Assembly (NCBI GenBank): GCA_003138855.1
Contig: PLHF01000044.1
Location: forward strand, 1-49,485
From: Acidimicrobiaceae bacterium
GTDB lineage: Bacteria; Actinomycetota; Acidimicrobiia; Acidimicrobiales; RAAP-2
Direction of reading: 5' to 3'
DNA length: 49,485 bases
The notes beneath the pieces were generated by a model. It was not told the origin of the DNA. It saw nothing but the letters and a program-made list of their open reading frames with translations, and did not search any database. Positions 1 to 49,485 of the stretch are shown piece after piece; positions within the stretch are counted from its first letter, which is position 1; each line of letters begins with the position of its first letter. The position numbers and the translations under genes were made by a program.

Positions 1-186
1 GAGCGAGTGAGTTCGCGCCACACGATCAATCAATGCAACAGAGCCGTCGTGTCCTAGTTTTTGTCCTAATTTTCGCTGTCGGACGGGGTCGTCCGGTGCC
101 GTGTTGGGTCGTGGAACGTTGTCAACAACTCCTGGTCGAGTCGTCTTTCGCCGTCCATTGCCGTCCCATTCGACGACAATTCACGC
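1..186. other. AT-richer, non-coding left edge with direct repeats
   Basis: I see no convincing gene here. The stretch is less GC-rich than the rest of the window. It carries a 12-base-spaced direct repeat (GTCCTA plus T-rich tail at 51-62 and 63-74) and an imperfect inverted repeat with arms GTTGT/ACAAC at 118-129. It lies immediately downstream (minus strand) of a truncated tRNA-Ser. Such a layout would fit an old integration junction, but no integrase is visible and the window ends here. Confidence 0.4.
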
Positions 187-226
187 TTTTCGAGACCGTC
201 CGATTCGTCCGCTCTCGCATCCCTCC
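187..226 (-). pseudogene. 5' half of a tRNA-Ser(CGA) gene, 3' half missing
   Basis: On the minus strand, bases 226 to 187 read like the first half of a serine tRNA: a 5' acceptor strand GGAGGGA, a D-arm (GCGAGAGCGGACGAATCGGAC) and an anticodon loop CTCGAAA with anticodon CGA. Similarity stops right after the loop. The 3' anticodon stem pairs with a mismatch, and no variable arm, T-arm (GTTCGA) or 3' acceptor strand follows as far as base 1. It lies 10 bases downstream of the tadA stop codon. It is either a pseudogene or the left-over half of a tRNA cut by integration at the anticodon loop, a known tyrosine-integrase crossover position. Confidence 0.55.
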
Positions 227-236
227 GCCTGGAAGG

Positions 237-752
237 CTAGCCGCGGCGCCGGGCGGCGAAGAATCCGGTCAGCAGTGCGGACGCTTCTGCCGCCCGGACC
301 CCGACGGTGACCGCTACCTCGTGGTTGAGCCGGGGATCGGCGCACAGGTTGTAGAGGGAGCCGCATGCCCCCGCCTTCATGTCGGCGGCCCCGTAGACCA
401 GGCGGCCCAGCCGAGCGGCGATGAGGGCACCGGCGCACATCGGACAAGGTTCCAAGGTCACCACCAGGGTCACCTCGGACAGCCGCCACGTGCCCAGTGC
501 GCTAGCCGCGTCGGACAGCGCCAGCATCTCCGCGTGCGCCGTGGGGTCACGACGCTGCTCGCGTTCGTTGTGGCGTGCGGCGATGGGCCGTCCCCCATGG
601 AGGGCGACCGCCCCCACCGGCACGTCGTCGTGGGCGATGGCCGCCACCGCCTCGTCGAGGGCGAGCCCCATCGCCGCTTCGTCATCCAGCGGTTCCCCAC
701 CGGTGGCGCGGGAAGGCGACGCCGGCTGCGAAGAGGCCGCTTCAGTACCCAT
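237..752 (-). CDS. tadA: tRNA-specific adenosine deaminase TadA
   Basis: Zinc-dependent deaminase that converts A34 to inosine in tRNA-Arg(ACG). The 171-residue product has the family motifs HAE (H73, catalytic E75) and PCPMC (zinc Cys103 and Cys106), and an N-terminal segment DDVPVGAV typical of the fold. The chosen ATG at 752 shares its A with the last base of the CCA end of the upstream tRNA-Ser(GGA). A second ATG at 671 would give a 144-residue protein close to the usual length, but residues 22-27 also align loosely with other actinobacterial TadA proteins, so I keep 752. It is probably cotranscribed with the tRNA. Confidence 0.92.
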   Translation of the reverse strand: MGTEAASSQPASPSRATGGEPLDDEAAMGLALDEAVAAIAHDDVPVGAVALHGGRPIAARHNEREQRRDPTAHAEMLALSDAASALGTWRLSEVTLVVTLEPCPMCAGALIAARLGRLVYGAADMKAGACGSLYNLCADPRLNHEVAVTVGVRAAEASALLTGFFAARRRG

Positions 753-839
753 GGCGGAGACGGTGGGATTTGAACCCACGGTGAGTTTCCCCACACACGA
801 TTTCCAGTCGTGCCGATTCGGCCGCTCTCGCACGTCTCC
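752..839 (-). tRNA. tRNA-Ser(GGA)
   Basis: On the minus strand this 88-base sequence has a 7-bp acceptor stem (GGAGACG/CGTCTCC), a G discriminator and an encoded CCA. The anticodon loop CTGGAAA gives anticodon GGA. A long variable arm identifies it as a class II serine tRNA. A T-arm with GGTTCAAATCC is present. A possible -10 box TAGCCT lies upstream at 890-895 (minus strand). Confidence 0.95.
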
Positions 840-1026
840 AACTCCCCGGGCCGACCAGGAGTTCACTCCGGGGCGCCCGCGGCCCCGACAGGCTACTCCG
901 GCTCTCTGTGCCCGCCCGCCCGGTCCGGGCGCTGCCGCCCGCCCGGCCGGAGCGGGAAAGGGTCCGCCCGCTCCGGCTGCCCCTGGTGCACATCCGGGGG
1001 TAACATCGTTGGTCTCCCCGGTGTTG

Positions 1027-1138
1027 GGTGCGACGGCTGGGTCCTGCGCAACGTCCTCCTGTGAATCGAGTCAGGGTCGGAAGGCAGCAGCTCTCAGCGG
1101 GTCAGGCCGTGTGCCGCAGCCAATCTGGCCGTCGCACC
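1027..1138 (+). ncRNA. ffs: Signal recognition particle RNA, small (4.5S) type
   Basis: The ends pair perfectly (GGTGCGACGGC at 1027-1037 with GCCGTCGCACC at 1128-1138). The centre carries the SRP signature: GTCAGG..CGGAAGGCAGCAG near 1070-1090 matches the conserved GGAA-tetraloop and asymmetric-loop region bound by Ffh. The size of about 112 bases fits the 4.5S form. The position between a tRNA-Ser/tadA cluster and dnaX is known from other actinobacteria. A possible -10 box TAACAT is at 1001-1006. Exact mature ends are inferred from the terminal pairing. Confidence 0.88.
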
Positions 1139-1224
1139 GAGCACCGGGGGGCTCGGTCCTCGCCGGACGGCCGGCCCGATCCTCCGGGGGAGGCGGGTCC
1201 CGGTGGCCGGTAGGCTCCTCCGAC

Positions 1225-3216
1225 GTGGCCGACGCTCCCGACGACGTTCCCTATCAGTCGCTCTATCGGCGATTCCGACCGTCGACCTTCGGCGAGGTCC
1301 GTGGCCAGGACCACGTCGTGCTCGCCCTCCGCAACGCGGTCAGGGACGGCCGCGTGGCACACGCCTACCTGTTCAGTGGGCCGCGGGGGACCGGCAAGAC
1401 CTCGACGGCCCGGATTCTGGCCAAGGCGCTCAACTGCACCGACCTGCAGGACGGCGAGCCGTGCGGTGTGTGTGCCTCCTGTGTCGAGATCACCAAAGGC
1501 TCCTCGCTCGACGTGCACGAGCTCGACGCCGCGTCGAACAACGGGGTGGACGCCATGCGCGACCTGGTGTCGCGTGCGGCACTGGGAACGCCGGGCCGCC
1601 AGAAGGTCTACATCGTCGACGAGGTCCACATGCTCTCGACGCCCGCCTCCAACGCCCTGCTCAAGACGCTCGAGGAGCCGCCCGCCCACGTCGTCTTCGT
1701 GCTGGCCACCACCGACCCCCAGAAGGTGCTGCCCACCATCCGCAGCCGCACCCAGCACTTCGAGTTCCGCCTCCTCGGCCCCGAGACGCTCGGTGAGCTG
1801 CTGGCCCAGGTGCGCCAGGACGCGCACCTCGACGTTCCCGACGAGGCGCTGGACCTGGCCGTCCGGCGTGGCCGTGGATCGGCTCGGGACGCGCTCTCGG
1901 TGCTCGACCAGGTGGCGGCGTCCGATGCCGTCGACGACGACCTGCCCGAGCTCGACGAGGTCGTCGAGGCCCTCGCCGAACGGGACATCACCCGCGCCCT
2001 GGTGGCGGTGGCCCACCTGACGTCCGCCGGGTTCAGCCCCCAACAGTTGACCGGCGACCTGGTCGACCACCTCCGCCAGGGGTTCCTGGCCCTGGTGGCA
2101 CCGGGGCTGGTGACGGTCTCCGGGGCCGAGCGGGAGTCGCTTGCCGCCCAGGCCGAGCGGGTGGGGCTGGCGGCGCTGGTGCGGGCCCTGGAGGTGCTGG
2201 GGCGGGCCCAGGTCACCATGCGCGATGCGCCCGATCCCCGGGTCAATCTGGACGTCGCCCTCGTACGGTTGGCCCACCCGGAGGCAGACGACTCGCCGGA
2301 GTCCATCCTGGCCCGGATCGAGCGGCTCGAGGCCGCCGTCCGTGCCGCACCGGTCACGCTCTCCGCTCCCTCGGCCCCGCCACCCTCGCCTGACCCCGGG
2401 CCGGCCGCGGCCGGCCACCGACCGGCACCCTCCGAGCCCGACCCCGCCCGAGCCGCGGGTCGTCATGAAGCCGGTCCCCGGCCCTCCGCCGCCGGAGGCC
2501 CCGGCGTCGAGGAGCCCCCTCCCGGCACCACGGCATCGAGTCCGAAGACGTTGGGTGCAGTGCGCCGGCAGTCGGCTCCTGCCCGGGCCGAGGCAACACC
2601 GGTGCCTCCCCCCGCCGCGCCCGTACCTCCACCGGTCCGGGACGAACCAACACCCACTGCGCCTGCTGCCCCATTGGCAACGGTCCCGTTCCCGACCCGC
2701 GACCAGCTGGTCCAGGTCTGGGGCGATCACATCATCGTGGGCCTCCGACCCAAGGCGAAGGCGCTGTTCCAGGCCGGTCGGTTCGTCGGCGTCGAGGACG
2801 ATCGGGCTGTGTTCGGACTGCCCAATGAGATCCACCGCCGGCGATGCGAGGAGATCCACGAGGAGATCGAGGCGGCGCTGTCCGATCACTTCGGCCGTCC
2901 GGTGGGCCTCACGTTGGTGGTCGATCCCGGTGCCGGAAGCTGGTCGGAACCGGAGGAGGGCGGTTCCCCGAGTGGCGCACCCACCGGGGCGCCCACCACG
3001 AGGAGCTCCGGCCCGGCCACCCCCGCGACAGGGCAGGCCCCGGCCCCGGCCGCTCGCCCACCAGCTCCCGCACCCGACCACGATGGCCAGCCGGACTCCG
3101 ACCCCGCCGAGGACCTCGCGGACTTCGACGAAACGGAGCTGGAGATCGCCGAGGTGGACAACTCGGCGGAGGCACGTGTCCTCCAGGCGTTTCCGGGCGC
3201 CGAGGAGGTCGGCTAG
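1225..3216 (+). CDS. dnaX: DNA polymerase III subunit gamma/tau
   Basis: Clamp-loader ATPase subunit of the replicative polymerase. The 663-residue product has a P-loop GPRGTGKTS (52-60), four zinc cysteines (71, 80, 83, 86), Walker B DEVH (132-135) and the LLKTLEEPP stretch typical of DnaX. A long proline/alanine-rich linker (about 375-490) is followed by a tau-like C-terminal domain and an acidic tail. The GTG start at 1225 is chosen because homology begins there and a TAGGCT -10 box at 1211-1216 would start transcription almost on it, giving a leaderless mRNA. recR follows with no gap. The ybaB/ebfC gene that often separates dnaX and recR is absent. I see no obvious slippery heptamer for a gamma product. 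Confidence 0.95.
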   Translation: MADAPDDVPYQSLYRRFRPSTFGEVRGQDHVVLALRNAVRDGRVAHAYLFSGPRGTGKTSTARILAKALNCTDLQDGEPCGVCASCVEITKGSSLDVHELDAASNNGVDAMRDLVSRAALGTPGRQKVYIVDEVHMLSTPASNALLKTLEEPPAHVVFVLATTDPQKVLPTIRSRTQHFEFRLLGPETLGELLAQVRQDAHLDVPDEALDLAVRRGRGSARDALSVLDQVAASDAVDDDLPELDEVVEALAERDITRALVAVAHLTSAGFSPQQLTGDLVDHLRQGFLALVAPGLVTVSGAERESLAAQAERVGLAALVRALEVLGRAQVTMRDAPDPRVNLDVALVRLAHPEADDSPESILARIERLEAAVRAAPVTLSAPSAPPPSPDPGPAAAGHRPAPSEPDPARAAGRHEAGPRPSAAGGPGVEEPPPGTTASSPKTLGAVRRQSAPARAEATPVPPPAAPVPPPVRDEPTPTAPAAPLATVPFPTRDQLVQVWGDHIIVGLRPKAKALFQAGRFVGVEDDRAVFGLPNEIHRRRCEEIHEEIEAALSDHFGRPVGLTLVVDPGAGSWSEPEEGGSPSGAPTGAPTTRSSGPATPATGQAPAPAARPPAPAPDHDGQPDSDPAEDLADFDETELEIAEVDNSAEARVLQAFPGAEEVG

Positions 3217-3822
3217 ATGGCGGTGTTCTCCGGTCCGCTGCAGTCTCTGATCGACGAGCTGGGCCGGCTGCCGGGCATCGGGCCCAAGTCGGCCCAGCGG
3301 ATCACGTTCCACCTGCTGAAGGTGGCACCCGAGGATGCGCTGCGGCTCGCGGAGGCGATCATCGCCGTCAAGGAGCGGATCACGCTGTGCACCCTCTGCT
3401 TCAACGTCGCCGAGGGCGGCCTGTGCGCCATCTGCCTCGACGACCGCCGCGACGCCGCCTCGGTCTGCGTGGTGGAGGATCCCCGCGACATCGTCTCGGT
3501 GGAGAAGACGGGGGAGTTCTCGGGGAAGTACCACGTCCTGCAGGGTGCGCTCAACCCGATCGAGGGGATCGGGCCGGACCAGCTCCGGGTGCGCGAGCTG
3601 CTGGTGAGGGTGGAGGAGGAAGGCATCAAAGAGGTGATCCTCTGCACAAATCCCAACCTCGAGGGTGAGGCCACGGCCATGTACCTGGCCCGCCTCCTGA
3701 AGCCCATGGGGCTTACGGTCACCCGGATCGCCAGTGGTCTGCCGGTGGGCGGCGACCTCGAATACGCGGACGAACTGACCCTCGGCAGGGCGCTCGAGGG
3801 TCGCCGCGAGGTGGAGGGCTGA
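3217..3822 (+). CDS. recR: Recombination mediator RecR
   Basis: RecFOR pathway protein that loads RecA at gaps. The 201-residue length is normal. It has an N-terminal helix-hairpin-helix ([11 protein letters not shown], 18-28), a C4 zinc finger (Cys58, 61, 70, 73) and a Toprim domain with the VVEDPRD and [11 protein letters not shown] segments. The ATG directly follows the dnaX TAG, so the two are translationally linked. Confidence 0.96.
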
Positions 3823-3910
3823 CCGGCCCGGGGGCGAGCAGTGGCGCCGGGTGGGGCGGTGCGGGCCCCGCGGGGAGCACCGATCGCTCCGATTGGGGCA
3901 CCATGAGGGG

Positions 3911-4504
3911 ATGTCGACGTCAGTGAAGCCGCCGGTTCGGCACCTCTGGATCCTGCGCCACGGCAAGGCTGCCTCCGATGCCCCGTGGGGCGGGGGTGAC
4001 CGGGAGCGCCCCCTGACCGCCCGCGGGCGCCGTGACGCCACCGCGCTCGGGAAGCGACTGGGGGGTGAGGTGCCGATCTTCGGGATGGACGGCGTTCCCG
4101 CTCCCGACCTGGCCGTCTGCTCGGATGCCGTGCGGACCCGGCAGACCGCCGAGCTGCTCATCGAGGCGACGGGCCGCCCGCTACCGCTCGACTCGTACCG
4201 CTCGCTCTACGGAGCCGACACCGACCTGGTGCTCCGGTACCTCCGGGAGATCGACGAAGGGGTGACCGGAGCTCTGGTGGTGGGGCACAACCCCACCATG
4301 CACCATCTCATCTGGGAGTTGGTCGGCGGGGACGGGGTCGGGGACTGCGGGGCCGCAGGGGGAGCCCCCGGTGGTCGTGCCGTACTCGAGGCCCAGGGTT
4401 TCCCGACCTGCGCGCTGGCCGTGCTGGCCATCGGTGTGGGCGGGTGGGAGGACCTCGCTCTTGGAGGCTGCACCCTGGTCGGTCTGTTCAAGCCTCCCTA
4501 CTGA
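3911..4504 (+). CDS. SixA-like phosphohistidine phosphatase (histidine phosphatase superfamily)
   Basis: A 197-residue histidine phosphatase. The catalytic RHGKA motif lies near residue 16, SDAVRTRQTAELL forms the second arginine motif, and VVGHNPTMHHL supplies the second catalytic histidine. These features place it with the short SixA-type enzymes that remove phosphate from phosphohistidine, though the true substrate is not visible. The ATG at 3911 leaves a short N-terminal extension; an out-of-frame ATG at 3903 lies just upstream. The gene is convergent with the thiolase, with a GC-rich hairpin between them. Confidence 0.82.
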   Translation: MSTSVKPPVRHLWILRHGKAASDAPWGGGDRERPLTARGRRDATALGKRLGGEVPIFGMDGVPAPDLAVCSDAVRTRQTAELLIEATGRPLPLDSYRSLYGADTDLVLRYLREIDEGVTGALVVGHNPTMHHLIWELVGGDGVGDCGAAGGAPGGRAVLEAQGFPTCALAVLAIGVGGWEDLALGGCTLVGLFKPPY

Positions 4505-4510
4505 GCCGTG

Positions 4511-4527
4511 GGGCAGGCGCCCTGCCC
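4511..4527. terminator. GC-rich hairpin between convergent genes
   Basis: GGGCAGG, a CGC loop and CCTGCCC form a perfect 7-bp stem between the stop codons of the SixA-like gene and the thiolase. There is no T-tract, so termination is inferred from position and could act in both directions. Confidence 0.45.
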
Positions 4528-4538
4528 GCCCCGGGCTG

Positions 4539-5720
4539 TCAGAGGGTGCGCAGGATGGCCGCGTCGCCCTGGCCGCCGCCGCCGCACAGGGCGACCGCCG
4601 CCGTGCCACCGCCCCGGCGCTTCAGCTCGAGGAGCGCGGTCAGCGCCAACCGCGTGCCGGACATGCCCACCGGGTGGCCGAGGGCGACGGCGCCGCCGTT
4701 GACATTGACCACATCCTCGCCGAGGCGCAGGTCGTCGGCAGAGGCCAGGCCCACGGCGGCGAACGCCTCGTTGATCTCGAAGATGTCGATGTCACCGGTG
4801 GCGAGGCCGGCCTTGGCCAGTGCCACCGAGATGGCATGGGATGGCTGGTGGAGGAGCGACGGGCTCAGTCCGGCAACCTGGCCGTAGCTGACGAGCTCAC
4901 CGATCGGGCTGAGCCCGAGCTCTTCGGCCTTGGACTTGGACGTCACGATGACCGCGGCACCGCCATCGGAGATCTGGGATGCGTTGCCGGCTGTGATGGT
5001 GCCGGTCTTGTCGAAGGCCGGACGCAGTTTGCCCAGTGACTCGGCGGTCGTCTCGGGGCGGACGCCCTCGTCGGTGTCGACCACCAGTGGGTCACCCTTG
5101 CGCTGGGGCACCGTGACCCCGACGATCTCCTCGGCGAACTTGCCGTCCTTGATGGCGGCCGCGGCCCGCTCGTGGGAGAGGGCGCTGAAGGCGTCCTGGC
5201 GCTCGCGTGACACGCCGTCGGCGCCGTTGTAGCGCTCGGTTCCGAGCCCCATCGCGCAGTTGTCGAACGCGCAGAACAGTCCGTCGTACATCATGGAGTC
5301 GACGAGCGTGGCATCGCCGATCCGGTAGCCGGCGCGTGCCCCCGGCAGCAGGTACGGAGCCTGGGTCATCGACTCCATCCCCCCGGCGACCACGATGTCC
5401 GCCTCACCCGCATTGATCAGCAGGTCGGCCAGGTAGATGGCGTTGAGGCCGGACAGGCACACCTTGTTGATGGTCGAGGCGGGCACGTCCAGCGGGATCC
5501 CGCCCTTGGTCGCCGCCTGGCGCGCCGTGATCTGCCCGGTCCCGGCCTGGATCACCTGTCCCATGAACACGTAGTCGACCTGCTCGGGCTTGATGCCGGC
5601 CCGCTCGAGGGCACCGGCGATGGCGAAGCCGCCCAGGTCCGTGGCCGAGAAGGACCCGAGGGCCCCCGAGAGCTTGCCGATCGGGGTGCGGGCTCCTGCG
5701 ACGATGACGGTTCCGGGCAT
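4539..5720 (-). CDS. Acetyl-CoA C-acetyltransferase (thiolase)
   Basis: Type II biosynthetic-like thiolase of 393 residues that condenses two acetyl-CoA to acetoacetyl-CoA or runs in reverse. The first catalytic cysteine is in [10 protein letters not shown], the GH motif in [10 protein letters not shown], and the second cysteine in [11 protein letters not shown]. The start at 5720 begins the conserved [13 protein letters not shown] and has an SD GGAGG five bases upstream (5726-5730, minus strand). Its placement next to ccr suggests that it supplies acetoacetyl-CoA to the ethylmalonyl-CoA route, but a role in fatty-acid breakdown is equally possible from sequence. Confidence 0.92.
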
Positions 5721-5909
5721 GACGACCTCCGAGGCCTTCCGGCCAGCTAGGGCGGCGTTCCCCCCAAGGGTCCGCCACGACGACAGATCACCATGATACG
5801 GCCTCGCCCGGAGGTCCCACCACACGACACGGTGCGGCGGCCGCGGGGCGGCGGCCTTCTGGCGGCCGCCCGGGTTCCGCGTGGTGTGACCGGGCTATCC
5901 TCGCTTCCC

Positions 5910-7250
5910 ATGCAGGAGTTCCTCTCAGCCATCCGGTCCGACGCCTCCAGCGAGGAGATCGCCGCCATTCCGATTCCGGAGGTCTATCGGGCCGCCCATG
6001 TGCGCCGCGACGAGGTGGGGATGTTCGACGGCCTCGAATCAGCCGAAAAGGACCCGAGGAAATCGCTCCACGTGGGCGACGTGGCGGTACCCGAGCTGGC
6101 CCCCGACGAGGCCTACGTCGCGGTCATGGCCAGCGCCATCAACTTCAACACGGTCTGGACCTCGATCTTCGAGCCGCTGCCCACCTTCGGCTTCCTTGAC
6201 CGGTTGGGCAAGGAGAGCAGATGGGGCGCCCGCCACGCGCTCGACTACCACGTGGTCGGGTCGGACGCCGCCGGCGTGGTCCTCCGCACCGGATCGGCCG
6301 TCCGGAACTGGAAGCCCGGCGACAAGGTGACCGTCCACTGCAACTACGTCGACGACCAGAGCCCGAGCGCGCACGACGACTCGATCCTGGCCGACAACCA
6401 GCGCATCTGGGGGTTCGAGACCAACTTCGGCGGCCTGGCCGACCTGGCCGTGGTCAAGGCCAACCAGCTGATGCCCAAGCCCAGGCACCTGACGTGGGAG
6501 GAGGCCGCCGCCAACGCGCTGTGCAACTCCACCTCCTACCGGATGCTCGTCTCGAAGAACGGTGCCCAGATGCAACAAGGGGACAAGGTCCTGGTGTGGG
6601 GGGCGTCCGGCGGGCTCGGGGCCTATGCCGTGCAGTACGTCCTCAACGGCGGCGGCACCCCGGTCGGAGTGGTGTCCTCCCCCGAGAAGGTCGAGCTGCT
6701 CCACGAGTTCGGGGTGGATGCCGTGATCGACCGCAAGTCCGCCGGGTACCGCTTCTGGAAGGACGAGCACACCCAGGACGAGTCCGAGTGGCGTCGCCTG
6801 GGCAAGGACATCCGGAGTCTGGTCGGTGAGGACGTCGACATCGTGTTCGAGCACCCGGGTCGCCAGACGATGGGCGCCTCGGTGTTCGCCGCCAAGCGCG
6901 GCGGCATCATCATGACCTGTGCGGCCACCTCGGGCTACATGATCGAGTACGACAACCGCCATCTGTGGATGAAGCTGAAGACCATCAAGGGCTCCCACTT
7001 CGCCAACTACCGGGAGGCGTGGGATGCCAACCAGCTGGTGTGCGAGGGGAAGATCCTGCCGCCGCTCTCCGCCGTCTACACGTTGGAGCACGTGGGCGAT
7101 GCGGCCTATCAGGTCCACCGGAACCTCCACGAGGGCAAGATCGGCGTGCTCTGCCTGGCGCCTGAGGAGGGCCTGGGGATCGACGACCCCGAGTTCCGCG
7201 CCGAGGTGGGCGAGGATCGGATCACGCTGTTCAGGAGGCACGGAGCATGA
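5910..7250 (+). CDS. ccr: Crotonyl-CoA carboxylase/reductase
   Basis: NADPH-dependent reductive carboxylation of crotonyl-CoA to ethylmalonyl-CoA, the key step of the ethylmalonyl-CoA pathway. The 446-residue MDR-family protein has the nucleotide motif GASGGLGAYA (231-240). It also shows the set associated with CO2 binding in characterised Ccr: an Asn in NFN (78-80), Phe169-Glu170 in WGFETNFGG, and His363 in KGSHFAN. That set distinguishes it from simple enoyl reductases. The start is supported by a TATCCT -10 box at 5896-5901, eight bases before the ATG, pointing to a leaderless mRNA. The epimerase gene overlaps its stop by four bases. Confidence 0.95.
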   Translation: MQEFLSAIRSDASSEEIAAIPIPEVYRAAHVRRDEVGMFDGLESAEKDPRKSLHVGDVAVPELAPDEAYVAVMASAINFNTVWTSIFEPLPTFGFLDRLGKESRWGARHALDYHVVGSDAAGVVLRTGSAVRNWKPGDKVTVHCNYVDDQSPSAHDDSILADNQRIWGFETNFGGLADLAVVKANQLMPKPRHLTWEEAAANALCNSTSYRMLVSKNGAQMQQGDKVLVWGASGGLGAYAVQYVLNGGGTPVGVVSSPEKVELLHEFGVDAVIDRKSAGYRFWKDEHTQDESEWRRLGKDIRSLVGEDVDIVFEHPGRQTMGASVFAAKRGGIIMTCAATSGYMIEYDNRHLWMKLKTIKGSHFANYREAWDANQLVCEGKILPPLSAVYTLEHVGDAAYQVHRNLHEGKIGVLCLAPEEGLGIDDPEFRAEVGEDRITLFRRHGA

Positions 7251-7657
7251 CGGAACCACTGCTGACCGAGGTCGACCATGTCGCCATTGCCGTGCGCGAC
7301 ATCGATGCCGCCATCGCGTTCTACGAGGAGACCTTCGGGGCCACGGTGGTCCACCGCGAGCGCGTCGACTCCGACGGCGTCGAGGAGGCACTCATCAAGG
7401 TGGCGGACAGCTACATCCAGCTGCTGACCCCCACCAGTGACGACTCCCCCGTGGCCAGGTACCTCGAGAAGAAGGGGGAGGGCGTCCACCACGTCGGCTA
7501 CCGGGTGGACGACTGCGCGGCCGCACTCCAGTCGGTGAAGGACCACGGGGGCCAAGTGATCGACCAGGCCCCACGCCCGGGGTCGCGGGGGACCACCGTG
7601 GCCTTCGTGCACCCGAAGGGGGCCTTCGGCACGTTGATCGAACTCGTCGAGGAATGA
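7247..7657 (+). CDS. Methylmalonyl-CoA/ethylmalonyl-CoA epimerase
   Basis: A 136-residue vicinal-oxygen-chelate protein. Metal-ligand-type positions are VDHVAIAVRD near the N-terminus, VHHVGYRVDD in the middle and GTLIELVEE at the C-terminus, as in methylmalonyl-CoA epimerases. These enzymes also act on ethylmalonyl-CoA. The ATGA overlap with ccr implies translational coupling, so it most likely converts the Ccr product to the epimer used by the mutase at 16415-18466. Confidence 0.92.
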   Translation: MTEPLLTEVDHVAIAVRDIDAAIAFYEETFGATVVHRERVDSDGVEEALIKVADSYIQLLTPTSDDSPVARYLEKKGEGVHHVGYRVDDCAAALQSVKDHGGQVIDQAPRPGSRGTTVAFVHPKGAFGTLIELVEE

Positions 7658-7695
7658 CGTAGATCGGACTCGCCCAGGGGTAGGCTGTCCCCATA

Positions 7696-8820
7696 ATGAG
7701 CACAGCCATCACGGCCCGCGCGGCACTGCCCACGGATACCGATGGTGACGAACTTCTCGAGGCCCCGGCGCTCGACGTGCACGCCCCGGCGGCCCAGGCG
7801 ACCCTGACCCTCGGAGTTCCGGTCGTCTCCTCGCAGGCGCGCCCCGTCCCGGCCATCCCCGTCCCGGTCGCCGCGCCGACCACCTTCCTGGTGCCGGACC
7901 GGTCGGCCGACCCTGCGGGGTCGATCAGCACTGCAGCAGGCCACCCGATCGAAGCGTCACCCGAGGCCCCCGGACGATCGGTTGTCCCCGAGCGCTCACC
8001 GGGTCGCGAACGCGGGGGCGAGGCCGACGAGGGGTTCGCCCCCGGGGTCTCAGCAAAATTACGCTCCTACGTCTACCTCCTGGTCGATCCCCGCACCGGA
8101 CGGGCCTTCTGCGTGGGCCGGGGCCGGGGCGACCGCTGCTTCGACCACGTGAGGGCGGCGCGACTCGGTTCCGATGGGATCGCAGAGGTGGCCGGCAACC
8201 CACCCGGGTACCCGATGCTGGAGCGGATCAGGGAGGTCGAGTCCGATGGCCGGCCCGTCCGCATCGACATTCTGCGCTACGGGCTGAGCTCGGAGGAGGC
8301 GTTGCTGGTCGAGGCCGTCGCCGGGGATGCGCTCGGACTGGCCTGTGGCCCCGAGGTCGTCAGCCGACGCCGGCCGGTGACCGAGGTTCGTTCCCTCCTG
8401 GCCAAGCGGGCCAAGTTCAAGCGGGGGCACCAAGTGGTGCTGCTCCGGGTCGGGGGTACGGGAGCAGACCCGTCCTACGAGCAGACCCGGCACAGTTGGC
8501 GCATCGGACGGCGGTGGATCGACCTCGACTCCCCGCGCTCGCCGCAGTGGGCCGTCACCGTCGTCGGCGATCTGGTCGCCGCCGTCTATCGGATCGAAGG
8601 GTGGGAGACGACCGCCGACCCGCGGGAGCCCGCCCACGGTTCGGGCAGTCCGGGCGGTACCGCGCACACGGTGGACCGCTACTCCTTCACCGGGACGCGG
8701 GACGCCGAGATCGAACGGCGCTACGTGGGGAAGAGTGTCGCCGCCTATCTGGGTGCGGGGGCGCCGAGTCCCGTGACCTACGTGTGGTGCGGGCCCCACT
8801 GGGTGAACACCGCCCTCTGA
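7696..8820 (+). CDS. GIY-YIG protein of the LEM-3-like type
   Basis: A 374-residue protein with a long, low-complexity Ala/Pro-rich N-terminus (about 1-120). A GIY-YIG nuclease-like domain follows, with YVYLLVDP near 125-132 and [13 protein letters not shown] near 139-151, in the variant spelling seen in LEM-3/ANKLE1-type domains. The C-terminal domain (about 230-374) contains [10 protein letters not shown] and [11 protein letters not shown]. This resembles the second domain of bacterial LEM-3-like GIY-YIG proteins, as I remember them. Animal LEM-3 cuts DNA bridges and junctions; the substrate here is unknown. A TAGGCT -10 box at 7681-7686 lies nine bases before the ATG. The gene sits between epimerase and pccB with no visible metabolic link. 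Confidence 0.7.
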
Positions 8821-8857
8821 GCTCCCTCGCCCGGCAGGTCCGCTACCCTCGGGGACC

Positions 8858-10414
8858 ATGGATCTCCCGATGAGCGCCCGACTCGAAGATCTGGCCGAGC
8901 GCCGAGAACTCGCCCGCAGTGCAGGATCGCCCCGGGCCGTGGAGAAGCACCACAAGAAGGGCAAGATGACGGCTCGGGAGCGCGTCGAGTACCTACTCGA
9001 CGACGGCTCCTTCCAGGAGCTCGACATGCTGGCCCGCCATCGGGCCCACGGCATGGGGCTCGAGGAGAATCGCCCGTACACGGACGGCGTGATCACCGGG
9101 TTCGGAACCATCGACGCCCGCCGAGTCTGCGTGTTCAGCCAGGACTTCACTGTCTTCGGCGGGGCGCTGGGAGAGGTATTCGCCGAGAAGATCCACAAGG
9201 TCATGGACCTCGCCGAGTCGATCGGGGTGCCCATGATCGGTCTGAACGACGGGGCCGGCGCCCGCATCCAGGAAGGCGTCGTCTCACTCCACTCCTACGG
9301 GGGCATCTTCTTCCGCAATGCACAGGCATCGGGCGTCATCCCCCAGATCAGCGTGATCCTTGGCCCCTGTGCCGGGGGCGCCGTCTACAGCCCGGCGATG
9401 ACCGACTTCATCTTCATGGTGCAGGAGACCAGCCACATGTTCATCACCGGGCCCGATGTGGTCAAGACGGTCACCGGCGAGGACGTCACCCTCGAGGAGC
9501 TGGGCGGGGCCATGAGCCACGCCACCAAGTCCGGAGTGGCGGCCTTCGTCGCACCGGACGAGAAGGCCTGCCTGGACGACGTCCGCTACCTCCTGAGCTT
9601 CCTCCCCTCCAACAACCTGGAGGAGGCTCCGGTGGTGGACACCGGCGACGACCCCGAACGGCTCACGCCCGAGCTGGCGGAGCTCATGCCGGCGTCACCC
9701 CACCAGCCCTACGACATGATCAAGGTCATCGAGGGGGTCGTGGACGACGGCGAGTTCTTCGAGGTCAATCACCATTGGGCGATGAACCTGGTGTGCGGCT
9801 TCGCCCGGGTCAACGGCCGAGCGGTGGGCGTGGTCGGGAACCAGCCCCAGGTACTGGCGGGCGTGCTCAACATCGACGCCTCGGAGAAGGGTGCCCGCTT
9901 CGTCCGCACCTGCGACGCCTTCAACATCCCGTTGGTCACCTTCGTGGACGTGCCGGGCTTCATGCCCGGTACCGACCAGGAGTACGGCGGCATCATCCGT
10001 CACGGTGCCAAGTTGTTGTACGCCTACTGCGAGTCGACCGTTCCCCGGGTCCAGATCATCACCCGCAAGGCCTACGGCGGGGCCTATGTGGTGATGAACT
10101 CCAAGTCGATCGGGGCCGACCTCGCCTTCGCCTGGCCATCCGCCGAGTTGGCGGTGATGGGCCCCGAGGGCGCCGTCGAGATCGTCTACCGGCGTGATCT
10201 GGCCGAGGCCGCGGATCCGGTGGGCCGCCGCAAGGAACTGGTCGAGGAGTACACCGAGGCCTATGCCAACCCCTACGCCGCCGCCGAGCGCGGGTACGTC
10301 GACGACGTCATCGATCCGGCCGAGACCCGGAGCGTCCTGGTGCGGAGCCTCGAGCTCCTGTTGTCCAAGCGCGAGGATCTGCCCAAGCGCAAGCACGGGA
10401 ACATGCCGCTGTGA
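8858..10414 (+). CDS. pccB: Propionyl-CoA/acyl-CoA carboxylase, carboxyltransferase (beta) subunit
   Basis: Carboxyltransferase of 518 residues with two crotonase-like halves. Oxyanion-hole glycine pairs are visible in [13 protein letters not shown] and in [11 protein letters not shown]. Length and sequence ([23 protein letters not shown]) fit PccB/AccD5-type subunits rather than malonyl-CoA AccD. It would convert propionyl-CoA to methylmalonyl-CoA, closing the ethylmalonyl-CoA pathway. A TACCCT -10 box (8844-8849) eight bases before the ATG supports this start and a leaderless mRNA. The biotin-carboxylase alpha subunit is not in the window. Confidence 0.94.
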
Positions 10415-10599
10415 CCGCCCGGGGGGACATCGATCCCGAGGTGGTGGCCGTGCTGACCGCCGCCGCCGATCAGGCGTGGCCGCGGCCCCGGGTGGCGGTG
10501 GCCCAACACGCGGACAAGCCCCCGGCGTGGAGGTTCAGCGGTCGATGGTGGTCGAGGCCGGTCACCGCCCGTCGGGAGCGCCCGCAGGCTGTGGGTTGA
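10411..10599 (+). CDS. Small acyl-CoA carboxylase epsilon-like protein
   Basis: A 62-residue protein whose GTG start overlaps the pccB stop (GTGA). It has an acidic-to-helical N-terminus ([16 protein letters not shown]) and a Trp/Arg-rich end ([11 protein letters not shown]). Small epsilon (AccE/PccE) subunits of actinobacterial acyl-CoA carboxylases have a similar size, position and Trp-rich basic tail. That assignment is inference from context and composition, not a firm family match. Coupling to pccB is clear. Confidence 0.65.
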
Positions 10600-10603
10600 G
10601 CCC

Positions 10604-10616
10604 GACCGGACCGGTC
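10604..10616. terminator. Short palindrome between convergent genes
   Basis: GACCGG, A, CCGGTC is a perfect inverted repeat between the epsilon-like gene and the convergent DUF3097 gene, overlapping the latter's stop codon. A terminator role is inferred from position only. Confidence 0.3.
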
Positions 10617-11457
10617 AGGAGGTGTCGGTGACGAAGTCGATCAGCCGCTCGACCGACCCCACCAGCTCCGGTTCCAGATCGGCGTAGGTCCGCACGCACG
10701 AGAGGATCCGACGCCAGGTGGTCGGGGCGTCGCCGAACCCCAGCGCCCCGCACACGCCGGACTTCCACTCGACGCCCTTCGGCACGTGCGGCCACCCGTC
10801 GATGCCCAGCACCGACGGCTTGACGGCCTGCCAGACGTCCACGAAAGGCGTGCCGGTGATCAGCACGTCCGGATGGCGATGGCCGGCAGCGATTCTCGAC
10901 TCCTTGCTCCCGTCGACCAGGTGGTCCACCAGGACGCCGAGTCGGCGGGCCGGACCGGGTCGGAACACCTCGATGGTGCCGGCCAGGTGATCGATGCCAT
11001 CGAGCCGCTCGACGACCACGCCCTCGATGCGGAGGTCGTCGCCCCAGACACGCTCGACCAGCTCGGCGTCGTGCACCCCTTCGACCAGGAGGCGTCCCGC
11101 CCGGGCCACCCGGGCGGGAGCGTCGGGTACCGCCACCGAGCCCGAGGCGGTGACTTCCGCCACCGCTCCCCGCGGCGCCGTCGGTGACGCCGCCCGGACC
11201 AGGCTCACGGCCCTGCCCTCGACCGAGAATGCCCCCGGAGCCAGGCGGAAGACCCGCTCCAGCCCGGTGCGGCCCCGGATCTCGGCACCGCCGCTCTCGA
11301 TCCGCACCAGGGTGCCGGTGAAGCCACTCGCCCGATGGGTCACGGACATGCCCGGTATCGCAGGGACCGCGGGAAAGACAGCCGCCAGCCGGTCGGCGGG
11401 CGGGGCGTCGATGGGGCCGGCGAGGATCCCGGTCATCGGGTTGCGGCGAGTGGACAC
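10615..11457 (-). CDS. DUF3097 family protein
   Basis: A 280-residue protein of unknown function from a family I know only in actinobacteria. Recognisable segments are RLLVEGVHDAELVERVWGDD, a Toprim-like start, and then LGVLVDHLVDGSKESRIA, VLITGTPFVDVWQAVKP and the C-terminal VERLIDFVTDTS. The Glu in VEGxHDAE and the DHLVDGSKE motif recall the Toprim fold of nucleic-acid enzymes; that reading is inference. The GTG start at 11457 is supported by TACGTT at 11464-11469 (minus strand), six bases upstream, which again suggests a leaderless mRNA. An alternative ATG is at 11436. Confidence 0.85.
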   Translation of the reverse strand: MSTRRNPMTGILAGPIDAPPADRLAAVFPAVPAIPGMSVTHRASGFTGTLVRIESGGAEIRGRTGLERVFRLAPGAFSVEGRAVSLVRAASPTAPRGAVAEVTASGSVAVPDAPARVARAGRLLVEGVHDAELVERVWGDDLRIEGVVVERLDGIDHLAGTIEVFRPGPARRLGVLVDHLVDGSKESRIAAGHRHPDVLITGTPFVDVWQAVKPSVLGIDGWPHVPKGVEWKSGVCGALGFGDAPTTWRRILSCVRTYADLEPELVGSVERLIDFVTDTS

Positions 11458-11564
11458 GCCGGGAACGTAGCCCGTGGTGCGGACCAGGGGGTGGACGCCG
11501 ATCTCCCGCTCCCGGGTCCCCCGGGGCCTGCCGGGCCCCACGATGACCAACGTCCGGCGGCGGC

Positions 11565-12956
11565 TCAGCCGTCCTGCAGGTGCTCGAACTCGGCGCACTG
11601 GGAGACGACGACGGCCACGGCCGGCTCGTCGCCGGCCAGTGAGGGATCCAACGCGCCCAGGACGTGCCGGACCGCGTCGGGGAGGGGTCCGCGGGCGAGT
11701 TCGACGAACTCCCCGGCGCGTACGTCGACGACCGGTGGACCGCCGCCTCGCAGGTGGGAGATCCACGCCGCAAGCACCCTGAGGGCGCCCTCGGGCACCC
11801 GGCCAGCGGACCGCTCGGCACCCAGGACCGGCAGGATCCGCATCGGCAGTTTCTGTGAGCCGTCGGCGGCGATCTGGTCGAGTCGGTGGCGGATCCGGCG
11901 GTTGGCGAACCGTTCGAGCAGCGCCGTGCGGTACTCCTCGACGCCATCGGCCGATTGACCTACGTGGGGAGCCGCCTCCGACCACCACTGGTCGAGCCAC
12001 CGGCGGCACACCTCGTCGTCGACGGCTTCGGCGACCGTAGCGTGGCCCCGCGCCGACCCGGCATAGGCCAGGAGCGAGTGTGCGCCGTTGAGAAGCCACA
12101 GCTTGCGGTGCTCGAACGGCGTCACGTCGTCGACGAAGGTCGCCCCGGCACCTTCCCAGTGGGGCCGTCCCGCAGGGAAGGTGCCGCTCAGCACCCATTC
12201 GTGGAACGGCTCGGTGACGACCGGGCACCTGTCGACCGACCCGGTGGCCCGGGCGACGGTGAGGAGGTCCCCGGGCTCTGTCCGCGGGGTGATCCTGTCG
12301 ACCACGGTGGTCACGATCGAGACCGACTCGGCGATCCACGACGCGAGATCCGGGTCGACCAGCGCCGCCAGGTCGAGGACCACCCGGGCGGCGATCGCAC
12401 CGTTGTGCTGCAGGTTGTCGCAGGGGACCAGGGCCATGGGGCCTGCATCGGCCTGCCGCCGAGCGGCGAAACCGGCGGCAAGACGGCCGGGTGCGGTGAC
12501 GGCGTGGGCAGTGATGTCGCGTCGCAACGTCTCGACATCGGCGTCGACTGCCGGGTCGGCGACGTCGAGCCCACCCCCGTCGGCCCGCAGGTAGCCGGCC
12601 TCGGTCACCGTCACCGTCACCGCGGCGAGGGCAGGGGAGCGGAAGTACCCCGACCACGCGTCGTCGTCGGTGGCGGTGTGCGATCGCGCCACAGCGCTCA
12701 CCACCTCGAACCGGTCGGCATCGGGTGCGCGTGTGACGAGGGTGTAGAGCCCCTCCTGGGCGGTCAATCGCCGGGCGAGGGTGCTGCGGTCGTGTCCGCT
12801 GAACGCGGCGATGCCCCACTCGGCGCCATCGGGCGCCCGTTGCGTGTACCAGGCCTGGTGGGCACGGAAGAAGTTCCCCAGTCCGATGTGGACCAGCCGG
12901 ACCGGCGGCGCCGGGCGCCCACTACCTGCGGAACGGGCGAGCGGAGTGGCCGTCAC
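11565..12956 (-). CDS. Mannitol dehydrogenase-family oxidoreductase (fructuronate reductase-like)
   Basis: A 463-residue NAD-dependent long-chain polyol dehydrogenase with the N-terminal motif IGLGNFFRAHQAWY and the catalytic lysine segment KLWLLNGAHSLLAYAG. Because its GTG start overlaps the uxaC stop (GTGA), the likely substrate is the product of UxaC: D-fructuronate reduced to D-mannonate (UxuB role). Mannitol or tagaturonate as substrate cannot be ruled out by sequence. It is the second gene of a two-gene minus-strand operon. Confidence 0.88.
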   Translation of the reverse strand: MTATPLARSAGSGRPAPPVRLVHIGLGNFFRAHQAWYTQRAPDGAEWGIAAFSGHDRSTLARRLTAQEGLYTLVTRAPDADRFEVVSAVARSHTATDDDAWSGYFRSPALAAVTVTVTEAGYLRADGGGLDVADPAVDADVETLRRDITAHAVTAPGRLAAGFAARRQADAGPMALVPCDNLQHNGAIAARVVLDLAALVDPDLASWIAESVSIVTTVVDRITPRTEPGDLLTVARATGSVDRCPVVTEPFHEWVLSGTFPAGRPHWEGAGATFVDDVTPFEHRKLWLLNGAHSLLAYAGSARGHATVAEAVDDEVCRRWLDQWWSEAAPHVGQSADGVEEYRTALLERFANRRIRHRLDQIAADGSQKLPMRILPVLGAERSAGRVPEGALRVLAAWISHLRGGGPPVVDVRAGEFVELARGPLPDAVRHVLGALDPSLAGDEPAVAVVVSQCAEFEHLQDG

Positions 12957-14374
12957 AGCTTGAACACATGGGCGGGCTGCCTGCCGGTGAGGGCGACGGC
13001 GGTGTCAGCGGCCTCGTCCTCGCCCAGCCGCCCCTCGGTCACCAGCCGGGCCAGGATCCCCGCATCGATGCGGCGGGACATGTCGTGCCGGGCGGGAATG
13101 GAACAGAAGGCCCGGGTGTCGTCGACGAACCCGGACAACCGCGAGAAGCCGGCGGTCTCGGTCACGGCCGCGTGGAATCGCCTGATGGCGTCGGGGGCGT
13201 CCAGAAACCACCACGGCGCCCCGACGTACACCGAGGGATAGAACCCGGCCAGCGGGGCGAGCTCACGCGACCAGACCGCCTCGTCGACCGTGAAGACGAC
13301 CAGGTGGAACCCGGGGTAGGTGCCGAAGCGCTCGAGCAACGGGCGCAGCGCATCGGTGAGCTCGATGCGGATCGGGATGTCGTGGCCGGCGTCGGGCCCG
13401 AACCGCTCGAAGGTGGGTCGGTGGTGGTCGCGCCGCACCCCCGGATGCAGGACCATGACCAACCCGTCCTCGCACGACATCCGCGCCATCTCTCCGAGCA
13501 TGTGGCGGCGGAACGCCACCGCTTCACCCGGCGTCGCCTCCCCGGCCAGGCCCGCCCGATAGATCCCGGCCGCCTCTTCGGGTGCCAGCGCATCGGTCCG
13601 CGCGTCCTCATGGGCGTGATCGGTGGCGGTGGCGCCGTGGGCGATGAAGTACCGCCGGCGCTCTTCGAGGGCCTGCAGGTAGCCGGCGTACTCGCCGGTG
13701 TCGATGTCGGCCGACTGGGCCAGCGTGCCCACGGCATCGGCCCAGTCGGGCCGGGCCATCTCCAAGTAGCGGTCGGGACGGAAGGTCGGGATCACCCTGC
13801 CCGCCCAGGACGGGTCGGCGGACAACGCGGCGTGGGCCGCCAGGTCGGCGCACGGGTCGTCGGTGGTGGCGAGCAGGGCGATGCCGAAGCGCTCGAACAG
13901 CGCCCGCGGGCGGTAGGCGTCCTCGCTGAGATGGCCTGCCACCTGGTCGTAGATGGCGTCGGCCGTCCGCGCCGACGGCCGCACCGTGACTCCGAAGATC
14001 TCCCCGAGCTCGGCCTCGAGCCACACGCGCACCGGCGTCCCGCCGAAGACAGGCCAGCGTTCGCACAGGTGGCGCCACACCTGTCGTGACGCACCTTCGG
14101 CCAGCGGCCCCTGCCCGACTCCCAGCGCCTCGAGGTCGACACCGTCGGCGTGCAGCAGCCTGGTCACGTAGTGGTCAGGGGTCACCAGCAACCCGGCCGG
14201 GTCGGGGAACGGTTCGTCGTCGACCAAGAGGGCCGGATCGACGTGACCGTGCGGGCAGAGCAGTGGCAGATCGGCCACCGACTCGTAGAGCCGGCGGGCG
14301 ATCGCCCGCACGCCGGGCTCCGCCGGCAGCAGCCGGTCCGGTCCGAGGACGAGGGGAGCGAGGGCGTCGGACAC
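12953..14374 (-). CDS. uxaC: Glucuronate isomerase
   Basis: Amidohydrolase-fold uronate isomerase (D-glucuronate to D-fructuronate, D-galacturonate to tagaturonate). The product is 473 residues. Metal-site motif PHGHVDP lies near residue 38, followed by HYVTRLLHADGV. Further conserved pieces are FRPDRYLEMARPDW and MVLHPGVRRDHH. The reading frame stays open upstream to an ATG at 14470, but I choose GTG 14374, which gives the usual N-terminus (SDALAPLVLGPDRLLPAEP). Starting at 14470 would leave four bases to the divergent LarA-like start. Confidence 0.93.
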   Translation of the reverse strand: MSDALAPLVLGPDRLLPAEPGVRAIARRLYESVADLPLLCPHGHVDPALLVDDEPFPDPAGLLVTPDHYVTRLLHADGVDLEALGVGQGPLAEGASRQVWRHLCERWPVFGGTPVRVWLEAELGEIFGVTVRPSARTADAIYDQVAGHLSEDAYRPRALFERFGIALLATTDDPCADLAAHAALSADPSWAGRVIPTFRPDRYLEMARPDWADAVGTLAQSADIDTGEYAGYLQALEERRRYFIAHGATATDHAHEDARTDALAPEEAAGIYRAGLAGEATPGEAVAFRRHMLGEMARMSCEDGLVMVLHPGVRRDHHRPTFERFGPDAGHDIPIRIELTDALRPLLERFGTYPGFHLVVFTVDEAVWSRELAPLAGFYPSVYVGAPWWFLDAPDAIRRFHAAVTETAGFSRLSGFVDDTRAFCSIPARHDMSRRIDAGILARLVTEGRLGEDEAADTAVALTGRQPAHVFKL

Positions 14375-14379
14375 GAACC

Positions 14380-14385
14380 TATGAT
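14380..14385 (+). promoter_or_regulatory. -10 box TATGAT for the uORF/LarA-like transcript
   Basis: TATGAT lies six bases before the GTG at 14392, the same geometry as the leaderless genes elsewhere in the window. No good -35 is visible. The box lies six bases beyond the divergent uxaC start, so control of the two transcripts may be linked. Confidence 0.55.
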
Positions 14386-14391
14386 CTGCCC

Positions 14392-14478
14392 GTGGGGAGG
14401 CCAGCGCAACCGTGGGGTCCGCCGCCTCTCCCACCGGAGTCCTGGCGGCACAGGTCGGGGAATCGGGCATCGCAGTGA
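14392..14478 (+). CDS. Candidate 28-residue leaderless upstream ORF, polyproline
   Basis: A GTG-initiated ORF of 28 codons, six bases after the TATGAT box, whose TGA overlaps the GTG of the LarA-like gene (GTGA). The product begins VGRPAQPWGPPPLPPESW. The PPPLPP run would be expected to slow ribosomes and need EF-P. It may be a leader peptide that couples translation to the downstream gene. Coding is not proven; the arrangement of -10, start and stop is what supports it. Confidence 0.45.
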   Translation: MGRPAQPWGPPPLPPESWRHRSGNRASQ

Positions 14479-15740
14479 CCTCGACGGCTTCGGTGGCTCG
14501 GATCGGCGGCCCGCGCAGCGTCCTCACCGACGACCAGGTCCGCGGGTTCGTCATCGAACAGCTGGGTGCGGCCGACGTCGACGGGCGGAGCGTCTGCGTG
14601 CTCGTCCCCGACGGAACCCGCAGCTGCCCGCTGCCCCTGCTGGTGTCGGCTGTCCATGATGCGCTCCACGGTCGGGTGACGCGACTGACCGTGCTGGTGG
14701 CCCTCGGTACCCACAGGGCGATGGACGAGGAGGCGCTCGCCGCCCACCTGGGGTACGAGCCCGGCGCCCTGGCCGACCGCTATCCCTCGATGGAGGTGCG
14801 CAACCACGCCTGGTGGGACCCGTCCGAGCTCGTGGATGTCGGGACCATCACCGCGGGCAGGATCGCCGAGCTCTCCGAGGGCATGCTCCGCCGGGACGCC
14901 CGGGTGCGGATCAACCGTGCCGTGGTCGAGCACGACGTCACCCTCATCCTCGGTCCGGTCCTCCCCCACGAGGTCGTCGGCTTCTCCGGCGGCAACAAGT
15001 ACCTCTTCCCCGGAGTGGCGGACAGGGAGCTGATCGACCTGTCCCACTGGCTGGGTGCGCTGATCACCAGCGGGCGGATCATCGGCACCCGGGGTGTGAC
15101 CCCGGTGCGGGCCCTGATCGACGAGGCGACGTCGATGGTCCCCGGCGAGAGGTTGGCGTTCTGCGTCGTCACCAGGTCCGGGACGGACTCCCTCCACTCG
15201 GTCGCCTTCGGCGATCCGTCGGCGGCCTGGGCGGCGGCGGCGGACGTGTCGGCCGAGACGCACATCCGCTACCTCGACGCGCCGGTGAAGCGCGTGCTGT
15301 CGCTGATCCCGACCCGGTACGGCGATCTGTGGACCGGGGCCAAGGGGTTCTACAAGGTCGAGCCGGTCGTGGCCGACGGCGGCCAGGTGGTGCTCTACGC
15401 GCCGCACATCCACGAGATCAGCGCCGCCCACCCCCAGGTCGCAGAGGTCGGCTACCACTGCCGCGACTACTTCACCAAGCAGTGGGACCGGTTCGAGGAT
15501 CTCCACTGGGGCGATCTGGCCCACGCCACCCACCTGCGCGGCGCAGGCACCTACGACGAAATTGCGGGCGAGCGCTGCCGGCTCACGGTGACCCTGGCCA
15601 CCGGCATCCCCGAGGACGTGGCCCGGGCGGTGAACCTCGACTACCTCGATCCCGACCGGATCGACCTCGCCGCCTGGGAGGCCGATCCCGACGCCATGGT
15701 GGTGCCCGACGCCGGGGAGGACCTCTACCGGCTCCGCTGA
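14475..15740 (+). CDS. LarA-like nickel-pincer racemase/epimerase homologue
   Basis: A 421-residue DUF2088/LarA-family protein. It carries DGTR (46-49), GTHR (78-81) and PHEVVGFSGGNK with His165 and Lys175, then His191. The Lys-to-His spacings (His165, Lys175, His191) equal those of L. plantarum LarA His174, Lys184 and His200, the lysine that tethers the nickel-pincer cofactor and two key histidines. It should therefore be a cofactor-dependent 2-hydroxyacid racemase or epimerase. The substrate is unknown; divergence from uxaC/uxuB hints at an aldonate. The cofactor genes larB, larC and larE are not in the window. GTG 14475 is chosen for the uORF overlap. Confidence 0.85.
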   Translation: MTSTASVARIGGPRSVLTDDQVRGFVIEQLGAADVDGRSVCVLVPDGTRSCPLPLLVSAVHDALHGRVTRLTVLVALGTHRAMDEEALAAHLGYEPGALADRYPSMEVRNHAWWDPSELVDVGTITAGRIAELSEGMLRRDARVRINRAVVEHDVTLILGPVLPHEVVGFSGGNKYLFPGVADRELIDLSHWLGALITSGRIIGTRGVTPVRALIDEATSMVPGERLAFCVVTRSGTDSLHSVAFGDPSAAWAAAADVSAETHIRYLDAPVKRVLSLIPTRYGDLWTGAKGFYKVEPVVADGGQVVLYAPHIHEISAAHPQVAEVGYHCRDYFTKQWDRFEDLHWGDLAHATHLRGAGTYDEIAGERCRLTVTLATGIPEDVARAVNLDYLDPDRIDLAAWEADPDAMVVPDAGEDLYRLR

Positions 15741-15757
15741 CCGGCCCGGTGGGCCGG
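15741..15757. terminator. GC-rich hairpin between convergent genes
   Basis: CCGGCCC, GGT loop, GGGCCGG directly follows the stop codon of the LarA-like gene and faces the convergent DJ-1/PfpI gene. The stem is perfect, without a T-tract. Confidence 0.45.
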
Positions 15758-15773
15758 CCCATGGCGACGTGAT

Positions 15774-16376
15774 TCACACGGGTGGGGCAGGGTCGCACTG
15801 GATGGCCCTACGGACCTGGCGGGCCCGTTCGACCCCGGCCAGACGCATCACCAGGTGCAGGGCCATGTCGATGCCCGCCGACACACCGGCGGAGGTCACG
15901 ACATCGCCGTCGTCGACGAACCGCTCCTCACCTCGCACGTCGATGGTGGGGTCGAGCTCGGCGAGGTGCTCGAGTGAGCCCCAATGCGTGGTGGCGGGAC
16001 GATTCGCCAGAAGGCCGGCGGCGGCGTAGACGAGCGATCCCGTGCAGACACTGGTCATCAACGGCACGTCCTGGCGCTGGCGGCGCACCCAGTCCAGCTG
16101 TGCCTCGTCGCGCAGCTGGGGTCGGGTGCCCTGGCCACCGGGGTACACCAGCACCTCAAGTGGCGGTGCGTCGGCGTACGAGTGGTGGGCCTGGAGCACC
16201 AGGCCCTTGGCACACCGGACGCGCCCGCCGGCCTGGGAGATGCACGAGACGGCAAAGCCGTCATCGGGGAAGTACCGCGTCCAGGAGGAGAGCACCTCCC
16301 AGGGTCCGACGGCGTCCAGCTCCTCCGCGTCGTCGAACAGCAGTATCCCGATGTGCCTGGTCCCGCTCGTCTTCAC
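15774..16376 (-). CDS. DJ-1/PfpI family protein (isonitrile hydratase-like)
   Basis: A 200-residue class I glutamine-amidotransferase-fold protein with the nucleophile elbow TSVCTGSLVYAAAGLL, an N-terminal acidic residue in LLFDDAEELDAVGPWEVL and the segment YPGGQGTRP. This pattern matches the InhA/AraC-N-terminal type of DJ-1 proteins. No DNA-binding domain is attached, so it is not a regulator of the FtrA type. The substrate is unknown. The start is GTG 16376, just upstream of the first beta strand. It lies 38 bases downstream of the mutase stop and may share its transcript. Confidence 0.82.
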   Translation of the reverse strand: MKTSGTRHIGILLFDDAEELDAVGPWEVLSSWTRYFPDDGFAVSCISQAGGRVRCAKGLVLQAHHSYADAPPLEVLVYPGGQGTRPQLRDEAQLDWVRRQRQDVPLMTSVCTGSLVYAAAGLLANRPATTHWGSLEHLAELDPTIDVRGEERFVDDGDVVTSAGVSAGIDMALHLVMRLAGVERARQVRRAIQCDPAPPV

Positions 16377-16414
16377 CCGATCAGTCAACCACCGGTGGAT
16401 CCGGGATGCACCGG

Positions 16415-18466
16415 TCAGCGGGCAGGCGCCCCCCGGTGCTGTTCCGCCAGGCCGACCATGTCGTCCATGATCTGGCCGATCTCGAAGTCCTTGGGGGTGT
16501 AGACGCGGGCCACTCCCTTGCCCACCAGGACCTCTGCGTCCCCGGGGGGGATGATGCCGCCGACCACCACCGGTGCATCGACCCCGGCTGCCCGCAACCG
16601 GTCGACGATCTCGGGGACCAGCTCGAGATGACTGCCCGAGAGGATCGAGATGCCCACCACGTCGACGTCCTCGTCCCGGGCGGCGGCGGCGATCTCCGCC
16701 GGTGACAGGCGGATGCCCTGGTAGACGACCTCGAATCCGGCGTCGCGGGCTGCCACCGCGATCTGCTCGGCCCCGTTGGAATGCCCGTCGAGGCCCGGCT
16801 TCGCCACCAGCAGCTTCGGCGGGCCGCCCGCGAACTCGCCCAGCGCCCTGGACCGCTTCAGCACCGCACGGAACTCGTTGCCTCGGTGGCCGACGCCGCC
16901 ACTGACCCCGGTGGGGGCCCGGTACTCGCCGAACACCGCTCGGAGGGCGCCCGCCCACTCGCCGGTCGTGCCTCCGGCATGGGCCAGGGCGATGGTGGCG
17001 GGCATCACGTTGTCGGTTCCCTCGGCGGCCCGCCGCAGGTCGTCGAGTCCCCGTCGGACCGCACCGGCGTCCCGCTCGGATCGCCACGCCTGGACGTCGG
17101 CCCGCAGCTCGGACTCGACGGCCGGATCCACCCTCAGGATGGTGCCGATGGAGGGCCCGTTCCCGTCCCCGGCATCGGGAGTGAGGGGCGACTCCGCACT
17201 CTCGGTGAAACAGTTCACCCCGACCACCTGGAGATCGCCGATCTCGATGCGGCGAACGCGTTCGGCCTGGCTACCCACCAGGCGGGACTTGAGCTCGTCG
17301 ATGGCCTCGAAGGCACCACCCAGTGCCAGGACGTCGTCGAGTTCCTCCCATGACGCCTCGGCCACCTCGGCTGTCTTCTTCTCGATGACCACCGAGCCGT
17401 CGAAGATGTCGCCGTACTCGAGGAGGTCGGACTCGAAGGCCAGGATCTGCTGGATGCGCAGCGACCACTGCTGATCCCAAGGGCGTGGCAGGCCCAGCGC
17501 CTCGTTCCATGCCGGGAGCTGCATCGCCCGGGCCCTTGCCCGCTTGGACAGCGTCACCCCGAGGGTCTCGAGGACGATCCTCGGGACGTTGTTCTCGGGT
17601 TGCGCCTCGGTCAGGCCGAGGGAGTTGACCTGCACGCCGTAGCGGAATCGGCGGAGCTTCGGATCGGTCACCCCGTAGCGCTCGGTGCACACGCGCTCCC
17701 ACAGTGCGGTGAAGGCGCGCATCTTGCAGGTCTCCTCTACGAAGCGCACGCCGGCGTTGACGAAGAAGGAGATGCGGCCGACCACCGAGGGGAACTCGTC
17801 CTCGGGGATCTGCCCCGAGTCGCGTACCGCATCGAGGACGCCGATGGCGGTGGCCAGAGCGTAGGCGACCTCCTGGGAGGGCGTGGCCCCGGCTTCCTGT
17901 AGGTGGTAGCTGCACACGTTGATCGGGTTCCACTTGGGGACGTGGCGCACGGTGTAGGCGATGGTGTCAACGGTGAGCCGCCGGCTGGGGATCGGGGGGA
18001 AGATGAAGGTGCCCCGGGACAGGTACTCCTTGACGATGTCGTTCTGGGTGGTGCCGGACAGCACCGAAGGATCCACGCCATGGTCCTGGGCGTTGGCGAT
18101 GTAGAGGCCGAGGAGCCAGGCGGCGGTGGCGTTGATGGTCATCGACGTGTTCATCGACTCGACAGGTATGCCGTCGAGAAGCTGGGACAAGTGCCCGAGG
18201 TGTGCCACGGGCACGCCCACCTTGCCGACCTCACCGGCCGCTTCCGGGGCGTCGGGGTCGTAGCCGATCTGGGTGGGCAGGTCGAAGGCGATCGACAGCC
18301 CCGTCTGGCCTTTGCGCAGGTTGGTCCGGTAGAGCTCGTTGGAGGCCTTGGCCGAGGAGTGGCCGGAATAGGTGCGCATCATCCATGGCTTGTCCCGTGC
18401 AGGGGCGGCGACCACCGGCTGCTCGACCGACTGCCTTTCGGGTTGCACTTGTTCCACGTCGCTCAT
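16415..18466 (-). CDS. meaA: Ethylmalonyl-CoA mutase (MeaA type)
   Basis: Coenzyme B12-dependent mutase of 683 residues that converts ethylmalonyl-CoA to methylsuccinyl-CoA. An N-terminal TIM barrel (YSGHSSAKASNELYR, MNTSMTINATAAWLL, NPINVCSYHLQEAGATP) is joined to a C-terminal B12 domain with the base-off motif GLDGHSNG (DxHxxG). The sequence closely recalls Streptomyces MeaA rather than methylmalonyl-CoA mutase large subunits. The ATG at 18466 is only one base from the SD GGAGG (18468-18472). A GTG at 18457 has better spacing, so the true start may be three codons in. Confidence 0.93.
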   Translation of the reverse strand: MSDVEQVQPERQSVEQPVVAAPARDKPWMMRTYSGHSSAKASNELYRTNLRKGQTGLSIAFDLPTQIGYDPDAPEAAGEVGKVGVPVAHLGHLSQLLDGIPVESMNTSMTINATAAWLLGLYIANAQDHGVDPSVLSGTTQNDIVKEYLSRGTFIFPPIPSRRLTVDTIAYTVRHVPKWNPINVCSYHLQEAGATPSQEVAYALATAIGVLDAVRDSGQIPEDEFPSVVGRISFFVNAGVRFVEETCKMRAFTALWERVCTERYGVTDPKLRRFRYGVQVNSLGLTEAQPENNVPRIVLETLGVTLSKRARARAMQLPAWNEALGLPRPWDQQWSLRIQQILAFESDLLEYGDIFDGSVVIEKKTAEVAEASWEELDDVLALGGAFEAIDELKSRLVGSQAERVRRIEIGDLQVVGVNCFTESAESPLTPDAGDGNGPSIGTILRVDPAVESELRADVQAWRSERDAGAVRRGLDDLRRAAEGTDNVMPATIALAHAGGTTGEWAGALRAVFGEYRAPTGVSGGVGHRGNEFRAVLKRSRALGEFAGGPPKLLVAKPGLDGHSNGAEQIAVAARDAGFEVVYQGIRLSPAEIAAAARDEDVDVVGISILSGSHLELVPEIVDRLRAAGVDAPVVVGGIIPPGDAEVLVGKGVARVYTPKDFEIGQIMDDMVGLAEQHRGAPAR

Positions 18467-18575
18467 TCCTCCGTTATTGCCCGGTCCACCGCGTGCAACC
18501 GTGCGTTGTGACGTTCACCCGTCCCAGTGCGTCCACAGGGCGTCGAGTGGGCAGAAGGTACCGACGAGCCGGCGG

Positions 18576-19430
18576 TTACTTCCGGTAGTCGTGGAAGCCC
18601 TGCCCTGATTTCCGGCCGAACTGCTCGGCCGTCACCATGCGCCGGAGCAGCGGCACTGCTGCATAGTTCGGATCGCGGAACTCCTCGTAGAGCGCGTCGA
18701 GGATGGCCAGGGAGGTGTCGAGCCCGACCAGGTCGAGCAGCGCGAACGGCCCCATGGGGAATCCGCACCCGCCCTTCATGGCAATGTCGATGTCGCCGAT
18801 GGATGCCACGCCCTGTTCGTAGAGCCGGACGGCATTGTTCAGGTAGGGGAAGAGCAGGGCGTTGACGATGAAGCCGGCCTGATCCTTGACCTCGACCGGC
18901 GTCTTGCCGCACGCTTCGGCGAACTGGCGGACGGACGCCAGGGTCTCGTCGGAGGTGGTGAGCGGCCGAACCAGCTCCACCAGGGACATCACCGGGGCCG
19001 GGTTGAAGAAGTGGACGCCGCACACCTGGTCGGGCCGGCCGGTCTGCATGGCCAGCTCGATGACCGGCAGGGTGGAGGTGTTGGTAGCCAGAATGGCATG
19101 GTCATCGGTGATCCGATCGAGCTCGTTGAAGATCTCCTTCTTGACGGCCAGGTCCTCGACCACCGATTCGATGACCAGGTCCATCCCCTTGAGGGCACTG
19201 AGGTCCGAAGTGCCGGTGACGAGGGACAGCGCCTTGTCCCGTTCTTCCTCGGTCCTCTTGCCCTTCTCGACCTGCCGGTTGAGCGACTTCTCGAGGGCGG
19301 CAATGGTGGCATCGGCGGTCGACTGGCTGCGTGACCGGAGCACCACCTCGAAGCCGTTGATGGCCGCCGTTTCGGCGATGCCCGAACCCATGATCCCTGA
19401 CCCGACGATTCCCACGCGTGCGATTGACAT
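18576..19430 (-). CDS. hbd: 3-hydroxybutyryl-CoA dehydrogenase
   Basis: NAD(P)-dependent dehydrogenase of 284 residues with Rossmann motif GSGIMGSGIAE, the catalytic-region HFFNPAPVM and NALLFPYLNNAV, and a C-terminal FGRKSGQGFHDYRK tail. Together these are typical of Hbd/FadB2. It acts between acetoacetyl-CoA and (S)-3-hydroxybutyryl-CoA, in line with thiolase and ccr. On the minus strand TAGGAT (19439-19444) lies eight bases before the ATG, indicating a leaderless mRNA. A crotonase is not in the window. Confidence 0.93.
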   Translation of the reverse strand: MSIARVGIVGSGIMGSGIAETAAINGFEVVLRSRSQSTADATIAALEKSLNRQVEKGKRTEEERDKALSLVTGTSDLSALKGMDLVIESVVEDLAVKKEIFNELDRITDDHAILATNTSTLPVIELAMQTGRPDQVCGVHFFNPAPVMSLVELVRPLTTSDETLASVRQFAEACGKTPVEVKDQAGFIVNALLFPYLNNAVRLYEQGVASIGDIDIAMKGGCGFPMGPFALLDLVGLDTSLAILDALYEEFRDPNYAAVPLLRRMVTAEQFGRKSGQGFHDYRK

Positions 19431-19498
19431 AGGGAACAATCCTAGCGGCGGGCCGGTGGCCACGCCTACGGCCCGCCGGGACGGTCCGTGGGGACGGG

Positions 19499-20398
19499 TC
19501 AGTGATCGGCGGCCCGGCGGGCGGTGATGGACCGGATCCGCCTCGGGCTCTGGTCGATGAGCAGACCCGGGGCGAGTCGGTAGGCGGCCCACACGGCCTT
19601 GGCCCGGCGTGGTGCCACGATGATCGGCCGGTTGAGCGCGACCCTGTCGAGCACGTCCCGAGCCAGTGCCGCTGCCGGATACGGCGTGCCGATGAGCTGG
19701 GTCAGCATGTCCCGGATGTCGGGCATCGACGCTGCCGGGGGCAGGTCGCCGGGGTTCCCCTTGTCCAGCAGGGGGGTCTCGATCACACCGGGGCAGACCA
19801 CGCTCACCCGCACTCCGTGGTCGGCTGCCTCGACCCGGAGCCCGATGCTGAGGCCGACTACGGCGTGTTTGGTCGTGGAGTAGGGCACCAGCAAGGGGCT
19901 GGGAACGAGGCCCGACAGCGACGCGGTGTTCACGATGTGGCCCCGCCCCTGCTCGATCATGAGGGGGTAGGCGGCGGCGACCCCGTGGATGACGCTCATC
20001 AGATTGACGTCGACGACCCGTCGCCAGTGGGCGAGGGACAGGTCGCTGACCTCACCTCCGACGGCGATGCCGGCGTTGTTGAACATGAAGTCCAGCCCGC
20101 CGTGCTCTGCCGCGAACCGCCCGACCGATTGGGACAGCGCTCCCGCGTCGGTGACGTCGACCGTCGCAGGCAGGGCACTTCCGTGGGCCCGGGCACCGGT
20201 GTCGGCCCGACGTTGGAGGTCGACAGCGGTCGCCTCGGCGACGTCACCGTCGATGTCGGCGACCAGCACGGTGGCGCCGCGGTCGACCAGCTCCGCGGCG
20301 AGGGACCGCCCGATGCCGGACGCCGCCCCGGTCACGACGGCAGTCGCCCCGTTGAAGTGCGCCCGCTGCATGGCGGTCCTGTCACTCGATCTGCCCAT
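19499..20398 (-). CDS. Short-chain dehydrogenase/reductase
   Basis: A 299-residue classical SDR with cofactor motif TGAASGIG, NNAG, active-site Ser in NTASLSGL and YSTTK. The C-terminal 60 residues are longer than the basic SDR fold and contain a basic, hydrophobic segment (APRRAKAVWAAYRLAPG). The ATG at 20398 is preceded by GAGGGAG; ATG 20371 is an alternative. The substrate cannot be told. Confidence 0.88.
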   Translation of the reverse strand: MGRSSDRTAMQRAHFNGATAVVTGAASGIGRSLAAELVDRGATVLVADIDGDVAEATAVDLQRRADTGARAHGSALPATVDVTDAGALSQSVGRFAAEHGGLDFMFNNAGIAVGGEVSDLSLAHWRRVVDVNLMSVIHGVAAAYPLMIEQGRGHIVNTASLSGLVPSPLLVPYSTTKHAVVGLSIGLRVEAADHGVRVSVVCPGVIETPLLDKGNPGDLPPAASMPDIRDMLTQLIGTPYPAAALARDVLDRVALNRPIIVAPRRAKAVWAAYRLAPGLLIDQSPRRIRSITARRAADH

Positions 20399-20461
20399 GG
20401 CTCTCCCTCATCCCGCCGCCTGCACTTGCCTTCCCCCGACCCTACCGACACGATGGTGGCG

Positions 20462-21898
20462 ATGAGCAACCCACCGGAACGCCCAGAACTGCCGCCATTA
20501 CGAGGGAGCGCGTCCCTCTCCGCTCCGGATGGGCCCGCCACCACCGGCGCGTCCGACCCACCGGCCCCGCCACCCACCCGGGCGCCCCGTACGCGCAAGC
20601 GCGCCACGCCGAAGCCCGCGGCCACACCGTCATCGGGCCGGCCCGGTCGTGTCGCCAAGATTGCCGCGCCACGTGACGGTGCGACCTCCGCCGTGCCGGC
20701 CGATCGGCCGTGGCCCGGTCCCCCACGGGGGAGGGGTCGGAGCAGGATGCTGTACAACCGCCGGCTCCAACGGACGAACGAGCGCTGGCCGCTGGCGACC
20801 CGCCTGGGCTCGGCCCTGTTCTCGAGGCCCGGTCTCGTGCTCGGTCTGACGGGAGGGCGCTCGCCGGTGGAGCGTGACGGACGGGTGCTCAACCGGAGCG
20901 TGCAGGCCCTCCTCGCCTTGGTCAACCGCATGGACGGGTTCTCGGACGGCCCTGCCGATGCGACCCAGGCCGACGACCCGGCGGCTCTGCGCACCCGACT
21001 CACCCGAATGGCGCGGCTGGCCATGCCCGTCCGGACCGACGTGCACGTGACCGGTCGGGTCATCCCGGGGCCGGAGGGTGCTCCGGACCTCCTCGTCAGG
21101 GTCTACCGCCAGTACGGCACAGGCATCGGGCCGACCTCCGGGGGCCGCGGTCGCCCGCCGGCCATCGTCTACTACCACGGCGGCGGATGGGTGACCGGCG
21201 ATCTCGACTCGCACGACGCCTCTTGCCGCTTGCTGGCCGCAGTGAGCGGCTGCGTCGTCGTGGCTGTCGACTACCGACTGGCCCCCGAGGATCCGTTCCC
21301 CGCAGCCGTCGACGATGCGCTGGCCGCGTATTCCTGGGTGCAGCGGCACAGCGACGACCTCGGCTTCGCACCCGGTCAGGTCGGCGTGATGGGGGACAGT
21401 GCCGGGGGGAACCTGGCCGCAGTGGTGGCCCTGGAGACCCGGTCCGGAAACGGTGCCGGCGCTCCCGACGTGTCGCCACCGGTGGCCCAGGGCCTGGTCT
21501 ACCCGGCCGTCGATGCGCGATTTGGCACCGAATCGTTTCGGACGGTGGGGGACGGGTTCTTCCTCAACCGCGCGGGCATGGAGTTCTTTCGCGGGACCTA
21601 CCTCCCCGACCGCGCCGACTGGGAGACGGCCAGGGTGTCCCCGCTGCTGGCCGCCGACCACCGTGGCCTGGCCCCCGCCCTGATCGTGACGGCCGGGTTC
21701 GACCCGCTGAGGGACGACGGGGCCAACTACGCAGCGGCCCTCGGAGAGGCCGGCGTCGAGGTCGAGTACCGGTGCTACGACGACCAGGTCCACGGGTTCT
21801 TCGGCATGGGCCTGCTGCCCGACTCGTGGGCACTGGCCACCGAGGTGTGCGATGCCATGGGTAGGTTGATGCGCCGGTCGGTGCCTCCCCCGGGTTGA
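20462..21898 (+). CDS. Alpha/beta hydrolase, hormone-sensitive-lipase family
   Basis: A 478-residue esterase/lipase. The HSL signature HGGG (YYHGGGWVTGD), nucleophile GDSAGG, acidic residue in FDPLRDDG and the histidine in QVHGFFG are all present. The first roughly 130 residues are unusual: a Pro/Ala/Arg-rich, basic, low-complexity stretch (TRAPRTRKRATPKPAAT) before the cap region. No signal peptide is seen. ATG 20462 gives MSNPPERP; ATG 20453 lies three codons upstream in the same frame. The gene is divergent from the SDR. Confidence 0.85.
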   Translation: MSNPPERPELPPLRGSASLSAPDGPATTGASDPPAPPPTRAPRTRKRATPKPAATPSSGRPGRVAKIAAPRDGATSAVPADRPWPGPPRGRGRSRMLYNRRLQRTNERWPLATRLGSALFSRPGLVLGLTGGRSPVERDGRVLNRSVQALLALVNRMDGFSDGPADATQADDPAALRTRLTRMARLAMPVRTDVHVTGRVIPGPEGAPDLLVRVYRQYGTGIGPTSGGRGRPPAIVYYHGGGWVTGDLDSHDASCRLLAAVSGCVVVAVDYRLAPEDPFPAAVDDALAAYSWVQRHSDDLGFAPGQVGVMGDSAGGNLAAVVALETRSGNGAGAPDVSPPVAQGLVYPAVDARFGTESFRTVGDGFFLNRAGMEFFRGTYLPDRADWETARVSPLLAADHRGLAPALIVTAGFDPLRDDGANYAAALGEAGVEVEYRCYDDQVHGFFGMGLLPDSWALATEVCDAMGRLMRRSVPPPG

Positions 21899-21914
21899 CC
21901 TCTACAGTGGCGCC

Positions 21915-22607
21915 ATGGAACGGGCTCCCGGAATTCTGGCACTGGTCGGCGGCGGCGAATGGCAGGAGGGGTGCGCGTTCGACGAGGAGTTTCTGGCGGC
22001 CTCGGGGTCCGACCAGGTGCTGGTCCTGCCGACGGCCGCAGCCTACGAGCACCCCGAGCGGGCGGTGGTCGCCGCCGGCGAGTGGTTCGCCCCGCTGGGG
22101 GGACGCGTCGAGGGGTTGATGGTCCTCTCCCGTGCGGACGCCGAGGACGACGGTGCGGCGGCAGTGATGCGCAACGCCCGGTTCGTCTACCTGGTCGGCG
22201 GCTCGCCCATGCACGTGCGCAGCGTGCTGAAGAACTCCACGGTGTGGAATGCGCTGGTCGAGGCCTGGCAGGGCGGCGCAGTGGTGGTGGGCTCGTCGGG
22301 TGCGGCGATGGCCCTCACCGATCCGATGGTCGACGCCCGGGGTGGAGGTCTCACCATCGGGCTCGGACTGGTCACCGGGGTGGCGGTGGTGCCCCACTTC
22401 GGTGATGCACATGAGGACCAGCACGGCGAAAAGCTGCACCGGTCCGTGCTGCTGGCGCCCGCCGGAACCCCGGTGGCCTGCATTCCCGAGAGGACCGCGC
22501 TGATCCGCGACCCTGGCGGGCAGTGGCGCTCCGCCGGTGTCGGCCCGGTGGCCGTCTTCGTGGACGGCCACCGGGCCGGAGGCGGACTGGGCGCGCTTCC
22601 CTCCTGA
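21915..22607 (+). CDS. Peptidase S51/cyanophycinase-like protein
   Basis: A 230-residue protein of the type 1 glutamine-amidotransferase fold. The N-terminal LALVGGGEW, YLVGGSPMH and the serine-nucleophile region VVGSSGAAMAL match the S51 (dipeptidase E/cyanophycinase) superfamily. The histidine in VVPHFGDAHEDQHG could complete the active site. The usual GTSAGA is replaced by GSSGAA, so activity is likely but not certain. TACAGT at 21903-21908, six bases before the ATG, suggests a leaderless mRNA. Confidence 0.78.
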   Translation: MERAPGILALVGGGEWQEGCAFDEEFLAASGSDQVLVLPTAAAYEHPERAVVAAGEWFAPLGGRVEGLMVLSRADAEDDGAAAVMRNARFVYLVGGSPMHVRSVLKNSTVWNALVEAWQGGAVVVGSSGAAMALTDPMVDARGGGLTIGLGLVTGVAVVPHFGDAHEDQHGEKLHRSVLLAPAGTPVACIPERTALIRDPGGQWRSAGVGPVAVFVDGHRAGGGLGALPS

Positions 22608-22644
22608 GAGCTGTCACCGGGGCCTGGTCCGGACGCGGCCGCCC

Positions 22645-23199
22645 TCAGTCGGACTCGGCGATGGTCACCGAGTCGATGACCACCTGTTCGGTCGGGGCAC
22701 CCGACCTGCTGCCCACGGACTCGATGGCCTTGACCACGTCGAGTCCCTTCACCACGTTGCCGAACAGCGAGTAGCTCGGCGGAAGGGCGGTGCCGTTGGG
22801 TCCGCTCACGATGAAGAACTGGCTGCCGTTCGTGTTCGGGCCGGCGTTGGCCATGGCCAGAGAGCCGATCTCATAGCGACCCGGTGCCGGCAGCTCGTCG
22901 GCGAACTTGTAGCCGGGGCCGCCCCGCCCCGAGCCCTCGGGATCCCCACCCTGCAGCATGAAGCCAGGGATGATCCGGTGGAAGACGATCCCGTCGTAGT
23001 AGTGCCAGCGGGCCAGGAACACGAAGTTGTTGACCGTCTTGGGTGCGGCGATCGGATCGAGGGCGATGGTCAGCGTGCCCTTGGTCGTCACCACTTCGGC
23101 CGTGTACCGCTTCTCCGGGTCGATGACCATCGGCGGCGGGCCGTCGAAGCGCTGGGACTTCGGGCTCGAGCCGTCTGCTGCCGGGATCTCTGGGGTCAT
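22645..23199 (-). CDS. Peptidyl-prolyl cis-trans isomerase, cyclophilin type (cytoplasmic)
   Basis: A 184-residue cyclophilin without signal or membrane segment. The core motifs are FHRIIPGFMLQGGDPEGSG (catalytic Arg in FHR), GSQFFIVSG and LFGNVVKGLDVV. An SD-like GGAACAGG precedes the ATG. The next gene upstream on the same strand is a membrane-anchored paralogue, implying local duplication with separate cellular locations. Confidence 0.94.
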   Translation of the reverse strand: MTPEIPAADGSSPKSQRFDGPPPMVIDPEKRYTAEVVTTKGTLTIALDPIAAPKTVNNFVFLARWHYYDGIVFHRIIPGFMLQGGDPEGSGRGGPGYKFADELPAPGRYEIGSLAMANAGPNTNGSQFFIVSGPNGTALPPSYSLFGNVVKGLDVVKAIESVGSRSGAPTEQVVIDSVTIAESD

Positions 23200-23287
23200 G
23201 GCACCTGTTCCTCGTGTCGTGTGCGGCGGGATGGGAGTTGTTCGGCCGGAGGTGGGAGTGGCTGGCCGGCGGGCCGGGCCGGCCCGG

Positions 23288-24130
23288 TCAGGACTCGGTG
23301 ACGGTCACCGAGTCCATGCGGTGGAGGGTGATGGGCGTACCGGTGCTGCTGGAGGCGACCGAGCCGCCGGCGTTGATCTTCTCGACCACGTCCATGCCGG
23401 AGGTCACCTTCCCGAACAGCGTGTAGCTCGGGGCCAGGTTCTCACCCTCGGGGCCGGCCACGATGAAGAACTGGCCGTTGTTGGTGTTGGGCCCGGCGTT
23501 GGCCAGGGCCACCGACCCCAGCGGGTACTGCGGGTTGGCTGTCTTCGGCAGCTCGTCGGCGAACGTGTAGCCGACGCCGCCCGTCCCGGTGCCGGTGGGG
23601 TCGCCCGTCTGGTCCATGAAAGTCTGGATCACGCGGTGGAAGATCATGCAGTCGTAGTAGTGCTGGTTTGCGAGGAACACGAAGCTGTTGACCGCCTTCG
23701 GCGCGGCCTTGGGGTCGAGCTGGATGGTGATCGGGCCGACGTCGGTGGTGATCGTCGCCGTGTACGTCTTGGACGGGTCGATGGTCATCGGCGGGAACGA
23801 CGAGTACGAGGGCTTGTTGAGGGTGGCGCTGAAGCCGGCCGGGCAGTCGGCCGAGGTGGTGATGGCGCTGGGCGACTTGTCGCCCGACCCGCCCGGCCGC
23901 GCCGGAGCGGTGGTGGTCGAGGCGGAGGTGGTGGTCGAGGTCGTCGTGGCGGCGGTCGTCGTCTTCTTCCCCGGCTTGAAGATCAGGTAGGAGACGCCGA
24001 CAACGACGGCTGCCACCACCACGATGGTGATGACGCGCCGAAGGGACTGCTTGCGCTTCTTGACCTTCTGCTGGGCTTCCAGCCGGGATTGCCGGCCGGC
24101 CTTCTGACGTTCACGCTTCTCGGTTCCCAC
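23288..24130 (-). CDS. Peptidyl-prolyl cis-trans isomerase, membrane-anchored cyclophilin
   Basis: A 280-residue protein with a strongly basic N-terminus (1-32) and one transmembrane helix (about 33-50, [19 protein letters not shown]). A Thr-rich linker (55-75) and a cyclophilin domain with [19 protein letters not shown] and GQFFIVAG follow. Positive-inside charges put the isomerase outside the membrane. It likely folds exported proteins. The middle segment [20 protein letters not shown] is shared in position with other actinobacterial anchored cyclophilins. Confidence 0.92.
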
Positions 24131-24170
24131 GGGGGATCAGGGTAGCCGTTCCACTTGGCGCCTCGGTCGT

Positions 24171-24240
24171 CGCCCACCGCCATGCCACCGGGGCGCCCAC
24201 CGCCATGCCACGGGCCCCCACCGCCATGCCACGGGTGCGC
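24171..24240. repeat. Tandem repeat, about 21-22 bp, three copies
   Basis: Three imperfect copies of CCCACCGCCATGCCAC(C)GGG lie between the anchored cyclophilin and lysC, in the upstream region of both divergent genes. No coding function is seen. They could be slippage repeats or binding sites. Confidence 0.7.
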
Positions 24241-24287
24241 CCACCTCCACCGGGACCCCCGCACGGCTCGCTGTAGCCTTGACCCCC

Positions 24288-25499
24288 ATGTCGCTCGTGG
24301 TGCAGAAGTTCGGTGGAACGTCGGTTGCCGACGCCGACCGCATCCGGGCCGTGGCCGACCACGTGGCCCGCACCCGCCGTGCCGGCAACGACGTCGTCGT
24401 CGTGGTCAGCGCCATGGGGAGGACGACGGACGAGCTGATCAGGCTGGCGGCCGACGTCAGCTCCATCCAGCCGACCCGCGAGGTCGACATGCTGCTCAGC
24501 GCCGGTGAGCGCATCTCCATGTCCCTGCTGTGCATGGCCCTGGCCGAGCTCGGCGTCGACGCGGTGTCCTACACCGGCAGCCAGGCCGGCATCATCACCG
24601 ACGCCGTCCACACCAGGGCCAAGATCGTGGAGATCCGGGCCGACCGGCTGCGGGAGACCCTCGACGACGGCGGCGTGCCGGTGGTGGCCGGCTTTCAGGG
24701 GGTGTCGGTCGAGCGGGACGTGACCACCCTCGGGCGCGGGGGGTCGGACACCACCGCGGTGGCGCTGGCCGCCGTACTGGGCGCCGATGTCTGCGAGATC
24801 TACACCGACGTGTCCGGGGTGTTCAGCACCGATCCGCGCATCGTGCCCGAGGCCCGTCGCCTGGCGCGGGTCAGCTATGAGGAGATGCTCGAGATCGCCG
24901 CCAGCGGGGGCCGGGTACTGGCCCTGCGGTCAGTGGAGTTCGCACGTAACCACCAGGTGCCGCTCCATGTGCGGTCGAGCTTCACATGGGAGCCCGGTAC
25001 CTGGGTCGACGAGGAGGATGCATCGATGGAACAGGCAGTCGTCACCGCGGTGACCCACGACGAGTCGGAGGCCAAGGTCACCGTCATCGGGGTGCCCGAT
25101 CGCCCCGGGCTGGCCGCCCGGCTGTTCCGGGCACTGGCCGAGCGCAACATCAACGTGGACATGATCGTGCAGAACACTTCGCTGCACGGGACCACCGACA
25201 TCTCCTTCACCGTCCCCGGGCACGATCTGGCCGTAAGCACCGAAGTCTGCGAGGCGCTCGTTCCTGACCTGGGCGCCTCCGGCGTGAACAGCGACTCCGA
25301 CGTCGCCCGGGTGTCGCTGGTCGGAGCGGGGATGAAGACGCACCCCGGTGTGACAGCGCTCACCTTCGAGACGCTGGCGTCCCTCGGGATCAACATCGAG
25401 ATGATCTCCACGTCGTCGATCCGGATCTCCTGCATGGTCCGTGCCTCGGCAGCAGAAGATGCCGTGCGCGCCCTTCACGCCGCCTTCGAACTGGCCTGA
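24288..25499 (+). CDS. lysC: Aspartate kinase, alpha subunit
   Basis: First step of Lys/Thr/Met and diaminopimelate synthesis. The 403-residue protein has the kinase motif [12 protein letters not shown], then [13 protein letters not shown], and two C-terminal ACT domains (from about 250) for feedback control by amino acids. TAGCCT at 24274-24279, eight bases before the ATG, supports a leaderless start. An internal in-frame ATG with strong SD probably makes the beta subunit. asd follows after 112 bases. Confidence 0.96.
25026..25499 (+). CDS. lysC: Aspartate kinase, beta subunit from internal start
   Basis: The in-frame ATG at 25026 begins [18 protein letters not shown], the place where the beta subunit of Corynebacterium aspartate kinase begins. 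An SD GAGGAGG lies at 25012-25018, with about seven bases between. This SD is far better than that of most genes here. The 157-residue product would consist only of the ACT regulatory domains and assemble with alpha in an alpha2beta2 enzyme. Expression is inferred. Confidence 0.65.
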
Positions 25500-25527
25500 G
25501 CGGCGGGGTCCCTGGCGGACCGGGGCT

Positions 25528-25583
25528 GCAGCGCCGCCGGTCGGCCCGCAGCGCCGCCGGTCGGCCCGCAGCGCCGCCGGTCG
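25528..25583. repeat. 20-bp tandem repeat, nearly three copies
   Basis: GCAGCGCCGCCGGTCGGCCC occurs at 25528-25547 and 25548-25567, with a third copy at 25568-25583 cut short at GGTCG. It lies in the lysC-asd gap, just upstream of the asd -10 box at 25600-25605. The exact identity of copies suggests recent slippage. Confidence 0.85.
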
Positions 25584-25602
25584 CCACACCGACCTCTCCT
25601 AG

Positions 25603-26643
<1,041 letters not shown>

Positions 26644-26696
26644 CCCGGCTCCGGCCCGTCCGCTGTCCCCGCGCCACCTGAGCCCGGATGACCTAC

Positions 26697-27326
26697 CTAG
26701 ATGACGGGGTCCGCGGGGGGCGCCAGCATAGCGACCCGCTTGGCCAGGTTGACCGCGTGGTCGCCGAAGCGCTCGTAGAAGCGCGCCACCATGGCCAGCT
26801 CCACGGCCACCGGCAGAGGCATGGCGCCGGCCACCACCTCCATCGTGAGGCTGACGTGGAGGTCGTCCATCTCGTCGTCGAGGGTGTCGACCGCCGACGT
26901 GCTCAGGGGGAGGCGCTCGGCGTAGGCGTCGGCGGTGGCCCGCCACATGTGGATGGCCACCTCGCCCATCCGCTCGATCAGGCCCCTGCTGCGGGCGGAC
27001 AGCTCTCCGCCGAGCCCGCGCGCTGCCCGTCGGGCGATGTGCTCGGCAAGGTCCCCGTTCCGTTCGAGGTCGGGCAGCATCCTCATCACCGTGACCAGGA
27101 ACCGCAGGTCGCTGGGAGCGGTGATGCCGGCCACGGTGAGCTGCTGGAGGGTCAGCTGCTCGATGTCGTGGTAGACCGCGTCGACCACCTCGTCCCGGTC
27201 GGCAAGGGCCTTGGCCGCCTCCCGATCCCCGGAGAGGAGTGCCAGGGTGGCCCCGGACACGGACTCGCCGACCAGCGCGAACATCCGGATGACCATCCTG
27301 TCGATGCGTTCGAGGGCGCTTTCCAC
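26697..27326 (-). CDS. phoU: Phosphate transport regulator PhoU
   Basis: A 209-residue two-bundle helical protein with the repeated E/DxxxD metal-site pattern (VDAVYHDIEQL and LDDEMDDLHVSL) and the C-terminal ARFYERFGDHAVNLAKRVA signature. It normally restrains the phosphate-sensing PhoR/PstSCAB system; no pst genes are nearby. The start is GTG 27326, with TACGGT (27334-27339, minus strand) seven bases upstream. Confidence 0.93.
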   Translation of the reverse strand: MESALERIDRMVIRMFALVGESVSGATLALLSGDREAAKALADRDEVVDAVYHDIEQLTLQQLTVAGITAPSDLRFLVTVMRMLPDLERNGDLAEHIARRAARGLGGELSARSRGLIERMGEVAIHMWRATADAYAERLPLSTSAVDTLDDEMDDLHVSLTMEVVAGAMPLPVAVELAMVARFYERFGDHAVNLAKRVAMLAPPADPVI

Positions 27327-27395
27327 CCTGCCAACCGTAACCGTTGGGGCGGAGGCCCCTCCGTCGGGTTCGTGGCGCTTTCCGGGCTGCGGTCT

Positions 27396-28715
27396 TCAGC
27401 CTGGTGGTCGGTCCCTGCCGGGTCCGCCCGCATCGAGCTCCTCCTCGGGCTCGTCGACGACCTCCCCGACGATGACCCGCGGCCCTGAGCCCCACGACAG
27501 GTAGCGCCACGACCAGTTCACCAACACGATGATCTTGTTTCGGTAGCCGATGAGGTAGAGCAGGTGGAGCGCCAGCCAGGCCAGCCACCCCAAGGTGCCC
27601 CGCATCACCGTGCCGTTGCGGAACTGGGTGATGGCGGCCCGGCGGCCGATGGTCGCCATGATGCCCTTGTCCTGATAGCGGAAAGGTTCGACCGGCCGGC
27701 CCTCGATCCGATTGAGTATCTGGCGGGCTGCGTGACCACCCGACTGGATGGCCACCTGGGCGACCTGTGGGCAGATCCGATCCGAGTCGGCCGGATCGGG
27801 CCCCCACAGCACCGCCGCCGCATCCCCGACGCCGTAGGCGCCGTCGTGCCCGGGGAGCGACAGGTCCGTTCCCACCACGAGGCGGCCGTTCTGGCCGGTG
27901 GCAGCACCCAGTTGGGAGGCGACGGTGCCCTCGACCGTGACCCCACCGGCCCAGATGACCGTCCGGGTGGGGATCTGGGTTCCGTCGTCGAACTCCACGT
28001 GGGAGGCCGTGACCGCCTTCACCATGTGGCCGAGCTTGAGCTCCACCCCGCGGCCCTCCAGGGTGGTCGCGGCATAGGAGGCAGCCGATTCCTTGAACGG
28101 GGTGAGCAGCCGGCCCAGCCCGTCGACCAGGATGATCCGCTCGGCCGCCCGGTCGAAGCGGAAGCCGTCGTGGCGCACGGCGACATCCAGCAGCTCGGCC
28201 AGGGCGCCGGCCACCTCGACCCCGGTGGGCCCGCCCCCGACGACGACGAACGTGATGGCGCCCTCCGCGGCCATCTCCGGGTGGGCGTCGACGTCCTCGA
28301 GCTGGCGGAGCACGTGGTCCCGCAGGCTGCGTGCATCGGTAAGCGTGTAGAGGGGGTAGCTGTACCCCGATGCCCCGGGGATGCCGAAGAACTTGGCGGT
28401 GGCGCCGCTGGCCACGATGACCGAGTCGAACGGGAGGGAGTGCGTGTCCCGCAGAAGGATCTCCCGCCGGTCCCAGTCGACGCCGGTGACCGTGGCGAAC
28501 CGGAACGTGATGTTGTCGGCCCGCCCGAAGATCGCCCTGATCGGGTAGGCGACGTCGCCCGAGTCGAGGCCGGCGGTGGCCACTTCGTAGAGCAGCGGCT
28601 GGAAGGTGTGGAAGTTGCGCTGGTCGATGATCGTCACCTCGACGGGTTGGCCAGCGAGGGCCCTGGCCGCCGAAAGCCCGCCGAAGCCTGCGCCAACGAT
28701 GGCCACGCGATGCAT
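27396..28715 (-). CDS. ndh: Type II NADH dehydrogenase
   Basis: A 439-residue single-subunit, non-proton-pumping NADH:quinone oxidoreductase. The FAD motif GAGFGGLSAARAL is at the N-terminus, the NADH motif VVVGGGPTGVEVAGALAE follows, and a second FAD motif is AYGVGDAAAV. C-terminal hydrophobic and aromatic helices (TLGWLAWLALHLLYLIGYRN) anchor it to the inner face of the membrane. The ATG at 28715 begins the FAD-binding strand. The gene is divergent from rmuC. Confidence 0.94.
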   Translation of the reverse strand: MHRVAIVGAGFGGLSAARALAGQPVEVTIIDQRNFHTFQPLLYEVATAGLDSGDVAYPIRAIFGRADNITFRFATVTGVDWDRREILLRDTHSLPFDSVIVASGATAKFFGIPGASGYSYPLYTLTDARSLRDHVLRQLEDVDAHPEMAAEGAITFVVVGGGPTGVEVAGALAELLDVAVRHDGFRFDRAAERIILVDGLGRLLTPFKESAASYAATTLEGRGVELKLGHMVKAVTASHVEFDDGTQIPTRTVIWAGGVTVEGTVASQLGAATGQNGRLVVGTDLSLPGHDGAYGVGDAAAVLWGPDPADSDRICPQVAQVAIQSGGHAARQILNRIEGRPVEPFRYQDKGIMATIGRRAAITQFRNGTVMRGTLGWLAWLALHLLYLIGYRNKIIVLVNWSWRYLSWGSGPRVIVGEVVDEPEEELDAGGPGRDRPPG

Positions 28716-28813
28716 CGGGCCATGGTGGCACACGTCACGTGACCCGGCGGAGCCCTCGTCCCCGGAGGTGGCACACCGTCTCGGTACGCTTGCCGCCGAG
28801 GGCCCTCTGGGCC

Positions 28814-28829
28814 CCTCTGGGCCCAGAGG
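28814..28829. promoter_or_regulatory. 16-bp palindrome overlapping the rmuC ribosome-binding site
   Basis: CCTCTGGG and CCCAGAGG form a perfect palindrome. Its right arm overlaps the SD region AGAGGAGG (28825-28832) of rmuC. A third copy of the CCTCTGGGCCC arm lies just upstream at 28804-28814. It could be a dyad for a DNA-binding protein or an RNA fold that hides the SD. Confidence 0.5.
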
Positions 28830-28839
28830 AGGACTCGTC

Positions 28840-30303
28840 ATGATCACCGGACTCGTACTCGGCCTCGTCGCCGGCGTCGCCCTGGGCCTTGCGGTGGGAC
28901 TGTTGGTCCGCTCCAACCAGGTCACGGCGGCCCGGACCGCCGAGGCCCGGCTCGCCGACGCCCTCGATCAACAGCGGCTCCTCACCGAGGAGCTCCAGGG
29001 CCTTCGGGCGCAATTGATCGCCGAGCAGCAGCGGGTGGTGGCGCTCCAGGCCGAAGCGTCCCGTCTGGCCACGGAGCTCAACTACGAGCGCGAGGCGGCC
29101 TCCCAGCGGGCAGCCTCCTTCGACGAGGTTCGCGATCAACTGCTGGGAGAGTTTGCCCGCCTGTCCACCGCGGCGCTGCAGCAGAACAGCGACCAGTTCC
29201 TTCAGTTGGCCGACACCAAACTCAGCGAGACCCGCCAGGCGGCCGACGGGGAGCTGGCCAAGCGCCAGGAGGCCATCGAGCAGCTGCTCAAGCCGATCGG
29301 CGAGCAGCTGGGCAAGTACGAGGCGGGGATGCAGCGCCTCGAGGTCGAGCGCCAACGGGCGTACACGACGCTCACCGAACAGATGAAGCACCTCTCGACC
29401 TCGCACGACCAGCTGCAGAAGGAGACCCGCAACCTGGTCACCGCCCTGCGGTCGCCCCAGACCCGTGGTCGCTGGGGGGAGCTGCAGCTGCGCCGGGTGG
29501 TGGAGATGGCGGGCATGCTCGAGCACTGCGACTTCGACGAGCAGGTCACCTCGGACGCGGACGGCGGCCGCATGCGTCCCGACATGGTCGTGCACCTCCC
29601 GGGGGGAAAGAACGTGGCGGTCGATGCCAAGGTCCCCATGCAGGCCTTCCTGGATGCCAACGAGGCAGACGACGAATCGACCCGCCGCGCCCATCTGGCC
29701 AGCCACGGCCGCCAGATGAAGGCCCACGTCGATGCCCTGGCCAAGAAGGAGTACTGGAAGCGCGTCGACCCCTCGCCCGAGTTCGTGGTGGCGTTCATCC
29801 CCGGCGACCCGCTGCTCACCGCTGCGCTCGAGCACGAGCCGGGGCTGATGGAGCATGCGGTGGCCAACAACGTCCTCCTGGCCACGCCCACCTCTCTCAT
29901 CGCCCTGTTGCGGGCGGTGGCCTACGGGTGGCAGCAGGACGCACTGGCCGAAAACGCCCGTGACGTCCAGAAGCTCGGCGTGGAGCTGTACCAGCGTCTC
30001 GCGGTGCTCGGCGATCACGTGTCCGGTGTCGGCAAGGGGTTGAACAGCGCGGTGGCCGCATACAACAAGGCCGTCGGGTCGCTCGAAGGGCGGGTGCTGG
30101 TCACGGCCCGGCGGTTCGTCGAGATGGGCGTGGTCCCGGCGGGGGAGAAGGAGTTGCCCTACCCCCCCTCGGTCGATGCCACCACCCGGGCGCTCCAGTC
30201 ACCGGAGTTGAGCCCACCCACGTTGGACCTCCCACTCCCCGGTGGAGCGCTGCCGGCGGGTGACGAACCGGTGGGCGCCGGTACGGGCGACGGCCACGAA
30301 TGA
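28840..30303 (+). CDS. rmuC: DNA recombination protein RmuC
   Basis: A 487-residue protein with one N-terminal membrane helix (ITGLVLGLVAGVALGLAVGLL), a long coiled coil (about 25-190, rich in Glu/Gln/Ala/Arg) and a restriction-endonuclease-like domain. The domain contains GRWGELQLRRVVEMAGM, MRPDMVVHLPG and VDAKVPMQAF, where D and (D/E)xK form the nuclease pattern. RmuC is associated with limiting inversions and with tethering a nuclease to the membrane. The ATG at 28840 has an SD GGAGG seven bases upstream. Confidence 0.93.
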   Translation: MITGLVLGLVAGVALGLAVGLLVRSNQVTAARTAEARLADALDQQRLLTEELQGLRAQLIAEQQRVVALQAEASRLATELNYEREAASQRAASFDEVRDQLLGEFARLSTAALQQNSDQFLQLADTKLSETRQAADGELAKRQEAIEQLLKPIGEQLGKYEAGMQRLEVERQRAYTTLTEQMKHLSTSHDQLQKETRNLVTALRSPQTRGRWGELQLRRVVEMAGMLEHCDFDEQVTSDADGGRMRPDMVVHLPGGKNVAVDAKVPMQAFLDANEADDESTRRAHLASHGRQMKAHVDALAKKEYWKRVDPSPEFVVAFIPGDPLLTAALEHEPGLMEHAVANNVLLATPTSLIALLRAVAYGWQQDALAENARDVQKLGVELYQRLAVLGDHVSGVGKGLNSAVAAYNKAVGSLEGRVLVTARRFVEMGVVPAGEKELPYPPSVDATTRALQSPELSPPTLDLPLPGGALPAGDEPVGAGTGDGHE

Positions 30304-30412
30304 AGGCATCCGACGGGATCGCCGACGCCGGCAATCGTCCAACATAAGCAGTTGTGAAGAATGTGACGATCTGATTGCAGTTCTCAGGGGATTCCAAGGT
30401 CCGTAGGGGTAA

Positions 30413-31726
<1,314 letters not shown>

Positions 31727-31833
31727 TCCGTCCGTAGGTCGCCGGTGGCCGCATCGCCGGCCGCGGAGATCCGCTCCTGTGGCGGCAGGTGTCGCAGGGT
31801 CCGGGCCCGAGGGGCGGCACTATCGTCATCGAG

Positions 31834-33039
31834 ATGCCGAGGTCCCGCCGTAGACGCCGCCCTGCCGGCCACCGCGGCCTGAGGAGACCGTTTTTGGTCG
31901 GCATCGCCGCCATCTTCACGATCGTGGTGATCCTCGGCTCGCTGATCGAGATCCACGCGCAGTCCAGCGGCTATCGGACGGCGACGGACACCGGGTACGG
32001 GGCCCTGGCATCGCGGGTGGTGGAGGCCTCGAACCAGACCGGGGCCGAATTGGCGGACCTCATGGACAAGGCTCCTCAGCTGCCCAACCAGCTGCTGGAC
32101 GGCACTGCGGTGCCCCAGACGGCGCGGGCAGAGATCCAACAGGGACTCGACCGGGCGATGCGGTCGACTGCGCAACAGGCGTACCAGGCGGACCACAGCG
32201 TGCCCCCGACACCCACCGGTGACGTGAGCCCCCGGTTCACCCAGGTGATGGCGGACCGGGCCTCCGCCGTGTCGGGTCTTCGGGAGACCATCGACCAACT
32301 GCTCGGCATGTCCCCCCTGCCGATCGCCGGCGCGCCGTCGACTTCGGTGCCGCCCAGCTCGGCTCCCCTGATCTCGATCGGCCAGGCGGCCTCGGCCATG
32401 GCCGCCGAGGGCCTCCTCCTCCAGCAGGCCGACGACTCCTACCAGACTCTGCTGGCAGACATCCGCCTGCACCGGATCGCGGTCCATCTGCCGAGGTCGG
32501 TGTGGGTGCCCGCTCCGGTCGAAGCCGCCGCCCTCGGATCCACCCGGCTCGGTGCGTCCGCCTCGGAGCTGTCGGCGTCGGCGGCGCTGGCCCCCTTCCA
32601 CCGGCTGGTGATCACCGCGGTGGGCCTGACCCCCCCCGCTGTTGCCGCGGGCGACGTCGGCATCGTGGGCGACTCGTGCGGCGATCCGCATTCGCTCGTC
32701 CCCGGGCCGACCCCTACGGTGCTGCCGCCGACCACCTCGGTCGCCGCCGCCGTCACCGTGACCAACTGCGGCACGGTCACCGAATCGGGGGTGTCGGTGA
32801 CCGCCACACTGGTGCCGGCCGACCCGCCCGGCACCGCGCCACCGTCTGCCGGCTCCACGGGCGGACGGTCCCGGGCCACGGTAACGGTCCGGTCGGGGGG
32901 ATCCGTGGCCCTGTCGATGTCCCCCCTCGCGGTTGCCGCCGGCCACCGGTTCTCACTGACCATTGCGGTCGCCACACCCCCCGGGCAGGCGGACACCACC
33001 GGGTCCACCCAGGAGTATCTCCTCCAGATATCCGGTTGA
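31834..33039 (+). CDS. Membrane-anchored extracytoplasmic protein of unknown function
   Basis: A 401-residue protein I do not recognise. An Arg-rich cytoplasmic start (RSRRRRRPAGHRGLRRP) precedes one transmembrane helix (about 19-38), then an outside region in two parts: a helical half (to about 240) and a Thr/Val/Ala-rich half (from about 265) that looks like a beta-sandwich, as in CARDB-type adhesion domains. Two cysteines (CGDP and NCGT) may form a disulfide. TATCGT at 31821-31826, seven bases before the ATG, supports the start. Confidence 0.75.
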   Translation: MPRSRRRRRPAGHRGLRRPFLVGIAAIFTIVVILGSLIEIHAQSSGYRTATDTGYGALASRVVEASNQTGAELADLMDKAPQLPNQLLDGTAVPQTARAEIQQGLDRAMRSTAQQAYQADHSVPPTPTGDVSPRFTQVMADRASAVSGLRETIDQLLGMSPLPIAGAPSTSVPPSSAPLISIGQAASAMAAEGLLLQQADDSYQTLLADIRLHRIAVHLPRSVWVPAPVEAAALGSTRLGASASELSASAALAPFHRLVITAVGLTPPAVAAGDVGIVGDSCGDPHSLVPGPTPTVLPPTTSVAAAVTVTNCGTVTESGVSVTATLVPADPPGTAPPSAGSTGGRSRATVTVRSGGSVALSMSPLAVAAGHRFSLTIAVATPPGQADTTGSTQEYLLQISG

Positions 33040-33172
33040 CCGGGTGGGTCTGCGCTCCGTCGGAAACCGGCCCCACCGGCCGCCGCTGGTGGGGTGGGTG
33101 CCGGTCCGGGGCGCATGCCGCTGTGCCAGTTGGTCAGGGTCGGGGAATGACGATCTAGGATTGGGTTCGGCA

Positions 33173-33202
33173 ATGAGTGAAGAGACCAACGGAAGGTTCT
33201 GA
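33173..33202 (+). CDS. Candidate 9-residue upstream ORF before citrate synthase
   Basis: ATG to TGA encodes MSEETNGRF and ends five bases before the gltA GTG. A TAGGAT -10 box at 33156-33161 would place transcription start about five bases before this ATG. The gltA ribosome-binding site (GAAGG, GAGGCGA) lies inside or at its end, so translation of the two may be coupled. Unproven. Confidence 0.35.
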   Translation: MSEETNGRF

Positions 33203-33207
33203 GGCGA

Positions 33208-34479
33208 GTGGCCGAAAGCATCACGATCACCGACAACCGGACCGGTGAGTCCCTCGAGATTCCCTTTGAGAACGGGGGGATCCCGGCAACCCAGTGGGGG
33301 AAGCTCCTCCCCGGCGTCTGGTTCTACGACCCGGGCTTCGTGTCGACGGCGGCGTGCGAGAGTTCGATCACCTTCCTCGACGGCGACGAGGGGATCCTCC
33401 GCTACCGGGGCTATCCGATCGAGCAGCTGGCCGAGCAGTCGACCTTCCTCGAAGTCGCCTATCTCCTGTTGAAGGGCGAGCTGCCGAGCCCGGCCGAGTA
33501 CGACGTCTGGCAGCACGAGATCACCCATCACACGTTCATTCACGAAAACGTGCGGAAGCGCTTCCTCGAGGGGTTCCACTACGACGCCCATCCCATGGGA
33601 ATGCTGGTTTCGGCGGTGGCTGCGCTCTCCACCTTCTACCTCGACGCCAAGGACATCTTCGACATCGAGTCGCGGAACAAGCAGATCATCCGCCTGATCG
33701 CCAAGATGCCCACTCTGGCGGCAGCCGCCCACCGGTTCAGCGTGGGCATGCCCTTCGTCTATCCGGACAACTCGCTGAAATTCACCTCCAATTTCCTGTC
33801 CATGATGTGGAAAACCGCCGAGCCGCGGTTCGATGCCAATCCGGCCCTGGCTCGCGCCCTCGACGTCCTGTTCATCCTCCACGCCGATCATGAGCAGAAC
33901 TGCTCGACCACCGCCATGCGGGTGGTGGGCTCGTCGCATGCCGACCCCTACTCGGCCACCGCCGCCGCCGCTGCCGCCCTCTACGGGCCCCGGCACGGGG
34001 GGGCCAACGAGGCGGTCATCCGGATGCTGACCGACATCGGTTCGCTCGAGAACGTCGAGCCGTTCATCGCCTCGGTCAAGGAGGGCTCGGGTGTACGGCT
34101 GCAGGGGTTCGGCCACCGGGTCTACAAGAGCTACGACCCGCGGGCCAAGATCATCAAGAAGACCGCCGACGAGGTGTTCGAGATCACCGGCAAGAACCCG
34201 TTGCTGGACATCGCCCTGAAGCTCGAGGAGATCGCCCTCTCCGACGAGTACTTCATCTCCCGCCGGCTCTACCCCAACGTCGACTTCTACTCGGGCCTCA
34301 TCTACCAGGCCATGGGGTTTCCGCTCGAGATGTTCCCCGTGCTGTTCGCCATTCCCCGGACGGCGGGCTGGCTCGCCCACTGGCAGGAGATGCTCGATCA
34401 GGACTCGAAGATCGCCCGCCCGCGGCAGCTCTACATAGGAGAAGCCGAGCGGAACTACGTGCCCGTCACCGACCGCTGA
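33208..34479 (+). CDS. gltA: Citrate synthase
   Basis: Condenses oxaloacetate and acetyl-CoA. The 423-residue, type II (hexameric-type) length protein has a beta-rich N-terminus (TITDNRTGESLEIPF), the FLDGDEGILRYRGYPIEQLA segment, LHADHEQNCSTTAMR, GPRHGGANEAV and GFGHRVYKSYDPRA with catalytic histidines, and the Asp in NVDFYSGLIY. The GTG at 33208 follows GAGGCGA. A 9-codon ORF lies directly upstream. Confidence 0.96.
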   Translation: MAESITITDNRTGESLEIPFENGGIPATQWGKLLPGVWFYDPGFVSTAACESSITFLDGDEGILRYRGYPIEQLAEQSTFLEVAYLLLKGELPSPAEYDVWQHEITHHTFIHENVRKRFLEGFHYDAHPMGMLVSAVAALSTFYLDAKDIFDIESRNKQIIRLIAKMPTLAAAAHRFSVGMPFVYPDNSLKFTSNFLSMMWKTAEPRFDANPALARALDVLFILHADHEQNCSTTAMRVVGSSHADPYSATAAAAAALYGPRHGGANEAVIRMLTDIGSLENVEPFIASVKEGSGVRLQGFGHRVYKSYDPRAKIIKKTADEVFEITGKNPLLDIALKLEEIALSDEYFISRRLYPNVDFYSGLIYQAMGFPLEMFPVLFAIPRTAGWLAHWQEMLDQDSKIARPRQLYIGEAERNYVPVTDR

Positions 34480-34506
34480 CCACCGGGTGGCCCTGCCGGA
34501 CGCCGC

Positions 34507-35397
34507 TCAGGACACACCCGGGCCGGGGCCCTTGCGCATCAGGCCCTCTTGGACCATGGAGACCACCAGGTCCCCGTTGCGTGCGAACATGAAGCCCCGG
34601 GCCAGGCCGCGGGCACCGTATGCACTCGGGCTGTCCATGTCGTAGAGCAGCCAGTCGTCGGCCCGGAACGGCCGGTGGAACCACATGCAGTGATCGAGGC
34701 TGGCGCCCATGAATTCGGGGTCGTCCCAGCTTACGTCGTGGGGGGCCAGCATGGTGTCGAACAGGGACATGTCCGAGGCGTAGGCGGCGATGCAGGCGTG
34801 CAGGAGCGGATCGTCCGGAAGTGTGCCGTCGGCGCGGATCCACAGCCGCTGGGTCGGCTCCTTGCCGCCGCCGTGGATGAACGGCAGGCCCCCGATGTGT
34901 CGCTGGTCGATCGGATGGGGCCGGGCGAACCAGTCCCCGACGCTCTCGCGGTAAGGCTCGAGCCGGACTGCCAGGGTCTCGAGCGTCTCCGGGTCGGGGA
35001 CGTCGGGCATGGGGAATTGGTGGGACAGTCCGACCTCGTCGGCGTGGAACGAGGCCGACATGTTGAAGATGGCCCGTCCGTGCTGGATGGCGACCACCCG
35101 GCGGGTGGTGAACGACCGTCCGTCGCGGATGCGGTCCACTTCGTAGAGGATGGGGATGCTCGGATCGCCCGGCCGGAGGAAGTAGGCGTGCAGGGAGTGC
35201 GGCCGTCCGGTTTCGACCGTTCGCCCCGCGGCCATCAGGGACTGGGCGGCCACCTGTCCACCGAACACGCGTTGGCGGTCCTCGTTGGGGTTCACGCCCC
35301 GGAAGATGTTGACTTCGATGGGCTCGAGATCGAGCAGGTCCACCAGGAACTCGAGTGCTTTGGACACGTCCCCATCCTGCCAGGTGAGGGTGGCCAT
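34507..35397 (-). CDS. tesB: Acyl-CoA thioesterase II
   Basis: A 296-residue double hot-dog thioesterase. The N-terminal VFGGQVAAQSLMAA and C-terminal SLDHCMWFHRPFRADDWLLYD are the two hot-dog signatures of TesB. It hydrolyses acyl-CoA to free acid and CoA. The ATG at 35397 is used; a GTG nine codons downstream (SKALEFLVDLL) is also possible. It is convergent with gltA and divergent from the GH1 gene. Confidence 0.93.
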   Translation of the reverse strand: MATLTWQDGDVSKALEFLVDLLDLEPIEVNIFRGVNPNEDRQRVFGGQVAAQSLMAAGRTVETGRPHSLHAYFLRPGDPSIPILYEVDRIRDGRSFTTRRVVAIQHGRAIFNMSASFHADEVGLSHQFPMPDVPDPETLETLAVRLEPYRESVGDWFARPHPIDQRHIGGLPFIHGGGKEPTQRLWIRADGTLPDDPLLHACIAAYASDMSLFDTMLAPHDVSWDDPEFMGASLDHCMWFHRPFRADDWLLYDMDSPSAYGARGLARGFMFARNGDLVVSMVQEGLMRKGPGPGVS

Positions 35398-35477
35398 CCA
35401 TGCCCTGGTGTCGGTCGGGACCCGGTCCCCGCGGCGGGCGGGCGCCGGCGATCAGCGTCCCGCTACGGTTACCGACC

Positions 35478-36650
35478 GTGCCTGCGATCACCTTTCCCGA
35501 CGGATTCCTCTGGGGGACAGCCACCGCCGCCCATCAGATCGAGGGTGGCAACATCAACAACGACTGGTGGGCGATGGAGCACGACCCCACCTCCGGCTGT
35601 GCCGACGTGAGCGGCGACGCCTGCGACTCCTTCAACCGCTACCCCGAAGACATCGCTCTGGTCGCCGGGCTGGGGTTCTCCTCGTACCGCTTCTCGCTCG
35701 AGTGGAGCCGCATCGAGCCGGAGGACGGCGAGTTCTCGCTGGTGGCGCTCGATCACTACCGCCGGATGGCTGCCACCTGCCACGAGCACGGCATCCTGCC
35801 GGTGGTCACCTTCCACCATTTCACCCACCCCCGGTGGCTGGCTGCCGCCGGCACCTGGGAGGCAGTGCACGCCCCGGACCGGTTCGCCCGGTTCTGCGAT
35901 CGGGCCACGGCCCACCTGGGCGACCTGATCGGGATGGCGTGCACCCTCAACGAACCCAACGTGGTGGCGACGATGGGGTGGAGGCACGGGGTCTTCCCAC
36001 CCCGGGTACGGGACCGGGTGCGCAGGGACGTGGTGAACCAGTCCCTGGTGACCGCGCACCGCAAGGCGGTCGACGCCATCCGATCGGGACCGGGCGACTT
36101 TCCGGTGGGCCTCACGCTGTCGATGACCGACTACCAGCTGCAGCCCGGTGGCGAGGAGTGGCTCGAACGGTTGCGGCGGCCTTCCGAGGACGTCTTCCTC
36201 GAGGCCACCGGAGGTGACGACTACCTCGGGGTGCAGACCTACACGCGGGTGCGTGTCGGGCCCGAGGGCTTCGCCGGTCCGGAAGCAGGGGTCCCCACCT
36301 CGCAGATGGGCTACGAGGTGTGGCCGGAGGCCCTCGAGGCCACGATCCGGCGAGCCTGGGACAAGACGGGCGGCCTCCCGGTGCACGTCACCGAAAACGG
36401 CATCGGGACCGACGACGACGAGCAGCGCATCGACTACGTGAAGCGGGCGCTGGGCGGGGTGCAGCACTGCCTCGACGACGGGGTCGACGTGCGCGGGTAC
36501 TTCTACTGGAGCCTCTTGGACAACTTCGAGTGGGTGCTCGGTTACGGCCCCACCTTCGGCCTCGTGGCGGTGGACCGTGAGACGTTCGAGCGCCGGCCGA
36601 AGCCCAGCGCGACCTGGCTCGGAGGCGTCGCCCGGGCCAGCGGGTTCTGA
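35478..36650 (+). CDS. Glycoside hydrolase family 1 (beta-glucosidase-like)
   Basis: Retaining beta-glycosidase of 390 residues, shorter than the usual 440-470 for GH1. The N-terminal FPDGFLWGTATAAHQIEGG, acid/base Glu159 in TLNEPN and nucleophile Glu306 in VTENG are intact, so the loss is in loops between them. No signal peptide is seen, so the enzyme is cytoplasmic. TACGGT at 35464-35469 is eight bases before the GTG, a leaderless arrangement. The natural substrate is not evident. Confidence 0.93.
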   Translation: MPAITFPDGFLWGTATAAHQIEGGNINNDWWAMEHDPTSGCADVSGDACDSFNRYPEDIALVAGLGFSSYRFSLEWSRIEPEDGEFSLVALDHYRRMAATCHEHGILPVVTFHHFTHPRWLAAAGTWEAVHAPDRFARFCDRATAHLGDLIGMACTLNEPNVVATMGWRHGVFPPRVRDRVRRDVVNQSLVTAHRKAVDAIRSGPGDFPVGLTLSMTDYQLQPGGEEWLERLRRPSEDVFLEATGGDDYLGVQTYTRVRVGPEGFAGPEAGVPTSQMGYEVWPEALEATIRRAWDKTGGLPVHVTENGIGTDDDEQRIDYVKRALGGVQHCLDDGVDVRGYFYWSLLDNFEWVLGYGPTFGLVAVDRETFERRPKPSATWLGGVARASGF

Positions 36651-36799
36651 CCCCGGACCGGCCACCGGGCCCGACCGCCACGGACCGCGGACTGGACCCT
36701 GGCGCGGGGGGACGGGCCCGCCTTGCCACCCCTGCGGCATCGACCCAGCTCGTCTGGGGGGACCACTGTTACGGTTGCATGACCACTAGGGTTGCCCTG

Positions 36800-37300
36800 A
36801 TGAGCAGTCTTCCGTTGCGCGTGGAGCACCTGTGGGAGAAGCGGCACACCCCGGAGGCACAACATCTGTTCCGCTACACCTTGGTGTCGGTCGTCTCGAC
36901 CGCCGTCTCCTTTGTCGTGTTGGCCTTGGTCTTCGGCGTGCTCCACCTGTGGGGGGAGATCGGGAGCACCGTGTTCGCCAACGTGGTGGCCACCGTGCCC
37001 TCCTACTACCTCAACAGGAAGTGGGTGTGGGGCAAGGGCGGCCGCTCGCACCTGGTCAAGGAGATCATCCCCTTCTGGAGCCTGTCCGCCATCGGCATCG
37101 TGGTGTCGATCGGCGGCGCCGCCATCGCCCGCCATATCAGCATCGTGCACCACCTGACCCATCTCGAGCAGACGGTGTTGGTGCTGGCGGCCAACATCGC
37201 CTCGTTCGGCGTGTTCTGGGTGCTCAAGTTCATGCTCTTCAACCGCCTGTTCCAGGTGCACCCGCTCGAGGAGCTCGACGAGCTCGTCGAAGCCGCCTGA
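36800..37300 (+). CDS. GtrA-family membrane protein
   Basis: A 166-residue protein with four predicted transmembrane helices. It opens FRYTLVSVVSTAVSFVVL and contains PSYYLNRKWVW, the aromatic/basic loop typical of GtrA proteins. These proteins are thought to flip or carry lipid-linked sugars for cell-surface glycans. ATG 36800 is chosen because TAGGGT (36787-36792) lies seven bases upstream; an in-frame ATG at 36779 has its own TACGGT three bases upstream, so a slightly longer form is possible. Confidence 0.86.
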   Translation: MSSLPLRVEHLWEKRHTPEAQHLFRYTLVSVVSTAVSFVVLALVFGVLHLWGEIGSTVFANVVATVPSYYLNRKWVWGKGGRSHLVKEIIPFWSLSAIGIVVSIGGAAIARHISIVHHLTHLEQTVLVLAANIASFGVFWVLKFMLFNRLFQVHPLEELDELVEAA

Positions 37301-37436
37301 CCGACCGAGCTCGGATGGACGCCGTGCGGCCTCGCCGGCAATCGGCCGTCACCGGAGCTGACACCGGGTCGCACCCGCTCCACCGGAGCGCTGTACGTTG
37401 TGGATCGGTCGGCGCGCCGACGCCGAGGGAGGTTGG

Positions 37437-38225
37437 ATGACAGGCACCGTGACGAGCAGTGGACCGCTCGTGCTCGTCGTGGCCGTGTTCCTTGCCAGCT
37501 CGGTGGAGATGGTCGAGGCGCTTACGATCGTGCTCGCCGTCGGAGTGACCAGGGGCTGGCGCTCGGCCCTCGAGGGAGTGGTCGCCGCCCTGGTGACCCT
37601 TGCCGCCCTGGTAGCGCTCCTCGGTCCGGCCCTGGTCCATTTCGTGCCCCTGTCGGCGCTCCGGTTGGTGGTCGGGGGGCTCTTGTTGATCTTCGGCCTC
37701 CAGTGGCTGCGAAAGGCCGTCCTCCGGGCTGCGGGTCTCAAGGCCAAGCACGACGAGGACGCCATCTTCGCCGAGCAGGTCGCCGAGCTGACCGCCGCTC
37801 CACCGTCCGAGGGCCGAGCTGCGACCGGATTCGTGGTTGCCTTCAAGGGAGTCTTCCTCGAAGGGCTCGAAGTGGTGGTCATCGTGCTCACGCTGGGGAC
37901 GACGTCCCACCACCTCGGCCTGGCCGCCGCCGCCGCCGCTGCTGCGGTGGTCGTGGTGCTGGTCGCCGGTCTCATCGTCGCCCGGCAGCTGTCCCGCGTC
38001 CCCGAGAACGCCATGAAGATGGGGGTGGGGCTGATGTTGGTCAGCTTCGGGACCTTCTGGTCGGGCGAGGGAGTGGGCGTGCATTGGCCCGGCGCCGATC
38101 TGGCCATCCCGGTGCTCGTCGCCGTCTATGGCGCGGTGGCCTGGGCTCTGGTGGCGCTGCTGGACCGTCGGGACGGGCACACGGTCACGAGTGCCGTCGG
38201 TGCCGGAGGAGCCGACCATGGCTGA
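37437..38225 (+). CDS. Polytopic membrane protein with two ExxE helices (COG4280-like)
   Basis: A 262-residue protein with about seven hydrophobic helices. Two helices carry matching acidic motifs: SSVEMVEALTIVLAVG near the N-terminus and FLEGLEVVVIVLTLG near residue 145. The second resembles the REGLE iron-binding helix of FTR1-type permeases, which points to a metal or ion transporter of duplicated design. That is inference. I recall a COG4280-type uncharacterised family with this opening. SD GGGAGG is four bases from the ATG. The next small membrane gene overlaps its end by eight bases. Confidence 0.68.
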   Translation: MTGTVTSSGPLVLVVAVFLASSVEMVEALTIVLAVGVTRGWRSALEGVVAALVTLAALVALLGPALVHFVPLSALRLVVGGLLLIFGLQWLRKAVLRAAGLKAKHDEDAIFAEQVAELTAAPPSEGRAATGFVVAFKGVFLEGLEVVVIVLTLGTTSHHLGLAAAAAAAAVVVVLVAGLIVARQLSRVPENAMKMGVGLMLVSFGTFWSGEGVGVHWPGADLAIPVLVAVYGAVAWALVALLDRRDGHTVTSAVGAGGADHG

Positions 38226-38475
38226 GGGGGAAGCCCCGAGCGGGTCGCGGCCTCTGGTGGCCCGGTGGATCGTGGGCTTCGGCCACTTCTGGTGGGACTT
38301 CCTGATCGGGGACACCCCCGAACTGTTCGTCGGGGCCCTGGTCGTGGTGGGCTCGGTAGCGCTCCTGTGCCTGGACCACTCGCTGCGCACCGCTGCCGCG
38401 TTGGTGCTGCCCGTGCTGGTGGCAGCCCTCCTCGGGGCCTCGGTGTGGAAGGCGGGCCGAAAGCGCCCGTCCTGA
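38218..38475 (+). CDS. Small two-helix membrane protein coupled to the upstream transporter-like gene
   Basis: An 85-residue protein with a Trp/Phe-rich segment (WIVGFGHFWWDFLIGD) followed by two hydrophobic helices (about 36-55 and 58-76). The ATG lies inside the last codons of the upstream gene (8-base overlap), implying coupled translation and probably a partner subunit. I recognise no family beyond this. Confidence 0.65.
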   Translation: MAEGEAPSGSRPLVARWIVGFGHFWWDFLIGDTPELFVGALVVVGSVALLCLDHSLRTAAALVLPVLVAALLGASVWKAGRKRPS

Positions 38476-38539
38476 GCGGCGCAGGGCTCGGCGACCGGGA
38501 GGACAGGCCGAACCGGGCGGTCCCAGCCGGGTCAGGCGA

Positions 38540-39028
38540 TCAGTCCCGGAAGTTGTTGAACTGCAGCGGAATCCCGAAGTCCTCGGCCTTGCAGGCGTTG
38601 ATGACGGACTGCAGATCGTCCCGCTTCTTGCCGGTCACCCGGAGCTGATCACCCTGGGTCTGGGAGCTGACGCCTTTCAGGCCCAGGACCTTGATGAACT
38701 TGTTGATCTTCTTGGCATGGTCCGAGGAGATGCCGGCCTGGATGGTCAAGCGCTGGCGAGCCGAGCCACGGGACGCCTCTTCGATCTTGCCGACGTCGAA
38801 CGACTTGAGGGAGACCTCGCGCCGAACCAGCTTCTCTTGGAGCACCTGGTAGAGGGCGCGCAGCCGATCCTCGGTGGCCGACGAGAGGATCAGTTCTTTG
38901 TCGGTCAGCTCGATGGTGGAGTCCGTCCCCTTGAAGTCGAACCGGGTGGTGGCCTCCCGGTTGGCCTGGTCGACCGCATTGCGGACTTCCTGCATGTCAA
39001 CTTCGGAAACGACGTCGAAGGTGGGCAT
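38540..39028 (-). CDS. yajQ: YajQ-family nucleotide-binding protein
   Basis: A 162-residue UPF0234/YajQ protein with the N-terminal PTFDVVSEVDMQEVRNAVDQ and ESLKSF-like and GTSRQ-like motifs altered to SLKSFDVGKIE and the C-terminal LQFNNFRD. YajQ proteins bind nucleotides such as cyclic di-GMP in some species. The ATG 39028 begins the conserved MPTFD. A tRNA-Tyr gene lies just upstream on the opposite strand. Confidence 0.95.
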   Translation of the reverse strand: MPTFDVVSEVDMQEVRNAVDQANREATTRFDFKGTDSTIELTDKELILSSATEDRLRALYQVLQEKLVRREVSLKSFDVGKIEEASRGSARQRLTIQAGISSDHAKKINKFIKVLGLKGVSSQTQGDQLRVTGKKRDDLQSVINACKAEDFGIPLQFNNFRD

Positions 39029-39072
39029 GCCGAAACAGTAGCGCCGCACCAGGCGATAACCTTCCGGCCTGC

Positions 39073-39153
39073 GGGTCGGTGCCCGAGCGGCCAAAGGGAG
39101 CAGACTGTAAATCTGCCGCGCAAGCTTCGAAGGTTCAAATCCTTCCCGGCCCA
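39073..39153 (+). tRNA. tRNA-Tyr(GTA)
   Basis: Acceptor GGGTCGG pairs with CCGGCCC (one G-U pair), with discriminator A. The anticodon stem-loop CAGACTGTAAATCTG contains anticodon GTA. A class II variable arm and T-arm GGTTCAAATCC are present. CCA is not encoded (the genome continues CGC). Confidence 0.95.
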
Positions 39154-39317
39154 CGCAGACGAAAGCCCTGGTCAGAGAGGTGTACATGCCTCCCTGGCCC
39201 GGGCGTTCGTCGTTGCAGGAATGGCCGGGCAGCCATGCGCGCTTACCCGGTCCCGGGTGTGCGGGCCCAGCCATCCGGCCCGGGGCACGGCTCCCGCCCC
39301 CGCCGGAGGCTTCGGAT

Positions 39318-39323
39318 TAGGCT
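39318..39323 (+). promoter_or_regulatory. -10 box TAGGCT before the HAD-gene upstream ORF
   Basis: TAGGCT is six bases before the GTG at 39330, the geometry of leaderless genes in this window. No clear -35 is visible. Confidence 0.5.
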
Positions 39324-39329
39324 CCTTGC

Positions 39330-39392
39330 GTGCAGGGCCATTGCTCGCCTACCCGGACCGGGCGCCATCGGGCGTGGCCGGCCCGGCCATGA
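39330..39392 (+). CDS. Candidate 20-residue leaderless upstream ORF
   Basis: A GTG-initiated ORF of 20 codons beginning VQGHCSPTRTGRHR. Its TGA overlaps the ATG of the HAD phosphatase gene (ATGA at 39389-39392). With the TAGGCT box six bases upstream, the arrangement matches the uORF in front of the LarA-like gene. It may be a translated leader that delivers ribosomes to the main start, which has no obvious SD. Unproven. Confidence 0.4.
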   Translation: MQGHCSPTRTGRHRAWPARP

Positions 39393-40237
39393 CCCGCCCG
39401 CGCCGACGCGCCGACCGGGCGGGCGGGCTGCTGCCGATCAGGCTCTTCCTGGCCGACGTCGATGGGACCCTCGTCACCCAGGACAAGGTGCTGACCGACA
39501 GGGCAGTGGACGCCGTACGCGAACTGGGCCAGGCCGGGATCGCGTTCGCCGTCACGAGCGGCCGGCCGCCGCGAGGGATGTCGATGCTGGTGGAGCCGCT
39601 CCAGATCACCCTGCCGTTGGCCGCCTTCAACGGGGGCATCCTGGTCGGCCCCGACATGACGGTCATCGAGCAGCAGGTGATTCCCGAAGTGCTCGTCCCC
39701 CAGATCATGGCGCTCCTCACGGCCGCATCGCTCGACGTCTGGCTCTATCGGGGCGCAGAGTGGTACGTGCGCGACCGCAAGGCCCCCCATGTGGACCGTG
39801 AGGCCTGGACGGTGAAGTTCGAGCCGACGGTGGTCGAGCGCTTCGACGGGCTCACCGACAACGTGGCCAAGATGGTCGGGGTCAGCGACGATCACGACGC
39901 CGTCTCATCGGCGTCCACCATGGTCCGTGACCGCTTCGGCGACCATGTCTCGGCGGCGCCCTCGCAGCCCTACTACCTCGACGTGACCCATCCCGACGCC
40001 AACAAAGGGGCGGTGGCCCGCGTGCTCGCCGCCCGCCTCGGCATCGCGAGCGGTCAGATCGCCACCATCGGCGACATGCCCAACGATGTCCTCATGTTCG
40101 CCCACTCGGGCCTCAGCATCGCCATGGGCAATGCCGACACGCAGGTCCAGCGGGCGGCCCGCCGAGTGACGACCTCCAACGAGGACGAGGGGTTCGCCAA
40201 CGCCGTCGAACGGTTCGTCCTGCCCCGACGACCCTGA
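39389..40237 (+). CDS. Cof-type HAD-superfamily phosphatase
   Basis: A 282-residue HAD hydrolase. Motif I is LADVDGTLV, motif II is AVTSGRPPRG, the lysine of motif III is in DANKGAVARVLAARLGI, and motif IV is IGDMPNDVLMF, with a large C2B cap between. The family dephosphorylates sugar phosphates and cofactors such as FMN or PLP; specificity is not readable. The ATG 39389 is the first plausible start and overlaps the upstream ORF stop. Confidence 0.9.
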   Translation: MTRPRRRADRAGGLLPIRLFLADVDGTLVTQDKVLTDRAVDAVRELGQAGIAFAVTSGRPPRGMSMLVEPLQITLPLAAFNGGILVGPDMTVIEQQVIPEVLVPQIMALLTAASLDVWLYRGAEWYVRDRKAPHVDREAWTVKFEPTVVERFDGLTDNVAKMVGVSDDHDAVSSASTMVRDRFGDHVSAAPSQPYYLDVTHPDANKGAVARVLAARLGIASGQIATIGDMPNDVLMFAHSGLSIAMGNADTQVQRAARRVTTSNEDEGFANAVERFVLPRRP

Positions 40238-40336
40238 GCACCGGCAGGCCCGGCCGCTGACCCAGGCTCCGATGCTGCCGGCGGGCGACACTGCCGGCAG
40301 GTGCGGCCCAGGTAGCGTCGTGCAACGTGGTGGCCC

Positions 40337-40364
40337 TTGAATGGCACCGCCGATTGGTTACAAT
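40337..40364 (+). promoter_or_regulatory. Near-consensus sigma-70 promoter for the mannosyltransferase gene
   Basis: TTGAAT (40337-40342), a 16-base spacer and TACAAT (40359-40364) form one of the best -35/-10 pairs in the window. The start codon of the mannosyltransferase is 152 bases downstream, so the mRNA should have a leader of about 145 bases. I recognise no known riboswitch in it. Confidence 0.6.
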
Positions 40365-40516
40365 GAGGTTACGGATTGATTGCGGTCACGGTTCCACGGG
40401 CATCCGGCGGCACCGGTCGGGGACACGCATTCGACGCCGCGGGCCATCCCGAGCCCTTGCCACATGGGACTGTCTGAGCACGTCAGCAGCCCGACGGAGG
40501 AGAGACCCGAACCTTC

Positions 40517-42199
40517 ATGCCACCCGAACCCATGCCGACCGAGGCGCTCGGAGACGAGCAGCCTCGCGAGTCGCGTGGCACCTCCGGCGGCACCACTGCG
40601 CTGCGGACTGCGGCAGGGTTCGTCGGGTCGTCCCTGCACCGCCTGAAACACACGACGGGCTTCGCCGGCGACCAGCCGCCGGTGGCCGGCGAGGACGCCC
40701 AGCCCCGTGGTCTCGTGCTGCGGCCGGCGCTGCTCGGATTCGTGGCCGTCCTGGCTGTCAGCATCGGGGCGTCGTTGCCCAGCTCCCCGTTCAAGCTGGA
40801 GATGCCCGGGGTCTGGTTCTTCGGCGAGCCCTCGTCGGGCGGGGCGAGCCGTTGGGGCGTCTACTTCTCGCTCGCTGCCGTCTACGGTGGCCTGCTCTTG
40901 TTCATGCGGGTCTGGTGGGGGATGACCCGGCTGTACTCCCGGTGCCCGGGGGTCGCCTTCAAGAAGATGATGTGGGTATTCGCGCTGTGGTCCCTCCCCG
41001 TGCTGGTGATCGCCCCACTGTTCAGCCGCGACGCCTACTCGTACGCCGCCCAGGGCGAGATGGTCAGCCATCACATGAACCCCTACCTGTACGGTCCCTT
41101 CCAGTTGGGGAACAACTCGTACACGGCCCCGGTCGACTCCTTGTGGGGCAATGCGCCCGCTCCCTACGGACCGCTCTTCCTCCAGATCGACGGCTTCTTC
41201 GCCCGGGTCACCTTCCACAACGAGCTGGCAACCATCGTCCTGCTTCGACTCCTGGCCTTCGCCGGGGTGCTGCTCATCGCCGCCTGCGTCCCCCGGCTGG
41301 CCCGCCTCTACCACCGTGACGGGGCCGAGCTGTTCACCCTGATGGTGCTCAACCCGGTGACGATCTTCCACCTGATCGGCGGAGCCCACAACGACGCGCT
41401 GATGCTGGGTCTCCTGGTCGCCGGCCTCACGGCGGCCAAGGAGAAGCGACCGATCGTCGGCATCGTGCTGTGCGCCCTGGCCACCGCAATCAAGGCCCCC
41501 GCGGCGCTGGGGATCCTCTACGTGGGATGGAGCTGGCTCGGCCCCCGGGCCTCTGTCCGCGACAGGTTCAGACCGGTGGTCACCGGCGGGCTCATCGGCG
41601 TGGGCATCCTCGGTTTCTTCTCCTACGTCAGCGGGCTCGGGTGGGGGTGGGTCACCATCCTTGGCTCACCGGGCGCGGTCCGTTCGTGGACGGCGCCCAC
41701 CATGTCCCTGGCGCTGATCACCACCGGAATCGCTCACTTCGTCCACATCGGGGTGGGGTTCGGCGGCGTGCTTTCGGGCACCCGCCTCCTCGGCCTGCTG
41801 GTTGCCGGCGTCTGCGGAGTGTGGCTGCTGTTCAACAGCGACCGGATCGGCACCCTCAAGGCCCTGGGGATCACCCTGCTGCTCTTCGTTGCGCTGGGCC
41901 CGGTTGTGCAGCCCTGGTACCTGTCCTGGGGCCTGATCCTCCTGGCGCCCGTGGCGCTGGGGCGCCTCCGCTCGCTGATCATCGGGCTGTCCATGGTGAC
42001 CGCGTTCATCGAGCTGCCGGGCGGCACCCAGCTGCTGAACAGCCTGCTTCACGGCGACCCCCTGCTGATCGCGCTGACCCTTCTTTGGATCCTCGTGGTC
42101 CTCACCGTTCCCCTGGCCACGTGGGAGCGTACGCAGCCGTTGGCTGCGACCTCCGAGCCGTCGCCCCGGTTGGCGGTCGCGTCGGCTGCCATCCGCTGA
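40517..42199 (+). CDS. Polyprenol-phosphomannose-dependent mannosyltransferase, MptB-like
   Basis: A 560-residue integral membrane glycosyltransferase (GT-C fold) with an N-terminal cytoplasmic tail of about 65 residues and roughly twelve helices. The catalytic loop after an early helix reads LFSRDAYSYAAQG with NPYLYGP and WGNAPAPYGPLF, as in the MptA/MptB alpha-1,6-mannosyltransferases of actinobacteria. IGGAHNDALMLGLL and QPWYLSWG are further family segments. It would extend mannose chains of lipoglycans on the outer membrane face. An SD GGAGGAG lies rather far upstream (40496), so ATG 40532 may also serve. Confidence 0.86.
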   Translation: MPPEPMPTEALGDEQPRESRGTSGGTTALRTAAGFVGSSLHRLKHTTGFAGDQPPVAGEDAQPRGLVLRPALLGFVAVLAVSIGASLPSSPFKLEMPGVWFFGEPSSGGASRWGVYFSLAAVYGGLLLFMRVWWGMTRLYSRCPGVAFKKMMWVFALWSLPVLVIAPLFSRDAYSYAAQGEMVSHHMNPYLYGPFQLGNNSYTAPVDSLWGNAPAPYGPLFLQIDGFFARVTFHNELATIVLLRLLAFAGVLLIAACVPRLARLYHRDGAELFTLMVLNPVTIFHLIGGAHNDALMLGLLVAGLTAAKEKRPIVGIVLCALATAIKAPAALGILYVGWSWLGPRASVRDRFRPVVTGGLIGVGILGFFSYVSGLGWGWVTILGSPGAVRSWTAPTMSLALITTGIAHFVHIGVGFGGVLSGTRLLGLLVAGVCGVWLLFNSDRIGTLKALGITLLLFVALGPVVQPWYLSWGLILLAPVALGRLRSLIIGLSMVTAFIELPGGTQLLNSLLHGDPLLIALTLLWILVVLTVPLATWERTQPLAATSEPSPRLAVASAAIR

Positions 42200-42217
42200 C
42201 GGCAGGCAACCTCCTTC

Positions 42218-42240
42218 CGGGCGGCAGCCAGGACCGCCCG
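42218..42240. terminator. Hairpin between convergent genes
   Basis: CGGGCGG, a nine-base loop and CCGCCCG lie between the mannosyltransferase and the convergent GNAT gene. The stem is perfect, with no T-tract. Confidence 0.4.
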
Positions 42241-42266
42241 ATGGGGGTGACGCCGCCCGCCGTGGT

Positions 42267-42755
42267 TCAGAGCATGTGCTGTAGGACGGAGACGTCCAGC
42301 CAGCGGTTGAACTTCCGGCCGATCTCCCGTTCGACCCCGACCATTTGGAACCCGCAGGCCTCGTGGAGCGCGATCGAGGCCATGTTGCCCCCGCCGATGC
42401 GGGCGATGATGGAGTGGAACCCGTGTTGGTTGGCCAGCGTGACGAGCTCCTCCAACAGCGACCGGCCGACGCCGCTCCCCCGGTGGGACGCATCCACATA
42501 GACCGAGTTCTCGACGGTGGTGGCGTACGAGGGGCGGTCCCGGTACGCCGAAAGGGAGCCGAATCCGAGGACCAGGCCGTCGTCGTCCACAGCCACGACG
42601 GCCGGATAGGGGCCCCGGTGGTCGGCCAGCCATCTGTCCTGCTCCTCGGGGGTGCGCGGGACGAGGTCGAAGGTCGCCGTGGAGCCGACCACCTCGGCGT
42701 TGTAGATCGCACGGATCGGTCCGGCGTCCGACCGTCTCGCCAGGCGAATGTGCAT
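42267..42755 (-). CDS. GNAT-family N-acetyltransferase (phosphinothricin acetyltransferase-like)
   Basis: A 162-residue acetyltransferase with N-terminal IRLARRSDAGPIRAIYNAEV, the ENSVYVDASHRGSGVGRSLLEEL acetyl-CoA loop (R-G-x-G-x-G/A form) and IARIGGGNMASIALHEACGF. This is the pattern of PAT/MnaT-type enzymes acting on small amines or modified amino acids. On the minus strand TACCAT (42762-42767) is six bases before the ATG, so the mRNA is probably leaderless. Confidence 0.9.
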   Translation of the reverse strand: MHIRLARRSDAGPIRAIYNAEVVGSTATFDLVPRTPEEQDRWLADHRGPYPAVVAVDDDGLVLGFGSLSAYRDRPSYATTVENSVYVDASHRGSGVGRSLLEELVTLANQHGFHSIIARIGGGNMASIALHEACGFQMVGVEREIGRKFNRWLDVSVLQHML

Positions 42756-42843
42756 CCGCCGATGGTAGCCAGACAGGGTCCGCTTCTCGATCCGCTCCAG
42801 CTTTGGCTATGCTCTCATCTTTGCTGCTCGCTCGAGCTGCATT

Positions 42844-42916
42844 GCCCCCTTAGCTCAGTCGGCAGAGCACAGCCATGGTAAGGCTGGTGTCGTCGGTTCG
42901 ATTCCGACAGGGGGCT
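42844..42916 (+). tRNA. tRNA-Thr(GGT)
   Basis: Acceptor GCCCCCT pairs with AGGGGGC. The anticodon stem-loop CAGCCATGGTAAGGCTG gives anticodon GGT. T-arm GGTTCGATTCC is present. CCA is not encoded. Confidence 0.95.
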
Positions 42917-42923
42917 CGCCCGT

Positions 42924-43000
42924 GGCGGCGTAGCTCAGTTGGTTAGAGCACACGGCTCATAATCGTGGGGTCGCCGGTTCGAGTCCGGCCGCCGCTACCA
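42924..43000 (+). tRNA. tRNA-Met(CAT), elongator type
   Basis: Acceptor GGCGGCG pairs with CGCCGCT (terminal G-U), and CCA is encoded. The anticodon loop CTCATAA gives CAT. The anticodon stem lacks the three G-C pairs of initiator tRNA, so it is elongator Met; a lysidine-modified tRNA-Ile(CAT) cannot be excluded from sequence alone. Confidence 0.9.
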
Positions 43001-43071
43001 ATTTCTGGACACAGGGCAATCATCGGAACGGATCTGCGGCCGGGTCGGCCGTCAGGCAAAAGGGAGTCACC

Positions 43072-43236
43072 GTGGCAAAGAACGAGAAGCGCATCCAGGT
43101 CACCCTGGCTTGCGAGCAGTGCAAACGACGGAACTACATCACGACGAAGAACAAGATGAACGATCGCGAGCGGATCGAGATGAAGAAGTTCTGCCGCTGG
43201 GATCGCCAGCACACGCTGCACAAGGAGACCCGATAG
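43072..43236 (+). CDS. rpmG: Ribosomal protein L33
   Basis: A 54-residue protein read from GTG 43072 with an SD AGGGAG eight bases upstream. It begins [21 protein letters not shown] and ends HTLHKETR. The first zinc pair CEQC is present, but the second pair is FCRWD with only one cysteine, so the zinc ribbon is incomplete. Adjacent to tRNA-Thr, tRNA-Met, tRNA-Trp and secE, the usual bacterial order. The stop codon lies inside the first copy of a 29-bp tandem repeat. Confidence 0.94.
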
Positions 43237-43314
43237 GGGTCGACCGGCTGGAAGCGACCCGATAGGGGTCGACCGGCTGGAAGCGACCCGATAGGGGTCG
43301 ACCGGCTGGAAGCG
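43228..43314. repeat. 29-bp perfect tandem repeat, three copies
   Basis: Three identical 29-base units (43228-43256, 43257-43285, 43286-43314) followed by a 5-base start of a fourth. Each holds the 8-bp palindrome GGTCGACC. The first copy includes the last two codons and stop of rpmG, so the unit was duplicated out of the end of the gene. No spacers separate the copies. Confidence 0.95.
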
Positions 43315-43425
43315 ACCCGGGGCGGGGCGCCTCCGGGGCTCGCCTGGGATTTCCGATGGCCCTGGTGCTAGCCTGAAGCACCGCCCCTGCGATCGGTTGG
43401 CCGTTCGCGGCATGGCGATCGACAG

Positions 43426-43498
43426 AGGGCAGTAGCTCAACTGGTAGAGCACCGGTCTCCAAAACCGAAGGTTGGGGGTTCGAGTCCCTCCTGCCCTG
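43426..43498 (+). tRNA. tRNA-Trp(CCA)
   Basis: Acceptor AGGGCAG pairs with CTGCCCT, with discriminator G. The anticodon loop CTCCAAA gives anticodon CCA. T-arm GGTTCGAGTCC is present. The CCA tail is not encoded. It is upstream of secE, as in many bacteria. Confidence 0.96.
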
Positions 43499-43534
43499 CT
43501 CTCCAATTGTGACAACGGTCGAAGGAAACGGCAC

Positions 43535-43828
43535 GTGAACCGAGAACAGAAGCGACAGATGCAGCGTCAGGGCCAGGACCCCGATGGGGAGTCCGCGCCC
43601 AAACGCACGTCCGCGCCTCCTCGACGCGCCCCCAAGCGCGAGCCGTTCCGTGTGGGCCAGTTCCTGCGGGAGGTACGATCGGAGCTCCGCCAGGTAGCCT
43701 GGCCCAACAGGTCCGAGGTCATCAACTACACCACGGTGACCCTGGTCACCCTGCTCTCGTTGATGGTCCTGATCTTCATTCTCAACTACGCCTTTGCCAA
43801 AGGCGTCCTTTGGCTCTTCAAGACGTGA
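43535..43828 (+). CDS. secE: Preprotein translocase subunit SecE
   Basis: A 97-residue SecE with a basic, disordered N-terminus (about 1-45), an amphipathic helix [20 protein letters not shown] carrying the conserved VxWP, and one transmembrane helix ([19 protein letters not shown]). It clamps SecY in the membrane. GTG 43535 is preceded by GAAGGA eight bases upstream. nusG begins at or just after its stop. Confidence 0.96.
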
Positions 43829-43833
43829 TCGGT

Positions 43834-44622
43834 ATGGCTGTGACCAAAGACGGAACCAACCCACCCATCGGCGACGACCAAGGCCTCGAAAAGGCCGAGG
43901 TGTCCGCTGCCCCCGAGGCCGATTCTGCGACCCCCGAGTCCGAATCCGCTGCCCCCGAGGCCGACGCCGCCGCTTCCGGCGAGGTGGAGGTCGCCGTCGA
44001 GGCAGATGCGGACACCGGGGACGAGTACGACGAGGACGACGAGGACGACGAGGAGCCGTTCGTCATCAGCCCCTACGACCAGCCTGGCCGCTGGTTCGTC
44101 GTGCACACCTACGCGGGGTATGAGAACAAGGTCAAGTCCAACCTTCACAGCCGGACCGTCTCGATGAACATGGAGGACCGCATCTATGAGGTGGTCATCC
44201 CCATGGAGGACGTCGTCGAGTTCAAGAACGGCAAGAAGGTGGTCGTCCAGAAGAAGGTGTTCCCGGGCTACCTCCTGTGCCGTTGCGAACTGGACGATGA
44301 CAGCTGGTCCGTCATCCGGAACACCCCGGGGGTGACCGGCTTCGTAGGCCCGGGCACCAAGCCCACTCCGTTGTCGCGACGTGAGGTCGAGGGGATTCTC
44401 CAGGTCAAGGTCGAGGGTGGGGAGGCGCCGTCCAAGCGCAGCCGTCCCCGCCTCGAGCACGAGGTCGGCGAGACGGTGCGGGTCAAGGAAGGCCCGTTCG
44501 CGGACTTCTCCGGCCAGATCGCAGAGATCAACGAGGATCAGCTGAAGCTCAAGGTCCTGGTCAACATTTTCGGTCGAGAGACCCCGGTAGAACTCGAATT
44601 CAGCCAGGTCGCAAAGCTGTAG
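43834..44622 (+). CDS. nusG: Transcription termination/antitermination factor NusG
   Basis: A 262-residue NusG whose first 80 residues are an unusually acidic, Ala/Glu/Asp-rich extension ending in a run of Asp and Glu ([12 protein letters not shown]). The NGN domain ([44 protein letters not shown]) and KOW domain ([21 protein letters not shown]) follow. An alternative GTG at 43825 overlaps the secE stop (GTGA) and adds three residues; translation is coupled either way. Confidence 0.96.
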
Positions 44623-44652
44623 GCCGGCGGAAACAGGTAAGGAGAAGCACCA

Positions 44653-45090
44653 ATGCCACCCAAGAAGAAGAAGCGCCTCCTCACGGTCGTGAAGATCCAG
44701 CTCCCGGCCGGTGGGGCCACCCCCGCGCCCCCGGTCGGAACCGCCCTCGGGCCGCACGGGGTCCAGACGATGGACTTCTGCAAGCAGTACAACGCAGCGA
44801 CCGAGAACCAGAAGGGCTCGATCATCCCGGTCGAGATCTCCATCTACGAGGACCGGACCTTCACGTTCATCCTCAAGACCCCGCCGACCCCGGCGCTCCT
44901 GCGCCAGGCGGCCGGCATCCAAAAGGGTGCAGCCACGTCGGGCCGCGAGCAGGCCGGCTCGGTCACCAGCGCCCAGGTCGAGGAGATCGCAACCATCAAG
45001 CTGCCCGACCTCAACACCGCGGACATCGAATCGGCCAAGCGGCAGGTGGCCGGAACGGCACGTTCGATGGGTATCGCCGTCGCCGGCTGA
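44653..45090 (+). CDS. rplK: Ribosomal protein L11
   Basis: A 145-residue L11, normal in length, with [20 protein letters not shown], the rRNA-binding C-terminal domain and the final [11 protein letters not shown] good SD (AAGGAG) precedes the ATG. L11 sits in the GTPase-associated centre. It is cotranscribed with rplA, 37 bases downstream. Confidence 0.98.
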
Positions 45091-45127
45091 GTCGGCGACC
45101 GAGCACAGTCAAGAAAGCAGAGTCATC

Positions 45128-45850
45128 ATGTCCAGGGGAAAGAAGTACACGGCGAGCGTTTCCGGGTTCGACCGCCAGCATCTCTACGCGCCCGCCGAGG
45201 CGGTTGACCTGGTCAAGGCGTCGGCAAAGGCCTCGTTCGACGAGACCGTCGAGCTGGCAGTCCGGCTCGGGGTGGATCCTCGCAAGGCCGATCAGATCGT
45301 CCGCGGCACGCTGTCGTTGCCGGCAGGTACCGGTCGCACCGCCCGGGTGGCCGTGTTCGCCGCCGGCGAGAAGGCTGCCGAGGCGAGGGCCGCCGGTGCC
45401 GATGTCGTGGGTGCCGACGATCTCGTGGCCCGGGTGGCCAAAGAGGGCTTCCTCGACTTCGACATCGCCATCGCCACCCCGGACCTGATGGGCCAGGTCG
45501 GGACCCTGGGGCGCGTGCTCGGACCGCGGGGCCTCATGCCCAACCCGAAGACCGGCACCGTGACCGACGACGTGGAGCGGGCGGTCATCGAGTTCAAGGG
45601 CGGCCGGGTGGAGTACCGGACCGACAAGGTGGGCAACATCCATCTGCGGATCGGCAAGGCCTCCTTCGAGCGGGCCAAACTGCTCGAGAACCTGCATGCG
45701 GTGATGGACGAGCTCCATCGAGCCAAGCCGGCATCGGCCAAGGGCCGTTACGTGCGGGCGGTCACCATCTCTTCGACCATGGGCCCCGGGGTCCACATCG
45801 ATCCCGTTCTGGCCCGCAAGGTCGATGAGGAGTTGGTGGCCACGGCCTGA
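45128..45850 (+). CDS. rplA: Ribosomal protein L1
   Basis: A 240-residue L1 with [22 protein letters not shown] at the start of the fold, [15 protein letters not shown] and [14 protein letters not shown]1 forms the mobile stalk at the E site and often represses its own operon. The ATG 45128 begins the conserved SRGKKYT. Confidence 0.98.
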
Positions 45851-45887
45851 GGCGCTGCAAGGCCTGGTGGGCATCCCCCGGGTGCGC

Positions 45888-45893
45888 TAGAGT
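45888..45893 (+). promoter_or_regulatory. -10 box TAGAGT before the rplJL leader
   Basis: TAGAGT would start transcription at about 45900, just before the L10 leader structure. The -35 region is weak. It suggests that rplJL has its own promoter besides read-through from rplKA. Confidence 0.45.
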
Positions 45894-45914
45894 TGCACCT
45901 TTCCAGATCTACAG

Positions 45915-46060
45915 AACTGCCGTAGACCTCCGGTGTACCGGTCAGCCGGTACCGAAGGGACCCGAACTGGGTCCGCCTGACGAGGCGTTCCGCATCGAGC
46001 ACCCCGTGCCCGCTGTGCCGCCACTCGATGGTGTCTACGGCCCGTAACCGACAGAGCCCA
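45915..46060 (+). promoter_or_regulatory. L10 (rplJL) leader
   Basis: The region between rplA and rplJ folds around a closing stem GCCGTAGAC (45919-45927) with GTCTACGGC (46033-46041). Inner stems include ACCGG/CCGGT, GGACCC/GGGTCC, GCCT/AGGC and CATCGAG/CTCGATG. This matches the position and shape of the L10 leader, where L10(L12)4 binds mRNA and represses rplJL. Confidence 0.75.
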
Positions 46061-46077
46061 GTGCTCGTGGAGGGACC

Positions 46078-46758
46078 ATGGACAATCCGAGGGCCGAAAA
46101 GGTCGCCGTCGTGAACGAGGTGCGGGACCGGTTGGCTGCATCCGACGGCGCTGTGCTCACCGAGTACCGGGGCCTCACCGTCGCCGAGCTCGCCGCGTTG
46201 CGTAGGGAGCTGACTGCCGCCGGCGGCGATTACAAGGTCTACAAGAACACCCTGGTGCGCCTGGCCGTGGCCGACGGCCCCCAGGCCGCCATCCACGACC
46301 TGCTGACCGGCCCGACGGCGATCGCCTTCGTGCAGGGCGACGTCAGCGCGGTGGCCAAGGCCCTCCGGGATTTCGCCCGCAGCAATCCGAAGCTGGTGGT
46401 CAAGGGCGGCGTGGTGGCGAGCGGTGTCCTGTCGGCCGGCGAGATCAGCGTGCTGGCCGACCTCCCCTCGCGGGACACCCTTCTGGCGCAGTTCGCCGGG
46501 GCGCTGTCGGCACCGCTGCAGCAGCTGGCCGGACTGATCGAGGCCCTTCCCCGCAACCTCGCCTATGGGCTCTCCGCGCTCCTCGACCAGCGCCGGTCGG
46601 AGGGCGGGGTCGAGGCGGCAGTGGAGCCCGCACCGGCTCCCGAGCAGGCCGAGGTCGCTGCAGCGGAGTCCGACGGCGCCGAGGCCGGCGACGCACCGGA
46701 GGCCACGACCGAGTCCGAGGCCGCCGATGCTCCCGGGGCGGAGACCCAGGGCGAGTAG
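46078..46758 (+). CDS. rplJ: Ribosomal protein L10
   Basis: A 226-residue L10, longer than the usual 165-180 because of an Ala/Glu-rich tail (from about 180, EPAPAPEQAEVAAAESDGA). The N-terminal rRNA-binding domain (EYRGLTVAELAALRRELTAAG, YKVYKNTLVRLA) and the helix that carries L7/L12 dimers are normal. GGAGGG lies three bases before the ATG. Confidence 0.97.
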   Translation: MDNPRAEKVAVVNEVRDRLAASDGAVLTEYRGLTVAELAALRRELTAAGGDYKVYKNTLVRLAVADGPQAAIHDLLTGPTAIAFVQGDVSAVAKALRDFARSNPKLVVKGGVVASGVLSAGEISVLADLPSRDTLLAQFAGALSAPLQQLAGLIEALPRNLAYGLSALLDQRRSEGGVEAAVEPAPAPEQAEVAAAESDGAEAGDAPEATTESEAADAPGAETQGE

Positions 46759-46879
46759 CGACACCTCGCCCGGTCCATTCGCGGTCCTCGACCCGGCCGG
46801 CACCCGGACGAACAGAACCAGTACCAGAGCAACCAACCGAACCAACCGAAGACAGACATTAGGAACAAGGAGTTAGACG

Positions 46880-47269
46880 ATGGCAGGCACCCTGACCAAG
46901 GACCAGATTCTGGACGGCATCTCTGAGCTGTCCGTGCTCGAGCTCAGCGAACTGCTGAAGGAGTTCGAGGAGCGTTTCGGCGTGACCGCCGCGGCTCCGG
47001 TGGCCGCGGCCGCCGCGGCGCCCGCAGGCGGCGGCGAAGCCGCAGCCGAGGAGGAGAAGACCGAGTACGACGTCATCCTGATGGCTGCCGGTGACAAGAA
47101 GATCCAGGTGATCAAGGAAGTCCGCTCGCTGACCAGCCTGGGCCTCAAGGAAGCTAAGGACCTGGTGGACGGTGCCCCCAAGCCGGTGCTGGAGCGGGCC
47201 AACAAGGAAGATGCCGAAAAGGCGAAGGCACAGCTCGAGGGCGCCGGAGCCACCGTCGAACTCAAGTAG
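46880..47269 (+). CDS. rplL: Ribosomal protein L7/L12
   Basis: A 129-residue L12 with the N-terminal dimerisation helices ([18 protein letters not shown]), an Ala-rich hinge (about 38-60) and the C-terminal factor-binding domain ([23 protein letters not shown]). The SD AAGGAG is eight bases upstream. The 121-base gap from rplJ contains short AACCAACCGA repeats. Confidence 0.98.
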
Positions 47270-47413
47270 GGCGGCCGGGGTTCCGGTCGCCGGTTCGCCG
47301 ACGGCCGGAACTCCGGGAGCAGCCGGACATCCGGCCCCGATCGGCACGGGCTCGATCCGGGGACCGCCCCCCTTGTCCCCCCCCACGGCGCAACGCTGCC
47401 CGGGTCGGAATCC

Positions 47414-47442
47414 TTGACGGCGGGCGATGGGTCTCCTACCCT
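47414..47442 (+). promoter_or_regulatory. rpoB promoter P1
   Basis: TTGACG (47414-47419), a 17-base spacer and TACCCT (47437-47442) give a near-ideal housekeeping promoter in the rplL-rpoB gap. The leader to rpoB would be about 275 bases. Confidence 0.65.
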
Positions 47443-47476
47443 GGGCAGGCCCGGATCGGGGATTTCCCTCCGTGGG

Positions 47477-47505
47477 TTGTGAATCCTTGCGCTTCCGGTT
47501 ATGAT
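47477..47505 (+). promoter_or_regulatory. rpoB promoter P2
   Basis: TTGTGA (47477-47482), a 17-base spacer and TATGAT (47500-47505) form a second promoter 63 bases downstream of P1. Tandem promoters here would let rpoBC be expressed apart from the ribosomal-protein operon. Confidence 0.65.
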
Positions 47506-47723
47506 TACTGGTTGCCGTGCCTGCTCCTGACGCCTTCCTCAGTATTCTGGCTGATTGACGCGCGCGCTGGCGCACCCTTCGACCGCTCCGGCGGCAGTCG
47601 TCGACCCCTGAAGGCAGTGCCCGGAATGTCCAGCTCCGACTAGTGATTCACCGCAGTAGCCCGTCGTAACACCGCAGTACCCCGTCCTTGCCCCATTCGC
47701 TTGCAACTGGGAGGAGTAGGCCG

Positions 47724-49485
47724 TTGCCTACACGGTCCAACAGCCCGGAACGTTTTTCGTTTGCCAATATCGACGAGGCCTTGCCGTTGCCGGATCTCGT
47801 CGCCATCCAACGGGACTCGTTCCAGTGGTTCCTGGACCGAGGTCTGGCGGAGACGTTCAACGACATCAGCCCGATCGAGGACTTCACCGGCCAGCTGAGC
47901 CTGGAGCTGGAGTTCGATCCGACCGATCCCGACCTGCGCCCGCCACCGAAGTTCTCGGTGGAGGAGTGCAAGGAGAAGGACATGACCTATGCCGCGCCGG
48001 TCTTCGTGCGGGCGCGATTCATGAATGCCGGTACGGGCGAGATCAAGGAACAGACGGTCTTCATGGGGGACTTCCCGGTGATGACCGACAAGGGCACGTT
48101 CATCGTCAACGGCACCGAGCGGGTCGTGGTGAGCCAGCTGGTCCGTTCCCCCGGCGTCATCTTCCAACCCGGACGCGATGCGAAGACGGTGTTCACGGGC
48201 ACCATCCACCCCTACCGCGGCGAGTGGATCGAGTTCGACGTCGAGGCCAAGCCGTCCAAGGACGTCACCGCCGGGTGCCGTGTCGCACGCAAGCGCCGGC
48301 TGTCCCTGTTCGTGCTGCTGCGTGCTCTCGGGTACGAGGACCAGGCCTTCCTGGAGCGGTTCGTCCGCCACTTCGACTTCCTGGAGGGCCAGTGGGAGAA
48401 GGAGCAGAACCTCGCCCCCACCCGTGAGGAGGCGCTACTCGAGATCTACAAGCGGGCCCGCCCGGGCGAGCCGCTGTCGGTCGAGGCTGCCCGCCAGTAC
48501 TTCGAGAACGCCTTCTTCAACCCGAAGCGCTACGACCTGACCCGAGTGGGCCGGTACAAGCTCAACCGCAAGCTCGGTCCGGAGATCGAGCGGATCTCGG
48601 ACATCTTGAAGATCGACCTCGAGCGTCCCTCCCCGACCCAGGGAGTGCTCAGCCCCTCGGAGATCCTGGCTTCCTCGACCTACATGCTCCATCTGGCCAA
48701 GCACATGGCCGACAGTGAGTCGACCTATCGGATCGACGACCAGGACCACTTCGCCAACCGGCGGATCCGTTCCGTGGGCGAGCTCATCCAGAACCAGGTC
48801 CGGGTGGGCCTGTCGCGGATGGAGCGTGTGGTCCGCGAGCGGATGACCACCCAGGACGTCGAGGCCATCACGCCCCAGACGCTTATCAACATCCGGCCCG
48901 TGGTCGCTGCGGTCAAGGAGTTCTTCGGGACCAGCCAGTTGAGCCAGTTCATGGACCAGAACAACCCCCTGTCCGGGCTGGCCCACAAGCGCCGCCTGTC
49001 GGCGCTCGGGCCCGGTGGCCTGTCGCGCGAGCGGGCCGGCTTCGAGGTCCGTGACGTCCACACCTCCCACTACGGCCGGATGTGCCCCATCGAGACCCCG
49101 GAAGGCCCCAACATCGGACTGATCGGGTCCCTGGCCACCTATGCCCGGGTCAACGAGTACGGCTTCATCGAGACCCCGTACCGCAAGGTGGTCGACGGCC
49201 AGGTGACCAAGGAGATCACCTACCTGGCTGCCGACGAGGAAGAAGAGCACGTCATCGCCCAGGCCTCGGCCGCCCTCGACGACAACGGGCGCCTCACCGA
49301 GGAGAAGGTGCTGGTTCGTCGCGGTCCCCAGGGCACCGGTGTACGGGTCGGTGCGGCCACCACGTCGTACGGCACCACGTCCGAGATCGACTTCGTGCCC
49401 CCGGCCGAGGTCGACCTGATGGACGTGTCGCCGAAGCAGATCGTCTCGGTGTCCACGGCACTGATCCCCTTCGTCGAGCACGACG
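47724..49485 (+). CDS. rpoB: DNA-directed RNA polymerase subunit beta (partial, 3' end outside window)
   Basis: The first 587 residues of the RNA polymerase beta subunit. It begins [17 protein letters not shown] from a TTG at 47724 with a strong SD GGGAGGAG seven bases upstream, and continues through the beta lobes to the rifampicin region. That region reads [15 protein letters not shown] and [13 protein letters not shown], with the Asp, His and Ser positions linked to resistance all in the sensitive form. The window ends in codon 588; rpoC is expected beyond. Confidence 0.97.

Follow-up and report, generated by a model that had tools for sequence, protein, structure and literature searches.

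TANNNT hexamers placed 6–9 bases before start codons point to leaderless gene expression in an Acidimicrobiaceae genome

Analysis of a 49,485-nucleotide stretch of Acidimicrobiaceae DNA (contig PLHF01000044.1, hereafter the window; genome of 4.0 Mb in 155 contigs, GC 69%) revealed that TANNNT hexamers are concentrated 6–9 bases upstream of ATG and GTG start codons, both in the window and in a larger sample of the same genome. The position of these hexamers, their enrichment, their conservation and the start codons that they precede are direct observations. From these we infer the sigma factor, the transcription start and leaderless translation: the hexamers are very probably sigma-A-type −10 boxes that start the mRNA on the start codon. 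Each hexamer would serve a housekeeping promoter of the sigma-A type as its −10 box, with little or no need for a conserved −35 box, and RNA polymerase would melt the box and begin the RNA with the start codon's own A or G, the first purine that it meets 7–10 bases further on. The transcript would then carry no leader or a few leader bases (a spacing of 9 could leave 2–3), and ribosomes would take the 5′-terminal AUG or GUG directly. This reading, first put forward from the letters of the window, is supported by most of the tests that the sequence permits, including the positional peak, the rank of the word, conservation in orthologues and the pyrimidines before the start, the last sign being weaker in the genome itself.

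The sequence-only reading had listed 14 hexamers in the window, and all 14 are present, each 6–9 bases from an ATG or GTG. We compared their starts with those of an independent gene caller, self-trained on codon statistics only and making no use of the upstream signal (45 genes in the window, 663 in an 843-kb sample), which supported 13 of the 14. The start at 31834 is undecided: it scores 12 units below TTG 31894, which has an SD-like GGAG, whereas an Arg-rich head ahead of a hydrophobic stretch favours 31834. The product of the gene at 7696 gave no Pfam match at 1e-5, which leaves the GIY-YIG name given to it earlier unconfirmed. When starts were allowed to vary within 4 score units, TANNNT stood at 6–9 bases in 14 of the 45 window genes, 12 of them from the earlier list; ten control distances averaged 2.3 such genes (range 1–5; binomial p 3e-8). 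Widening the limit to 12 units gave 15 of 45, made up of 13 listed genes and two minus-strand cases that the list had missed, the cyclophilin gene at 24130 and the gene at 39028 for DUF520, a family also named YajQ. The window holds 67 TANNNT hexamers on both strands, so that with 14 box-bearing genes about a fifth of them directly precede a gene. The figure of 1–2% proposed earlier for chance occurrence is correct for one fixed start per gene (A 15.3%, T 15.6%).

Table 1. TANNNT hexamers and the start codons that they precede in the window.
Hexamer	Position	Strand	Bases to start codon	Start codon	Gene or product	Remarks
TAGGCT	1211..1216	+	8	GTG 1225	dnaX	called start; NCBIfam dnaX_nterm
TATCCT	5896..5901	+	8	ATG 5910	ccr (crotonyl-CoA carboxylase/reductase)	called start; TIGR01751
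TAGGCT	7681..7686	+	9	ATG 7696		called start
TACCCT	8844..8849	+	8	ATG 8858	carboxyltransferase (Pfam Carboxyl_trans)	pccB in the sequence-only reading
TACGTT	11464..11469	-	6	GTG 11457	DUF3097	start 6.2 units below best
TAGGAT	19439..19444	-	8	ATG 19430	hbd (3-hydroxybutyryl-CoA dehydrogenase)	
TACAGT	21903..21908	+	6	ATG 21915	peptidase S51 family protein	called start
TACCCT	24139..24144	-	8	GTG 24130	cyclophilin-type PPIase	called start; divergent from lysC; absent from earlier list
TAGCCT	24274..24279	+	8	ATG 24288	lysC (aspartate kinase)	called start
TAGACT	25600..25605	+	6	ATG 25612	asd	
TACGGT	27334..27339	-	7	GTG 27326	phoU-like gene	called start; orthologue support weak
TATCGT	31821..31826	+	7	ATG 31834		coding score prefers TTG 31894
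TACGGT	35464..35469	+	8	GTG 35478	glycosyl hydrolase family 1 protein	called start
TAGGGT	36787..36792	+	7	ATG 36800	GtrA family protein	
TACTGT	39035..39040	-	6	ATG 39028	DUF520	called start; absent from earlier list
TACCAT	42762..42767	-	6	ATG 42755	GNAT acetyltransferase	called start

A genome-wide positional count of TANNNT had been named as the check on the leaderless reading, with the lack of a peak as the outcome that would speak against it. We made this count in the 843 kb (the window plus 60 further stretches of the genome), and a peak was found 6–9 bases before starts. With starts placed by coding signal only (644 genes), the hexamer preceded 24, 21, 14 and 6 genes at spacings of 6, 7, 8 and 9, compared to a mean of 2.0 genes per spacing at distances of 15–45. 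Over spacings 5–9 it preceded 66 of the 644 genes against 10.4 expected, the highest count of 12 words with equal composition (runner-up 22), and it was found at 10% of coding-only starts but at 0.2% of internal in-frame ATG or GTG codons. The peak was present for both ATG (328 genes) and GTG (305 genes) starts, while the TTG starts, too few to weigh much, had the hexamer in 0 of 11. Enumeration of 960 gapped three-letter words ranked TANNNT second after AGG, followed by words that are parts of the SD. Enumeration was used in place of de novo two-motif mixture fitting, which, run from eight random initializations with 300 of the 649 genes, returned SD and codon-periodic words and did not recover TANNNT.

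When starts could vary within 4 units, 98 of 648 genes had the hexamer, compared to 19.7 at control distances, or ~12% net (84 of 603 against 17.4 with the window left out), and within 12 units 111 of 649 against 20–32 at nine control distances. As these genome counts include the strict hexamer only, they are lower estimates of the −10-adjacent starts. The window itself was about twice as rich as the remaining sample (14 of 44 genes versus 84 of 599, Fisher p 0.004) and thus overstates the density in the genome; since it was picked out by the reader, this excess carries no further meaning. The earlier statement that the density is notable should be moderated: the strict net fraction of the genome lies below the mean of 19.2% given for 86 of 89 actinobacterial genomes (Zheng 2011, PMC3160421).

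Consistent with promoters recognized mainly through the −10 element, the 98 box-bearing cases of the 4-unit count showed no conserved −35 box, with at most 0.06 bit at −32 to −4 of the hexamer and at most 0.12 bit anywhere upstream. A set of 155 orthologous sites displayed a weak T 24 bases upstream of the box (0.23 bit), a GG directly before the TA and a C four bases before it. The middle bases of the box were near background, and T, A and T were in register. RNA polymerase usually initiates within a defined zone downstream of the −10 box. In the orthologues, the stretch that opens with the seventh base after the box and runs up to the start codon consisted entirely of pyrimidines at 42 of 49, 45 of 53 and 7 of 18 sites with spacings of 7, 8 and 9, compared to even-odds expectations of 24.5, 13.3 and 2.3, so that the start codon itself, by its A or G, supplies the first purine of the initiation zone. 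In the genome itself the pyrimidine excess was clear only at spacing 8 (17 of 24, versus 73 of 177 SD genes and 82 of 368 remaining genes); the counts at spacing 7 were 18 of 30, versus 100 of 177 and 155 of 368, and at spacing 9 they were 2 of 8. SD genes likewise favour C at −2.

The 3′ end of the 16S gene, GGATCACCTCCTTTCT, is a normal anti-SD. As to the earlier statement that most of the listed genes lack an SD, a count with the hexamer masked did not separate box genes (2 of 98) from the others (22 of 545, p 0.56), because the box and the SD share the same bases. Box genes differed from SD genes in their surroundings: 11 of 95 followed a same-strand gene at a distance of 20 bases or less, versus 48 of 174 SD genes (p 0.002; remaining genes 73 of 354), and 38 of 95 were divergent from their neighbour, versus 47 of 174 (p 0.04; remaining genes similar, 131 of 354).

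Conservation of the box was assessed as TANNNT at 6–9 bases before the nearest ATG or GTG, reading 80 named loci for lysC and, for each other gene, the 29 best loci besides its own from 79 genomes of the order (own genome included, 60 family labels); these genomes are related, and the counts are not independent events. The box was found before 28 of 29 hbd orthologues, 25 of 29 each for ccr and pccB, 23 of 29 for asd and 18 of 28 for dnaX (query, the first 367 residues; a further locus lacked a start), rising to 23 of 28 for dnaX when any candidate start was allowed. The DUF3097 start at 11457, although scored 6.2 units below the best, gains support from the box in 20 of 29 orthologues. For the cyclophilin-type PPIase, the box stood at 10 of 11 usable orthologues after 18 of the 29 loci were dropped (alignment short of the N-terminus, or no ATG or GTG start), and for phoU at only 6 of 27 (2 of 29 loci without a usable start). 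SD-like words at the nearest start, on the same bases as the box, numbered 2 of 29 for ccr, 4 of 29 for pccB, 1 of 29 each for asd and hbd, 0 of 29 for DUF3097 and 2 of 30 for lysC.

The SD control gene gltA had an SD-like word in 19 of 29 loci and TANNNT in 6 of 29; SD genes may switch, or some of these calls may be chance. rmuC, taken as a second SD control, yielded 26 aligned loci out of 29, with two usable N-termini, and showed TANNNT in 0 of 2 and an SD in 2 of 2. Control distances at the nearest start gave 0–2 per orthologue set (0–3 for gltA). When any candidate start was allowed, controls at 20–23 bases rose to 16 of 29 (pccB) and 14 of 29 (hbd), presumably the same box viewed from a downstream codon. 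Among box-bearing orthologues, identity was 0.26–0.30 at −60 to −41, about the level set by composition only, and 0.29–0.39 at −20 to −1, box included.

The persistence of the box gene by gene across the order is the interesting part of the finding. We give even odds to the view that selection acts on leaderless starts gene by gene and that they have been passed on throughout the order, with lysC, asd, ccr, pccB, hbd and dnaX keeping a start-locked −10 box while the surroundings turn over, and that in relatives a putative repressor operator, the palindrome TACCGNNCGGTA, is fused onto the box of hbd and partly of ccr, one TA serving both repressor binding and promoter melting.

The nearest named relatives of the lysC protein were Acidimicrobiia-type metagenome genomes (best 83% identity, 'Acidimicrobiaceae bacterium isolate palsa_742'), from which we take the class, and the lysC box was present at 28 of the 30 nearest loci and 35 of the 80 overall. 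At the 50 more distant loci, the box was found in 7 and an SD-like word in 30; the Rhodococcus, Nocardia and Gordonia loci were of the SD type. Four lysC loci had TAGCCT or TAACCT at a spacing of 8; three of them carry a Geodermatophilus or Blastococcus label, and the fourth is nominally Bacillus sp. AZ43. Among the genes around 63 of the 80 lysC loci (the other 17 being too divergent or difficult to place), with coding-signal starts, the box preceded 54 of 146 in Acidimicrobiia (35 of 121 without lysC), 4 of 19 in Geodermatophilaceae, 2 of 80 in Mycobacteriales, 3 of 34 in Pseudonocardiaceae and others, 2 of 32 in Micrococcales and 0 of 21 in the rest; with so few genes, all taken from the vicinity of lysC and with neighbours in common, these samples are no measure of those genomes.

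Other origins of the signal were weighed against these data. In one, the hexamers are −10 boxes of ordinary SD-led transcripts whose true starts lie further downstream, the upstream ATG or GTG being miscalled. Start calling is difficult at such GC; at 31834 the downstream TTG with its SD-like site scores better, and higher-scoring alternative starts exist for DUF3097 (by 6.2 units) and for pccB, hbd, asd, GtrA and DUF520 (by 0.7–2.0 units). However, the TANNNT peak was obtained with starts placed by coding signal only, and the orthologue alignments of ccr, asd, hbd and lysC mostly begin at residue 1–3 of the predicted proteins, with the 6–9-base distance held while the flanks are randomised. 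We regard a general miscalling of this kind as improbable.

It is less probable still that what counts is a weakly structured sequence containing A and T ahead of the start, which would ease ribosome entry whatever the exact hexamer. Open 5′ regions do aid translation initiation, but the eleven other words of equal composition reached at most 22 genes compared to the 66 of TANNNT, and the register of T, A and T around near-background middle bases likewise disfavours a purely compositional cause. Least credible is a false motif produced where the preceding gene of a tight operon ends in TAA or TAG: 59 of the 98 hexamers do have A or G as the third base, yet the hexamer was the stop of the called upstream gene in only 7 of 98, TAC or TAT opened 39 of 98, and the 38 of 95 genes that diverge from their neighbour further contradict such an origin.

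Read as −10 boxes at leaderless starts, the hexamers conform to known systems. Leaderless genes with a TANNNT −10 are known in M. tuberculosis and M. smegmatis, and Mycobacterium is rich in leaderless mRNAs by experiment (Cortes 2013, PMC3898074; Shell 2015, PMC4633059). The genome studied here resembles them in the TANNNT −10, the lack of a conserved −35, the ATG or GTG expected at the 5′ end and the sizeable share of genes. It differs in that the strict net share, predicted from sequence, is ~12% versus about a quarter of mapped genes in mycobacteria, and in that the signal is found at core biosynthetic genes (lysC, asd, ccr, dnaX), in contrast to the depletion of active-growth functions reported for mycobacterial leaderless genes (Cortes 2013, PMC3898074). 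Genes leaderless in M. smegmatis often share this state in M. tuberculosis (Shell 2015, PMC4633059), and the box shows similar persistence here between families of one order. TA-like signals were described in Actinobacteria and Deinococcus-Thermus, including 86 of 89 actinobacterial genomes (Zheng 2011, PMC3160421), and their TANNNT, like the present one, lies roughly 12 bases ahead of the start; the main text of that paper does not contain "Acidimicrob". In Deinococcus, reporters show promoter activity for a −10 motif next to ORFs (Deinococcus 2025, PMC12340547); there too TANNNT lies a few bases before the ORF and most genes have no classical −35, though Deinococcus is another phylum, with experimental proof, while the present case is known from sequence alone. 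StartLink 2021 (PMC9581028) likewise describes this arrangement or its use across genomes. One published paper lists Acidimicrobiia for anti-SD type; in the literature searched we found no dedicated study of leaderless expression in an Acidimicrobiia-type lineage, and none on leaderless genes in ilumatobacter.

The arrangement is established for Mycobacterium and Deinococcus, and what we report is a real but ordinary instance of it. On comparative evidence, the finding carries leaderless expression into an Acidimicrobiia-type lineage, and TANNNT 6–9 bases before an ATG or GTG offers a practical start-calling rule for such genomes. Genes such as lysC, with the box at nearly all near loci (28 of 30) and few distant ones (7 of 50), are suited to asking why some genes stay leaderless.

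Upstream of the start codon, the palindrome TACCGNNCGGTA was found at the hbd (3-hydroxybutyryl-CoA dehydrogenase, L263-L291) and ccr (crotonyl-CoA carboxylase/reductase, L143-L171) orthologue loci of the relatives, where its last bases formed the first TA of the start-proximal TANNNT box. Allowing ≤2 mismatches, TACCGNNCGGTA was present at 17 of the 28 hbd sites and 7 of the 26 ccr sites having a box, with 0–2 such matches in each of the six remaining gene sets tested and a rate of 0.5–1.8% in shuffled sequences for this pattern, which was chosen post hoc with the hbd alignment already viewed. The palindrome looks like a repressor operator overlapping the −10 element. No TACCGNNCGGTA match was found at the window's own hbd and ccr genes, and the frequency of the pattern in the window did not exceed that in shuffles. 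A text search of a paper collection for the exact word TACCGACCGGTA returned no match.

Features beside other start-proximal boxes of the window
Feature	Position	Strand	Remark
Small SRP RNA	1035-1133		upstream of dnaX; ends 77 bases before start of dnaX box
Adjacent cyclophilin-like genes	22645-24130	minus	two genes; 22651-23271: 52% match to protein of 23291-24130
Cyclophilin gene/lysC (aspartate kinase)	24139-24279	minus/plus	divergent; boxes back-to-back, ~130 bases between

Among the matches listed together with the cyclophilin-like one, comparable neighbouring pairs occurred in several relatives.
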